Below are positions 1 to 64,000 of a DNA stretch of 64,000 nt, piece after piece. Under the pieces are notes generated by a model. It was given only the letters and a program-made list of their open reading frames with translations, was not told the DNA's origin and searched no databases. Both the position numbers and the translations under genes were made by a program. Numbering within the stretch: position 1 is the stretch's first letter; the number at the start of each line of letters is the position of its first letter. Source of the DNA: Liolophura sinensis (taxonomy: Eukaryota > Mollusca > Polyplacophora > Chitonida > Chitonidae); assembly GCF_032854445.1 (NCBI RefSeq), contig NC_088302.1, positions 46,040,521 to 46,104,520 of the forward strand. The letters are read 5' to 3'.

Positions 1-877
1 CTTTGTTCTTGCAGCTATTCAGGTGAAAGTTTCGGTTTAAAAAGTTTCCGTTGCTCGACGAATAGCTTTGTTAAGGCGGTATTATTATTGCATTGAGTTG
101 GTTAAGAAAGGGCTCCTTTACCCACGGTTTTGCTCTTCCTGAAGATAGTAACACATTCCCGCGGTACATATATGATACGTCGTAACAGATGCCCTTTGCT
201 ATACAGGTGCACACGTATTCACAACTGCCGAGGAAACTCAATGCGTATATATCTATACCTGAAACTTTTGAGGGTGCTGTTTACATGATGGGTATTCAAG
301 GTCTATCTATAGAGCCGAAAATGTTTCCTAAAACACGATCCATCTTTTCCATTGTTGAATAAGACACACCCAGTATAAGGCAGAGTGAACAGTAACAAGT
401 ACGACTGGATATCGGGTAATTACCTTAATTAATTCAGTGTTCATATTTAAGGCTACAAGCCCAGGTATAAGTAAGTAGGCTCGCACAGTCGCGATAACGT
501 GTCAAACTGCCAGCAAAAGTAACGAACAGCAAAACAATTTTGATTAAACTTCGGTGAACCAGGTTAAGTCTATATTATAGGCTTAATTAGTTTACATCCT
601 AAAATAGGACCCTATATTTCACATGACTATCTTGTCTTCCTATATAAGAAGGTAGCGTCAAGAATCACGTCACATGATCAATTATTTCAAATTTGAATCG
701 CACGATCCTACATTTGATTGATCAGATCAGCTTATCCGATGGAATGGCGGCCCTAACTGTCTCTGTTATCGTTGATATTTTTCTTTCTGAACCATACTGC
801 GGGATTTAATGCCAACGAACAAAAAGAAACCTACCTGTTCATAGTTTCACGGGCTTGAAAGTTGTCTATAGAATGGT
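1..877. other. AT-rich flank with no recognised gene
   Basis: No open frame here resembles a known family, and no clear tandem repeat is visible. The stretch may be intergenic or an upstream intron of the M6-family gene whose first exon is missing. I see nothing further in it. Confidence 0.5.
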
Positions 878-1605
878 GTATATATATAGGTGGTTGGTAC
901 AATGTATACATAGGTGGTTGTAGACTGTGTATATAGGTGGTTGTACAATGTATACATGGTTGTGCAGTGTATACATGGTTGTGCAATGTATACATAGGTG
1001 GTTGTGCAATGTATATATGGTTGTACAATGTATACATAGGTGGTTGTACAATGTATATGTAAGAGGTTGTACAATGTGTACATAGGTGGTTGTGCAATGT
1101 ATATATAGGTGGTTGTACAATGTATACATGGTTTGCAATGCATACATAGGTGGTTGTACAATGTATACATAGGTGGTTGTACAGTGTATACATTGGTGGT
1201 TGTACAATGTATTCATTGGTGGTTGCACAGTGTATACATAGGTGGTTGTACAATGTATACATCGGTGGTTGTACAGTGTATACATAGGTGGTTGTACACT
1301 GTTTACATAGGTCGTTGTACAGTGTGTATATAGGTAGTTGTACAACATATATATAGGCGGTTGTACAGTGTATACATTGGTGGTTGTACAGTGTATACAT
1401 TGGTGGTTGTACCGTGTATATATAGGTAGTTGTACGATGTATATATATAGGTGATTGTACAATGTATACATGGTTGTGCAGTGTATACATAGGTAGTTGT
1501 ACAACGTATATATAGCTGGTTGTACAATGTATATACAGGTGGTTGTACAATGGATATATAGGTAGTTGTACAGTGTATACATAGGTGCTTGTACAATGAA
1601 TGTAT
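878..1605. repeat. Minisatellite, about 23-bp unit, ~31 copies
   Basis: The typical unit is ggtggttgtacaatgtata followed by cata. Copies vary by point changes (tacaatg, tgcaatg, tacagtg) and by loss of the ggtgg part, which gives shorter units. Because the unit carries no stop in any frame of the minus strand, long overlapping open frames of Tyr/His/Thr-rich peptide appear there in all three frames. That is a composition artefact and not evidence of protein coding. No splice-site or gene sequence is recognisable in the unit. Confidence 0.9.
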
Positions 1606-2288
1606 GGTGTATGAAGCATTACGCTATATATATGTGTATTTCTGTGATCTGATATACACAATAGTCACGGCCATGAAGACAACAGCATATTTCCATATAC
1701 TGGTTAATTGCAGCGTCCAAGTATGTCCATGTACCAGTCTCCATGACTATCCAAGATTATTAGCGCATGCGCCATGCAGTAATGTTCTGTCACCTTTTTC
1801 TGAAGAAAGGTACATCTTGCATTGCTTCAGAACCGGGTTAAATTTTCGTGTAATCCTTTGCGTTCCTTGTTGAACAGCACGGACTGCAGATTCTACTTTG
1901 CTTGAAGAGCAGGATTGGGAGACGAATGGTCTTTTTGCACTAGATACCCCAGTAACAACAGTTCCTTTCCCGATTACCTCAGGTTTCTATAATGTTCGGC
2001 CTGGTTTGTGCCACACATTGTCTCGAAATAGTGACCAGGTTTTGTTATCTGGCAGTTCTTTGTTGTGATCTCATGGATAGAGTTATAGAAATTTTACGAC
2101 ACTTACCGGAAGCTGCCCTATCGAGAATCACCAAGTCGTTTCCAAATTATGTAACAGATATTAAATGTCACACAGAATGGAGAAGGCCTACTTAGGCTCG
2201 CCTGTATGTCAAGGCCAAAGTCACATTCCATCATAAATGCCGGCCTATTGTGGTGGTGGTGCCCTATACATCGAGTTTCATCTTTTTG
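1606..2288. other. Unassigned single-copy sequence
   Basis: Short open frames are present but none has recognisable domains or splice-consistent neighbours. I see no repeat or RNA gene. Confidence 0.4.
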
Positions 2289-2815
2289 TCATGTACTCAG
2301 TTCTTGTGCTATGTAGCATGTGTAACACACAGGCCACGTTGTATAATAAACAGTTTATGTCCTCTGGTTGATGTAATAGCATATGAGGCACACGCACAGG
2401 TCATGTTCTATACAGTTTTTGTGATACACAGTTCATGTGATATTCAGCTTATGTAACACACAGTTCATGTGATGTAATAGCATATGTGATACGCGCGTCA
2501 TGTGATGTAATATATGTAATACGCAGGTCATGTGCCACACAGTTTATGTGACTCACAGATCGTGTGGCATACAGTTAATGAGATACACGGTTCATTTGAT
2601 GTACAGCTTTTGTGGTATACAGTTTATGGGATGTATGTGCAGGGCATGTGATACATAGAGTATGTGTCACACACCTTATGTGATATACGGATCATGTATC
2701 ACACAGCTTATGTGACTCACAGTTCATGTGGCATACAGCCTATGTGGTACAGAGTTAATGCGATGTACAACCTATGCAATAGACAGCCTCTGCGATACAC
2801 AGATTATAAGCTTTT
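2289..2815. repeat. Degenerate 16-bp tandem repeat
   Basis: Units such as cagttcatgtgatatt, cagcttatgtaacaca and cagttcatgtgatgta follow each other at 16-bp spacing, with scattered indels. The array is old and divergent compared with the minisatellite at 878-1605. Open frames across it are by-products of the repeat. Confidence 0.75.
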
Positions 2816-5459
2816 TTCAGTTACCACGTTTGGCTGTACTACTGACCGTTTTCGTTTCAGAAGGAAAACATGAGAAGACTCAGTTTAAAGCTATTCATGC
2901 ACGATCAACGTAGCACTGGTGATGTTCCAGTTTTCTATTCTACATGCAGAGGTACACAGATTTCTAGTTGAACGGTTTTCCAAAATATGAGATGCTTAGC
3001 TGAAAGTATAAGGCCGGATGATACATATTATGGCTAGAGCAGATGTGGTAACGCGAAGGGGGGGGGGGTCTCTTTTGGTATCAGCAGGCAGATCTAGCCA
3101 ATATAGTTCAGGGGTAATTACTTCCGTAATGGTCAACAATTTTCTCGTTGGCATGTGCGTGTAAGCAGCGCCATCTATAAAGGGCACATGAAGTACCGCA
3201 ATTACTTATTGTTATAGTGCACCCTACTGGCAAATTGTGCAAGAGGAGAGGAAAAATTGCGAGTCAGACATTTTAGCAAAGGAAATCTTTTAAAAGTTTC
3301 CCACACATAAAGGTGTTAAGCAGAGTCAGGCGACCAGTGAATCAATGACTGTGGAATGAAAGGAAACAAACTTAAGTATATCTGATGCGCTGAGAACTTT
3401 ATTGCTTCAATATACGACAGCATAGGCCCTGTTTGATTTGTAGGGACACCCCGGGAGTTCACATGCATTTGTGTTCACATCAAGGAAAGACATCGACACT
3501 TCGTACATAATACAGCATTTGCTATTACAGAGCATTTATTTGCCATTCTAGCAAATACGTGTTTTATATGACCGTATTGGTTGTCTTGATGACAGTGTTG
3601 TCATGGCTGCTATCGTTTAAATATTTGCAGCATTGAATAATTGAAAAATACAGAAAGATCCCCGCTGGTCTGTATACTAGTATATTGCACGAACGCCCTG
3701 GCAGTCTGTACATTGTAGTTATTGGCAGACAAGCACAATGCATGTTTTATGGCAGGTTTTCGTGTTTTAACCGATGGGCGTTATCTCGCTACCTTGGCTT
3801 CTGTCTAGTACATCATGAACCAATCTGGTTTCCATCCGCGGAAGAGCTGTGCAGTGCCTGTGAAGTGTATATTCACACGGCTGTGGTTTCTCCAGCGAAA
3901 TGTCAGCGTTGGCGAGGCTGACGCCGTTTGGAGGGAGGGTCAGTCTTACCGTGGAAAGCCGTGGGTACACCTCTATTATTACAACCGGTGTTAGTATATA
4001 GACGCTGTGCTTCACATTCGCGTATTTTCCTACAAGTTGTTTTTTTATTTAGCTGCTAGTTTTTTCTCCATGTCTCATGATACAGGTACAGGGAATGGGT
4101 TATCGCGGACTTAACAAACCAGGGCCGGGCTGTTCAAAACTGTTTGAAGGCTTAACCGCAGGTTAAGCTGTAAGCCAAGTCTTCCATTTTGTACTTGGCC
4201 AAAAAATAATTGCATAACTGTACATTAAATATGAACTTAATCCGCTGCTGTTATGCTTTGACTTTGGACAACTGTATTGGCCTCTAAATTTTACTTAAAT
4301 CCTAAACATAAAATGTGACTTAATACCAGTATTAGCTAATAGACTTTCCAACAACAGGGTCCAGTACCCCTTCAGAAGAAATAAGCCACTACGTGACCAC
4401 AAAATATTTATGACAGCAGGTCGATAAGTTTACGTTGACTATCGTTATATTCAAATGGTTCATATGACTCCAAAGCACAAATTTGCAGGTAATCTTATCG
4501 AGATACAGAAAATCTGTATACTGTGTCTGGGTTTATTAACACGACATTTAGATGTACATAGTAACATTACTATACGTCCTCATCAACTTCTTTATCAATG
4601 CCAGTTACAGGATTAAAGGGACTTAATCCATTGTAGTTGTCACGTGCGATTTTGTTGATGTTAGATTGCCATATTTAAAAGATTTTGCAAATGGCTTTTA
4701 AGATGCACTCAGTCCACTTTGTACCAAATGCATTTCAATTTATATACTAGAACTATTATTGGAACAACTTCTTGGATAGTTATAAAGAGTATTTCGAGCA
4801 CATTAGACTTCGGTTTGCGGTGTTTTAGATGAAAAACGCGACCGTTTACTTCTGAGGCCAGTTCAGATTTCACCGGTTACTATCACACTGTCGTCGCCGC
4901 TCTGGGTTTACTCCATGTTTAGTCTTTTATATTAACAATAAAACCTTTTTTTGTCAATGACATCCAGGCCCCGTTTGGCCGCTTGTCTCTTTGTTTTGCA
5001 CATGTGTGAATTCTTTACAAACTATTTTCCGGCAAACAGAACTCTTCCTTCCAGAGCCAAATAAACAATGCAGTACATATCTTCCTTCCCGAAGACGCTC
5101 TTCTGTAGGAATCAAGCTCCCGTTCTTTGTGGATAAAGGTCAGTGTAGATCTGACATGCATTAGCTGTTATATACAGGGTTTCCACTCATAATGTAATTG
5201 ATATAAATAGTTTGCTGGTAACGGTTTTAACTGACCAGGTGCGTGCATGGAAGAAGAGGGCTACTCTCACTGTTACGGCAATGTCAGAATCTTCTTGTTA
5301 CAGATAAATTGAGAACCTTGTCGCATTTTAGGAACCGCTTTCCGGTCCAGTTGTCTTGAGGTGTATTCGATGTTAAACCCTATCATCATCTTCAGTCTAA
5401 AGTGCTCATAGTTGTGTATTAGGATAAGGCGGTAATTTAAATTTAAGGATGTTTTTCGT
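2816..5459. other. Unassigned sequence with a poly-G run and a repeat fragment
   Basis: An 11-base G run lies at 3058-3068. Positions about 4850-4938 match part of the dispersed element described at 39199-39400 (shared text near cactgtcgtcgc and tttactc). No gene is recognisable in the rest. Confidence 0.5.
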
Positions 5460-5460
5460 T

Positions 5461-5574
5461 TTATTTATTTATTTATCTGATTGGTGTTTTACGCCGTACC
5501 CAAGAATATTTCACTTATACGACGGCAGTCAGCATTATGGTGGGAGTAAACCGGGCAGAGCTCGGTGATTTCAT
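5461..5574 (-). mobile_element. SINE fragment, 3' half
   Basis: Read on the minus strand this is the 3' half of the tRNA-derived SINE. It holds the body segment around ccagcattatggtggg (here tcagcattatggtggg on plus), then the tgaaatattcttg segment and an A-rich tail of aaataaataaa type. The tRNA-like head is absent, which is the usual 5' truncation. Confidence 0.8.
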
Positions 5575-5580
5575 TTCAAT

Positions 5581-8500
5581 AAACTTTTTATCAATCGGTT
5601 TTGGAGAGTCAAACATACATGTGCACTAAAAAGATGTCTCGTGGTGTACATGTCAGATAGTTACATGCAAGTATCTGTAATGATACACCATGTCGGTTTA
5701 TCACACGGCTTAAACCATCTACCATGCAACCAAAAGTACAGTCACAGATAAATCTATCCGCGTATACTAACGACCTCTTACATGCATGCCCCAATTGCTT
5801 TGATGCGGGCTATCAAACAGATCTACAGGACAAGTTCTGTATTGCAGAAAGTGTCAAAAACTACACACACCCCTCCTTACAAATTGAAATTGGAACAAAT
5901 AATGAAATATTTTCATTGATTACTTATGTAAACTAACAATTGGTTGTTTTGCAACTGTTTTTTTTTTCACCATTTCACACATTCTGGCTGCTGATGTGGT
6001 CATATGACATTTGCTTTACTTTTTAAAAGAGTGCCAACAGTATTTCGGAATAAAAGTAACGCTATAGAAATTGTTTTGTTAGAACAGCTAAAGTGTTATT
6101 TTGCACCACCCTACAATCCTTGTTGCCCCCTCTCCCCTCCTCTATGTTTCCACCACTTCAGACACCTTGTAATTGACTTTCCTAGGTGTATGACTCAGAT
6201 GTGTTCTTATTTCACCAGACATCACTACCAAACTGTTCCAACACACCGTGGTAAATATAGCTACTTCGCTTTTTTCACTGAGATTTCGCTTCCACCTTAG
6301 ACACTCTTTTCACGTCGACCAACTTCTCCCGACTTACCTTATAGAAAAGGTTAGACTCGTCTCTGACAGGCTTATTTCTCCTCACACATGTTTATTGTAC
6401 GATTGTTCTTACATCCACCATGTCTTGAGAGAGCAGACCTGCGATTTTTTAAACAATATTTTTGCGCCGTTATGCTCGAGCCACGGAAATGTCCGATTTG
6501 TTCCGAATGGCGGAGCTCAGCATGGGCTAGTACAAAAGGAGGATCGGATTCTAATACCTCGGAGCGTAAGTCTCTTTAAGGCAGGCTGCTCACAGATAAA
6601 TGGCGATAATGTTGGCACACTGTGGTTGAGAACTAACATCGTAATATTACACAATGTTAGCTGTGTTCTTGATGGGTAACTTCATCTCTTCTACCTGTAA
6701 CTCCCATTTTCTCTTTCACTTGAGTTATATACCTCAGCTGTTACGTATCCTTCATTTCATATGGCCGAGTGTATTATGTTGTTTTGTGTAACTTTACCTT
6801 CTTCTTTTCGTAATTATAATATCCTGGAAAGATTTAATTGATAGCATACTAATGTGTAATCGTTTTTGGAAAAGGCGAGGGCACATATAGGCCTAATAGC
6901 CAGGCCTTGAAAATGTCCCATGCAATACTTTCATCTGCTCATATAAGAGAGGCCTATATATACGTGACATAATTAATGTAATTAGTTCCTTATTTTAGGG
7001 TAATTTGTTACACAGATAAAAAAGTTTTGTTTACTGGTATATGTTCACCTCAGTCACATATACACACAGACTGTGATTACCGCGGGCTTTTTCCTTCACC
7101 GACTTCATTGCTCGTCTTAGCCCGCTTCCATATGCTGCTATATAAGGCTGAATAACCACCATGAGAGATTAGGTGAGATTCAGGCCAAAATGTATCCCAT
7201 GCTATTGTGTGGTAGACGGATGCGTTGGAAGTGTGCCATGATTTTACTGTCTATGCTGCAGTCAGATACGAAATTTTCGTTTGCCTTAAATCCATAATCT
7301 TCATTTTAGAGTTCCGTTTCATGTTTACAGTAATATTTGGACTGTTTCAGTTGTGACTTCAGGAGGGTTGTCAGGGACTTGTTGGTGTGCTCCAGGCTGT
7401 CTTCACTATATGCCTTGACCACCGTCATGCATATATAAATGAGAAATTGCCGTAAATGAGTACGGCACACATCAGATAAATAAATGAAATAATGTCATGA
7501 GGAGTCCATGTATACTTGTATACGCGGTCATTTGGTACCCTTGGCTTTCTCTGAGAATATCTCACCCGATGAACAGTCAGCTCTGAGGCTAACTGTGATC
7601 GGTCATCCGTGTTGATCGTTGAATATGGATAACTCGTAGCTATATGCACATTGCTAAAGACGCCTATAGGCACATGGAATCGCACGTCACGCTGTGCCTT
7701 CAGGAATTATTAGCGCAAAAACATGTAGCGGAAAAATGTAAAACAATTTATTACTCAAACAAACGCTTTATCTATACATTGTATGATGTATACATATTGT
7801 GTATGAAATCCACCTGAACTGGTTTTTGCTATTTTGGATTCATGATGTGAGATGGTGTAATGGATGTTTTGTGTTTGGCGGTTGTTTGACTGATCGAATA
7901 TATGACTGATCTGACATTTTCAAGCGGCTGGTGCACCTAGTCATTATCCAGACGTTATGCAAGTTCTGGCCTGGGGAAAGCTTTGACCCCGACGAGACGG
8001 TGCAAATTATATCAGTTATTTTCATTGCATAATGCTCAAAGGAAACATTTATCGTACCAACTTTTTCTCTTGTTCGCCTTCGTTAACAATGCCGAAAAAC
8101 AAGAGACATGCTGATTAGAAGTTGATGCTATTCTATCAATCTATAAGGATTGTCATAGTACAGGTACTTTCGATCTAATATACTGTTGAGTGAAACCGCG
8201 TTACATTCCCACTGTTGCATGCAGCACGGTTCACGGATCATTAAATCATGATGTAGAGCAATTTCCAGCTTTTTTTTTAAATGAACATTCTAACTACCAG
8301 ATAGCCCCATATACCTTATATTTGCAAGAGCATTACCCTTGCCCTACACAGAAACATTCAAAATGCACAAGTATAGGCCTACATTGTATGAGGGCGTTTC
8401 CATTACATGTAAAGGGGACTAGTATCGCTTTGCACCGTGACATTTCATATGAAGCCTCAACTTTCCTAAATCTCTATATATCTGATTCCGTTGGAAGTGG

Positions 8501-9300
8501 AAAGGTCAATTGTGAAGTGAGGAAAGTCATCATTCCATGAAGCTTTATACATCCGCTATGTCTAGTTCCGACATATGCGGTTATTTGGTAAGAGACATGC
8601 ACCCTGGCTGCATGTGCTTTGGTATATTGAGCATTATAAATGCTTCCTCCACGCAAACGCCATTGATTGTTGCGTATGCCTAAAAGTAATATGCTTGACA
8701 TTGTTATTTTTAGTGGAATTGTTGGGGTTCAGAATTGCTCAAGCTGTCCACAGTGTTGTGTTACATGTTTTGGATCAAGCAGTACCACTTACGCGCCTTT
8801 ATAGTATAGCACAAATTGTGAATCCCATGTGCAGTGTTATCGTTGTGCTAGTTTTCCTGTTATATCCAGTTCATCTCCATGAGCTTGTCACATGCACTTC
8901 CGCCCGTGGCCTTGTTGAAGTAGTTTGTCATGACGTGGGAAGTATAATTGTGCATGATTACCGCTGAATTCATTACGTCACGTAATGTCAGACGGAACTG
9001 ACCAATAAAGTGATGGAAATTCTGTAGTATACCATAAACAAAATGAACAAACTGTTCGTTTAGTGAAATGGGTCGTATATCACTAAACAGGATGTAAAAT
9101 GACCACCATAATTTGTTGTTGATTCGCAATCAGATGACTAGGTTAATTTATTCCTCCCAATATTCATTTACGTTATTAATTCATTGACAGCTTTAATCAT
9201 TAGTGTGGATAGTAGTTGAACTAACTCATTATATGTAAGTTTTAAACGACATACAAAATCAATCTAAACTTAATTGTAATACTTTTTTCTATACTTCCAG
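5581..9300. other. Unassigned region upstream of the first M6 exon found
   Basis: The sequence ends in a pyrimidine-rich tract and the acceptor cttccag at 9294-9300, so at least its last part is an intron of the M6-family gene. The missing initiator exon may lie here but could not be picked out. Open frames at 6248-6679 and 8575-8967 lack family resemblance and consistent splice boundaries. Confidence 0.5.
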
Positions 9301-12300
9301 CGAAGAAGAACAACGCCTGTGAGCAATGTTTATCGTGTTTGGCTCACGTGCCTTGTCCGTCGCTCTGTTCCTGGATATTGCTTCTGATTGGTCTGGGAGG
9401 AATCACTGGCGGCGTTGTCTACGGTGTTCGAAAAACACGTGACCTGGTTGTAAACAGTGACTTGTAAGTTGAATGTATCCCTGTACACGTCATGCCAAAG
9501 ACTTTAAAAATGGTGTTTGTTGCTGATTAGCTTGGTGCTCAGCAGAGAGAAGGTAGAACAAAGAAAAAGGTCTGGTTGTGCTGGTGTCACTATAATGTGA
9601 TTGGTTTGGGTGTCATGTCTGGTATGGACACCTCTTCGTTATATGACTAACAGTTGGTAACATAATTAAAAACGTACAGCATAGAGAGTAAAACCAGAGC
9701 AGCGAAGGCATTGTGAGAGCTGGCAAATATGTAACAGTAATTGGTGAAATACGGCCTCTTGTCATTTTACCTCAGTTAGGGTTTTATTCTAAGTGATCAT
9801 GTAAAAACTTAAATAGTAGCAAATTACACGTCCCTTAGGGCTGTGGCTTATGCAGAATTAGGTTAAAAATGCAGTGATATTAATTGCAATTTATTAGACG
9901 TCACTGGTCGTGAACACCCCAAGCATACATACATATATACACATCTGCGAAATTGCTACAGCATCGTACAGATGTAAGCACGTGCATAATACAGCCGCAT
10001 CAAATTACCCACTGTGGACGCGTGCGTTGTTCAATATCTTGATAAACTTAGGTATATCGTCCTCTCACGAGTTGGCAATCAGGCCCCTGATGTATAGCCC
10101 ATAGTGGTCCATTTATCAGTCGTTTCCAGATGACCGTAAGAGAAAGTGAAATACAGGTCAAATATTCCTGACACAATTATTGTGTGGACGTTATGATACT
10201 TAATACATGTGACCTTTGTTGCACAGATATTTACTCTCCATACTAATGATGGACTCGTGACTCAGTCTGTTATTTCTGTGATCCGCTATTAACACTGCAC
10301 CAAATTCCCAGCGTTTTTGTCAATCTAGTTTCCTGCCTGCATATGTGACAAATAGAGGGACTCTGGTATGCAAGCATGTCCTATGGGATTCGTTTATGTT
10401 TCGGTTTCTCTTTGCAACAGATGAACTTATACTGCATTATATTTCCCATAGCATACCCAGTTCCAACAGAGAACTGACAATGAATAAAATATAATACTCA
10501 CATAAAGATACGCGATTCAATACATGGATATATATATATATATATATATAGAACTATGCGACGTTGTTGGAACCGCTTATAGTAACATGTAACCCAGCTT
10601 AAGTTTAGTGCATATCAAATATCCTGTACAGGCTTGAGTGGCATATTGTTGCTTGGAAACTAACTTGCAGGCGTTACAGTCACACTTGACTCCCAAAGTC
10701 ATAAAGTGTGGGTGTGCACACATCTTTCTGTATAAAGAGACATTATAAAGAAAGCTTGATTATTTGTTTTTAAAACGCAGACCTATTGTTTTTGTTGTTG
10801 TAGTTTATTACCGCATCGAGCCCATGGGTGATAAGCATACATACATGTAAAATATCACGTTATAAACGTTACCGCTAGTGTTTTGTTTGATAGATGTACA
10901 TTAAAACCCGAATACAGGCAGGTGTGAAAGTCATGGTTACACACAATGACTGGTGTTCTGGTACTCTAACCGAAAAAACTGTTCTTGCAAAACAGTACAA
11001 ACATAGGTAAGTTAAAGTGCAAATCCAGTGGAAGTTCTGCTGTTATTTTAAAACAATCCAAATAATGACGTTTTACAAAATGTCAGCCTCGTGTTCGCAC
11101 GTTTTACCGTTCAAAATCGGTGATGAAGTTCCTCAACTTTTTCGAACTTTAGCTCTATAAATAATACAGGTGCGAGTCTGATATTTAGTGAAAGGCAATA
11201 ATTGAAGCTATTTTAATTCTACTGGCGAATATGTTATTTTTTTTTGGCCCAAGAAAATCGAGTATAACCAAGAGGGTTTATTTGCAAAGTAATACTATTT
11301 GATGTAATGAGAAAACTATCCCAGGTGGTATAAGTGTTGTACACTTAGGTAACAAGAGCAATACAACGTCGACAGGCAATTGCCTGGCAATATTCCACCA
11401 GCTCCAAGCACTGTTAGTTTCTATAGTAAACGTGTCTTTAGCCTAATATAACGAGCGGTGAAGTCATTAGCAGATTTGTCTGATACACACGCTCACATAA
11501 CTTAAACACAACTAGAGTCTAAACATTTTCTCCAGTTTTTGTATAGTCTTCACAACCCTTGTGTGTTCCTAAGTGTGTGGATGGCGGTATAGGTACATGG
11601 CGCTGTGTTCACCTTGATTGCAATTCAGCGGATGCCCTGGTATGTCTGGTCTTCGCTGGTCCTCATCCCCCCTCCTCCTCCTTCCTCGCGCATTCTCACC
11701 CCCCTCAACCACGTAGATACCATCGTCTCAGTGTAGGCCTTCAGCCAATCTAGAGCTATAGGGTACTTAGGATCCAATTTGTAACTTTAAGTGTCTCAGG
11801 CAGTTTAGCAAGGCACGGGCCCCTGCACCTGGGCCTTCCATCGCATATCTCGCCATAATTAGGCCATGCACCATGTACCTTAACGAAACGACTCGAGCAC
11901 TCAAAAAATGAACATTTTTACTCACGCTGTTTTGGCGCTACCCTGTTTCTGTTACACGGTTTTTTACTATCGTCAGAGGAATCTAGGTCGAAACAGAAAT
12001 GCTAAAAACCACGCAGATCTAGTTCGATTTCTGCTGCAGCACGAAAACGTGGTGTAATTTCTCGTAAATAATTTTGTTACCCAGTGTGGTTTCAAAGAAA
12101 GATTGTCTGTTGCGTCTACCATCTTTATTACAAAATGGTTATCAGCCTTTTCCATTTACAACGCGACCGTCTTATATATGATGACTGTTATCTGCTGATG
12201 TTTGGTATGCAGATGCAGTTGTATCTCTGAATGCCTGGTCGCCTGCACATTTTCTGGGTTAACTAGTGAGGGTGGAATGTGGGGTGAAGGGTGCGGTGAT

Positions 12301-13925
12301 AAAACCACTTGTCAGTAACATTCAGACGAGAACACAAACCATGGCTTACAGGTGCAGAATGTAATGTGTATGAAGAAGCATCGCATATGTCTAAACAGTA
12401 TATCTCGCTTTCTCAATATTTCCCTTATCCATTGTAAACACGAAAATAACAACAAAAAATGAAGCAAGCATCACCAGAAAGACCACTGAAAGTGTATCTA
12501 AAAATATGTGCATTATAATTTTTAAAGATTTTTTCTCCTTTAGCTACATGTATTTGTACGATTCTCTGAGGTGGTCCTTAGGGATTAAATTCAGTAATGG
12601 GATATTTTCATAACATCATTTTAGATAGATAGGTAGATTTACTTACATATAACATAACATGAATAGATTTATAGATGAGAAACAGTTTGGAGTGAATAAA
12701 TGTCTGCACATTATTATCTCAAAATATCTGAATAGTCCATTGAATAGTCTTAACGCACTTCTCTCAGTACAAAAAAAATCTTTAAAAAATCGGATAGATT
12801 TTCCATGACCCATCTGATAACCTGCACTTAAATTTCTGTTTTTTTTTCCTTTAAGCTCGTTCATGTTCTGTAGGCAGCAAGATAAAGAAATTCAGCTAGA
12901 ATATTCTGCCTTTGCCACTAGATGACACAGTATATGTACACACACACCTAATGTCTGCTCGGCCTTTTATGGCCAAAACATTGTAAATTAGGGCGTGAAG
13001 TCCCCAGCATGCACATAGCCATACGTAGAATATTCTGCTACATAGCATAGAATTATACCTGTAATTTGGTTATACAAATAAAATATTGAGGGCGTTATGA
13101 AATGCGGGCCGTAGTACCCAAAGAGGTTTTAAAGGGATGGGTTTTTTTGCGATGGTTCGCTTCTACAACAATGAGTCTAAATGGAGATTAGTTTTGTTCA
13201 CCTTTGATACAAAGTGTACAACAAGATTGGACTACTGTGGAAGGTTGTCCGTGGAACGATATGCGAGTGACTCGTTGGACTTTAATATTTTATTTTGCGT
13301 AATTCTCTATACTGACAGCTGTTTTCGTAGAAATGTGTAGGTCTAAATAACATCATGTTTGTTTAATTAGTTTGGACGCCAGACTGACTGCCTAGTGCGA
13401 TTACGTTAAACATTGTTTATGTTTTCAGCCTCTGGTTCATCGAGTTTACTCTGGTGGGAGCATGTGTCGGCATGTTTATATTTGGAACCTTCTTCCTCAT
13501 CCTTTGTCATTATTCCTCTGATCCTACAAGCCGCCATGTTTTCAACTCCTTCAAGAAAAATGCGTGTGCAAGGGCCATTAACATGGTGGTAAGTTTATAC
13601 TTTGAAGATTGGATATTATATAATACTTTCCTCAAATTCTGTATCCTTTGCCTGAATCAGTCTATTGACGCGGAACTCTCCACGATTTGCGGTAAAGAAC
13701 AGTGTGGTAGTTTTCTAAATTCCTATGGAGTATCAACAAACGACATTGCTCTCATCTTAATGGTTTTGTTCTCATGTACTCTCTGGGACAACCGTCATCT
13801 TTTTGATCACAGGCCCTCGTATCAATGCAACAGGCGCACTTTTCTACCGTATCACCAACGTCATATTATGGGAGAGAAGATATTGGCGATGTGTCCAGAT
13901 AAATCACACTTACACACACTTACAC

Positions 13926-13987
<62 letters not shown>

Positions 13988-16745
13988 TAGAAACTTTGAA
14001 CCATATACATTACTTATATCTATGTCGTGTTTCAGGGGCTCGTACTGGTCTACTTGTTCCTGGTGGCCTGGATAGTTCTTCTATCCACCTTAGTCGTTCC
14101 AATCATCGGATACGTGGTACTGTTGTACCTATACGACAGCGAGGGACGCTGCATAGATCTGAGAAATTACGGTAAGATGCTAAATGACACGGTTAGCGTG
14201 AAAACGATGCTTTACACCGATAAATGTAACAATAAAGGTGATGTTTTTGTATGAGGTTACAAGCAGGAATCACCTTGTGCACCTTTCTTTTGAATAACTG
14301 TCTTGGCTAAGGTATGTAGTCATTTCCCAAGAACTCCATTGGACCTTGTATGCAATCACTTATATGGTTTAAATATGTTTACGAGCTGGCTTCCTCTCCG
14401 GTCGTACGTGGGAAGGTCTCGCAGCAACATGCGGATGGTCTTGGATTTCCCCCGGGCTCTGCCCGGTGTCCTCCCATCATAATGCTGGCCGCCGTCGTGT
14501 AAGTGAAATATTCTTGAGTGCGGCGTAAATCACCAATCAAATAAATAAATAAAGAAACAGTCAAATACGTTTAGGGAAATATGAAATATATCAACCAGTC
14601 AAACCATTGAAATCATGAAAGGAACCCTTTTTTTTATCCAATCCTGCTTAAGCCCTCCTTAAACGTGATAGCCAGAAAAGCATTACCTGAAACCAGAGCA
14701 GAAATGATGTATAAACGATGATTTGTTCGTCGGATAGATGACCTTCATGTCTGGCTGTATGACTTACTTTTAGTAATGAGCTCTCATACCATGTTGTAAT
14801 GAATTTTCCGTTATTGTTTTTCTACCCTGTACAGGTCTGTCGGATCATTCGGTGTGTGGCTCAGAATTAACGTTATTCAAAATCGAGGTACGGAGGCAAT
14901 ATGTTGATACCCCGGGTCCATTTTTACGGTGGATTGCTTTGATCGAAAAAAGAATTTTCTGTACTCCTCTGATTTGGTGTCACGAGAGTGGTCGACGGTG
15001 CCCTCGTGTAGTCTTGGATGAAGGTTACAGGGCACGACTTGTGTTTCACCATGCAATATGATATGCCACATGTGGAAAGAGTCAGCCAGTAACTGGCCAA
15101 TATAGGCTCAGGGCCCAACAGTTTCCTCCAATCATAAAACTGGTGGCCATCGTTCAAGTGAAAAATTCTAGAGTACTTACTCGAAGTGAGTAGAGTTGAG
15201 TTGATAGAGAGGTGTATATGTCACCCGAGGTCAAGTGTCTATTTCTTGATCAATCAGGTCGTGTGTTTGAATCTATATAACTTATCCTGTATGAATACGA
15301 CCTTCCGTATACCCTTTATCGAGGTGTGGTTCTGTCCGATTAGTAATGTATGTAATATTCTTCAATCTGGCGCCAGCCACCCATGGAACTAATGCCATGC
15401 ATTCGCCAATAATGAGGACGACGCTGCACTGTGGAGTATGGGATTGTGTCAAAAATTGCTATCGTTGCATGAAAGATAGACAGGGGAAGATGCGGAAAGA
15501 CAAATCTGAAGTGGGTGATGGTTGTCCACTTTTGTCTATAATAAAAAAAGTCACAAATACACAGGATTTCGTTTCATGAATGGTTTGAAGTAAAGTTGTA
15601 TTAAGTAGCGTTCCAGTCTTATGAAAGTAAGTTGCCTAGATACATTACGAGAATCCAGGTCCACGTAATATCTTACCTTATGTTCGGTATTGCTATTATT
15701 CATTGCAGGGTCAGGAGGCATTTATCAGTTTTTCCGTGGCGTATTTTGCTGCCTTACTGGTTATTATAAGTTTGGTAAGTACAACTGATCCGATACGTGT
15801 ACTTTTCTTTTAACTCGCTAGTACCAAGTATAGCAGCAAAAGCTTAAGCAATGTCAAGGTAAATGTTAAAAATCTTAAGAAGTGCTACATATGCATGTTT
15901 ACCTCAGGCTTGCAGACATGTAAGGTACAGTGATACACGATAAGAATATACCATTGTTGGTGAACTGTGTACATATTAACAAACAGTTCCGAATCACAAA
16001 ATTCACGACTTAGCCTCTAGTGTATTAGAATCGGTATTAAGGTAAATGTAAAATGGTAAAATACTGCATGTATCGAACTCATGCAAGTTTTGCAAATATG
16101 TAAAGCACAATACAACGAGTTTGATGTTCCATCGTTGATACCCTGCATATGAACTAATTACCGTGAATTACAAAATGTCTGGGTTCACGTCCCTTTTGTG
16201 TATATAGAATTCATATTAAGGTAAATGTCTTTTTGTTTATTTTGCTTAAGGTTTGCACTCATGTGTTAGCTCTCTGGTTCTGGTTCTGCCAAATCTGATT
16301 TTAATTCATATCCAAGAATCTGCTAACTGTTACCCCTACTAGTAGTCTGAGGATGAGGCATTGGTAAGGCCATGTTTTGGTTGCCTTTAATTTGGTAAAA
16401 GGAAGCACACGTAAATGCCTTGCGGGTATACAGCTACATATATCAATAGTCCAATCTAACTGAGATGAACTTTCCTTCCATCTACCCACGAGAAAGTCTG
16501 TGCCGGTTGAACTTATGTCAGTACATCAGAGTCCCAAGAAACCAACAACAGCACAGATTCTTTGCCTTTTTTGAATTATGTGTTTACTGATAGTTGCTCT
16601 GTGTTTATTGTTGCAGGTAAATTTCATGATATGTATGACATCAAACTTGATGCATTTGAAAGACTCTCGTTATGCCACACTGAATCCCTATCAAGACGAC
16701 GAAATCCACACATCTAAACATTCTATCCTGGAGACAACCATGTGA
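9301..16745 (+). CDS. Proteolipid protein / neuronal glycoprotein M6-family membrane protein (partial, 5' exon missing)
   Basis: Six exons join in phase: 9301-9463, 13429-13588, 14036-14171, 14835-14887, 15709-15774 and 16617-16745 (stop). All have GT donors and AG acceptors. They give 234 residues, close to the usual length for PLP/DM20/M6. The order is a Cys cluster (CEQCLSCL, likely palmitoylated as in PLP), then TM1 in exon 1, TM2 in exon 2, TM3 in exon 3, an outer loop with Cys in GRCIDL and VCGSEL, TM4 in exon 5, and a hydrophilic tail (HLKDSRY). VCGS before TM4 and the tail motif are hallmarks of the family. These proteins organise plasma membrane in neurons and glia; the role in this animal is inferred. 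The first exon here starts with the last two bases of a split codon, so the ATG lies upstream. Only two loop Cys are seen where PLP has four. Confidence 0.9.
9650..9868 (-). mobile_element. Dispersed ~210-bp element (family shared with 39199-39400)
   Basis: It lies in M6 intron 1. It shares with the copies at 39199-39400, 54082-54300 and 55862-56035 the order: agagtaaaac, a segment near gctggcaaat, cctcttgtca, acctcagt-agggttttatt, catgtaaa, and gcagaattaggt. It has no coding capacity. It looks like a non-autonomous element, but I could not define terminal repeats or a target duplication. Confidence 0.65.
10528..10550. repeat. AT microsatellite
   Basis: An uninterrupted alternation of A and T about 23 bases long inside M6 intron 1. 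Confidence 0.9.
13908..13987. repeat. Compound CA/GA microsatellite
   Basis: A (CA)n tract with interruptions passes directly into (GA)n, about 45 bases upstream of the acceptor of M6 exon 3. The pyrimidine tract before that acceptor lies after the repeat, so the splice site itself is not disturbed. Confidence 0.9.
14385..14562 (+). mobile_element. SINE copy
   Basis: This plus-strand copy in M6 intron 3 begins at ctggcttcctctccggtcgt, continues through the central segment (gggctctgcccggtgtcctc) and the conserved 3' part (gtaagtgaaatattcttgag), and ends in an aaataaataaat tail. It is among the least decayed copies here. Confidence 0.88.
15105..15180 (+). repeat. Degenerate SINE fragment
   Basis: The text tttcctccaatcataaaact, then ccatcgttcaagtgaaaaat, parallels the central and 3' parts of the SINE at 14385-14562 with many changes. 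It lies in M6 intron 4. Confidence 0.5.
15840..16225. repeat. Two or more diverged ~180-bp direct copies in M6 intron 5
   Basis: The motif aaggtaaatgt recurs at about 15857, 16039 and 16218. Each is followed by similar ordered text: a gcatgt segment, tgcaa/tgcaga, atgtaa-g-acagt/acaat, and ccat-gttg. The copies are strongly diverged, so this is an old duplication. No exon sequence is included. Confidence 0.5.
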
Positions 16746-17890
16746 TGCTGGCCGCCATATTAGACCGGAAACTTATACGGCAGAGAATCGTTGGCCTTTT
16801 TGCTGATCAATACTCACTTCTCTGACAGTCAGCAATGATATGCACATGTATCTAGAAAGAATACATGGTTTCTGCACAGAATTGGGAGAGGAGAATCGTT
16901 ATTAAGAAACAGGAACTGGTAAATGATTAGTCGCCATGTTGGTTGCCCTCTTTCAGGCATTGACTACTTCCCAATGGGATCTTTAGAATCCAGTATGCTG
17001 AGGATGAACATCACTGATGAGCTGTAAGAAACTGGTGTGAAGTACAAGTCTTCCATTATTTGGAAGCACTGATGGACGAAAAAAGGATGTTGCGGATGGA
17101 GAGGAATGCTTTTGGTGCACACAGTAACGCACGGAAGAAACAAACGTTTTTATTAACCTTCATGGATCTTTTTAGCAAATATTCATGATACATCCGCATT
17201 TTGGATTTGTAATATTATTGATGAAATTCAATACCGACGTCATTTTTGTTTGGTTTCTGTTTAGTCAGAGGTACAGCACTTTTTCAGATTCTTCAAACAT
17301 TGTCACTTTGTTGAGTTGGCTTAGTGGTTTACAAAAGTTAATCGAACATAGTATAAGACATGTTCTAATGTCTTCACTGTCTAAAATGGTAAGTTTTTGA
17401 AGGTTGCGTAGGCCTACAGATCATACCTGCACAGCGTTTATTATTTTTCTTCAGGCCACAAATATTGGTAGACGCGCATTTTTGCAAGACGGTAAAACAA
17501 CGATTTTATCTGCATGTAAATAATTCATGGCATGGCATTTGAACAAAAATAATCAAGGAAAACAGCTGTATGTGCATATTTTAATGGTTTTACACTTAGC
17601 TGTTGTTAAGAAAACCCACAAACTCTGAGGACAGTCTTGTGTGATTGCTTTATTAGGCTATATTGTAAAATTGTCATTATACAGCCAGAAGCTCAGATAC
17701 GTTCACATGATTGGTCATAGTGCAATATGTTACCCACCAACACACCATACTCTTTACAGCGCATGTGCCGCTTTACATCACTACCACCATTAGTCAAGCT
17801 TGACCTTTGGAGCTTGTGAATCGCACGTATGCTTGTTTAGGCAGACCGGGAACTATTTAATCAGCATTCATCAATAAAAGTGTTTTAAGC
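16746..17890 (+). other. Probable 3' untranslated region of the M6-family gene
   Basis: The stop codon ends at 16745 and no further exon is recognisable. A canonical AATAAA lies at 17873-17878 with GT-rich sequence following, which would give a 3' UTR of roughly 1.1 kb. Earlier cleavage sites are possible. Confidence 0.45.
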
Positions 17891-19198
17891 TTTGGGCAAA
17901 ATCACGTTGTACATACTCTAGATAAAGAGGATGCATTTGTACACAGTCTTGTTGAAGACAAAGGTTGAGACGGATTTTTTGTGTTTTTTTTATCCCCCTC
18001 ACGCATCATGTGCATCATTTCTTCTTACAAACGGAACAGTTTATATACTCATGATCTGACAGATTATTGGTCTCAAGTCAACACGAGTCGTGTCCCCTGC
18101 CTGGTGTCTCCGACCTTAGTGTATCTACACAGTACCATATCTGCACAGTTCTATAAAACATCGGGTGTCCTGCATGTCTCGCCCAGTTCAGCCTCACAAG
18201 TGTCTCAGATCTGTATTTGTATGACAGTCGAACAGCATTTTTTAAATAAATGTTCTAGATTTCCTATAGTGTTTTCTTTTACGATAAAATTAACCCATAA
18301 TACAAATTTCATCAATATTTATTATGTATGTTGTTTGTTGTGTTTTTCTTACCGATAATGTAGGCTGCCTTAATCATTCAGAAGTTGTGAGATGAAGTCG
18401 GGTATTTCCTCATGAATTGCATGGCTCAGCAGTGACTAGTGACCCCTTGACGGGTGTGCCCGCATTTACGAAACCATCGATCACTATTCTGGTCACAGAG
18501 TCAGGATTTCTTTGATTGGTGTTACCGTCATATACCTTGAATATACCACCGACCACTGGCAAGTTACAGACGATATGTTACTTAGTTACTTTGTACTGGT
18601 GAAACGCCTTCAGCGAAGATAATTTGACTCGTTCATTGTTCAAGGCCAAAACTCGCGTCACGGCCTTCCCCTATCATGTTTTTTCATTTAACTTTCATGT
18701 TAGGGACGACTTCGCTAATAATGCATTAAGCCTAAGAAAACGGCTTTCTTCATGGGTGTAAACTTAATTACAACCTTTTATGTCAACGTTATTATAAATA
18801 ACTTCAACACACTGAAAAACTGTGTAGTGAAAAACGTTACATCACTTGCTAGGAAGTGATTATTTCAATCGAGCAGTCTGGGTAGAGTATGCACAGGAAA
18901 AGATAAAATTACTGCGTAAAATCGACAAGCTAACAATGACAAGATTACCCGACTGAAATAAATTTCTTTCAAGGCTTAATAAAACGAGAAACTGAAATTA
19001 TAGTCATATACAGGCGAAATGTCTACAGAATGGGGGTTTATAGACTGTTTTGTGTTTTGAACCGTAGTCAAAACTAGTTTACATACACGACAGCGGTCGG
19101 GTTTGCGGCTGGTGAAAACCTACATGTAGCTTCATGACCAGAGTCCGAAGCAAAGAACTGACGTTCCTCGCGTAATTGATGTACCTCCAACCGTATAT
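17891..19198. other. Intergenic, no gene seen
   Basis: This AT-rich stretch between the M6-family gene and the next repeats has only short open frames without family resemblance. I see no tandem repeat or RNA gene. Confidence 0.5.
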
Positions 19199-19460
19199 TT
19201 TTTTATTTAGTTGATAGGAGTTTTACGCCCTACTCAAGAATACTCCACCTATATGACAGCGGCCAGCATTATATGGTGAGAGGAGATCTTAACCAGCGGG
19301 GTGAGGTGGAAACCAACGATTATCTGCAAACTGATGACAGACCTTCACACTTACGAAACCAGCATGAGCTGGACTTGAACTCACAATGATCCCAGCGGTA
19401 AGAACCTCCAGGGTCATTGTGTTGTGCTAGCACGCTAATCACCGCGCCAGGCAGGCCGCT
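19199..19460 (-). mobile_element. Near full-length tRNA-derived SINE
   Basis: Reading the minus strand from 19460, it starts with a tRNA-like head with an A-box-like segment (gcggtgattagcgtgctagc) and a B-box-like gagttcaagtccagc. It continues through the central body (ccagcattat on plus, somewhat diverged) and the tgaatactct-type 3' segment, and ends in an A/T-rich tail. The head identifies the family as tRNA-derived with an internal Pol III promoter. It sits directly upstream of the Penelope-like remnant. Confidence 0.85.
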
Positions 19461-19605
19461 TCTGACACATAAACCCACAGCAATATCAATATTCAACGTG
19501 TCGTTGAGAATCTAGATCGAGATCCGCATGCGGGAAGAGATGCAATAAAAAAATTAATCGGTTAATTTTATATATTGGCACTACTTCAGCCACAATAACA
19601 ACATA

Positions 19606-20400
19606 TTGGAACCAGGAAGCAGTTATGGATTTCGATATAAGAATGAATGGATCCAAATGACAACAAATAGGAAAGGATCCTACGAGCGAAAGGTACTTGA
19701 TTACCTTCAGGGAAAATACGTTATTGTTCCTGCGGACAAAGCTCCTAAGAATATTATATTTGTCTGCAAGATTTATCACTATCAGAGTCTTATGGAGGAG
19801 CTTGATATCACACAAACAACTGCTGCAACATCTACGTATAGCATAAGGACATATACTCTGGAGGAACTATTTATAAAACATCAGTCCCTTGTCAAACAGA
19901 GGAGTATATCCGCACCTTCCCGTCACCTCAACATACTTCAACTTTACTGGATTGCAAAAATGCACCAATCCCTATACAAAGCTTGCTTTATTGCGGGGTC
20001 AAAAAGCTTTACAACCAAACTTGTATCCACTCTCTTAACAAAGGCACTACAAGGAGTACAGTAATTTTTGGGCAAGTACTGTTGTTCAATTGCCAAAAAA
20101 TTCAGGCGTCAACTGTGTCTGGATACTTAAAAGTCTGAACGTTTCAAAAAGAGGAAGCTCAGACACATGTATTGTATACATGTATAAAAAAGTCTATTTC
20201 TCCACTCTCTATACTACTATTCCTCACGCGAATTTAATAAAAAGAATTTCATCACCCACTGTTTCGGTTACATTTATATTAACGTCAAAGTCAACAAAGC
20301 CTTCTTCATTTCCGCTACAAAGGTTACCATTCGTGGGATATTTCGATATTGATCGAGTTGCTTGAATTTTTCATTAATAGCATCTATGTGAATTTCGGAG
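19606..20400 (+). pseudogene. Penelope-like element reverse transcriptase remnant
   Basis: The frame from 19606 to 20064 carries motifs in the order expected of Penelope-like reverse transcriptases: YVIVPADKAPKN near residue 38, a LYWIAKMHQSLYKACFIAG stretch, then TTKLVSTLLTKAL. After a frame change near 20070-20090 the reading resumes with NSGVNCVWILKS and YFSTLYTTIPH, the fingers/palm part. Further stops follow, and I saw no catalytic Asp-Asp motif or GIY-YIG endonuclease. It is a truncated, frameshifted copy. The family call rests on recalled motif order and should be checked by search. Confidence 0.8.
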
Positions 20401-21163
20401 AAACCATATAGGAACAGTGGACAGTGTAAGTAAATACATGTATCTCTGACGCCTATCTTCATGATTGCGTCTAATTCCGCTTAATTCAGAGCTAGGGGAT
20501 TGTATTCATCGTGTTGAATTAGATCGCCACGTTGGATGTATGAATAATTGCAACCAAAGCGCAACTGAGATACATATTTAGTTATCGACAACTGAGATTC
20601 TAGCATGCTACACGATTTGAATACCGATTTCACTCAGTGGCCTAAAACATACCTTGTGTGTTCTCAACATCAATGAAACTGTTGGCTGCTTCTCTTTGCA
20701 GGATTCCATCCTGTTTTCGTACGTTATATACTTCCTTCTTTCTGTGGTGGTTTATGTTAAACGTCATTTTGGGAACGTTATTATTGGTTGACGGCTGGTA
20801 CACGAATGTCTGTTTCGACGCACAGATTAAAGCCATTTAATGAGGCAAAATCATTTAAAATGAAAAAAAAAAATATGCATTAAAATTATGTTTGAAAGGA
20901 CATGGGCTCATTCTGCAAACTAGGGAGCGCTCTCTAGCTACGTTCGTCACCTTTTAGGTCAATCTTGCGGGCTGAGGCTCTATTCTTTTTACCCCAGAGA
21001 CATAAGGTGCTATTAGCTAACAAGTATAAGTGTTGTTCAAGCCAAATTTAGAGCAAGTTATCTACCAGCTATTTTTTTTCTTTCTTTCTTTCTTTTTTGT
21101 ACTGTATCTTTGGGCGGAAATACTATTCCGAAATCTTATAGAAAAAAACATCGTTTTTCAGAG
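20401..21163. other. Unassigned stretch after the retroelement remnant
   Basis: It may include decayed retroelement tail. Short low-complexity runs are visible (poly-A near 20862, TTTC repeats near 21080). No gene is recognised. Confidence 0.4.
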
Positions 21164-21325
21164 AGTTGCATTTATTTATTGGATTGATGTTTTACACCGC
21201 ACTTAAGGCTAGCGTTATGGTGGGAGAAAACCGGACGATGCCCGGGTGAAACCCAAGACCACACGCAGATTGCCGACAGTCCTCTAAAGTTGGATCGGAG
21301 ATGCCAGTATGATCTGGATGAAGAT
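21164..21325 (-). mobile_element. SINE copy, partly decayed
   Basis: On plus it begins with tttatttattggattgatgt, then ttatggtgggagaaaaccgg, and then text matching the proximal body (cggagatgccagtatgatct for ccggagaggaagccagcatg). It lies about 280 bp upstream of the AP5B1 start codon. Confidence 0.75.
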
Positions 21326-21518
21326 TTACAGAATTTTGCACGTAAAAACAAACACATAAATCAGTCTAAGATTCTAAACCGACCATTTATTTTACTTATT
21401 TAAAATATTTTAGTGGAAAAAATATCGTGACTGCGATGAAAATTTCATCCAATCAGATTTGTTATAAAGGAAAAAGGAAGAAAAAAAAATCCGGCAAAAA
21501 AGAAATCACTCGAAGAGC

Positions 21519-21600
21519 GTGAGCTGGATTTGAACTCCTGGAGAGCAGCTACAATTACAAACTGTTGTAGTGACGCGATTGTTGTTGTGGCGCGTAAGCT
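21519..21600 (-). repeat. Possible SINE tRNA-like head next to the AP5B1 start
   Basis: The plus text gagctggatttgaactcc matches the B-box end of the SINE head (gagctggacttgaactcac at 19370-19388 and near 39040). The rest of the head is unclear. If real, it forms part of the AP5B1 5' UTR or promoter. Confidence 0.35.
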
Positions 21601-21603
21601 GTC

Positions 21604-24600
21604 ATGGCGGGTAACCGCCCCACAGAGTTGACAGGTGCTGCGGAATGGAGTGAAACGTTGTATCAGTTGAAACAAGCTTTATCTTTAGGAATCACTGAAA
21701 GAAGAATATCTGACGAATTCTTTGTTTTCGATCTGCTTAAGGTAAGATTATGGGGCTGAAAAAGTTTGACAGCGTTACTCGATCTTGCGCACATTCCCTG
21801 AATTTAAGACTTTAACTGATGACTGGTGAGTAGTGTCACTCACATTTTCGTACGGCGTCATTGAATGCATGGATGTCTTTTCTTTCTCGATGGTGAAAAT
21901 ACGACTGCTGTGCAGACCACCACCGTGTTCTTGGATAACGGCAGAGTGTTGTAGCAGCGTAGCTTGCATCTGTCATTGCGCTAAAATTACATGATGAACT
22001 TCAACCCCATGTATGGGACTCCCGATATACATGACACAATCTTAACATCTCTCTTAATGGCCATAATCGTATACAGAAACCCAAGCCGTACTACTAACCC
22101 AACATGAGGAGGGTTCCGAGTCCGGAAGTAGTGATCCATCTAAGTATACAGCTTTACATTGTAATTTATTGCGAAATTACTGAAGGAAACAAACCATAAG
22201 AATGCAGTAAACGGCAAAAGCACCTGCTGTATTATGACCATGTAAAAATAATTAAGGCAGTTACTGGTTTATTGTACTAAAATATAAATTCTGTATATGA
22301 ACTGCAGATATTTGTATTATTATGTCACCAGGGTGTGTGTGAAGATGGCGTACAGGAAGTGACCAGAGTCCAGCTGCTTACATTCCTGGAGGAGCATGGG
22401 CAACTTCTTATTCAGCAAGACAAGTAGCCACTCAGTTTATCACAAATTCATTACATTTATTGCAGAAACTTTCTTTTTTGTGAAAAGAAATTCTTCCCTT
22501 TATATAATTTCAACTCTGAAGGCTCGTAAAGACAATATGGATGTGTGCAAGACTGTGTTAGATGTGATTTTTGTTCGGTAAATTCTAAGAACTATGAATG
22601 TAATACTCTAATGCCCATTTTTGTTCGAGATAAATCTGTCTGTATAATCCATTTGGATTCTCATCTGAAAGCTTTAACATTTCTTATTTTGATATTGATA
22701 AATCTGTATTTTATTTTTTGCAGTGTTGAGCAAGTTCTGGCCTCCTTACTTGACATATTTCAACAGGGACAGAAAACAGGAACGAGTGGGCCATTTCTGT
22801 GTCAAGTGTTGACCACACTGACCACTATACTAGTTGAGTTTGACCAGCTGGTGAGGAGGGTTACTCAATACATTATTTCTGTAATCTGTTAATTAAAAAA
22901 ACACATGTTTTCATATTATGGCCAAGTGGGTGAGATATACAAATATTGTTGCGACATAAAGGCATTTAATGCACAGGCATGTTTAGTTTTGGAGATTTCT
23001 TTCTTGAGATATCTAGCTCCATACCAGGAGCCTGCTCCTCTGTTTTTGAATCCAGCTGTAGGCCCTTGTCAGGTGATTTGTGTGGTGCCTGGCAAAGTAC
23101 AGTGGTTTCCTCCAAGTTCTCTCAGATTTCCTCCACACATCAAACTGATGTAAAGTGATGTAAAGTAAAGCTGGTTGTACTAAGACACAAAATTGACATG
23201 TTTAGCAATGAAATTAAGAAATCAAGCACTGTTTCCACAAGTTGGGAGAGATGCTAGGCTGGTGCTAAGTATGGTCACTAAGTTTAAATTTTTTCTTAGT
23301 ATTTTGATTGGCATGTTTGTGGCAGTTTCTTTGATAACAAAATAAGTTTGATGTTGAAAGGTGAAATGTATCCTCATCAGTATTTACATCAGTTTTTAGT
23401 GTATTATATAACTAAAATATTGTTATGAATATGACTCTTATGTGAAAACATGCTACACGTTAAATAATTGCAGGAGTTGTTAATGTTTTGTTAAATGTTC
23501 AATTTGAACCTTGATAAACCTCTGCTTACAGGGTAAGGCTGTTGATATCTGTCAGCGTATATTGGAAACACTGTTAACAATCGTGTCCCAGGTGAATGAC
23601 ACAGCTCAACTTCTCCTCCGCTCTCATGCCTGTTCTTGTCTTCTAGAACTGGAGATTAGCTATCCTGTAAGTATCCTGAAAAAATAAGTTATCATCATCT
23701 AAGAATTGAAACTGTATTCATGCAAAGGTATTGCATTGAGCATTTTTTAAATGTGTGCATTGTTAAGTGCTATCAGCCATAGATGAGTGATGATATTTGT
23801 TATGACTACTTGTATGTCACAGACACTGTTGAGGAACAAACTAGAGTGCCTGTACAGTGCTGTGAAGGCAGAGAGGAGCTGGCTATATGAAGACTATGTA
23901 TGCCTGTTGACCTGCGTTCTACAGCATGCCCTGGCTGCCCTGGTTACATCAGGTGACAAGTAAGTGTACTATTATGTGACCAAGGGTCCTTGTTACCACA
24001 GGTGACTGGTGAGTGGTTATGTGCCCTGGCAGTCCTGATTACATAGGTGACTTGTCAGTGGTTATGTGCCCTGGCAGCCGTGCTTACCACAGGTGACTGG
24101 TGAATGGTTATGTGCCCTGGCCGCCCTGGTTACCACAGGTGACTGGTGAGTGGTTATGTGCCCTGGCAGCCCTGGTTACCACAGGTGACTGGTGAGTGGT
24201 TATGTGCCCTGGCAGCCCTGGTTACCACAGGTGACTGGTGAATGGTTATGTGCCCTGGCAGTCCTGGGTACCACAGGTGACTGGTGAATGGTTATGTGCC
24301 CTGGCAGCCACAGGTGACTGGTGAATGGTTATGTGCCCTGGCAGCCCTGGTTACCACAGGTGACTGGTGAATGGTTATGTGCCCCGGCAGCCCTGATTAC
24401 CACAGATGACTGGTGAATGGTTACGTGCCCTGGCAGCCCTGGTTACATAGGTGACTTGTGAGTGGTTATGTGCCCTGGCCACCCTGGTTACCACAGGTGA
24501 CTGGTGAGTGGTTATGTGCCCTGGCAGCCGTGCTTACCACAGGTAACTGGTGAGTGGTTATGTGCCCTGGCAGCAAAGGTTACCACAGGTGACTGGTGAG

Positions 24601-27600
24601 TGGTTATGTGCCCTGGCAGCCTAGGTTACCACAGGTGACTGGTGAGTGGTTATGTGCCTTGGCAGCCCTGGTTACCACAGGTGACTGATAAGTAGTTATG
24701 TGCCCTGGCAGCCCTGGTTACCACAGGTGACTGGTGAGTGGTTATGTGTCCTGGCAGTCCAGATTACCACAGGTGACTGGTGAGTGGTTATGTGCCCTGC
24801 CAGCCCTGGTTACCACAGGTTACTGGTAAGTGGTTGTGTGCCCTGGCAGCCCAGGTTACCACAGGTGACTGGTGAGTGGTTATGTGCCCTGGCAGCCCTG
24901 GTTATCACAGGTGACTGGTGATTGGTTATGTGCCCTGGCAGCCCTGGTTACCACAGGTGACTGGTGAGTAGTTATGTGCCCTGGCAGCCTCAGGTAACAG
25001 TTAAGCTGTAATGTGCCCTGACAGACCTAATTACTTCAGGGAACAGGTGAGCTTTAATGTGCCCTGACAGACCTAATTAACTCAGGGAAAAGTGTGCTGC
25101 AATGTGCCCTGACAGATCTAATTACTTCAGGGAACAGGTGAACTGTAGTGTATGGTGACACACCTGGTTACCTCAGGGAACAGGTGAGCTGTAGTGTATG
25201 CTGCACCACCTGGTTACCTTAGGGAACAGGTTAGCTATAATGTACCCTGGCAGACCTAATTACTTCAGGGAACAGGTGAGCTGTAGTGTATGCTGACACA
25301 CCTGGTTACCATGGGGAACAGGTTAGCTCTAATGTTCCCTGGCAGACCTAATTACCTCAGGGAACAGGTCAGCTGTAATCTGCCCTGGCAGACCTAATTA
25401 CTTCAGGGAACAGGTAAACTGTAGTGTATGCAGACACACCTGGTTACCTCAGGGAACAGGTGAGCTGTATGTGCACTGGCAGACCTAATTACCTCAGGGA
25501 ACAGGAGAGCTGTAATGTGCCCTGACAGACCTAATTACTTCAGGGAACAGGTGAACAGTAGTGTATGCTGACACACCTGCTTACCTTAGGGGACAGGTGA
25601 GCTGTAATGTGCCCTGACAGACCTAATTACTTCAGGGAACAGGTAAACTGTAGTGTATGCAGACACACCTGGTTACCTCAAGGAACAGGTGAGCTGTATG
25701 TGCACTGGCAGACCTAATTACCTCAGGGAACAGGAGAGCTGTAATGTGCCCTGACAGACCTAATTACTTCAGGGAACAGGTGAACAGTAGTGTATGCTGA
25801 CACACCTGCTTACCTTAGGGGACAGGTGAGCTGTAATGTGCCCTGACAGACCTAATTACTTCAGGGAACAGGTGAGCTGTAGTGTATTCTGACACGTCTG
25901 GTCACCTCAAGGAACAGGTGAGCTGTAATGTACCCTGGCAGGCCTGGTTACCTCATGGAATAGGCGAGCTGTAATGTACCCTGGCAGCCCTTGCTGCATG
26001 ACGGAAGAGGTGAGCTGTGATGTGCCTTGCAGCTCTGGTTACATCAGAGAACAGGTGAGCTGTAATGTGCCCTGATGCTAAGTTTTTTTTTATATTTTTG
26101 TAGTGTGACAGATAACAAGCTAACAGATTTGGTGTGTAACAGAAAAGAGGAAATTAAGGTAAGTTGAACCAATGAAAGCTTTAATATTCTGTCTTGACCA
26201 ATAATGTGTATTATGGATTGGTAATGTCATTTGTGTATGGTATTATCTGACTGCCATACATATATAACAAGATATTCAATCAGTCATTTGCGTCTAATGT
26301 TTTCCAGGACTGCCCAGACTTACAGACTCCCTTTTACACTGTGGTAAGTACTACATGTAAATTGTTTTTAAAGTTAAATCATGTTATAATGTATTGAGAT
26401 TTATATAGTGTACAGTTCTGTAGTGTATTGGAGTCTTTTTGTTGATAAATAATTTATATTGATTTATCGATAAATAGATTTATTTATTTATTTCATAGGA
26501 GTTTTACACCAATGTCGAGAATATTTCACTTACAAAATGCGAGCCAGCATTGTGGTTGGTGGAAACCAAGCAAAAGCGGAGGGAAAACCCAAGGTCATCC
26601 GTAGGTTGCTGGCAGGTCTTCCTACTTACGACCAGAGAGGAGCTGAACTTGTACTCACAGCACCTGCATTAGTGAGAGGCTTGTGTGTCATTATGCTGGG
26701 CTACCATGCTACCCACTAGGCCACACAGGCCTCCAGCAGAATTCAGATTTTCCAGCCATTGTAAAAGATTCAGCTAGTCATAAATACTTATTTTTTACTT
26801 CTTTTTTAACAGACAGAAGGTATAAATACTTTTTGTTTTCTTTTAGACTCATTCTGATGACCTCCCGACCTTTAATCCCAGCGTTGAGGCTAAAGAGGTG
26901 CTGCAGATTATCTCCCACATCATGGAACACTCTGTCATGTTCACGCCTGCTGGACTCGTCACCGTCGTCACTCAGCTCATAAAGATTGTCACACAGATTC
27001 CAGCCTTGTCACCTATTGTGAGTGTTTTGTCTTGCCTTTCATTTATATAAGATATATAGTCCTTCTCTTTATACTTTACATCACTGAACAGTTCATCTAC
27101 ATTTGGATCATATCTAATATTTTAATATCAGCAATCTTTGGGCTAGGTCAAGCAGAATCCAGTGTCCACATGTAACTGTGGGCAGGCAGGTGTCTGCTGC
27201 ATGGCACTCCAGTGGGATGGTATGGTAAAATGTATTGGTCTATCGATCAACCTGGTACAAGATATCGTCCTTATTCTATTTCTTTGAATGGTTCCCACTT
27301 GATGAGATTTTGTTTTGTCAAATCAAAGTACTGGAATGACATTTAAAAACTTGGATATAACGTGAATGATATTTTCTCTGTTTGTTAACCTTTGTTGTCG
27401 TTGTAAGATGAGCACCACAAGACTTACCAGAAGTCAATCTGTCTCGTCAGTGTAGCAAATGTGAAGTCCATGTACATGTACTTCTTGATGACTTTGTCAG
27501 GTGTTTAAGCCAGTTCTACTGCAGTATCTTCCCACCATGGACCTTTCACTGTTACAACTAGTTCTTACTCTGAAGGTTAGTGATTTTCACTGTAAGGAGT

Positions 27601-30600
27601 GGCTTCTAAGCTGAAGGTTAGATGTTGTCACTGTTAAAGCCAGTGCTTATACAATGTGTCTCAAGTTGCTTGATTTTCTCTCTCATGTTGTACATTTTTT
27701 TTACACCAACAAGGATAGGAAGAAAGGTTGTCACAAACAAAATAAGTTAAAATTTTAAAATAAATATGATTAAAAAATAAGAAAATATTAATAAAAAAAA
27801 AAACATATATATAAAAAAAGAATTACAATTACATGTATTTTGTTTGAAGACAGTAATAGTTAGTGTTGTTATCAGTAAAGTTACACATTGATTTGTCTGT
27901 TCAAGACTGTTGGCATTATCATGTATAATGTTGTGAAATATCTATATTTGCAGAGAGTATTTAACGGAGTGCTGTTATCTGAGCTAGAAGAGAAGGCCTT
28001 ACTCCAGCACTTCATGTTTGCACTTAACCATCCAGGTTATGCAGCTGCCCATAGACTGCTAATCTACCAGTGGCTATTTCACTACGACTCTAAAACAGGG
28101 GTAATATAGAAAAGACCGTACATATCATATTCCTTCAGGTCATACCTAACATTTTGATACAAGCAATCTTGAGGCTAGGCAAAGAGTGGTCCAGTATCGC
28201 TGTATAACCATGTAACTGTGAATGAGCAGTGGATCACCACATCAGTATGATGTCTTCTGTATGACATTCCAGTGAGGCAGCACTGTGAAATGATTTTGCC
28301 CTAGGGACCAACCTGGTAAAAGGAGACATAATCATGATAAGACCAGCATAATCGTCAAAGCAACGTTAAACCTCAATCATTCAGTCAATCCGAAATAGTT
28401 TAAGAGTTTAATATCCTCTCTCTTGAGGCAAATGCATTTAATGCTTTGTAATAACTGCATAATTAGTTTTGGATTTCCCTATGTAATGTCACCATGATGT
28501 GCATGTACACACAGAGATTGCTAATATGGCATAGAACCATAACCATACTTTATCTTCTTGTGTCCAGGTTTCTGAATCTGACCATTTACCTGTGCGCCTG
28601 TCTGATCAGAGCTATGATCAGTTGTTCCCTTCAGTCTTTGATGGAGTGGACACTCAGGTGGTCAAACTACGGTCACTCAGTCTGTGTCTGAAGCCAGGTG
28701 CTGAATCAGGTAAGGTAGCTTAACAGCTGCTTTGATGTAAATAAGACTAAACTAGACATAACAGAATCAGCAGTGGTGAATAATATGCTAAATGAAAAAG
28801 ACTTAAAAATAATACACGGACATGAAACAGTTAAAAATATTGCCCTGACATGAATAAAATTAATGGTGGAAAAGAGTAAAAGCGAAAAAGTGCATGAAAA
28901 CACATAAAACCACATAAAAGAGCCTGCTTGCATATGATAACATTTGAAATGAAAATCTTGATTGTTGAAAATGATGAAAATCAAAAAACAAAATTGCTTT
29001 TTTTTCTCTGCCTTGGAGCATGAGGTGCTGAGAAAGTAAATGTGTAAATTTCAAACAAAGTGACACCTCTTATAATTGACTATATGTTGAAATGTACTCA
29101 TTTGGTGAGCCCTGGTGGTGTGCCCTTTTCCCAGACATGGCCTCAGCTGTCTTAATGAGCAGCCTGGTGAACTTACACAAAACTGTGCAGCACAATGTCA
29201 GCGGGAGGGCCACAGTCGCTCTCTTCAGGGTGCTCTTCACCTTCTACAGGCAACACCTGGAGAGCTGTCTACCTCAGGACATCAAACAGTGAGTTACCTG
29301 CACAGCCAAGTGACTCTGGATTGAGTGATTGATTGGTGTTTGATCATAATGATGAGAATTACACTAAACTCTTGTTTTAAAACAGCTTTTTGCATTGTCT
29401 TTGGCAGATCGTATGTTCAAATCTTCACCATGCTATGTACAGGTGACTGTTTTCTTGGCTATATATTATGGTTAGTGTCATAACAGTTTTGGCATATTTG
29501 ATGTCATAAATTATTTATTTTTTTGTACTCAAATCACAGTTGGGTTAGATGCTGATAAGGCTGTCGTTGGTTCAGTAGTTTAAGAGGCATGTATAAGAGT
29601 AACATCACAAAGTTTGTATGTGAAAAACAACTTCTGATTAGTTTCTTGCAAGGTTTATGTGTACATTCTAACATGGTTATAACGCATTTAAAGAGTCATA
29701 TAGAAGTTCACATCATTGTTTCAGGTTTATTATTGGGCTGGTGTCTAACTCCATCCAGCTAGTCCCATATGCCATTGACTTCCTAAACTCCCTGACACAA
29801 CTGCCACAATCCAGGTATGCTCTAAGTAGTGGTTGATTCAAATTGGTGAGTCACAAATGCATAAAGTGGGTTAGCATGTTTCTGGTAGAAAGTGTGAAAG
29901 GCCTTGGGGGAAGTTGAACTTTGTGAGAACCTGAAGCAATAGATTTAAAACAGTAACGACATACTGAGAAAGTTTTTGGGGTGAACATTGAAATTCTACA
30001 TTTTGTACAAGTACAAGTTGTTAAAACAAACGCTGGTATTTTTTTAAGTATATAAAACTTCACCAATATAGAAGTACATGTATAAGTTACTGAAGAGAAA
30101 CACTTATAATTTTTCTTTGAGGCCTTAATTACAAATGTGAATCTTTTTGACATGTCAGGTATTATAATTTAATATGACACTACAGTGTAAATGGTAGAAA
30201 AAGACTTCTTTTTCTCCCCCAACTCCCTGCAACCTCACTCACTCACCTGCCCACCCATCAGTGGTGTACACTTGGAGATACTGAAGGCCTTACACAGACA
30301 AGTGGTACAGTCTCCAGCACAGGATGTCACTTCACAGTTAGACTATGTGCTGCAGGTCCTGCAGAAAGCTGCCACAGAGAAGCAAATCAACCCCAAGGTA
30401 TGTGGATCTACCTGTACATGAATATCATGAGGGAAATCTTTAGGTTCTGGTACATGAAAGCCTGCTCAATGATTCAGGGTTAATTTAGTGTGGTTTATTA
30501 AATCATTCTCAAACAGGGAAAGTGTGACCAACTAAAACACAAGATAACAGATTATCTCTGGTGAAATTTGCGAGTAAATGTGGGGGTCAATACATACATA

Positions 30601-33600
30601 TGATATAATAAAAGATAACAAGTGTACATTAAAAGTAAGAATACTGTATGTCACCTATACTAGTAGTTTGGTACATAAAATGTTCTTTCAGAATCACATC
30701 AAGCCCTTACAAAGATACTATTGGTGGCAACACTTTAAATTTTTTCTGATAAGAAATTTATCAAGCTTCAAACTCAGCTCTTAAGTGGCCCCTGTAAGGT
30801 TGATGAATCAGTCAAAATCAACTATTAAGTGGCTCCTGTAAGGGGACGAATCAGTCAAAATCAACTCCTAAGTGGCCCCTGTAAGGTTGATGAATCAGTC
30901 AAAATCAACTCTTAAGTGGCCGCAGTAAGGTGGACGAATCAGTCAAAATCAACTCTTAAGTGGCTGCAGTAAGGTGGATGAATCAGTCAAAATCAACTCT
31001 TAAGTGGCTGCTGTAAGGTGGACGAATCAGTCAAAATCAACTCTTAAGTGGCTGCTGTAAGGTGGACGAATCAGTCAAATCAACTATTAAGTGGCTCCTG
31101 TAAGGGGAGGAATCAGTCAAAATCAACTCCTAAGTGGCTCCTGTAAGGTGGACGAATCAGTCAAAATCAAGCAAACTGTGCCACTTATTAATTGTTTAAC
31201 TGTAGGTGTAATACAGTATGTGTTTAGTTCATCTAATAGCGAAATATTTAAACCAAGATTTGTTTTTAACTGGTTGTGAAATAAGAAAACAGTGTTGATT
31301 TCAGATTGAAATGTTGTAGTATGAAATTGTAACGCATCTCAGCCAGTGCTTCAGTCTTTATTCTTCCCTTGTTGCTGTAGATGACTTTGAACTTCCTGCA
31401 GCGTGTGTTAGAGTGGGCACCACAGTTGCTCCAGGGAAACTGGGTGCATGGGAATGCTGTGCTGGCCGTGGGCAGGAATATACTGCAGCATCACTCCACT
31501 GACCTCATCTACAATGGTTAGTTGGCGTGCTATGGTGGCTTTTTGGTGTGCTAGGAATTACTGGATCCAAAATCACCTCTGTAAATACAGACCATACGAT
31601 AACTATAACTGGTAAAGGCATATGCTGTGGTCTGATGAGGCATTAATGTAAAATTCCATTTATCAATACAACCCATAAATGTAAGATACATATCATTGAT
31701 AGAAGCATATATTATGAATTAATGGGGCAGCACTGTTAAACCACCTCTATCAATACAGCCCATAACATACATGTAACTATAAATAAAAGAGGCGTATTCT
31801 ATGACTTGATGGGGCCTCAGTGTAAAATCCCACGTTCATGCGGCTAATACCTTATAATCCTGCAATTGTACTACATGATAACCAGACCCCTTTTTAAACC
31901 CATGGGTTCTAGCTTAGCTTTGCAGTGTCACATGCCTTATACACCCTATACATATACAGTGGCATCGACTGGAAGCAGTACGGCCACTTTTCATTAAAAA
32001 AAAATTGTAAAAAATAAATAAATAAAATACATCAAAAGTAATGTCGAAACAAATTTAATGACGACCAACAAAATGAAGGCCAATGCTCGCACTTGAGCAA
32101 TATAAACTGTTAAGCACATAAAACTACTTAAGAAAACTAGGATTTCCTCGCACCTCCAGCCATCTAGCATCTGAAAGCTTCAGGGACACAGGTGGCCTCT
32201 GTTCCCTCATCTTTTGTTCTGGGATAGTCGACTGATGCCGATGCCACTTTCAAATTGCTTCTGAGGTGCTTGATCTACCAATGTTCTTCTGAGAAAAAAT
32301 TAAATTCATTTAAAGTTTGTTTACATTGCTTAATTACTGTATCATTTCAGAGTTGGGTCGGCTGTTCCATTCCATGATGACAACATATGACGATGTAGAT
32401 ATAAAGGACAGGGCGAGGTTTTACTATGCCTTGTTGACTGGGGCTTCAGATGAGAAGGTGAGCTGGTTTTGTTATCTCTCCAGGTAGATTTGTCATATGT
32501 ACACCTGCAGACTGTAGTAACTGTTGATGATTCATCAACCCTGCACATCAATCAGGAGTGTGTAAAATCTGATTGGCAGGTACCTTATGCTTGTATCTTA
32601 GTGTATAGATGATTTGTGATCCAACTGCAGAGAAATCAGAATCAAATTTGAGACAGAAATCAAGTTTGGCAGGGGATGATTTTGAGAAATCATTTAACCT
32701 GTGAGGTGTTGTTGCCTGCAAATTAATCTTGTTTATATATTTACGTGAACACACTGCTTAATTTGTCAAATGTCTAAGATATGTATGTATATGTATAAAA
32801 CAGGGATTGTTATAGGACACATTTTGGGGTTACAGCTGGTAAGCATGTGAGAAAGGTATATTCTTGCTATTCTTAAAGTGAGCAGCTTGGTCGCCGTTGA
32901 TGAGGGAAACATTTAGTTCTATTTCTTTCAGATAGGACTGGTACTCACAAATTCAACAGCAAAGAACGGCACCTCCAACAGTAGTCTACAGAGTATAGTG
33001 GCAGGTAAAATAGTGGTTCATTTGTAAGTAAATTAATTGATCGACTGATCAGATATGGTCTGATTTATTATATGCTGTGTGTAAAGTTGTTAGTTGTGTA
33101 GTTAGTTGTTAGGATGTACTTTACAACTTATAGACTCTAACTTCGTCCTTGCATGTATATATCAAGTACGCTCCTGTGCCTGAAATTTTTTTTACACATT
33201 CACAGCTGTTATTATACGGGTAAATACTGGTACTAATTCATATACATGTATTGTATCTCCTATTGTTGACATATTTTTCACAATCACTTAGATTATATTT
33301 AGATGCACATTAAATATAAATATATTTTCAGAATGTGTGTCTTGTTACATACAACCTAGCTGAATAGCTCTAAAACTTAATCATGTCACTGATTGTGTAT
33401 TGCAAGGCATTGTTGGTAAAAGACGGGTTCACATCTTGTACATGTAGCTATGGTATCTGACATCATTTCTCTGAGTGTCGGCTGGAGAAAGATTTTATGT
33501 ACAGTGACACCTTCATGACCTTTGTAGAGACTAGTACTACTAATGACAGCACATATCAGTTAACAGGTGGCATGCTAACCGCCAAATTTAAGCAGCTCCA

Positions 33601-36600
33601 GAAAAACATACATCATACTGTAGAAACCAGATCTTATGATCATAAGTCCACCAAGTTCTGCCTGATTTGTTCCCATCACAGCGCTGGGCGCCGTTTTGTC
33701 AGTGAAATACAGCATAAAACACCAATGAAATAAATAAATCAAATGGAAATGGCGCATTAACATCTTCTGTTACTTCTCTTTTTTTTGTCGGAATGCACCA
33801 GAGTAAGAATGTAGTGACCTGGTTGTGGGTTAAGGCTATTTATTCATTGTTTGTATAGTCTTGTAAAAGAATGACTGATATATCTATTTCCCTTATCCAA
33901 AGACAATGACAGTCATCGCTTAAGGAAATATTGAGCTACTGTAATATGGGTAAATGTTCCTTTACAAATAACAGTCTGGGTAATAAGCTATGTGTATATA
34001 TTTACAGGACCGGGGGGCTTCCTCAATCAGACAACACTTACAGAACTGGAGAAATCACCTGTAACATGGACCAGGTGTGTGTTACTGAAACAACTCCTTC
34101 ATTTACTCCTTATAAAGTTATGTGTTCGAATGAAAGAGCTTTTTTTTTTAAAAACATGCAATGTCTGCCTTTTTAATTAGCTTAATTCTTCACCTTTTTT
34201 AACCACCACTGTAACCCATATTTTTAAACATTCTGAGAGAACTAAGGGGTGTGGAAAATTATTTGCACAGTTTTATGAAGCTTGTTTCCTTTTTGGCATC
34301 ATTTTCATAATAATTGCATGCATACATTCCACTGGAAAAAGTGGCCGGTGGTTGAAAAGGTGGAAGATTTACAGTAAACTGTCATTGATGTTAGAGAGTT
34401 TTTTTCATGAGTAGGCTAGTTACAACAGATTTACCAAACTACTGATTTCTGGGTAACATTTCGAAACGTGTATATGTATATGATAATACTCATACATGTT
34501 TGTCTCACTGTAGACTGACCCAGCGTTACAAATGGACACCACAGCCGCCGGCCATCAGTCAGGATTCTGTCACACAACGTGCAGGTTTGTGTCGTAAACA
34601 TGTCGGGTGTTTAAAAGACTTAGATATTGATAGGTTAAAATTGTAGTGTGTGGAAATTGGTATCTCTTTTTGTCTGTCTAAGAACAGAAAGGGGCTTGGA
34701 AACATAAATCAGAATAATATTCTTTGCTGTTTATGAAAACTAAGGATTTTCTTTGCCAGTGGTTCTGATTATATGATTGTCTTGTCATTTCCATGTGACA
34801 CTGGATCTTCTTAATTCCTAATCCTGTATCTCAACCTTACTATTCACAGATCCTGTCAGGTTATACCTAGAACAGCTTGACATGCATTCACCCGTCCTGG
34901 AGTTCAACTTTCAGCTAAGAATGGTAAGCCTAATGTATAGTAATTATTAATTTTCTTTATTCAATAACTGTAATAAAAATATAAAGCCAAACAGAATCCA
35001 CAAAACTTAATAATGCCATTTTATTACAGAAATCCACTCAGTACATGTTGTGCATTGTTAACTTCCTGTTAGGATGTTAAAATCTCTTAATTGATTGACT
35101 TTTTAAATGTTCAATATAAACATGAACAAAATGGAAACTTGAACTTGACTTTATGAATATCCTTGATGGTCGTGGGTTTCCTCTGGGCTCTGCCCGGTTT
35201 CCTCTTGCCCTTATGCTGGTTGCCATCGTATAAGCGAACTATATGTATTCTTGAGTACCGCATGAAACACCAATCAATCAGATAAATAAATAAATATAAA
35301 ACAGAAATCTATAGAATCATGAAATGAACATTTTCAGCCTTATGTAAGGAAGTTTTTACAGTAGCCTGAAAATTATTTTTTTGTCTTGCACAGGTGGACA
35401 TTTGTGATTTTGACCAACTTTTAGCTGTTACCATTGAAATAGAGACGAATTCCAACTGTGAACCTGTTAAAGGTACATTGTATGTCTTATGAAGATACTA
35501 TGAAATAATAGTAAACATAGTAAACATGACTTAATGAGTTATTTATTTATTTATTTGATTGTTCTTTGCCATACACAAGAATTTTGCTATGATTTAATGA
35601 TGTTCTGGTAATCGTATGCTAAACTGTGTAAGGCGTATGTTTATTAAAGTTTCTGTAGTCTGTAAAGTTGGTAATTGTTTCAGCTAATTCTTAAGTTTCC
35701 ATTCTGCAGATCTTATTTTGATAACAGTACATGTATATGTGATTATTCCTTGTATATTATTTGTAGATGTCCATCTCTCCTGTTTGCTACCCTCTGGTGA
35801 GTTTAGTGACTTTTGTGAGGGAAAGCACTGTATTGACACTTCATACCACCAACTGATACAATGAAAGAATGTAGATTATCAAATTTTAGCAGTAGAGTAC
35901 ATATGTGCTAAGATATAAATATTTACATTTTAGATACATTGTATTTTATTTTGGTCATGAATGTTAGCCTGAGTATGTTTTCCAGTGCATGGGTTATGAG
36001 TCAGTTTCAACTAAAATCAAAGTTTCATTTCATTCATTTTAAAGAAATTTTATTACTCTCAAAACATTTCAGCTGGCACCCCAGTTATAGCACTTTTAAA
36101 ATTTAAACCCATATATATAATTAATGTATGAAAGTCATGGCATTACAGTATGTACTTATTAAGATAAATATATTCATATTTTTTGGCATCATACAAAGAC
36201 AGTATCATACTAGAAAAGAAATGTGTTGATTCATAACCAGAAAAATTTGAGGTTTTCAGGTGATATGGCCACCAGTAGCTAAAGACTATCACCAGCATTT
36301 ATAAAAGCAGCTATTATACATGCCTAAATAAAAATTGTAGCATAATTTGAAATAACTGTCAAACACTAGTGGTGAAATATGATATGGTGCATAGTAATTA
36401 TATTCATCATGCAAATAATCCTCCTGTGTTCAGTTTGCTATCAAAACTAAACTACATAATTTGTGTTAGTACATGTATCTCTCACCTTTTTTGATTCGAG
36501 AAAGGTTAAGAAGGAAAAAGGAAGTATACATGTGTATATGAATTGAGACCATGTGGGGTGATCTACAAGGTTCATGACATTTAGAGTATGGCACATTATG

Positions 36601-39600
36601 AATAGACTTTAATGCAGATCATCTGGTTTATTTCAGAAGAGAAGAGTTTCACTGTTGATTTGATTCCAAAACTGCCATTACCAATGTCTTATCCAGCAAG
36701 GTTATCATCTTTTCATTGTTCAGAATCCATGCAATTACTCAAAATCGGTTGTCATGCCTGAAAGTATTACCAATGTGTCTCATGTCCTTATTATGAAATC
36801 ATGAGAAAAATAAAGTAGGCTGCTAAATACTCAAAAATTCTCTGTAAACCGTTTTGTTAATTCTTTTAATTCATTGAATTTAATAATTTAAAACCAAGGT
36901 TATATTTATAAGAGAGATCAGTAAAAGTATGTTCGATAATTCCATGAAATGTATTCATTTTTTGTAGGTTTATTGTTTCATTGAACTAAACAGTTATTTT
37001 ATAGGTTCAATATTTAAGTTAATGACACAGTATTAAATTTAAAAGTTAAACCCGTTTTGGCATATTTGTTATACATTGTAATAATAATGATGCCCCTTCC
37101 CCCCAAGTGTTCTCCGCCTGATAACTGTTTTGACAGTCTACACATCCGCCTCACTAACTCTGGCTGTTCTAGCTCATTAGCTATCAGACTAACTGATTGA
37201 GCCTCATCTTTCAATTCATTTTTACACCTGAAAACGAAGGCTGAAAAACTTATTTTGTATATTCCTACAATTTAGAACATGCCATAAAGTAATTGAACAG
37301 CGCGAGAAGTATTTTATATCAGAAATCCTTTAAAAAGCTGTAATTTCGAGATTGTATTTGAACCCATCCTTACTGTAATCTTTGCTATGTGAAATTCAAG
37401 TTGTTAGAATGAAGGTTGATATTTTCTGCATTATAGAGTGATGTTTACCTCCCCTGACAGTCGCACCTACTCCTGTCAACTTGAGCCTGTGGACGTTAGA
37501 TTCGAGGACTATTTTGTTCCTGTACCGATCACACTTTGTACTGACACTGACCCAGAACTGTTCTTCAACAGACTGTGGACAGATACTTTACTGGACAAAG
37601 TAACGAGTGACAAGTAAGTTGTCCTACTGATTGCTGCTGTTAACATTGTTAATCTTTCACACGGCCAAATGTGTTAAAGTCACCAAGGTCAGGGGAGGTA
37701 ACTCTTTAATCCAAAATCTTCATGGCCTGTATTGTTTCCACTCTAATTCAACTCCAGGCATCGACCACTGTAGTTGTGATTATAGGTATATTTCATTGCA
37801 CAGATGCGTGTCTATGTTAGTTCTTGTGTGAATGGACAAAGAATTAATTGCATGTTTAAGTTTAGAACACATTGTTCTTGCTCTAAATGGAAATAATTTT
37901 AGATATTTGCCGATGGTCCCTTAAAACATTGCATCGGAAGTGCAGTATTCCAAAATATATGACCAGTTCTCGTCATGGGTGTATACATTGATAAAACAAA
38001 AATTGTTAGAAGTAGAAGTAAATGGCATGGGCTGCGTCCATTGAAATATTTTTTGCCTGGGTCTACTGTTGTATTTTTTAAACGTGCTTCAGTGTTGACA
38101 GTGTCATGGGAAGCTCAGTAGTTGGAGACGTATGGCATTATGTGTTAAGTTTTGTCCACCTGTTAAGACGTTTGTCACAGTAGGATTAATTTCTTACCTG
38201 TCAGCCCTTCGGGGCTTGACAAGACATGATGACATTGGGATATGATTCGTATGAATTAAATTCCTCAGAGACCTCAGGATTGCAACCCTTTGGATCTCTT
38301 GTCTGACTCTCTACTGTGACTCGAAAAGGCATGTGGTTGGAAGGTACAAGATCTGGGAGAATGTTCATTGAGATGTGTGTCTTGAAAGCGTGTGTATTAT
38401 TTGTCTTGCATGAAACATCTTGTAGACGGACCTTTTTCTTTTCGCACTGTTTGCGGGTCGATAGTTTGTCCGGCTTTTTAAATGGTTTTTTTTAATTGTT
38501 GACTTTGACATAACCTTTAGTTGGATGGCTCAAACCGGTTGTGGATATTTATTGCAGAAGCACAACTTTCATAATGGTTGTTGTATTGTCTGTTTTTTAT
38601 GACAGGTAACATCAGTTAGGCCCTGTTTGCGTTGTTCATGTGTTGTTTATATTCTCTTCCAGTACATCTGGTGAAAGGGGAGTTCAGTCTGTTTACTCAC
38701 CCAAGTTTGGAATGGAGAAAATGGAGAAAATTTTATGCGGAAAACTGAAGCCGTTCGTCATAAATTCTAATTCAGGTAAGTACATATTTGATAAATATAT
38801 TTGTGTCTCTGTTAGTAGGAAGAATATAATGATTTATTTAATATTCATTTTGGGAATTGTTGTCTGCTTGATTTATTTATTTGATTGGTATTTTACGTCG
38901 TCCTGAAGAATATTTCACATATAAGACGGCGGACAGCATTATCCTGGGAGGAAACCAGACGGAGCCTTTAGATACCCATATTGAACCGCAATTTCCTGGC
39001 ACACCTTCCCACGTATGACTGGAGAGGAAGACAGCATGAGCTGGACTTGAACTCACAGCGACAGAGGCCCCGTTTTCTGTTTGGTATAGATATGTAATTT
39101 GGTTTATTTGTGTTAAATGTCCTGACAACACACCATTTTGAGTGATTCAAGACCAGTGACGTCTAATAAATAATACAGTTAACATCACTGCAATTTTTGT
39201 TGCCTAATTCTGCCTAATCCATGGTGCTAGGGGCGTGTAAATTGCTGCTATTGAAGCATTTACATGGACAATTGGAATAAAACCCAGAGGTAAACTGACA
39301 GGGCCGTACTTCACCGGTTACGTGTGATCATTTGCCAGTTATTACACTGTCGTCGCTGCTCTAGGTTTACTCTCTATCCTGTAGTCTCTTATATTTCTAA
39401 TTTTAATGTGTTTCAAAACCTGAAACTAAACATTACTTTTATTACTGTATTTTTAGATACCCATGTACATCGTGTGGCCATCCTCTCAAAACCTGAAACT
39501 AAACATTACTTTTATTACTGTATTTTTAGATACCCATGTACATCGTGTGGCCATCCTCTCAAAACCTGAAACTAAACATTACTTTTATTACTGTATTTTT

Positions 39601-39781
39601 AGATACCCATGTACATCGTGTGGCCATCCTCTTACCTGTCCACCATCACCTGCTAATGAAGATTGAACCTGTGGACGGGAGAGTGATCATACACACTGCC
39701 ACGGATCTCTGGGAAATTTTGGGGGTTTTACAGACGTTTTTAGACAATTTACACGACGAGGGTACTGGAGATCATTCTTGA
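21604..39781 (+). CDS. AP5B1: AP-5 complex subunit beta-1
   Basis: Twenty-six exons join in continuous phase from the ATG at 21604 to TGA at 39779-39781, giving 934 residues; human AP5B1 is about 880. Family matches run in the same order along the whole protein: LLELEISYP (exon 4), the SPIVFKPVLLQYL region (8-9), LLQHFMFALNHP (10), TLNFLQRVLEWAP (15), DRARFYYALLTG (16), VHLSCLLPSG (22), the YSCQLEPVDVRFEDYF region (24) and the C-terminal VAILLP (26). The N-terminal two thirds is helical-repeat-like and the C-terminal third beta-rich, as in large adaptin subunits. In vertebrates AP-5 (beta5, zeta, mu5, sigma5) works with SPG11 and SPG15 at late endosomes and lysosomes. The donor of exon 2 (CAA/gtagcc) is weak. 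Introns 5 and 25 hold tandem copies of splice junctions. Exon coordinates are in the two exon-map entries. Confidence 0.93.
22985..23165 (+). repeat. Decayed SINE-like repeat in AP5B1 intron 3
   Basis: The text gtttttgaatccagct recalls a B box. It is followed by ggtttcctccaagttctctc and a second tttcctcc, a pattern common in old tRNA-derived SINEs. It is too decayed to assign to the main SINE family here. Confidence 0.4.
23960..26090 (+). repeat. 46-bp splice-donor minisatellite filling AP5B1 intron 5
   Basis: About 45 copies of a 46-bp unit occupy nearly the whole intron between exons 5 and 6. The left block (to about 24990) has units like gccctggcagccctggttac, then cacaggtgactggtgagtgg and ttatgt. 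These align with the end of exon 5 and its donor: gccctggctgccctggttac, then atcaggtgacaagtaagtg, at 23928-23966. The right block has units like gtgccctgacagacctaatt, then acttcagggaacaggtgagc and tgtaat, also 46 bp. It includes a 229-bp higher-order repeat of five units (25421-25649 against 25650-25878). Most units carry a donor-like GGTGAGT or GGTGAGC. The array therefore appears to have grown from the exon-intron boundary itself. Confidence 0.93.
26476..26735 (-). mobile_element. Near full-length SINE in AP5B1 intron 7
   Basis: On plus it starts with tttatttatttatttcatag, continues with gccagcattgtggttggtgg and the segment caggtcttcctacttacgac, and ends in the tRNA-like head (ctgaacttgtactcacag, then tgctacccactaggccacac). 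The insertion ends about 110 bp before the exon 8 acceptor. Confidence 0.85.
27115..27275 (+). repeat. Dispersed repeat, second family, copy 1
   Basis: It lies in AP5B1 intron 8. It shares ordered text with 28130-28395: catatctaa-atttt-atat-agcaatctt-gggctagg, tccagt, atgtaactgtg, a cactccagtg-gg segment, and gatcaacctggta. It is probably a second, older SINE-like family. Confidence 0.6.
28130..28395 (+). repeat. Dispersed repeat, second family, copy 2
   Basis: It lies in AP5B1 intron 10 and is longer than the copy at 27115. Its 3' end reads aaagcaacgttaaacctcaa then tcattcagtcaat, the kind of tail seen in several invertebrate SINEs. It has no coding potential. Confidence 0.6.
30777..31171 (+). 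repeat. 44-bp tandem array in AP5B1 intron 14, nine copies
   Basis: Nine units at 44-bp spacing (one or two bases lost in some) read ctcttaagtggcccctgtaa, then ggttgatgaatcagtcaaaa and tcaa. Each includes a gtaagg string that looks donor-like. Unlike the arrays at 23960 and 43291, I could not match the unit to a neighbouring exon edge. Confidence 0.9.
33640..33735 (+). repeat. Degenerate SINE 3' part in AP5B1 intron 17
   Basis: The text cagtgaaatacagcataaaa then caccaatgaaataaataaat matches the SINE 3' end with its central part decayed. Confidence 0.5.
35160..35303 (+). mobile_element. SINE copy in AP5B1 intron 20
   Basis: It reads gatggtcgtgggtttcctct, then ggctctgcccggtttcctct and caccaatcaatcagataaat with an aaataaataaa tail. 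The tRNA-like head is missing. It is the sense orientation relative to AP5B1. Confidence 0.8.
35538..35605 (-). repeat. Short decayed SINE 3' fragment
   Basis: The text tttatttatttatttgattg then caagaattttgctatg keeps only the tail-proximal part of the SINE, in AP5B1 intron 21. Confidence 0.45.
38873..39062 (-). mobile_element. SINE copy in AP5B1 intron 25
   Basis: It starts on plus with tttatttatttgattggtat, includes gacagcattatcctgggagg, and reaches the head edge (agcatgagctggacttgaac then tcacagcgaca). It lies about 540 bp upstream of the exon 26 acceptor used and close to the triplicated acceptor. Confidence 0.82.
39199..39400 (+). mobile_element. Dispersed ~210-bp element in AP5B1 intron 25
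   Basis: It is the reverse complement of the copies at 9650, 54082 and 55862. It begins near gcctaattctgcctaatcca, passes through gcatttacatgg, ggaataaaaccc and cactgtcgtcgctgctctag, and ends near gtagtctcttatat. It ends just before the first repeated acceptor unit. Confidence 0.65.
39411..39634 (+). repeat. Triplicated 73-bp unit carrying the last AP5B1 acceptor
   Basis: Three almost perfect copies each hold 41 bases of intron end (caaaacctgaaactaaacat to tgtatttttag) plus the first 32 bases of exon 26 (atacccatgtacatcgtgtg onward). The acceptor AG dinucleotides end at 39456, 39529 and 39602. Only the third leads to the conserved AP5B1 C-terminus. The first ends at a stop at 39569 and the second at 39666, both after frameshifted tails. 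Confidence 0.93.
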
Positions 39782-40715
39782 TGTTGAATTGAAATGTTCA
39801 AATAACACTGAATCACTGGATTCAATAGTTTCCTTCACAGGCATGTGTGACATGCAGTGTTTGAAATCCAATCATCCATTCTTCTACTTCATCTTTTTTT
39901 GTATTTATGCAAGGATTCGCTAACAAAGATGGCGTCCATCACTGAAAGAGATTCGTTTTCATCCGAGCGTCATGCTTGAGTAAGTTAAATGAAGACAACA
40001 ATAATGATTTAGTGGACAGGAGGTTAAGAAAGACGGATGAAATAAGGAATATGGAAATAAGGAAGGATGAAGACAAGAATAGATCACGCACTCATCACTT
40101 TACCGAAAAAAAGCATTTATTGACAAGACTATATGTAACAATCATGTAAAAGATATATAAAATTAAAAGTGTCCATTGGAATGTGTTATATTTATCTGTA
40201 ACTCATGTGTATGTACATGGTCTTTATGTGATACAAGTAAGTATATGATTGTCAATGCAACTCAGGAAAGATTTCGTAATGTCAGGATCCTGGCAGTCCT
40301 GAACGTTGTTACGGGCTCTCGGTGGCAAGGTCAAGGTGGTGTGTCAGGTACCTAACAAACGGCATTGATGGAAACCGAGCACCTGCAAACCTCACTGTCA
40401 TTGTATACACTAAACAGTATTCAGTACAGGACTCAACGCCAATGAATTAAAGAAGTGCAAGCAATGTTGACATTCCACGGACGGTGGGACAATCTTTCAA
40501 TACACCGTTAATTCAATGCGTTGGATCCAAAGAACCATAGTACCTGTATATGCAAATGGAATAATGGGATAGGAAACGCAATATTGTGTGATGGGCTCAT
40601 TATAAAGCCGTGCCATTCCTCTCGGAAACAAAAGCAGTGGAGTTGTGACAAAAAACTGCCACGATTCGACTGATGTAATGTGATACTGATTGCGTGTTCC
40701 CGATTGTAATAAAAC
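39782..40715 (+). other. Probable AP5B1 3' UTR and intergenic sequence
   Basis: No exon, RNA gene or clear repeat is seen after the AP5B1 stop. A purine-rich stretch with repeated gaaataagga lies near 40040. I did not find an unambiguous AATAAA close to the stop. Confidence 0.4.
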
Positions 40716-40972
40716 TTTCTGATGGTATGAGCGTTCCTCCTCACATGATTAAAACTCAATGATGATATAGGCGTTCTGCCTCACACGATTTAAACCCAGT
40801 GAGCTTTCCTCCTCACACGATTAAAACCCACTGATGGTGTGAGCTTTCCTCCTCACACGATTAAAACCCACTGATGGCATAAGCGTTCCTCCTCACACAA
40901 TTAAAATCCAGAGCTCCTCCTGGCACGATTAAACCCCACTTATGGTATAAGCATTTCTCCTCACACGAATCC
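40716..40972 (+). repeat. 39-bp minisatellite between AP5B1 and the otopetrin gene
   Basis: About six imperfect copies of a unit reading gcgttcctcctcacacgatt, then aaaacccactgatggtata. Some copies are shortened by about 10 bases. It sits between the two convergent genes. Confidence 0.8.
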
Positions 40973-41835
40973 CAAAGTCTGTAAGAAAGAACATGCTCTT
41001 TGTAGATTTGTCATGCAAGGTGGATTGACTTAACACACACATTCATCTATTTGTCAGTTAAGTTGTAGAAAACGATAATGTTAACACGAAGCATTTGATG
41101 ACATTCAGGAGTCCTATTTGTCACTTCAAGGAAACCGCAAACACTGCCTACAGGGTCTCCGTATATCTTTATGATTAGAAGATCAGTTTCGCGAAAACCT
41201 AAGGAAACGACTTTCTGTGTGTGGTATTATACTTTCCATTTGAATGGCTGGCCGATTGGAACATGCCCTTAACACAAGAAACAAGGATGTGTGTATGTGT
41301 ATACAACACATTAGATTGTTATTTTCGTAAAAACGTAGACATTAGTTTTTAAATAATCAAAACATTGATATTATGATACAAAACCAGACCTGTACATGTG
41401 TACTGGCCAGTAATCCTACCACAATGCTACAGATGGTTCCCAGGAGTCGGAAATAGGTTATGTGCATGCCTATTGAATTGTGAATTGATGGGTCTTAGTG
41501 TCGTCATGTACCGATCATAATTTCCTGCCACGGGAAATTGAAAACAACTATACCATAATGTATCAAGCCTTCTGTTAAAAGGCAGATAATTTCTGTGCGA
41601 GGATGGAAAATCGCATAATAATGAAAGGAATGTTTTAATGTGAGGAACTTCCCGCCTAAAATGCAAGGTATTACGCTGCAGTACTTGTGAAATGTGTATT
41701 ACGTCTTTGCCTTATTATAGCTCAGCTATACATATACTTTCACGTATTATAGAAACAAACAAGAAAGTATCAAAACCAAAGGCGGGTTATGTTCGCATTG
41801 TACGTGTTACATGTATCTTAATATCCACAGGAGGA
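40973..41835. other. Intergenic / 3' flank of the otopetrin gene
   Basis: Nothing recognisable. It probably contains the otopetrin 3' UTR on the minus strand. Confidence 0.4.
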
Positions 41836-44800
41836 TTAATTTTTCCAGGCCCCTTTCCAGATATTAGACAAACAGACCGTGGAATGGAAACGGAAAAATA
41901 TGGCAAGAGGAATGGAAATGTGTGAGAGAATGTTCCAGGCTAACGCTCCGTAGTAATGCATCTGTACAGGATTAGCCACTGTTCTCTCCGCCTCAAATGT
42001 GTTGATGCACCACATAGCAATGTTAGTGATCAGTAAAAACGTGACATATTCCCGGCCACTCTTTTGTCGACCCTGCTCGGCAGTTCTCGTACATCTCCGG
42101 AGACCGTCCAGCACGAACATGGTTTGTATGGTGGACTGGGTGATACCCAGAAGACAGGCAGCGATGCTGAGGCGACTTGCAAACTGCTCCTTGTCAAATA
42201 TAGCCGCAACAATACTGAGCATCTGGAACATGTAATCTCCTGTCAGGGAGATAAGAATCAATACTTCTTCAAAATCTGTGTCGCGCGTAACGTTGAAACG
42301 AAGATAGCGCATACGTGTTGCCGCTATTACCACAGCTATGGTGGACAATGTGAACAGAGTTATTTCTGACAAGTACTCCACCATAATTGCTGACCGATTG
42401 TACGTAGGAGTTTTAACGAGGACGAAAAACACGACCATAGTGATGATAGTGCCGACGAGGATGAGGATTCCCAGGAAGAGGCCTCTGCTGGACTTTGAGC
42501 AGTCCACACGGAGGCGATGAACCACAGCTCTATCGTCTTTGTCGTCCTCAGATTTGATGGCCATCACACGTTTACCGATGTTCTTCCACAACGTGTACAC
42601 GATTCCTGAAACAGATATTGAGAGAACTTTTGAAAAAGAAAATTCCATGTCTCGTGCACTGTTTTGAACAACATGAATCTTATCTGAACATTCCGCTATA
42701 TACCATTCATATTTTTTGAAATACAATGGTTAGTCACTTGATAATGATCCCGGCATGAGGATCGAAAGCTTGTGAAACCTTTTACATTTACGTGGTAGTG
42801 CCTCGACTTCATTATTATTATTATGAATCATGGAAGAGTTGGTCATATCATTTCAGTTTAAACCCATCTATATTGAAAAAATGTGACAGATGATGTGATT
42901 CTTTTAGTGGTACGGACTAGGAACATACAATAACATCGCGGCTCTTCTGGACAACAGTTATTTCTATGTAGCTGCCGAAGGGCAGTCGTTCAATGCGGGC
43001 GCACTGGTTTCCTGCTCCCATAAACTTGACCGCCACCTTATTGTATTACTGGAAATATTTGGACAAACCACGTTCAACACCCAATTATATAAAAAAATAA
43101 TATCGCAACGTGTGAACTGTTCTGTGATTTAAATCTTCTATGGTGCAAATTTTATGGAACATAGACCAGTGGCATTTTTACCCCACTCGGCGTTTCCAAA
43201 CGGTTGCTACAAATCGTAATTCAAGAAAGCAGCTTGACACATATGCATGATATATCTAACTTTTAAATTGTTCGTGTATTTCTACCCACATTATCATGTA
43301 CCTGCATAAATCAAGCTGTATTCTATGGAGCAGGGATGCAGATAGGGGCTGACCCGCACATTATCACGTACCAGCACAAATCAAGCTGTATTTTATGGAG
43401 CAGGGATGCAGGTACGGGCTGACCCACACATTATCACGCAGCTCCACAAATCAAGCTGTATTCTATGGAGCAGGGATACAGGTACGGGCTGACCCACACA
43501 TTATCACGTACCAGCACAAATCAAGATGTATTCTATGGAGCAAGGATACAGGTACGGGCTAACCCACACATTATCACATACCTGCACAAATCAAGCTGTA
43601 TTCTATGGAGCAGGGATACAGGTACGGGCTGACCCACACATTATCACATACCTGCACAAATCAAGCTGTATTCTATGGAGCAGGGATACAGGTACGGGCT
43701 AACTGTTTCCAGGACACTCAGCATTAGCTGGCTGGTCTTACAGTCAAAGTGAGTCCCCACGACCGGAAGAACTGGGGAAGGAAAACTTCTCTCTGAAAGA
43801 CAAAATCTTTATGAAACAGGATGTAAATGATTTGAGGAAAGTTACTGATAAAAAATATTTTTGCTTGTGGCAAGAATATATATTGACTTGTAGATCTGTT
43901 TCTCTTAACTGGAAATCGTTTCAGTTAGACAAGAAAAACTGTTTTGTGTTAGAGACTGCGACCCTAGTACAATTTGAGTAGAGTTTTCAGAAAACCGAGA
44001 CAGCGAGTCAGGTGAAGTTCATAAATTACAATCTGTTAAGACCCCAAGACACGCTGGGTCTGATTCATATGACTACATATAACTGTGAGCCTATATGTGT
44101 TTGAATAAGCACGCTTTACGAGCCCCACACAAAATGTGCTTTGAAGAAAGTGTCGTTTTACACACGTAATTTGAATGTTTCAACTGACTTTGGGAGGGGA
44201 GACATTATCTATTTCAAAAATGGACAGTATGAAAAAACATCCCCCAAAACAAGAACAACGCTGGCCTGATCGTTGTTAAATACATTACTTTTGAATCTTG
44301 ATCAAAAAATGGTTAGGATAATCGGTCTATAGTTCGGGTCATGGTGGACCATATCAAACTAAAGCGTAGTGTGGGTTAAAATGTTTTGAGGAAAAGGGTA
44401 ATGAGTTGTTAACACATATGCTTGTAAACTGTACCTTAAGATATCCACGATAAGCTTTTGATATCTATGTACCTGTATTTTACAGCATAATCCCAAACAG
44501 GATTGTATATGGCAAGGGGTTCGCATATGAAATAGGAGATCAAACCGTGAAATTTAAACCAAAATCTGAACGAAGTCAAAAGCGAAGGGTCAGACGAACG
44601 TACCCGATAGTTTAAAACTATGCCAAGCAATGAATTATGATAAGGGATTCTCATACCAAATCTGAGACCAATCCTTCATGCCGGAAGGAGGATATCGCAC
44701 AGTAACAAGGATTTGAACAACCGGACAGACGGATGATCCTGAATACAGAAGTAATCCCAAGCAAAGCTCCATTACAAGAAATTCACATACCAACTATGAT

Positions 44801-47800
44801 ATGAATCCAGCAAATCGGAGTGAATGTAAGGTGCGGAAACCAACACAATCAGAAGGACAGATGGAAAAACGGACGGAAGGACAGACGGACGGATAGGCTG
44901 CCCTCTTTGTACAAAGGTATACAGACACGGTTAGGTCGTTAGCTGAGGCCAGCTGAACTTTGCCGATGCGTTCACGTCCACGAAGACGTGACGAAAAACA
45001 AGAGCTGAGGTGTTATATAGCAAAAGTAGAAACTGACCATGGGTCACGTTTTGTGGATTGAGATGACTATGTTTGCGTATGAGCTGAGCTGCAGTTGTGG
45101 TCAAGTGAGCAATAGTTCCATGGATATCCACTGGTCCGTAATCTCGTCCTCGAGCGGAGACGTTAATGCTGTGGCGTCTGTTGACGTCAGCCAGCAACGT
45201 CCGGTTTGGCGTCGGCGTTGTATGCTCCTGAGAATACAGCACGGCGGCCAAATCGTGGTGGGGTGACGAGTCTATGTTTCCCAGTTGATGTAGGGTTTCC
45301 TCTACGATGGTGTTGAACCATACACAGATGTTTGTGGCCACCATGTGCATGAGGCCAAACCGGGCTATGGTCTTGTAACGGTTGATGCACATCTAGAAGA
45401 AGACAAAACGGAAACGCTTTGACAAATTTCCGAAAACAGTGTTCAGTTCAAACAATCAAAGAACTAAGAAAAAACATATATACACTTGGAAATTGGGACG
45501 GAATCAAGCAATGTGAAACATTTGCTATGCTAGTACATAACTTTTTTAAATCAAAATATATATCCCAGTTGACCTTTGGTTCGTATATTCATACGCTTCC
45601 CCTATAGCCCTTTCTATAACAGTTTCTTTAGACAATTACCACGCAAGAAACCAAACAATAAATCAGATACACCAAGCAACATGCAGAAATACTGACAAAA
45701 GAACAGGTCTGAAATCTTTCTCAGCGAGTTACAGAAAAATTAAAAATTTACCTTAGAGTTTAAGAAGACAAAGTAAAGCTGGACAAAGGTAAACATCAGG
45801 TGTACGATCGGGCGGATGGCGAAAACTGCATGTCTACAGGGATCTATTACCTCCACCTCAAAATAGTCTCCAAACTGTAGGCCGCTATGAATCATGGAAC
45901 CGATGCCAAATGCTGAAAACAATAGAGAAGAAAAAATAGAAATTATATCAAAAGAGCGAATTCTACAAGCCCTTGAACATTCTTGGTTTGACAAAGAGTG
46001 AATCCAGGCGTAGAAACCATTCCTATACCAATTTCACTGGACCTTCCTGGTCAATAATGGCAAGACCAATTTCCAAACAAACATTCAACCTTAAATGAGG
46101 AGCATATAAAGTAAGAAATTAGAGCGGATTCAGTATCTACAATCCACGGTCCTAGATTCATAGAAGTACAATGTATTTCTCAAGACAGACACTGTGCTAA
46201 TAAATAAGTTACCTGTAAACCAAAAATGTGTGATGACATGTATGATTGGGTATATACGTCTTATACTGTGTGATTATAAAAACCAAGAAACAAGTGTAAT
46301 GCATTTGAATTTTGTACAGGTTATTCAAGGTTAATTTTCGAACTGACAGTATGCTGAATTACCCACAGCACCTAGTCGGAGGTAAAAGCTTCCGGTGTTA
46401 GCGGTGGGAAAACTCGTGCTACATTATACTCCAAGCTATCACCTTTACTGGTGGAGATTAAACCCAAAATCTTGTACGTTATTCAAAATGCTGGCTTACC
46501 CACAGCACCTAGTCGGAGGTAAAAGCTTCCGGTGTTACTGTTGACTTTGTCTACTGAGACCTTTCGTTTCCGGTGTTTCTTCTTCTGACTTTGACCCGAG
46601 GGGGTCGTCTTCTTGGCGGCCCTAGTCCGTAACAGGTATGTGTACACATAGCCCAGGAAGAGGATGCTGCCACCGTACATGTAGATGTAAAACACCTGAA
46701 ATCAGAGACGTGTACACATAGCTCAAGAAGAGGATGCTGCCAACGTACATGTAGATGTACAACGCCTGAAATCAGAGACGTGTACACACAGCTCAAGAAG
46801 AGGATGCTGCCGCTGTACATGTAGATGTACAACACCTGAAATCAGAGACGTGTACAAATAGCCCAAAAAGAGGATGCTAACAACGTACATGTAGATGTAA
46901 AACACCTGAAATCAGAGACGTGTACACATAACTTAGGAAGAGGACGCTGCCGCCGTACATGTAGATGTGAAACACCTGAAATCAGAGACGTGTACAAATA
47001 GCCCAATAACAGGATGCTGCCGCCGTACATGTAAAGGTAAAACACCTGAAATCAGATACGTGCACAAATATAACCCAGAAAGATGATGCTACCGCCATAC
47101 ATGTAGATATAAAACAAGCGAACAATCGTGTGGAAAGCTACGTCATGACAGGCAAACAAATCAAGGTTAGGCCTATAGTCAGGAAGCGGTCCTGTCGCCG
47201 TGCCTGAAGGTAAAGATGTATAAAACATTGAAGTAGGAGACGCTTACCATCAGTTCATTTATATGCAAATGTGTGGCAGGCAGTGTGTGAATTTTGCACC
47301 TGATTGGGTATTTACAGGGGATCTGAAAAACTTTCTCTTCTCCGCTCTCTTTGTGTTCAGGGTGTAACAGGGTGACGGATTACTAACCATCTGTGGTGCG
47401 TAAGTGTCATGGCATTCAGGCCATCGGCTATATTAAGGAGACACATGGATATTGAAGTACTGTTGAAATGTACGTCATTGTTTATGAATCAGAACAAAAC
47501 CAAGCACCCTCCCCCCTAAAGCACATGAAGTGAGGATACCGATACACTTGAGGCTAATTATAAGAACACAGACTGGAAATGGAACAGTTGTATAGTTCGA
47601 TGTTGAACTCACCTCAAACAGAAGAGGATGCTTCTCTTGTGCGAATAATTCTGCAATAGGTAAGACTGCGCCTAAGATCGTGAGGAACATGGCATACATC
47701 CCACTGAGGATGGTGAAAATGCTCTGCCTGGAACAAGATATAGCGGAAAGCCATGGTTATGGGAAATAACAAAAAAATATTCCATGTTTCGGAGTTAACT

Positions 47801-48000
47801 CCAGTCACAGATTAAATGTTCGTGAAAAATGATTTACAATGGTCCGTCAGCTGTCTACATTAATAGGCTTTAGCGTGACATTGTCTCACCTAACAAAAAA
47901 TCATTGTAATACTGACGAGAACATTAACATAAAGTTATTCAACTCACGTGACTTCCTTGTCGATGTACAGTTCATTGGACGTCTTTTGAGGATGGATGGG
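41836..48000 (-). CDS. Otopetrin-family proton channel (N-terminus unresolved)
   Basis: Seven minus-strand exons join in phase: 48000-47948, 47727-47613, 46695-46500, 45912-45752, 45392-45038, 43792-43652 and 42605-41836 (stop TAA), giving 596 residues. Twelve hydrophobic segments can be assigned, as in otopetrins. TM1 is in the second exon, TM2 starts the third, TM3-4 are in the fourth, TM5 opens the fifth (ARFGLMHMVATNICVW), TM6 spans the sixth/seventh junction (PYLYPCSIEYSLICAG, then LWKNIGKR), and TM7-12 are in the last, ending FFRFHSTVCL. Those last motifs are family hallmarks. Otopetrins conduct protons into cells on outside acidification. The TM2-TM3 loop holds a very basic insert (KKKHRKRK). 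The first exon's acceptor (ttgcccag) is chosen because upstream sequence in that frame has a stop. Both edges of the third exon and the donor edge of the sixth are tandemly duplicated. Confidence 0.92.
43291..43700 (-). repeat. 70-bp array of an otopetrin exon end plus donor, six copies
   Basis: Units start on plus at 43291, 43361, 43431, 43501, 43571 and 43641. On the minus strand each carries about 49 bases of exon (encoding PYLYPCSIEYSLICA in the gene-proximal copy), then the donor and about 21 bases of intron (gtatgtgataatgtgtgg). The copy at 43641 is continuous with the rest of the exon, which ends at 43652. Five of six copies keep a GT after the exon-like part; the copy at 43431 has lost it. 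Reading past the first donor meets TGA within two codons of the GT. Confidence 0.93.
44410..44910. repeat. Diverged ~130-bp tandem repeat in an otopetrin intron
   Basis: Three related stretches share atcccaa-ca / tgccaagca, then a-gg-attc-cata and gatcaaacc / gagaccaat / gaatccagc. They end in acggacggaaggacagacgg text. This is an old repeat with no exon content. Confidence 0.5.
46352..46540 (-). repeat. Duplicated donor end of the third otopetrin exon
   Basis: About 50 bases around the donor at 46500/46499 (plus text acccacagcacctagtcgga then ggtaaaagcttccggtgtta) recur 137 bp further into the intron, starting at 46361 instead of 46498. The second copy keeps GTGG/gtaat, so it is a potential alternative donor. 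Confidence 0.88.
46641..47125 (-). repeat. 70-bp array of an otopetrin acceptor plus exon start, six to seven copies
   Basis: Units begin on plus at 46641, 46711, 46781, 46851, 46921, 46991 and 47061. On the minus strand each reads cgtctctgatttcag, then about 50 bases of exon coding the start of TM2 (FYIYMY, then SILFL). Intact AG acceptors precede exon-like starts at 46695, 46765, 46835, 46905, 46975 and 47045. The outermost copy has lost its acceptor. The copy at 46695 continues into the full exon. Confidence 0.93.
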
Positions 48001-49099
48001 CTGGGCAAGTCAGTTTTGGGGACTTGTGGAGGGCCAGTTGATTCCGCAATTGTCGTACCCGCAGTATACTGATCTGTACAAGGGAAAGTGTAGAGGTTTA
48101 AGGAACAAAGACACGTACGGTGTATTATTTCCAGTAACGGCAAACCTTCAAAGATGGACCAATATGAGTCAACAAAACAACGGTCACTTGTAAAAGAGTA
48201 AAAAGAAACAATGCGGCTTCAAGCTGAAAGAGAAAATCTGTAAGAAGTAAGGCCTACAGATAGCCCATCTGACATGGTGTCAAAAATACAAAGCAAGTTT
48301 ATTAAGTCTACATACAAAATGCCACCGTGACGAACAGAACGGCACGATCGTCAAGAACGACATACCAACATGCGGTTTTACTTTACTTGGGAACTTCCTG
48401 ACAATCATGTTAAAATCAAACCTCCTATTGCTCACAAATTTTCCGTATGTATAAAAATAATGTTGAAGGCAATGTTAGACGCAAGATCTGTGTACAAAAC
48501 CATGTTTATAGCCTTTATTCATTTTTAATTATCTAATTATTTTACTTTGGCAAGTTATTGGCGAATTTTCCCACGCATAACGTACTGTCTTGCCGGCTGT
48601 CTTCAACGAACGTAAGAATGCACAAACGACGCAACTGTCACCAAGGCCCCACGAACAAGCAGAGAGGGAGAATCTAAAAATTCCGTGTCTTAGGTCGGAA
48701 TTGAACTCCTACCTCATACATGGAAATACATGGAAATAAAAACACGGTAAAATGGTACTATTTTCGCTTAACTTTAAATTCTGAAAAAAAATGAAGTCTA
48801 TAAAACAACTGTAATAGGTACTGCATAACGCAATGAAATTTTATTAGCAATACGGCGAAGATCTCCAGGTAAACATGCTTGTTATATGCTGTACTAAATT
48901 TCTCAATTCGTTTGTGAAGAAATTTACGTTCAAATGTACATAAACCATTTGTTATATGCTGTAAACTTTAATCGTTTACGTTGACGTCACGCCATGTCTG
49001 CGCAGTAGATTATTTTTCAAGAATCCACAATTACGAGTTTGTGGTTTGGGTGGTGATGGGTCCCACAACTTGTACCATCTGATTGCGCCTTCGATTGGT

Positions 49100-49170
49100 G
49101 TTCGGTAGAGCGGGACTCGAACCCACGAACACAAGACTAAAACATTTCAATATCCCACTAAGCTATTTGG
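49100..49170 (-). repeat. tRNA-like sequence (tRNA pseudogene or SINE head)
   Basis: On the minus strand an A-box-like tagcttagtgggata is followed about 30 bases later by a strong B box (gggttcgagtcccgc). The spacing fits a tRNA gene. The middle does not give me a clean anticodon stem, and a repeat-like flank (caccaatcgaa) follows. A SINE head is more likely than a working tRNA. Confidence 0.5.
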
Positions 49171-50956
49171 GAAAACTATACAGCTTTCTCCTTTTAGACA
49201 ACGATAGACGTTTGTTGTGACGTCAATCCTCTGTCTAACATAAGAATGTAACATATGAAGGGTCCATTCGTTTCTTTTCAATGTGAAATTTATATTCTGA
49301 CAGTTTCGTACTTCGCCTTCATTTCAAATACACCAAATGTGGCCAGTGTGAGTAAAGGCAGAATGGCGTCATCAATTCTCTTAGGCACAAATATGAACAG
49401 CAAAACAGAGTTTGTACGAGGGTGAATTGGTAGATCTAATTTGTGGCATTCTGATTGCAAACATTTTTGATTTCTCGAGGTGTCAATGTGATAGAAATTG
49501 TGTAACCTACTATCAGACTTCGCCAGATTATATGTAAACTTTAATCAATTCAGATTTACTTTTACGCATAACTAATCATAGATCGAGTCACCGTCCGTAA
49601 TCTTACACACCCAGTGTATGCTCAAGTAGTAGCCTTCATAGAATACAACGGACTCCCCCCGACTGGCTAAAAGCTCTAAAGTTGGCTAAAAGCTCTAAAA
49701 GCTCTAAAGCTCTGTTGGGCTAAAACTTCATGTAACACCAAGATGAGCCATGCCACGCATTATTTTCAACACTGCAAATATTGCGGCTCAGCCAGCACGT
49801 AAAAGCATTCATTGACGCTAATTGTTGTGTAACGTTTATTTATCATTTTGCTTTAAATGACACTGCGCGATTCTTGAAACAGAATCGATAATTGTTACGT
49901 TACTACAAACACGTTTAAGTTGGAGAAACAAATAGCACCAGTGGATTCTCCACTACAGAATGTATAATCCTATTTAATTGCGCACATAACTTTTTTTAAA
50001 AGATTAACTCAATGTATTGATCATATTTATTTATTACGTTTTCTACTATATTATAAGCTTTTTATCAGTTTAAAACGTCGCCATTCCCGTCAGAAATCGT
50101 ATAGCAGCAGAGAGCGGGGGTGGGGGGTGCAGACACACTTTATCATCTATCACGGTGGAGACTTGAGTCCGATGACAGGAATAAAGTGGAAAGACCTGTC
50201 AGCGAATGTTGACATAACCAACGTGAACACAAGTGAATAACGTAAACATAGGCTTAATATACTGTTGGTTTCATTTTATTATTTGTTTACACCTTTGTCT
50301 GTTTAGAATGTGGTTAGAAAACACATCTATCTATTTGTTTTCTGCAGACAGCTGACGTTGTCTTTCTGACCTCACAGCGGAATAAACGACTGGCTTCTAC
50401 GTAGATAGCGCTTTCATGTTTGAAAGCGAGCTCAAGAGCAGTTGTCCGTTTTTATCTACAGGATGGTCCCAGTCAGCCTGGCTATTCGAAAGGGCAGGGA
50501 CATTGTCTCAGTCTAAAATCGTGGAGTTCCCACATTATACAGGAGATTAAAAATAAGGAAAAAACATTACCGGACAAAAAAAGTATTTATAGGCTATAGC
50601 GAAATAGGAGCAAATCTGTAATGAACAGGATTTAGTAAACAAATTTGCACGGACAAATACCACAGCTGACAGACTCGACATTTGTTTGTAGACAGCGGTA
50701 AGCTAAACATTCCTTGAACAACATTCCTGATTTACACATAAGGCTAAATTAAGTGACGTCCACGAACCCGCGGCAGAAGCCATTTAATATGTGTATATAC
50801 CTTGTACGTACTTACAGGCAGTGTCCATTCGCAGGTTGCCGTGCTGTGTGCTGCACACTAATATCACAAATACTGCCTACTGATTGTACAGGATTATCAC
50901 CCCGTCAAATTCAGTTTATGCAATGTGGACGAAACGTCGCTTCACATACGATTAGT

Positions 50957-51180
50957 TCATTTATTTATTTATTTCACTGGATTATCGCAGATCTCAAGAT
51001 TTTTTCTCTTATATGGCGGAGGTCAGGTTAATGAGTGGGTGGACAATGCTATGCCCGGAGAGAAACCATTGATTTCCTGACTTAAAGCCGCAGCCAAAAC
51101 AACAAGACCTGGATTCCAACACGCGACTTCATAGACCAAGGACCTGGTATAGTGGCAGCGAGGCAGCGCGTTAACCCATG
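50957..51180 (-). mobile_element. Old SINE copy
   Basis: It starts on plus with atttatttatttatttcact. Aligned but diverged segments follow: tatggcggaggtcaggttaa, cccggagagaaaccattgat, and a head-like end (acctggattccaacacgcga, agcgcgttaaccca). Confidence 0.6.
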
Positions 51181-52557
51181 TCAAGATATTGTATATACGA
51201 TAGCATCGCATCGCCCTGTGCTTACAGGTTATCGGCTTACATGGCTTTACCTAGATTTTGGCTCAGCAAATCCCCGAGGCTGCCTTTACGGTAGAAACGG
51301 TAAACACGTTAATTGTTCCATGCAGAAATGTAAACGATTTCCATAAAATCCTAATAGAAATCATTTTTTATCTACTTTAAGTTTTACTTGTATTAGGGAC
51401 TGCATGGTACCGAATAGTTCATAGTCTTTAATGTATTTCTGCACTACATACTTATTTTGATTGACTTTAGAAGCCAAAGCCATGATTATTGCACTTGAAG
51501 AAAGGTAGTCTGGCTTATTCGTGGAGGAGTTGCAAAACGCAACCTCACTGGTGAAAGGGCCGTCTTCCGCGCAGACGGCCTACATTGTAACTTGTTTCAT
51601 TTCTGTGGCCTTAATTGGTGAAGGCTGCATGTACGCATGTTCTTGGGTGCACGGAAACTTTGAAAAGGTTGCTTAGATAAGGTCATGAAACAAAAAACAA
51701 TTCGTAGCCATAGACTAATATAGCAATATCTCAAAAAGAATTAGAGAAATTGAATAAGTAGATTAATGCTTTTAGTCTTATTCGTTCCTCAACAGGCGCC
51801 AAAGCATGGCTAAATTAAAGCGGAATAGTATACAGAGAACCTCCTTTCGCAAGCTTAGTTTGAGTTAATTTGTTTCTAATCACTCGATGCAGTGTAGTTG
51901 ATCATAATGGACAAAGGACTTAGATATACATGTATATTGATATGGGATTAAATGATTTTAAAGCACAAGAGTTAACCACTGACACTGACAAGCGCAGTTA
52001 ACTTTGCCACAGTCACGAAATTATCTCCACAACACAGATACCCCATAATGTGGTTTTATCGTATTAGAAAACAGTGCTCAAGGCGGTACATTCATTTGTT
52101 GACTTTGTTCTACAAGGACATGCCACTGGCTTTTTGCATTGGATAATGCAGTACCACGTAAGATAAATATGAACCGTTTGGTAAATAAAAACTGCCAAAG
52201 TGTTAGATAACATCCAATTAAATATCGTGGCACAAGCTGAAAAATGTACACAAAACCGAGAGCTACATGATGTGTAGTTGTAAACTGGAAAACACATACA
52301 CGAGTGATGACTGGCTATGTATATATAAACTGTACGTATAATCAGCTTATTAGTGAAGTGACAATACGGCATACCAAAGTCTATATTTAGAGTTTTGTGG
52401 TTCGCTGTGTCACCAGTGATGATATTTCGAACTGTAGGATTGGGGTTTCCTTAATTTTGATCTTTTCTGGCCGGGCAACTATAGTTCACTAAGGACAGGG
52501 AAGGGGTGTTTCCAAGTTAAACATGACAATGGCAGGCCTTTACACCACTTGACCTAC

Positions 52558-53269
52558 CTTCACTTGTTTCAACCCGACTTTGCTCCTGATTCTGCCTTTT
52601 CATCTTGTATATATCGATACTGTCCTTTCGTAACCCGGGAAATGGTGCATTGAAAACACGGAGATTTTCCGCCTTCATTGGAGCATTCAGTTTCCCTTTC
52701 TTGGTTCTTGCTTCCCTACAATCGTCTAACGTCTCGGTTGAGGACATTTGAGTTGGAGAACTGGCCCCGTCTGACGGGCCGTTCAATTCCTCAGGGATAG
52801 AAACCCAGGCCAAGCTATGACCGGTAGATTTGTCATCTGCAATAGAATCTCGCGCGCAAACTTCGTCACATCCGGTGCTAGGGCGTGTGGGTAACGTAAC
52901 TGGTGCGCCATCCTCGCTAGCGCTTCTCACAGAGCTTCTTTGATTGACATTTAAAAGAGGTACTTCTACCCATTTTACATTCGACTCACTAAGTCTTCTT
53001 GGCTGTTTGAATCTTTTAGCGTCTTCTGTTTGAATAAGGCTTGTGGTAGAAAGCCTTCTAGGCTTTTCGTCCTCTTGTGCATCGTCTTGTGTTTCTCCGG
53101 CGCAGGTTATGGAAATGTTGGGAGGCGTGTCTCCCTGTTGAAGCTTCTCCTCACTAACCAGTTTTACAGTGTCTGGTGTGTCACATAAACTTTCTTTGGA
53201 GTCCAGATCTGACTTAGGACCTCTGAAACATATAACACACATGGGAGAATTATACGACTTTCCACTCAT
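52558..53269 (-). CDS. Serine/threonine-rich coding exon, possibly the otopetrin N-terminus
   Basis: An open frame of about 237 codons starts at ATG 53269 and ends at a good donor (GAAG/gtaggt) after 52558. It could instead start at an acceptor (tgtttcag) before 53222. The peptide is hydrophilic and Ser/Thr/Glu-rich, with no membrane segment. It contains PRRLSTTS and PRRLSESN, two similar sites that fit a basic-directed (PKA-type) kinase. Same strand and position suggest the cytoplasmic N-terminus of the otopetrin. However, it ends in phase 1 while the first mapped otopetrin exon (48000) begins in phase 0, so another exon must lie between, or it is a separate gene. Confidence 0.5.
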
Positions 53270-54081
53270 GGGTATATCAAATTACAAACTCATGCAACCT
53301 GACTCTTTTCCTCACTTATTGTTTAACCCGTTTATCAATTTGATAACCAGACACATCGGGCTCACCAATTAAAGACCAAGCATAATACACGAGTATGGCC
53401 TGCAGCATATAAAACAAATTAACTGATATAAAAATGTAACTAACATTCATAATCACAGATCACAATTACAAAGCATCTGTCCTGTAAATGCACTATAATA
53501 GAATACATGTATAGATAAAAATGAGAAACTTTCGAAATTACAGCGTCTGGAAGTCAGTGTTGATGGACACTACGACAGGCTGTTCATGGCCGGGCCTCAG
53601 CACAGTCGGCATCTTGTCAGCTAAGTTGTCACAGGGCATCAGGAATCACAATGAACAACGTTAGATAAGGTTTGGTTTATAAAGATCGACATTCTCCTGT
53701 GTTTGAGAACTGAGCCGGGGAGCAATGGACCAATCGCCATGCTTTAGGGTGAGCATGGAAAGGAAGCGTCTGTTGGGTCTGGCTGGAGATCACGCTGTCC
53801 ACACATGCCGTGCTGTGGTTATGTACAACGTGACTCGGAATTCCTGTGGTGAAATCTTCACACAAAATACAATAACACCTGCATACAGCTGCAGTAGTGA
53901 TTTAGGCCTACATTTGTACTGAAAATGAGATGTGCGTGGTATTGTTTTCAGTTATATCATAACACTAAAAACAATTTTGGCAGGAACTAGTGTGGTTATA
54001 AATAGGTTGCTTGAGCCAAGTATGTTTCATGGAGCTCATTTGATGCTTATCACAATAGATTTTTCCATAGTAGTCATATAA

Positions 54082-54300
54082 TACAACAGACTACACCATA
54101 GAGAGTAAGTTCAGAACATGGGCGACAACGTTATAGCTGGCAAATGAACACAATATGTTACGGATATATTATTATATTGTGAAATCCGGCCTCTTGTCAA
54201 TTTACCTCAGTCAGGGTTTTATTCCAACAGCTCATGTAGTCGACATAGCAGCGCAGACAACCCCTAGCAACATGGGTTAGGCAGAATTAAGTAAAACAAT
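54082..54300 (-). mobile_element. Dispersed ~210-bp element, copy
   Basis: It follows the order of the copy at 9650: atagagagtaa, gctggcaaatg, ccggcctcttgtcaatttac, ctcagtcagggttttattcc, then catgggttaggcagaattaa. A second partial start (aaagagtaaaaccgaaacac) follows at 54376-54435. Confidence 0.65.
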
Positions 54301-55861
54301 ATGCAGTGATGTTAGCTGAAACTTCACTGCTCTAGAACTACTCAAATTGCAGGAATACAATATAAGAGACTAAAGTATAAAGAGTAAAACCGAAACACTG
54401 ACGACAGTGTGAATTAAAGTTGCCAACTATAACACAACTGTTCCACAACTTCAGCGGATGAAATGCTTATGTGTATGACAAAATCCAAAAATAAATGGGA
54501 AAGTGTTGCAATATCAACGTTTGTGCTTGTAACCTGTATGCAGTTGCTACTCGGCCATGCTGTAAGATATGCATGGATATTACCTTCATTTATGCATGCA
54601 TCACATCCTTATTTAAAACATTATAATACGGTATATACCAAGAGGTGACCCTAAATATCCACCATACAAAATATCTTCAAATACTCTTTTCTTCTGAAAA
54701 AAAAATTATGTTTGCAAATAACTGTTCATGCTCTTTCATCTGATATTTGCATCATTTTTACGTTTTTTTTCTCCTTTAAAGCCATTTTAACGCCTTAAGA
54801 AGAAAGTTGTGAAGCTTTTTTTGTACTTTTATATGTTAGGCCACTCCATATTTAAAAAATAGCATGTTTCTTTAAGCAGATTCATACAGCCTTCACGGAA
54901 GAACTTATTTTTCTTATTAGATTTTTTGCATGCCCCTTTCACAAAATTTGGTTATATGACGCCGGCCATGTTTATGGACTGGAGAAATCGGCCAGTGTCC
55001 ACGGGTATAATCAACACACCCACCGGGATACATCGCTGAAAAGCCCGTGGCGTACGATTGCAAAGCAGTAGCTAATAAACCAAGTCTCTGCAGCATCCTT
55101 GCACATTAGTTGGATAAAGACTATATAATGCCCTGGACTAACTCAGGCAGTTCAGACAGCTCGCGATCATCGGGGGCGGTCAGGAAAACTTACAACATCC
55201 AATGGTTTTCCCTCGCTTATATGAATGTAGACTAAAAGTTCAGTAATACACCAACACGTTGCAGTAAAATAAAAGCTATGTGGCTAGATTCTATGGTGGA
55301 GCCGCACTGATTCTCTTGCTTGTAAACAGATATTTTAATAGCTGTAAAAAGAACCCGTTTTTGAGTATGCGTTCGATCTTTGTCTGCAATTCATCAAGCT
55401 GCCATAGGAACGAACATCAAGTGGCTATATAGAGAATCTACAGTAGATACCCGTCCTTCGAATTTTCATACAAAGGAGGTATTCACTAAAATACCTGGCC
55501 GGGTCGCCAGCCGTAACCTCACGTTGTTAGTGATGCTGGATGTGACACTGGAGAGAATATATAGTAGCTGGTCTCTGAACAAACTATAAGTGTAGACCTA
55601 TATATACATACATATTTTTTTTTATATAAGATGATTTCATATTGGTATTCAGATATAGGCTAAAATACGAATCGGCAGTCATAGATTACTATACACATTT
55701 TGGTATGTGTACGTATATACAACCAGGTACTGTGGGAAGTATTTAAATACTGTGTAACTACTTCATGTGTATACCTGTATGCCAAGTATGCCAAAGTATT
55801 GCTTTGTGTCTATATTGCTAATATCAACACATCTAAAGGACTAATTTAGCGTGGAAAAAGA

Positions 55862-56035
55862 CCCCATAGTGGAAAGTAAAACGAAGAGCATTGTGACAGT
55901 GTGATAGTCAGCAAATGGTCACACGAAAGCGTGAAATTGGGCTTCTTGTGAATTTCCCTTACGTACGGTTTTATTCTATCATTTCATGTAAATGTTTTAT
56001 TAGTATAGCAACTTACATGACTTCACACATAGCAC
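55862..56035 (-). mobile_element. Dispersed ~210-bp element, diverged copy
   Basis: It keeps ggaaagtaaaacgaagagca, ggcttcttgtgaatttccct, acggttttattctatc and catgtaaatg in the family order. The end is decayed. Confidence 0.55.
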
Positions 56036-56349
56036 CATTACCGACAACATGACGAAGGCATTAAAGTGGGGAGGAGGATATGTAAGCCTACATAGGCCAG
56101 TGACATTTTTATGAGAATTTATAGGCATCTAAAAACCCTAGATATACACACAAATCAACCGCTGCTCCGGTTATACATGTATGCAGATGGTAATGTACTC
56201 ACGCCTGCACCGCCTGCCTCCCGGTGTTTTGACGTCGTTTTTTCCACAGGTTAAGCATTGCGTCTATTTGTTCGATACTGTCTCGTTATGCACGTATATG
56301 GGTTTGTCCCTTAACATACGTAACCCCACTGGGCTACAGCTGTGGTATA

Positions 56350-56660
56350 ACTCGTCTGAGTCGCTATAAGCCGATGTGGATCTTGGTACCGCACTTGGCG
56401 CAGAAGCTCCGGCAAACTATTGTTGATGGATATCTCAACTGGGTCATCCTTTTGAAGCACCTTGATTTCTTGCTCTATTGCTTTAGTGATCAACAGGGCT
56501 TAAACTCGGCGGTCATCCGAGGCCGACCTATGGTGGGCAGTAAAGGTTTGCGGCTGGTGACTGTGCCTTCATACTGTACCCCCAGTCTGCAGCTCCTCCC
56601 TCAGAGGCACGTCATCACCGCAGACAGAGAAAAAGATTACCACTGAGGTGGAGAATTGAA
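56350..56660 (-). pseudogene. Possible decayed zinc-ribbon-type coding remnant
   Basis: On the minus strand, fragments in different frames read SVCGDDVPLREELQTGG, then GTVTSRKPLLPTIGRPR, and later CRSFCAKCGTKI. The two CxxC pairs and coding-like composition suggest a frameshifted remnant of a zinc-ribbon protein. No family is assigned. It may be chance. Confidence 0.25.
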
Positions 56661-59534
56661 GTACCTGTAACAAACATATCTCATGCACATGCGGATTCGT
56701 TAAAACACCTATTGCTGTTAACCCCCCCCCTCCCCCCCAGTCAGCCCAAGTCCCCGCTGGCTGTAGTATACTTGTATTACTGTCGACCTGGAGCTGTCAC
56801 CATAAACGTTTCTCAGCGCAGCCTGAGGGCATATGCTCTGTGAGAATGTCAGCAAAAAACATCTGTCCAACATTACAGAAAACACTTAACCTTTTTTTCA
56901 CTCGTTATTAGGCAGTAGGTCGTACAGGTTACGTCTATATAGGTCTACAGGATGTCCACGGATTATATACTGAATATCTACATTAAAACGCAACAATAAG
57001 CAACGAATGAAGCATGTACGGCGGTCTGTTAGTGCCATTCGAAACTTCCCAGGTTTGACTTTCAAAATGTACCGGTATCACAAAGAACGGTGTACAGTAT
57101 TGAATTGCACAAATATGGGCGCAAATTGGTAAATTCAGCTGTATAAAATTCGAAACAAACATCGAAAAAGGTCTTGATGCACAGGTTTTCTCCTTTGCAT
57201 CGCAGAGAAAACTTTTCTACCGTGGATTAAATGTTTACAGCGCAGAGAAAAATGTTTTCTACCGCGGAAAAAATTTTCCAGTCGGGAATTTTTTCAGTGG
57301 TGTAATGATACATTTCGAAGCAAAACCTATGAATCATTGTAAATTACGGAGAATGTTAAAATTTGTACGACACTTATGGACTGCTGTGAGCCTGGACTGT
57401 CACGAGCACATCCTGCCATCAACCATGCAGCCGCTCACAATTACAAATTCCATGTAACATCAGATCTTATATGTGTCTTTCTCGTCAGTGTATCACCGAG
57501 TGTTTTAGATCTGGCATCCCGCATATATACATGTACAAGTACCATCTTCATGAACGGGCATTTTCACTTCATATATCATTATAAAAGAGGTGCACTTAAG
57601 GTTTAAGCAATGAGCAAATCGAAATTTGTAACTGAAACGAAGACAATCAATACCAACCCACCCCACCAAAAAGTCCTTGATTCAGTCAATTTTGATTTTT
57701 TGGACCACCAACCACGCTCCAACCGTACGATCCTACGAGATATCCTCATAATTACACTGTAATGCTGTAACTGCTGTAACTGTGTGTGCAAGTTGGACAA
57801 ATAAAAAAGCTGCCCTATTTATACAGAGATCTACAGCTGTACATCGTTTGAAAAAGAGAAAATCAAAACGGGAATTTATCTGTCATAATTAACAGTATTG
57901 TTAATAAATTTTACATTTCTTTACTTTCATCTACTCTCATGATGGTAAAGTAGTGCGATCCTATTATATGTTAAAGGTGTAAAAAAACAAAAAACAAAAA
58001 CAAAACAAGCAAACAATCAAACAAACTCCCGTACCCTTTTGCGCTACTTGATAAATATCACCCGGTCCGTATAGAAGATAAATAATGTAGTTGGCATGTT
58101 TAGATAGGAACTATATGCGTATAGATTTTTTGTTTTTGTTTTTAACATTTTAACTTGTTGACTTATGCACGAAAATGGCAACGACTTACGTCTTATTCAT
58201 TTATGCTAATAAAAAAAATAAACAAAATGTAAACAACATTAATAGATTAATTTAAAGCTCTACTGTATTAGTGTTGTATGACAAATTCACAGCTGCTCAG
58301 AATGTATAGCCTACCGGTATACAGATTAGCTATTTAAAGCTAAGTCCGTGAATTTGTCATTAATGGAATTTTCACTGAAGTAGCACTTTAATTAGAGTGT
58401 AAAAGGCCATATATATCATATATTCTGATGTAACCTAACACATTTTTAGTCCTAGCCTTATGCTAGTCTAATATAGCCTAGTTTCAAGAGATGTGAACAA
58501 AATAAAAAATCTTGTCCGTAACAGTTTCATATATAAGCTGATTTATCATAAATTATTACGATTTACAAGGCTACTGCACCGCAGCATTTACAGTTGTCTC
58601 TATTCCTTTCTATTTTGAAACCTGGGTTAACACTGGTCTGTAACTCAAGTCCCAGTGTCTTTCAGTTGATGTACGCTTGGTCTCCAGATAGTAGTGCCCT
58701 CTAGTGGTGGCGATATAGGCAGCGCACGTGTTGTTGTTGCAGGAGTCCGGGAGAAGTTATAGTATGTTCCTGTTTCTGAGGTTTGTCAACTTATGGATTG
58801 AGGTTCACGGGATTTTATACACAGGTTGCACACGAATGGCTTTAGAAAAGGGTGGGGCCTTAAACTCATCACAAATCTATTTGGGACATGACCCTTTATT
58901 AGTATCTGTAGATGAAAAAATAATGAAGTACCGCTATAAACTCTAATCTACGCTCACAACTTGACGCCAGCCTGCACGGTGACCCAAGGCTGTGTACATC
59001 AATGACAGGTTATAATGCCGTCGATATGTTTGTGGTCAAAACGTATTTTAAAGGTGAGATTTAAACGCCATGTCGATTGAATCTGCTCATGGAAACAGTG
59101 TTCGATCAATGCATGTAAGGGACCGCCACTAAGTAACGGATGTAAGTGTAGACTGGTATGCATGTCAAAAGTTATCCCCCTTTGCTCGCCTGTGACGAAA
59201 TTCATTTTCGCGCATATTGGGTGGATTTCATATTGTTAAAATGCTATTTTGCTTGTTTTCTTATTTTTTTCTGTGAAAGTTAGGTTTAGGAAATGAGGCA
59301 AAAGGGGCACGTTGGCAAAGACCTTGATGGTGTTACTTTTAATAACGTTTATATAACTTATATATTTTATTCATTCTTCTTCCACAGAACCTTCCAGCTT
59401 CGTCATAACTGATGCCACATGGGCTAACCGACGGAAGTCCCGTAGATATAAAGACTTCGCTGTTGGCGTGGATTTATTTTCTTTCGAAACGCATTCTGTG
59501 ATAATTTTAAAATATATTTTGAACTGGAAGAAAG

Positions 59535-60802
59535 ATGTCAGAGCTATTTGCAAAACTTGCATTTTACCCAACCCTTTTGTACACGATTACTATGTCAAAG
59601 TTCAGAGGTCGTCCGTGGTACACAAGAATTGATGACACCGTAATCCTTGGAGCTTTACCCCTGAAGCATATTGCCAGACAGGTAAGTGTAGAAAAACAAA
59701 AGACTGCATGAAATACTTAAATTTTAATCTATTGAATGTAGCTAATATATGACTTTAAAAATCTTTTATTCTCATTATACTGGTTGTCAGTTGATGAAAG
59801 TAGTTTAAGTTAATTACACGACTCTAATTTTAACATTTTAATGTTAAAATTCACGTACACCATGAAGAACGAAAGGAATTTATTCATACACACTAAGTGT
59901 AGTTATGAGACTTGATGTTAGTTCAAGTCCGGCTCATGCTGGCTTCCTCTCCGGCCGTACGTGGGAAGGTCTGCCAGCAACCTGCAGATGGTCGTGGTTC
60001 CCCCGAGCTCTGCCCCCTTTCCACCCACCATAATGCTGGCCGCCGTCGTTTAAGTGAAATATTCTTGAGAACGGCGTAAAACACCAATCAAATAAATAAA
60101 TAAATAAATAATATGAGACTTGAAGTCATATGTATTCCTGTACTTATTTTATTTGCTTGGTGTTTTACGCAGTACTCAAGAATATTTCACTTAAACGACG
60201 CAGCCAGCATTATGGTGGGAGGAAATCTGTATTCATATATGTGTTTTTTTTTATGACGTTGTTTCCTGAATTTCACTGTTCACAGTTGATAGAGGATGAA
60301 AATGTGAAGGGGTTGGTCACTATGAACCAAAAACATGAAACAAAGCAGCTTATTTATACCACGGAGGTGAGACTGAGACGTTATACTTGCAAAAAGTTTG
60401 TTAGTACCGGCATATATTTGAAAACGAATATAGAGAAACATGCCATTATAAAGGTGAGAAATTCTTGATTACAATCAAATAGATACATGTATGTAAACGA
60501 ATGTGGAAAACATCACACTTGTTTAATATATGTTTTGTTGTTATTGGTAATCAGTCTTTGCAGGATAATTAGCAGTACCCATTTCTGATCGTTTTGTGCT
60601 TATTTACTAGGAATGGCAGAAATTAGGTGTGCAACAGCTGTGGACCAGTGTTGTGGACTTTGTTGGGACACCTGACTCCACACAGCTCCAGCAAGCACTA
60701 GACTTCATACAGTATCACAAAGAGCGTGGGAACAGTGTGTATGTCCACTGCAAGGCAGGCAGGACAAGAAGTACCACCGTGGTGGCTTGCTACCTTATAC
60801 AG
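59535..60802 (+). CDS. PTPMT1: Phosphatidylglycerophosphatase / protein-tyrosine phosphatase mitochondrial 1 (3' exon missing)
   Basis: Three exons join in phase 0: 59535-59681, 60286-60366 and 60611-60802, giving 140 residues. The N-terminus holds FYPTLLYT and WYTRIDDTVILGALPL; exon 2 has the DENVKGLVTMN motif; exon 3 opens with EWQKLGVQQL and ends with the active-site loop VHCKAGRTRS and VACYLIQ. HCxxGxxR gives the catalytic Cys and Arg of dual-specificity phosphatases. PTPMT1 dephosphorylates phosphatidylglycerophosphate in the cardiolipin pathway at the mitochondrial inner membrane. The remaining helical C-terminus, roughly 50-60 residues in relatives, would lie in a further exon after the donor at 60803 (gtaagg). 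I could not find it before 64000, so it is either outside the window or too diverged to see. Confidence 0.93.
59925..60112 (+). mobile_element. SINE copy in PTPMT1 intron 1
   Basis: It starts at the head edge (gttcaagtccggctcatgct), continues with ggcttcctctccggccgtac and accataatgctggccgccgt, and ends in a (aaat)n tail. It is one of the youngest-looking copies. Confidence 0.88.
60146..60224 (-). mobile_element. SINE 3' fragment, inverted relative to its neighbour
   Basis: The plus text cttggtgttttacgcagtac, then tcaagaatatttcacttaaa and ccagcattatggtgggagga, is the reverse complement of the 3' half of the copy at 59925. The two can form a hairpin in the PTPMT1 pre-mRNA about 60 bp before exon 2. 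Confidence 0.85.
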
Positions 60803-60980
60803 GTAAGGGAATTGAGTCATTGGAAAATGGTTATGGTGCTTGCCTTACAGCTCCCAGGGCACACGAGACATGGGTTCAATCCCATTCCCTGACAGAGAGT
60901 TTTTCAAGAGTTCTCAACGTCTATTATTCACAGAACCTTAGTGACAATAAGCAGTCGGCAGTGCTCACTGGTGTAGCCTT

Positions 60981-61203
60981 GTGACCATATGCCTTTCATG
61001 CATCAGAATATGTGACCACATGCCTTTCATAGATCAGAACATGTGACCACATGCCTTTCATGGATCCGAATATGTGACCACATGCCTTTCATGGATCAGA
61101 ATATGTGACCACATGCCTTTCATAGATCAGAATATGTGACCACATGCCTTTCATGGATCAGAATATGTGACCACATGCCTTTCATGGATCAGAATATGTG
61201 ACA
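60981..61203 (+). repeat. 31-bp tandem repeat after PTPMT1 exon 3
   Basis: Seven copies at exact 31-bp spacing read gtgaccacatgcctttcatg then gatcagaatat, with few changes, plus a partial eighth. The unit does not match the adjacent exon edge. Confidence 0.92.
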
Positions 61204-62800
61204 CCTGGAAAAGTTCGGCAGTATGACGTCTTAAAGATTTCCTTATTTGATATTTTTAATTTATATATTTTCATATTTTTTGTAATAGGTAAAATAGAAC
61301 ATTGCTCTTGGAGGTTGAAGTTAACTTATGCCCATGCCATTTGATTATTAGTGACTAGTAACTATTATTGATTAGTGGGTTTATGGTTATCAGATTGGCC
61401 TCCTCTATGTATAGTGTGTAATTGTGAGGTTTCCCAAAAACTCAGATCCTTTACTCACATCGATTGTCAAAGAAGCTAGTCTTCAGTAGAGTGGAAAAAA
61501 AGCCCCCAAAAAACATTGGCCTGTGGCGTGTGTAATTAGGTTGAAAAAATTTGACTATTAGTTTGGTGTCCAGGTATAGTTAAGGTCTTAATTCTTCCAG
61601 ACCAATCATTGGAGTCCAGAAAAAGCCGTTGCCTTTATTAAGATGAGGAGACCACATATTGTATTGATGAACGTGCACTGGAAGTGTATACAGCAGTTTT
61701 ACGATAGGAGTAGATGAAGGGATTCTTAACTCAGACGTGTAAGTTGACGTTATTATATTCAGCTGACAAGAAGGTATACGTGCATTATTTAATGTTGGGC
61801 TGGTGTACCGCGGTACATTCCTTGCAGGTATGTGAGGCTTGTCTGTGTGTACAACACAGATCACCCGAGACAGTCGCTATACTTTTGCAACTAATTTCGA
61901 CATTATTCCATGCCTAAGTGTGACTTTTCGACTGCAGTAGCACAATGCAGTGTACTGTAAAGTTACACTGTCTAAAATAGATGTCTTGATCCATAGGCCT
62001 AGGGGGAAGGTGGGGCAATGTGGCACACTTAACTGTAAACATCTTAGGTGTTACGTATATCCACCAAATTGGAGTTGTAACTAATATTATACTCTAATTT
62101 TATAACTATAAAATAATGTTCACTGTATGTGTATTTGCCAATTTTAATTCAGGTACAAGCACGTTAAAAAAGGAGTGTGAATTTCCCATTTTGCCCCATA
62201 TATGGGGCAGATTGCTACAACGTCTGGGGCAAAATGAAACGAATGTTCCATATCGCACAAACCCACAAGAGGACACAAAATGTCAAAATCCGAGGTAGAG
62301 TTCAAATTTATTCTCTTCAGCATTAGCACAAATATGATTGGGATATTCTTCACCTTGGAAATCACTGCTTTGTTTACGTCATTCGGTTTGTTGGAGGAAA
62401 AGACAACCAAACAAACGCGCAACAATAGGCAAACATTCATTATAAGTTGAAAAAGTCTGATCTTTACTGTTCGCAATCAGACACAAAAATCACAAGTAAA
62501 GATGACCTCGACATCACTAATACTTGCACAAGCTGGGTGCGCCCAGTTAAAGCAAGTAGAACATTGTATCATTCCGTCCTGCATACTTGTGCTCCACAGT
62601 TCCAAACAGTAAATACATTCTGTATCTTCGTTCACCCTTGTCACTGATCTTTCAGGTATTGGTCACTTCTTCGCATGGTTTCTCCTACTCGCATCCAACG
62701 GCGAACTGTTATCAGTTGGCTTATCCTTCGTTAAGTTTCTTTTGCCAGATGGATTCTTCCTGCTATTTGTGGTATTTTGTGAGCTACCCTGCGCGTTCAT
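61204..62800. other. Unassigned sequence downstream of PTPMT1 exon 3
   Basis: It was searched by eye for the last PTPMT1 exon without success. Short open frames on both strands (for example minus 62476-62144) show no family resemblance. Confidence 0.4.
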
Positions 62801-62810
62801 AAAACTTTGT

Positions 62811-64000
62811 TTATATCGCAGCTATTCCACAGCTAGAGTTTGGTTTACGTTTTGGTCGAGCAGTAGATATTGGTGGAGGAGAGAAGTTAAATGGGGAAAT
62901 ATATGAAGCATCGGGTGAGTCTGTTCGCGCTAATGAAGTGGATGACACAGGAGCAGCGGATGGTACGTGAGCACTGGCTGGTACGGGATCCATTGATGGT
63001 ACGGGAGTTGTGGATGACATGGTGACTGTGGATGGTACAGTAGCTAAGGATGGAACAGGAGCAGTGGATGGTACGGAATCTCTGGCTGGTACGGGGTCAG
63101 TGGATGGTACGGAAAGTGGATGATACGGAAGTTTTGTGGATGACATGGTGGCTGTGGATGGTACAATAGCTATGGATGGAACGTTTTCACTGGCTGACAC
63201 GGTATCACTGCATGGCTGGTACGAGATCAGGGGAAAGTATTGGAGTTGTGGATGGCATGGTGGCTGTGGATGGTACAGCACTTGTGGACGGTAAGGGGTC
63301 ATTGAATAGTACGGTATCGGTGGATGACATGTTGGCTGTGCATGGTACGGGAGCTGAGGACGGCCCAGGAACAGCGAATGGCACGGGATCACTAAATACT
63401 GATAGATCTGTGGACGGACCATTGATATCAGCAGGAGGTGTGACTGGAACAGGGAGATCTGTACGCTCAGCAGCTGTAAGTTTGTGTGCCTCATATATGT
63501 CTCTGTTTGTAGGGAAAATCCCATTCTTGCGAAAACGATTAGCAGCTGTTAATGCAGTTGCACACCTAACCAAAAATCTCTGCCACTTGAAATGTTCCAG
63601 GAAACTCTTCCAGGATTGTTTCTCAACAACTTTTCTAGGTGATTATAAAATGTTGATAATGGCTTCAGAAAAGACACATCAAGCGGTTTCATCTTATGGG
63701 AACAATGTGGCCGTAAACATAGCAACTCAACTCCATTTTCTCTTGTAGGTCGATCACTTCGATATTTTTTGTGCGTGTGGAGTGTCCATCTAGTATTAAA
63801 AGGACACGGTCGTCTTCACAAAGTTGTTTAAACCATTCTTTGAAAATGGACAGTGGCATCCATCCGCTTTGTGGCATGAAGCTATAGAACAAGGTGGAGC
63901 CTTGTGGAAGGTGGAATTCATTAATTCAGGTTTCATTCTCACCCGTGGAAAAATGAATAACGGCGGAATAAATGAGCCTGTTGCGCTCCTGCAGATTTCC
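62811..64000 (-). pseudogene. Pogo/Tigger-type DDE transposase remnant
   Basis: Reading the minus strand from the window edge, motifs follow the pogo-family order across several frames: ATGSFIPPLFF, then MPQSGWMPL with WFKQL, VLLILDGHSTRTKN (with one of the catalytic acidic residues), PHCSHKMKPLDVSF, and finally AANRFRKNGIFPTNRDI. Frame changes occur near 63745 and near 63560, so no single frame spans it. The C-terminal part is a Pro/Ser/Thr-rich tail built from an 18-bp repeat. The 5' half (DNA-binding part) lies outside the window. Broken frames indicate an inactive copy. Confidence 0.85.
62940..63415. repeat. 18-bp-based minisatellite within the transposase tail
   Basis: Units built on gtggatggtacggga plus a variable triplet recur with 9- and 18-base steps. 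On the minus strand they code VPSTAP-like repeats. Because units are multiples of three, the frame stays open, unlike the 46-, 70- and 73-bp arrays elsewhere. Confidence 0.75.

Follow-up and report, generated by a model that had tools for sequence, protein, structure and literature searches.

Five exon-intron junctions in two adjacent genes of the chiton Liolophura sinensis, a marine mollusc, are accompanied by nearby copies of themselves: three splice donors and two acceptors of AP5B1 and an otopetrin gene have been duplicated together with the adjoining coding sequence, and the gene models place the additional copies within introns. We consider it quite probable that these structures are mirage-type minisatellites, i.e., duplications straddling existing junctions, in which the edge copy is selected and the intron is lengthened. 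The window analyzed is a stretch of 64,000 nucleotides from scaffold_4 of a PacBio HiFi assembly with 14x coverage; the sequence represents a single haplotype, and the mean HiFi read of 8.3 kb is longer than every array in it. The 26-exon AP5B1 model is identical to NCBI protein P0001 (934/934 amino acids, 100% over 100%), and the otopetrin model matches NCBI P0003 (OtopLc) with 100% identity over 98%. Otopetrin exons are numbered here as coding exons, so that the third and sixth exons of the original prediction become coding exons 2 and 5; probable unannotated 5' exons would change this numbering. Junction scans and gene-placement statistics cover three gene models with 66 exon-intron junctions. 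Pfam searches (E<=0.01) returned no match for nine of 10 submitted open reading frames. The relevant features, in window positions, are:

21604..39781, + strand: AP5B1 (AP-5 complex subunit beta-1) gene, 26 coding exons, model translation equal to P0001
41836..47727, - strand: otopetrin gene (proton channel, OtopLc-like), six modeled coding exons, matching P0003
23928..23977, + strand: functional copy of the 46-bp unit, comprising the final 32 nt of AP5B1 exon 5 and the first intron bases (gene model, copy alignment)
23978..26075, + strand: array of non-functional copies of the 46-bp donor unit in AP5B1 intron 5 (tandem-repeat finding, copy alignment)
39413..39632, + strand: three 73-bp copies of the AP5B1 exon-26 acceptor region, the third used by P0001 (tandem-repeat finding, alignment)
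43287..43704, - strand: six 70-bp copies of the otopetrin exon-5 donor region (tandem-repeat finding, self-BLAST, alignment)
46488..46537, - strand: functional copy of the otopetrin exon-2 donor edge, exon end 46500 (gene model, self-BLAST, alignment)
46351..46400, - strand: second copy of the otopetrin exon-2 donor edge (self-BLAST, alignment)
46633..47117, - strand: seven copies of the otopetrin exon-2 acceptor region (tandem-repeat finding, self-BLAST, alignment)
30768-31170: intronic array away from junctions, 44-bp unit
60980-61202: intronic array away from junctions, 31-bp unit

All five places at which the original prediction had proposed junction copies proved to be real. Alignment of each exon edge to its own intron gave z values of 18-38 for these five junctions, and none of the other 61 exceeded 4.4. 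A query of 25+20 nt centered on the junction, with the query's own intron excluded from the null, yielded z values of 10.6-36.6 and <=4.3 for the five and the remaining junctions, respectively, and 0 of 19,800 null alignments reached a score of 16.5. When random AP5B1 intron windows outside the arrays were used as queries, 4 of 475 had a local copy scoring at least 16.5 (best 18.0), compared to 20.5-45 at the five junctions. In the exon-edge scan seven of the 66 junctions scored above all 60 nulls; besides the five, these were the AP5B1 exon-9 donor and the otopetrin exon-1 donor, both marginal (14.0 vs 11.5 and 13.0 vs 12.0). The exon-9 donor (27575) was considered as a sixth junction duplication, but its score of 16.5 is equaled by the 4 of 475 random intron windows and it was therefore left uncounted. 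When the window was compared with itself by BLAST without regard to genes (E<=1e-4, shifts of no more than 4 kb), 14 clusters of local duplication were detected in the 64 kb, eight of them within the three gene models, and a junction was contained in five of these eight.

The largest array is located at the donor of AP5B1 exon 5. The functional donor follows position 23959, in an edge copy 4 nt longer than the unit, and downstream of it lie 44 near-complete copies, two shortened copies, and end fragments, which together with the functional copy amount to about 45. They form two subfamilies that switch at about 24978. Array and functional copy occupy nearly all of intron 5, which at 2,144 bp exceeds in length all other introns of AP5B1 (median of the 25 introns, 474 bp). 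GT at the place of the donor is retained in 40 of the 44 copies. The intron-derived part of the unit is slightly better kept than the remainder in subfamily B (0.894 vs 0.841) and about equally conserved in subfamily A (0.952 vs 0.938). At the other end of the gene, the 73-bp unit comprises the intron end and about the first 29 nt of exon 26, and the functional acceptor is that of the third copy (exon start 39603). The three copies are 100% identical and all keep the splice signal. They probably are recent and possibly polymorphic, so that the process could be followed within a population. Copies in the other arrays match each other at 77-92%.

In the otopetrin gene, both ends of exon 2 carry duplications. 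The 70-bp unit at its acceptor consists of 14 intron and 56 exon nt (72 bp in the outermost copy), the seven copies include the functional one (exon start 46695), and AG is intact in all except the outermost (47117). The functional and the five extra sites have acceptor scores of 10.0-11.6. Distances from the functional copy to the others are 5, 6, 6, 6, 7, and 10, and those among the others 5-15; the copies thus roughly form a star around the edge copy, which is the least diverged, and two non-functional copies, 5 apart, share a common history. Variable positions are rarer in the intron-derived part of the unit (1/14) than in the exon-derived part (24/56; Fisher p 0.013), a near-invariance unexpected under plain neutrality. 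Coding constraint on the non-functional copies was rejected, as by our own estimate the minimum changes per codon position (10:5:11) are not clearly uneven; the outermost copy had looked codon-conserving, an impression that did not survive realignment (2-nt insertion). At the donor end, the second copy is intronic, 137 bp downstream of the first, and 96% identical over 50 bp. The 87 bp between these two copies of about 50 bp were not found repeated, and the pair is not a head-to-tail array. The exon-5 unit of 70 bp contains about 52 exon and 18 intron nt. The six copies include the functional one (43635-43704, donor after 43652), and five of them, again counting the functional one, have GT. 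Here the intron-derived part is not better conserved than the exon-derived part (6 changes in 17 columns vs 11 in 53). The duplicated otopetrin edges encode SFYLRLGA and PYLYPC, which are invariant in nine proteins chosen from 120 listed.

According to the NCBI annotation, the proteins employ the copy at the exon-side edge at all five junctions. None of the internal copies tested at the five junctions would yield a full-length protein, in line with the earlier claim that wrong choices of copy disrupt the reading frame. With any of 69/69 GTRA sites in AP5B1 intron 5 as donor, translation stops at <=210 amino acids, and both extra acceptors of exon 26 result in altered ends (912 and 920 amino acids). 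Products of 70-132, 108, and 324 amino acids are predicted for the five extra acceptors of otopetrin exon 2, its single extra donor, and the five extra donors of exon 5 (one of which lacks GT), respectively. The assertion that every unit length leaves remainder 1 on division by 3 applies to 46, 73, 70, and 70 bp, whereas 137 leaves remainder 2.

Gene models and alignments support the repeated duplication of segments that bear existing junctions in two neighboring genes. Initially, a short segment (46-73 bp in the arrays) across such a junction would have been duplicated, in tandem or, in one case, displaced. One complete junction would stay on the exon side (for donors the 5'-most copy, for acceptors the 3'-most), and all additional copies would end up within the intron and be removed with it by splicing; for these reasons the duplication would be harmless and the extra copies presumably neutral. 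From two copies on, slippage or unequal exchange might multiply the units, and the intron would therefore grow inward from its edge, while selection on the protein would hold the edge copy in place and splicing in vivo would ignore the decoys. The creation of introns from AGGT-bearing duplications (Rogers), which had been suggested as the ongoing process, is not borne out: neither the models nor the two NCBI proteins show a new intron, the duplicated segments include part of an existing intron instead of being purely exonic AGGT segments, and of the 44 copies of the 46-bp unit only 20 retain AGGT. Existing introns are being lengthened.

Passive tolerance, however, predicts about 0.84 arrays at junctions where five are seen, and something may therefore favor junctions. 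The earlier statement that junctions are hit too often for chance holds numerically within the window. Five of seven strong arrays in genes are at junctions (P = 3.8e-4 under random placement within genes); the ratio is 4/6 (P = 2.7e-3) for arrays from the tandem finder only and 5/8 (P = 1.4e-3) if the weak cluster 31570-31832, which does not belong to the seven, is added. This excess is suggestive but post hoc, being drawn from seven events in a single window that had been selected because it showed the pattern. Tentatively, a mechanism may be proposed by which duplications arise preferentially at junctions, beyond neutral survival, via co-transcriptional R-loops, transcription-linked breaks, or junction microhomology, and the modification of otopetrin exon 2 at both ends would fit it. 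The arrays do not share a GC content (0.34-0.52) or GC skew (-0.36 to +0.14 on the + strand), however, and composition was discarded as a common cause; microhomology at the boundaries of the 73-bp unit is at most 1 bp by eye. Five ordinary minisatellites might also have come to lie over junctions by coincidence. The window was chosen by a reader who had noticed the junction arrays, and local duplications are common in it, including the two intronic arrays off junctions, which were also considered as degenerate exon-edge copies but whose best alignments to exons of the three models score within the range of shuffled sequences. Still, the P values above and the rarity of comparable matches in random intron windows make coincidence unlikely.

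Alternatively, the copies might function as splicing decoys or alternative sites and control the output of AP5B1 or otopetrin via truncated transcripts, somewhat as in human IFI6, which offers a precedent as described in PMC4526556. AP5B1 intron 5 contains 59 donor-like sites (threshold: lower quartile of real donors), or 27.9 per kb compared with 2.2 per kb in the remaining introns of the gene, and the high-scoring acceptor motif of otopetrin exon 2 is nearly invariant. Against such a function, the GT columns of the 46-bp array are equaled or surpassed in conservation by 43-48% of the remaining columns, on which grounds selection for decoy donors was rejected; splice-site scoring found no strong acceptor in this array, no internal copy tested leads to a full-length protein, and for this species a protein search with clustering at 90% identity yielded a single AP5B1 record, which has one member sequence. 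We regard regulation by decoys as improbable, although the AP5B1 products of 912 and 920 amino acids and truncated transcripts may conceivably be made. False expansion of the repeats during assembly, for which the low coverage and the letter-for-letter identity of the 73-bp copies could be invoked, is very improbable, as the reads exceed every array and the copies elsewhere have diverged in a manner unlike assembly errors.

Extending the mirage-type reading, it is conceivable, if speculative, that in chitons, and perhaps in other animals with long-lived minisatellites, junction-straddling duplication is a biased and ongoing process and a main route of intron lengthening. Each duplication would be seeded at a live junction, the edge copy would remain under selection, and older copies would be displaced toward the interior, forming intron sequence rich in decoys. 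Some long introns, such as AP5B1 intron 5, might then consist almost wholly of former exon edges.

Turri is said to have described, in 1995, a minisatellite with multiple splice donors in human IFI6 (6-16). Its unit is far shorter than those of the chiton. IFI6 and the chiton donor arrays share a tandem unit with a splice donor; in the account available for IFI6, downstream units serve as donors, giving rise to isoforms (PMC4526556), whereas the internal chiton copies tested give no full-length protein. Tandem duplications involving splice signals, in potato RdRp with a duplicate that crosses the intron-exon boundary, are described as giving rise to a new intron in RdRp and ATP2A1 (PMC4974935, PMC3443670); in the chiton, by contrast, there is no sign of a new intron, and introns that already existed have grown. 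In segmentally duplicated genes of humans, internal tandem repeats (minisatellites) located at exon-intron boundaries are reported to affect splicing, with variable repeats and novel introns among paralogs (PMC2812944), but the annotated chiton exons are unchanged. The intron minisatellites of earthworm metallothionein were dropped as a precedent, as the available part of that report does not state that they span junctions (PMC12783039). The closest counterparts are the mirages of amphioxus (lancelet), boundary-spanning minisatellites described from Adh3, the globins BflGb6 and BflGb9, TnC, PGBD5, and other loci. As far as these accounts go, mirages have several copies, keep AG/GT in many but not all of them, are spliced regularly, with RT-PCR suggesting no interference, vary in length and between haplotypes, and were proposed as a step toward intron gain (PMC3087553, PMC3902484). 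Like them, the chiton units span the exon-intron boundary, in four head-to-tail arrays and one displaced two-copy duplication, occur at 5' and 3' boundaries, and keep the signals in many but not all copies (GT 40/44, GT 5/6, AG 6/7), the 73-bp array with 3/3 excepted. Unlike them, they are found in a mollusc instead of a cephalochordate, two neighboring genes contain five of them, and one intron is nearly filled by an array of about 45 copies. No molluscan case was listed in the literature searches; the chiton structures belong to a kind already described, to which they add a mollusc with several of them at close distance. Their occurrence there suggests that the process is wider than the cephalochordates and provides a testable case of introns lengthening from their edges, and of how the spliceosome selects a single junction when dozens of good copies are at hand.

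Repeat arrays were sought without reference to genes, by Tandem Repeats Finder and by an independent self-BLAST of the window, and were compared with three gene models:

21604-39781, + strand: AP5B1 gene, 26-exon model with a translation of 934 aa
47727-41836, - strand: otopetrin gene, model matching the NCBI 'proton channel OtopLc-like' protein (P0003) at 100% over 98%
59388-61713: dual-specificity phosphatase gene (Pfam DSPc and gene model)

In a protein comparison the AP5B1 translation equals, from end to end, the NCBI record 'AP-5 complex subunit beta-1-like' (P0001); P0001 and P0003 both come from the chiton Liolophura sinensis. The phosphatase gene, presumably PTPMT1-like, was included as an extra test gene beside AP5B1 and otopetrin. 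Self-BLAST delivered 14 clusters, eight within the models and six outside, and five of the eight contain an exon-intron junction. These are the five places named in the original prediction. Other repeats lie outside the modelled genes: two minisatellites (881-1598, 23 bp x 32; 2283-2807, ~32 bp, degenerate), and a degenerate 18/54/108-bp repeat within open reading frames (62938-63393) that adjoins a putative transposase fragment (63549-63815), which we take to be of the pogo/Tigger type.

At the AP5B1 exon-5 donor, the 46-bp unit comprises 32 nt of exon end and 14 nt of intron. The functional copy is 4 nt longer, and intron 5 holds another 44 near-complete copies, which fall into two subfamilies, plus two shortened ones; at 2,144 bp, nearly all of it array, this intron is the longest of the gene's 25 (median 474). 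The last AP5B1 acceptor (exon 26) is present in three identical copies of 73 bp. In otopetrin, the donor of coding exon 5 occurs in six copies of 70 bp and the acceptor of coding exon 2 in seven copies of 70 bp (the outermost 72), with AG kept in six. The donor of coding exon 2 had also been described as a tandem array, but it is not truly head-to-tail: a 50-bp segment has one extra copy 137 bp downstream. The proposed remainder of 1 on division of every unit length by 3 holds for 46, 73 and 70, but not for 137 (remainder 2).

At all five places the NCBI proteins use the exon-side copy, which is the 5'-most one at donors and the 3'-most one at acceptors. The otopetrin stretches encoded at these edges (e.g., SFYLRLGA, PYLYPC) are invariant in nine mollusc, brachiopod and annelid proteins, hand-picked from 120 listed. 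No alternative among those tested is predicted to yield a full-length product. For AP5B1, the 69 GTRA sites in intron 5 lead to products of at most 210 aa, and the two extra exon-26 acceptors to proteins of 912 and 920 aa whose ends are changed. For otopetrin, the predicted products measure 70-132 aa with the five extra exon-2 acceptors, 108 aa with the single extra exon-2 donor and 324 aa with the five extra exon-5 donors, one of which lacks GT. The exon-2 acceptor copies form an approximate star with the functional one close to its centre: it is 5-10 differences away from every other copy, while the non-functional copies differ pairwise at 5-15 positions and two have a common history. Such a pattern would be expected if a single copy were under constraint and the others relaxed.

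The three models contain 33 introns and 66 junctions. When the exon edge at each junction was aligned to the adjoining intron, the five junctions reached z 18-38, the next best 4.4. A second scan, with junction-centred queries and a null freed of self-matches, gave z 10.6-36.6 for the five and 4.3 for a sixth, the AP5B1 exon-9 donor, whose score was equalled by 4 of 475 random AP5B1 intron windows and which was not counted. A degenerate two-copy duplication of this donor, ~45 bp apart, is possible at 27575-27640, within background. Units placed randomly in the gene models, with positions lying entirely in exons disallowed and otopetrin taken without 5' exons that probably exist, cover a junction 8-18% of the time. 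Five of seven strong in-gene arrays lie on junctions (0.84 expected, P 3.8e-4); tandem-finder arrays alone give 4/6 (P 2.7e-3), and adding a weak extra cluster gives 5/8 (P 1.4e-3). The claim that arrays hit junctions beyond chance holds in number inside the window; all these P values are conditional on a window that the reader had chosen for the pattern. The two strong in-gene arrays off junctions showed no kinship in alignments to exons of the three models. One of these two (31 bp, 7 copies) sits in the last modelled intron of the phosphatase gene, clear of its junctions.

The best supported mechanism is a tolerated junction duplication with later multiplication. A segment straddling a junction would be duplicated, which could be tolerated because an intact junction stays at the exon side; slippage or unequal exchange would then multiply the copies, and the intron would lengthen from its edge. 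AP5B1 intron 5 may represent the end product and the 73-bp array the starting stage. The latter is probably recent, since its three copies are identical in an animal with ~1.2% heterozygosity (PMC11068029), and perhaps polymorphic. Junctions may be targets of the duplication or may just tolerate it. The AP5B1 and otopetrin records are assigned to scaffold_4 of the published assembly GCA_032854445.1, built from PacBio HiFi reads (mean 8.3 kb, 14x; PMC11068029); the mean read exceeds every array in the window. PMC12441733 amends the species name L. japonica to L. sinensis.

Two open reading frames on the - strand, 52520-53281 and 47904-48218, are probably 5' otopetrin exons, by their sequence, without counterpart in P0003, which begins MYAMFL. 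Against the paralog P0004, the first has FPGLRKDSIxIYK in common (24/68 identical, E 5e-6 in a single comparison) and the second matches weakly (9/17, E 0.022).

Decoy splice sites were scored with a weight matrix derived from the 33 introns, and a site counted as donor-like if it scored no less than the lower quartile for real donors. AP5B1 intron 5 contains 59 of them, 27.9 per kb versus 2.2 per kb in the gene's other introns, and 22 score at least 11.2, compared with 9.7 for the real exon-5 donor (a leave-one-out value, thereby slightly lowered); the same scan found no strong acceptor in this intron. The GT columns of the 46-bp array are no better conserved than many others, so nothing clear there points to upkeep of decoys. 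The exon-2 acceptor array (46633-47117) points the opposite way, toward maintained decoys: its 14 intron-derived nucleotides are near-invariant among the non-functional copies, with 1/14 columns varying versus 24/56 exon-derived ones (p 0.013; p 0.008 without the outermost copy). As the otopetrin exon-5 array shows no better keeping of its intron-derived part, and the 46-bp array only slightly so in one subfamily, we record this contrast as unexplained.

The closest known system is formed by the amphioxus mirages, minisatellites spanning exon-intron boundaries (PMC3902484). Related examples are repeats found in humans where exon meets intron (PMC2812944), the IFI6 minisatellite (PMC4526556) and, in potato, a gene that gained a new intron through a duplication across such a boundary (PMC4974935); the background of intron gain is reviewed in PMC3443670. 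Among the matches listed from the open-access literature, no title or abstract described a molluscan boundary minisatellite, an absence that is weak evidence. Given these precedents and this search result, we file the chiton arrays as a fresh, molluscan instance of an already known kind, the boundary minisatellites.
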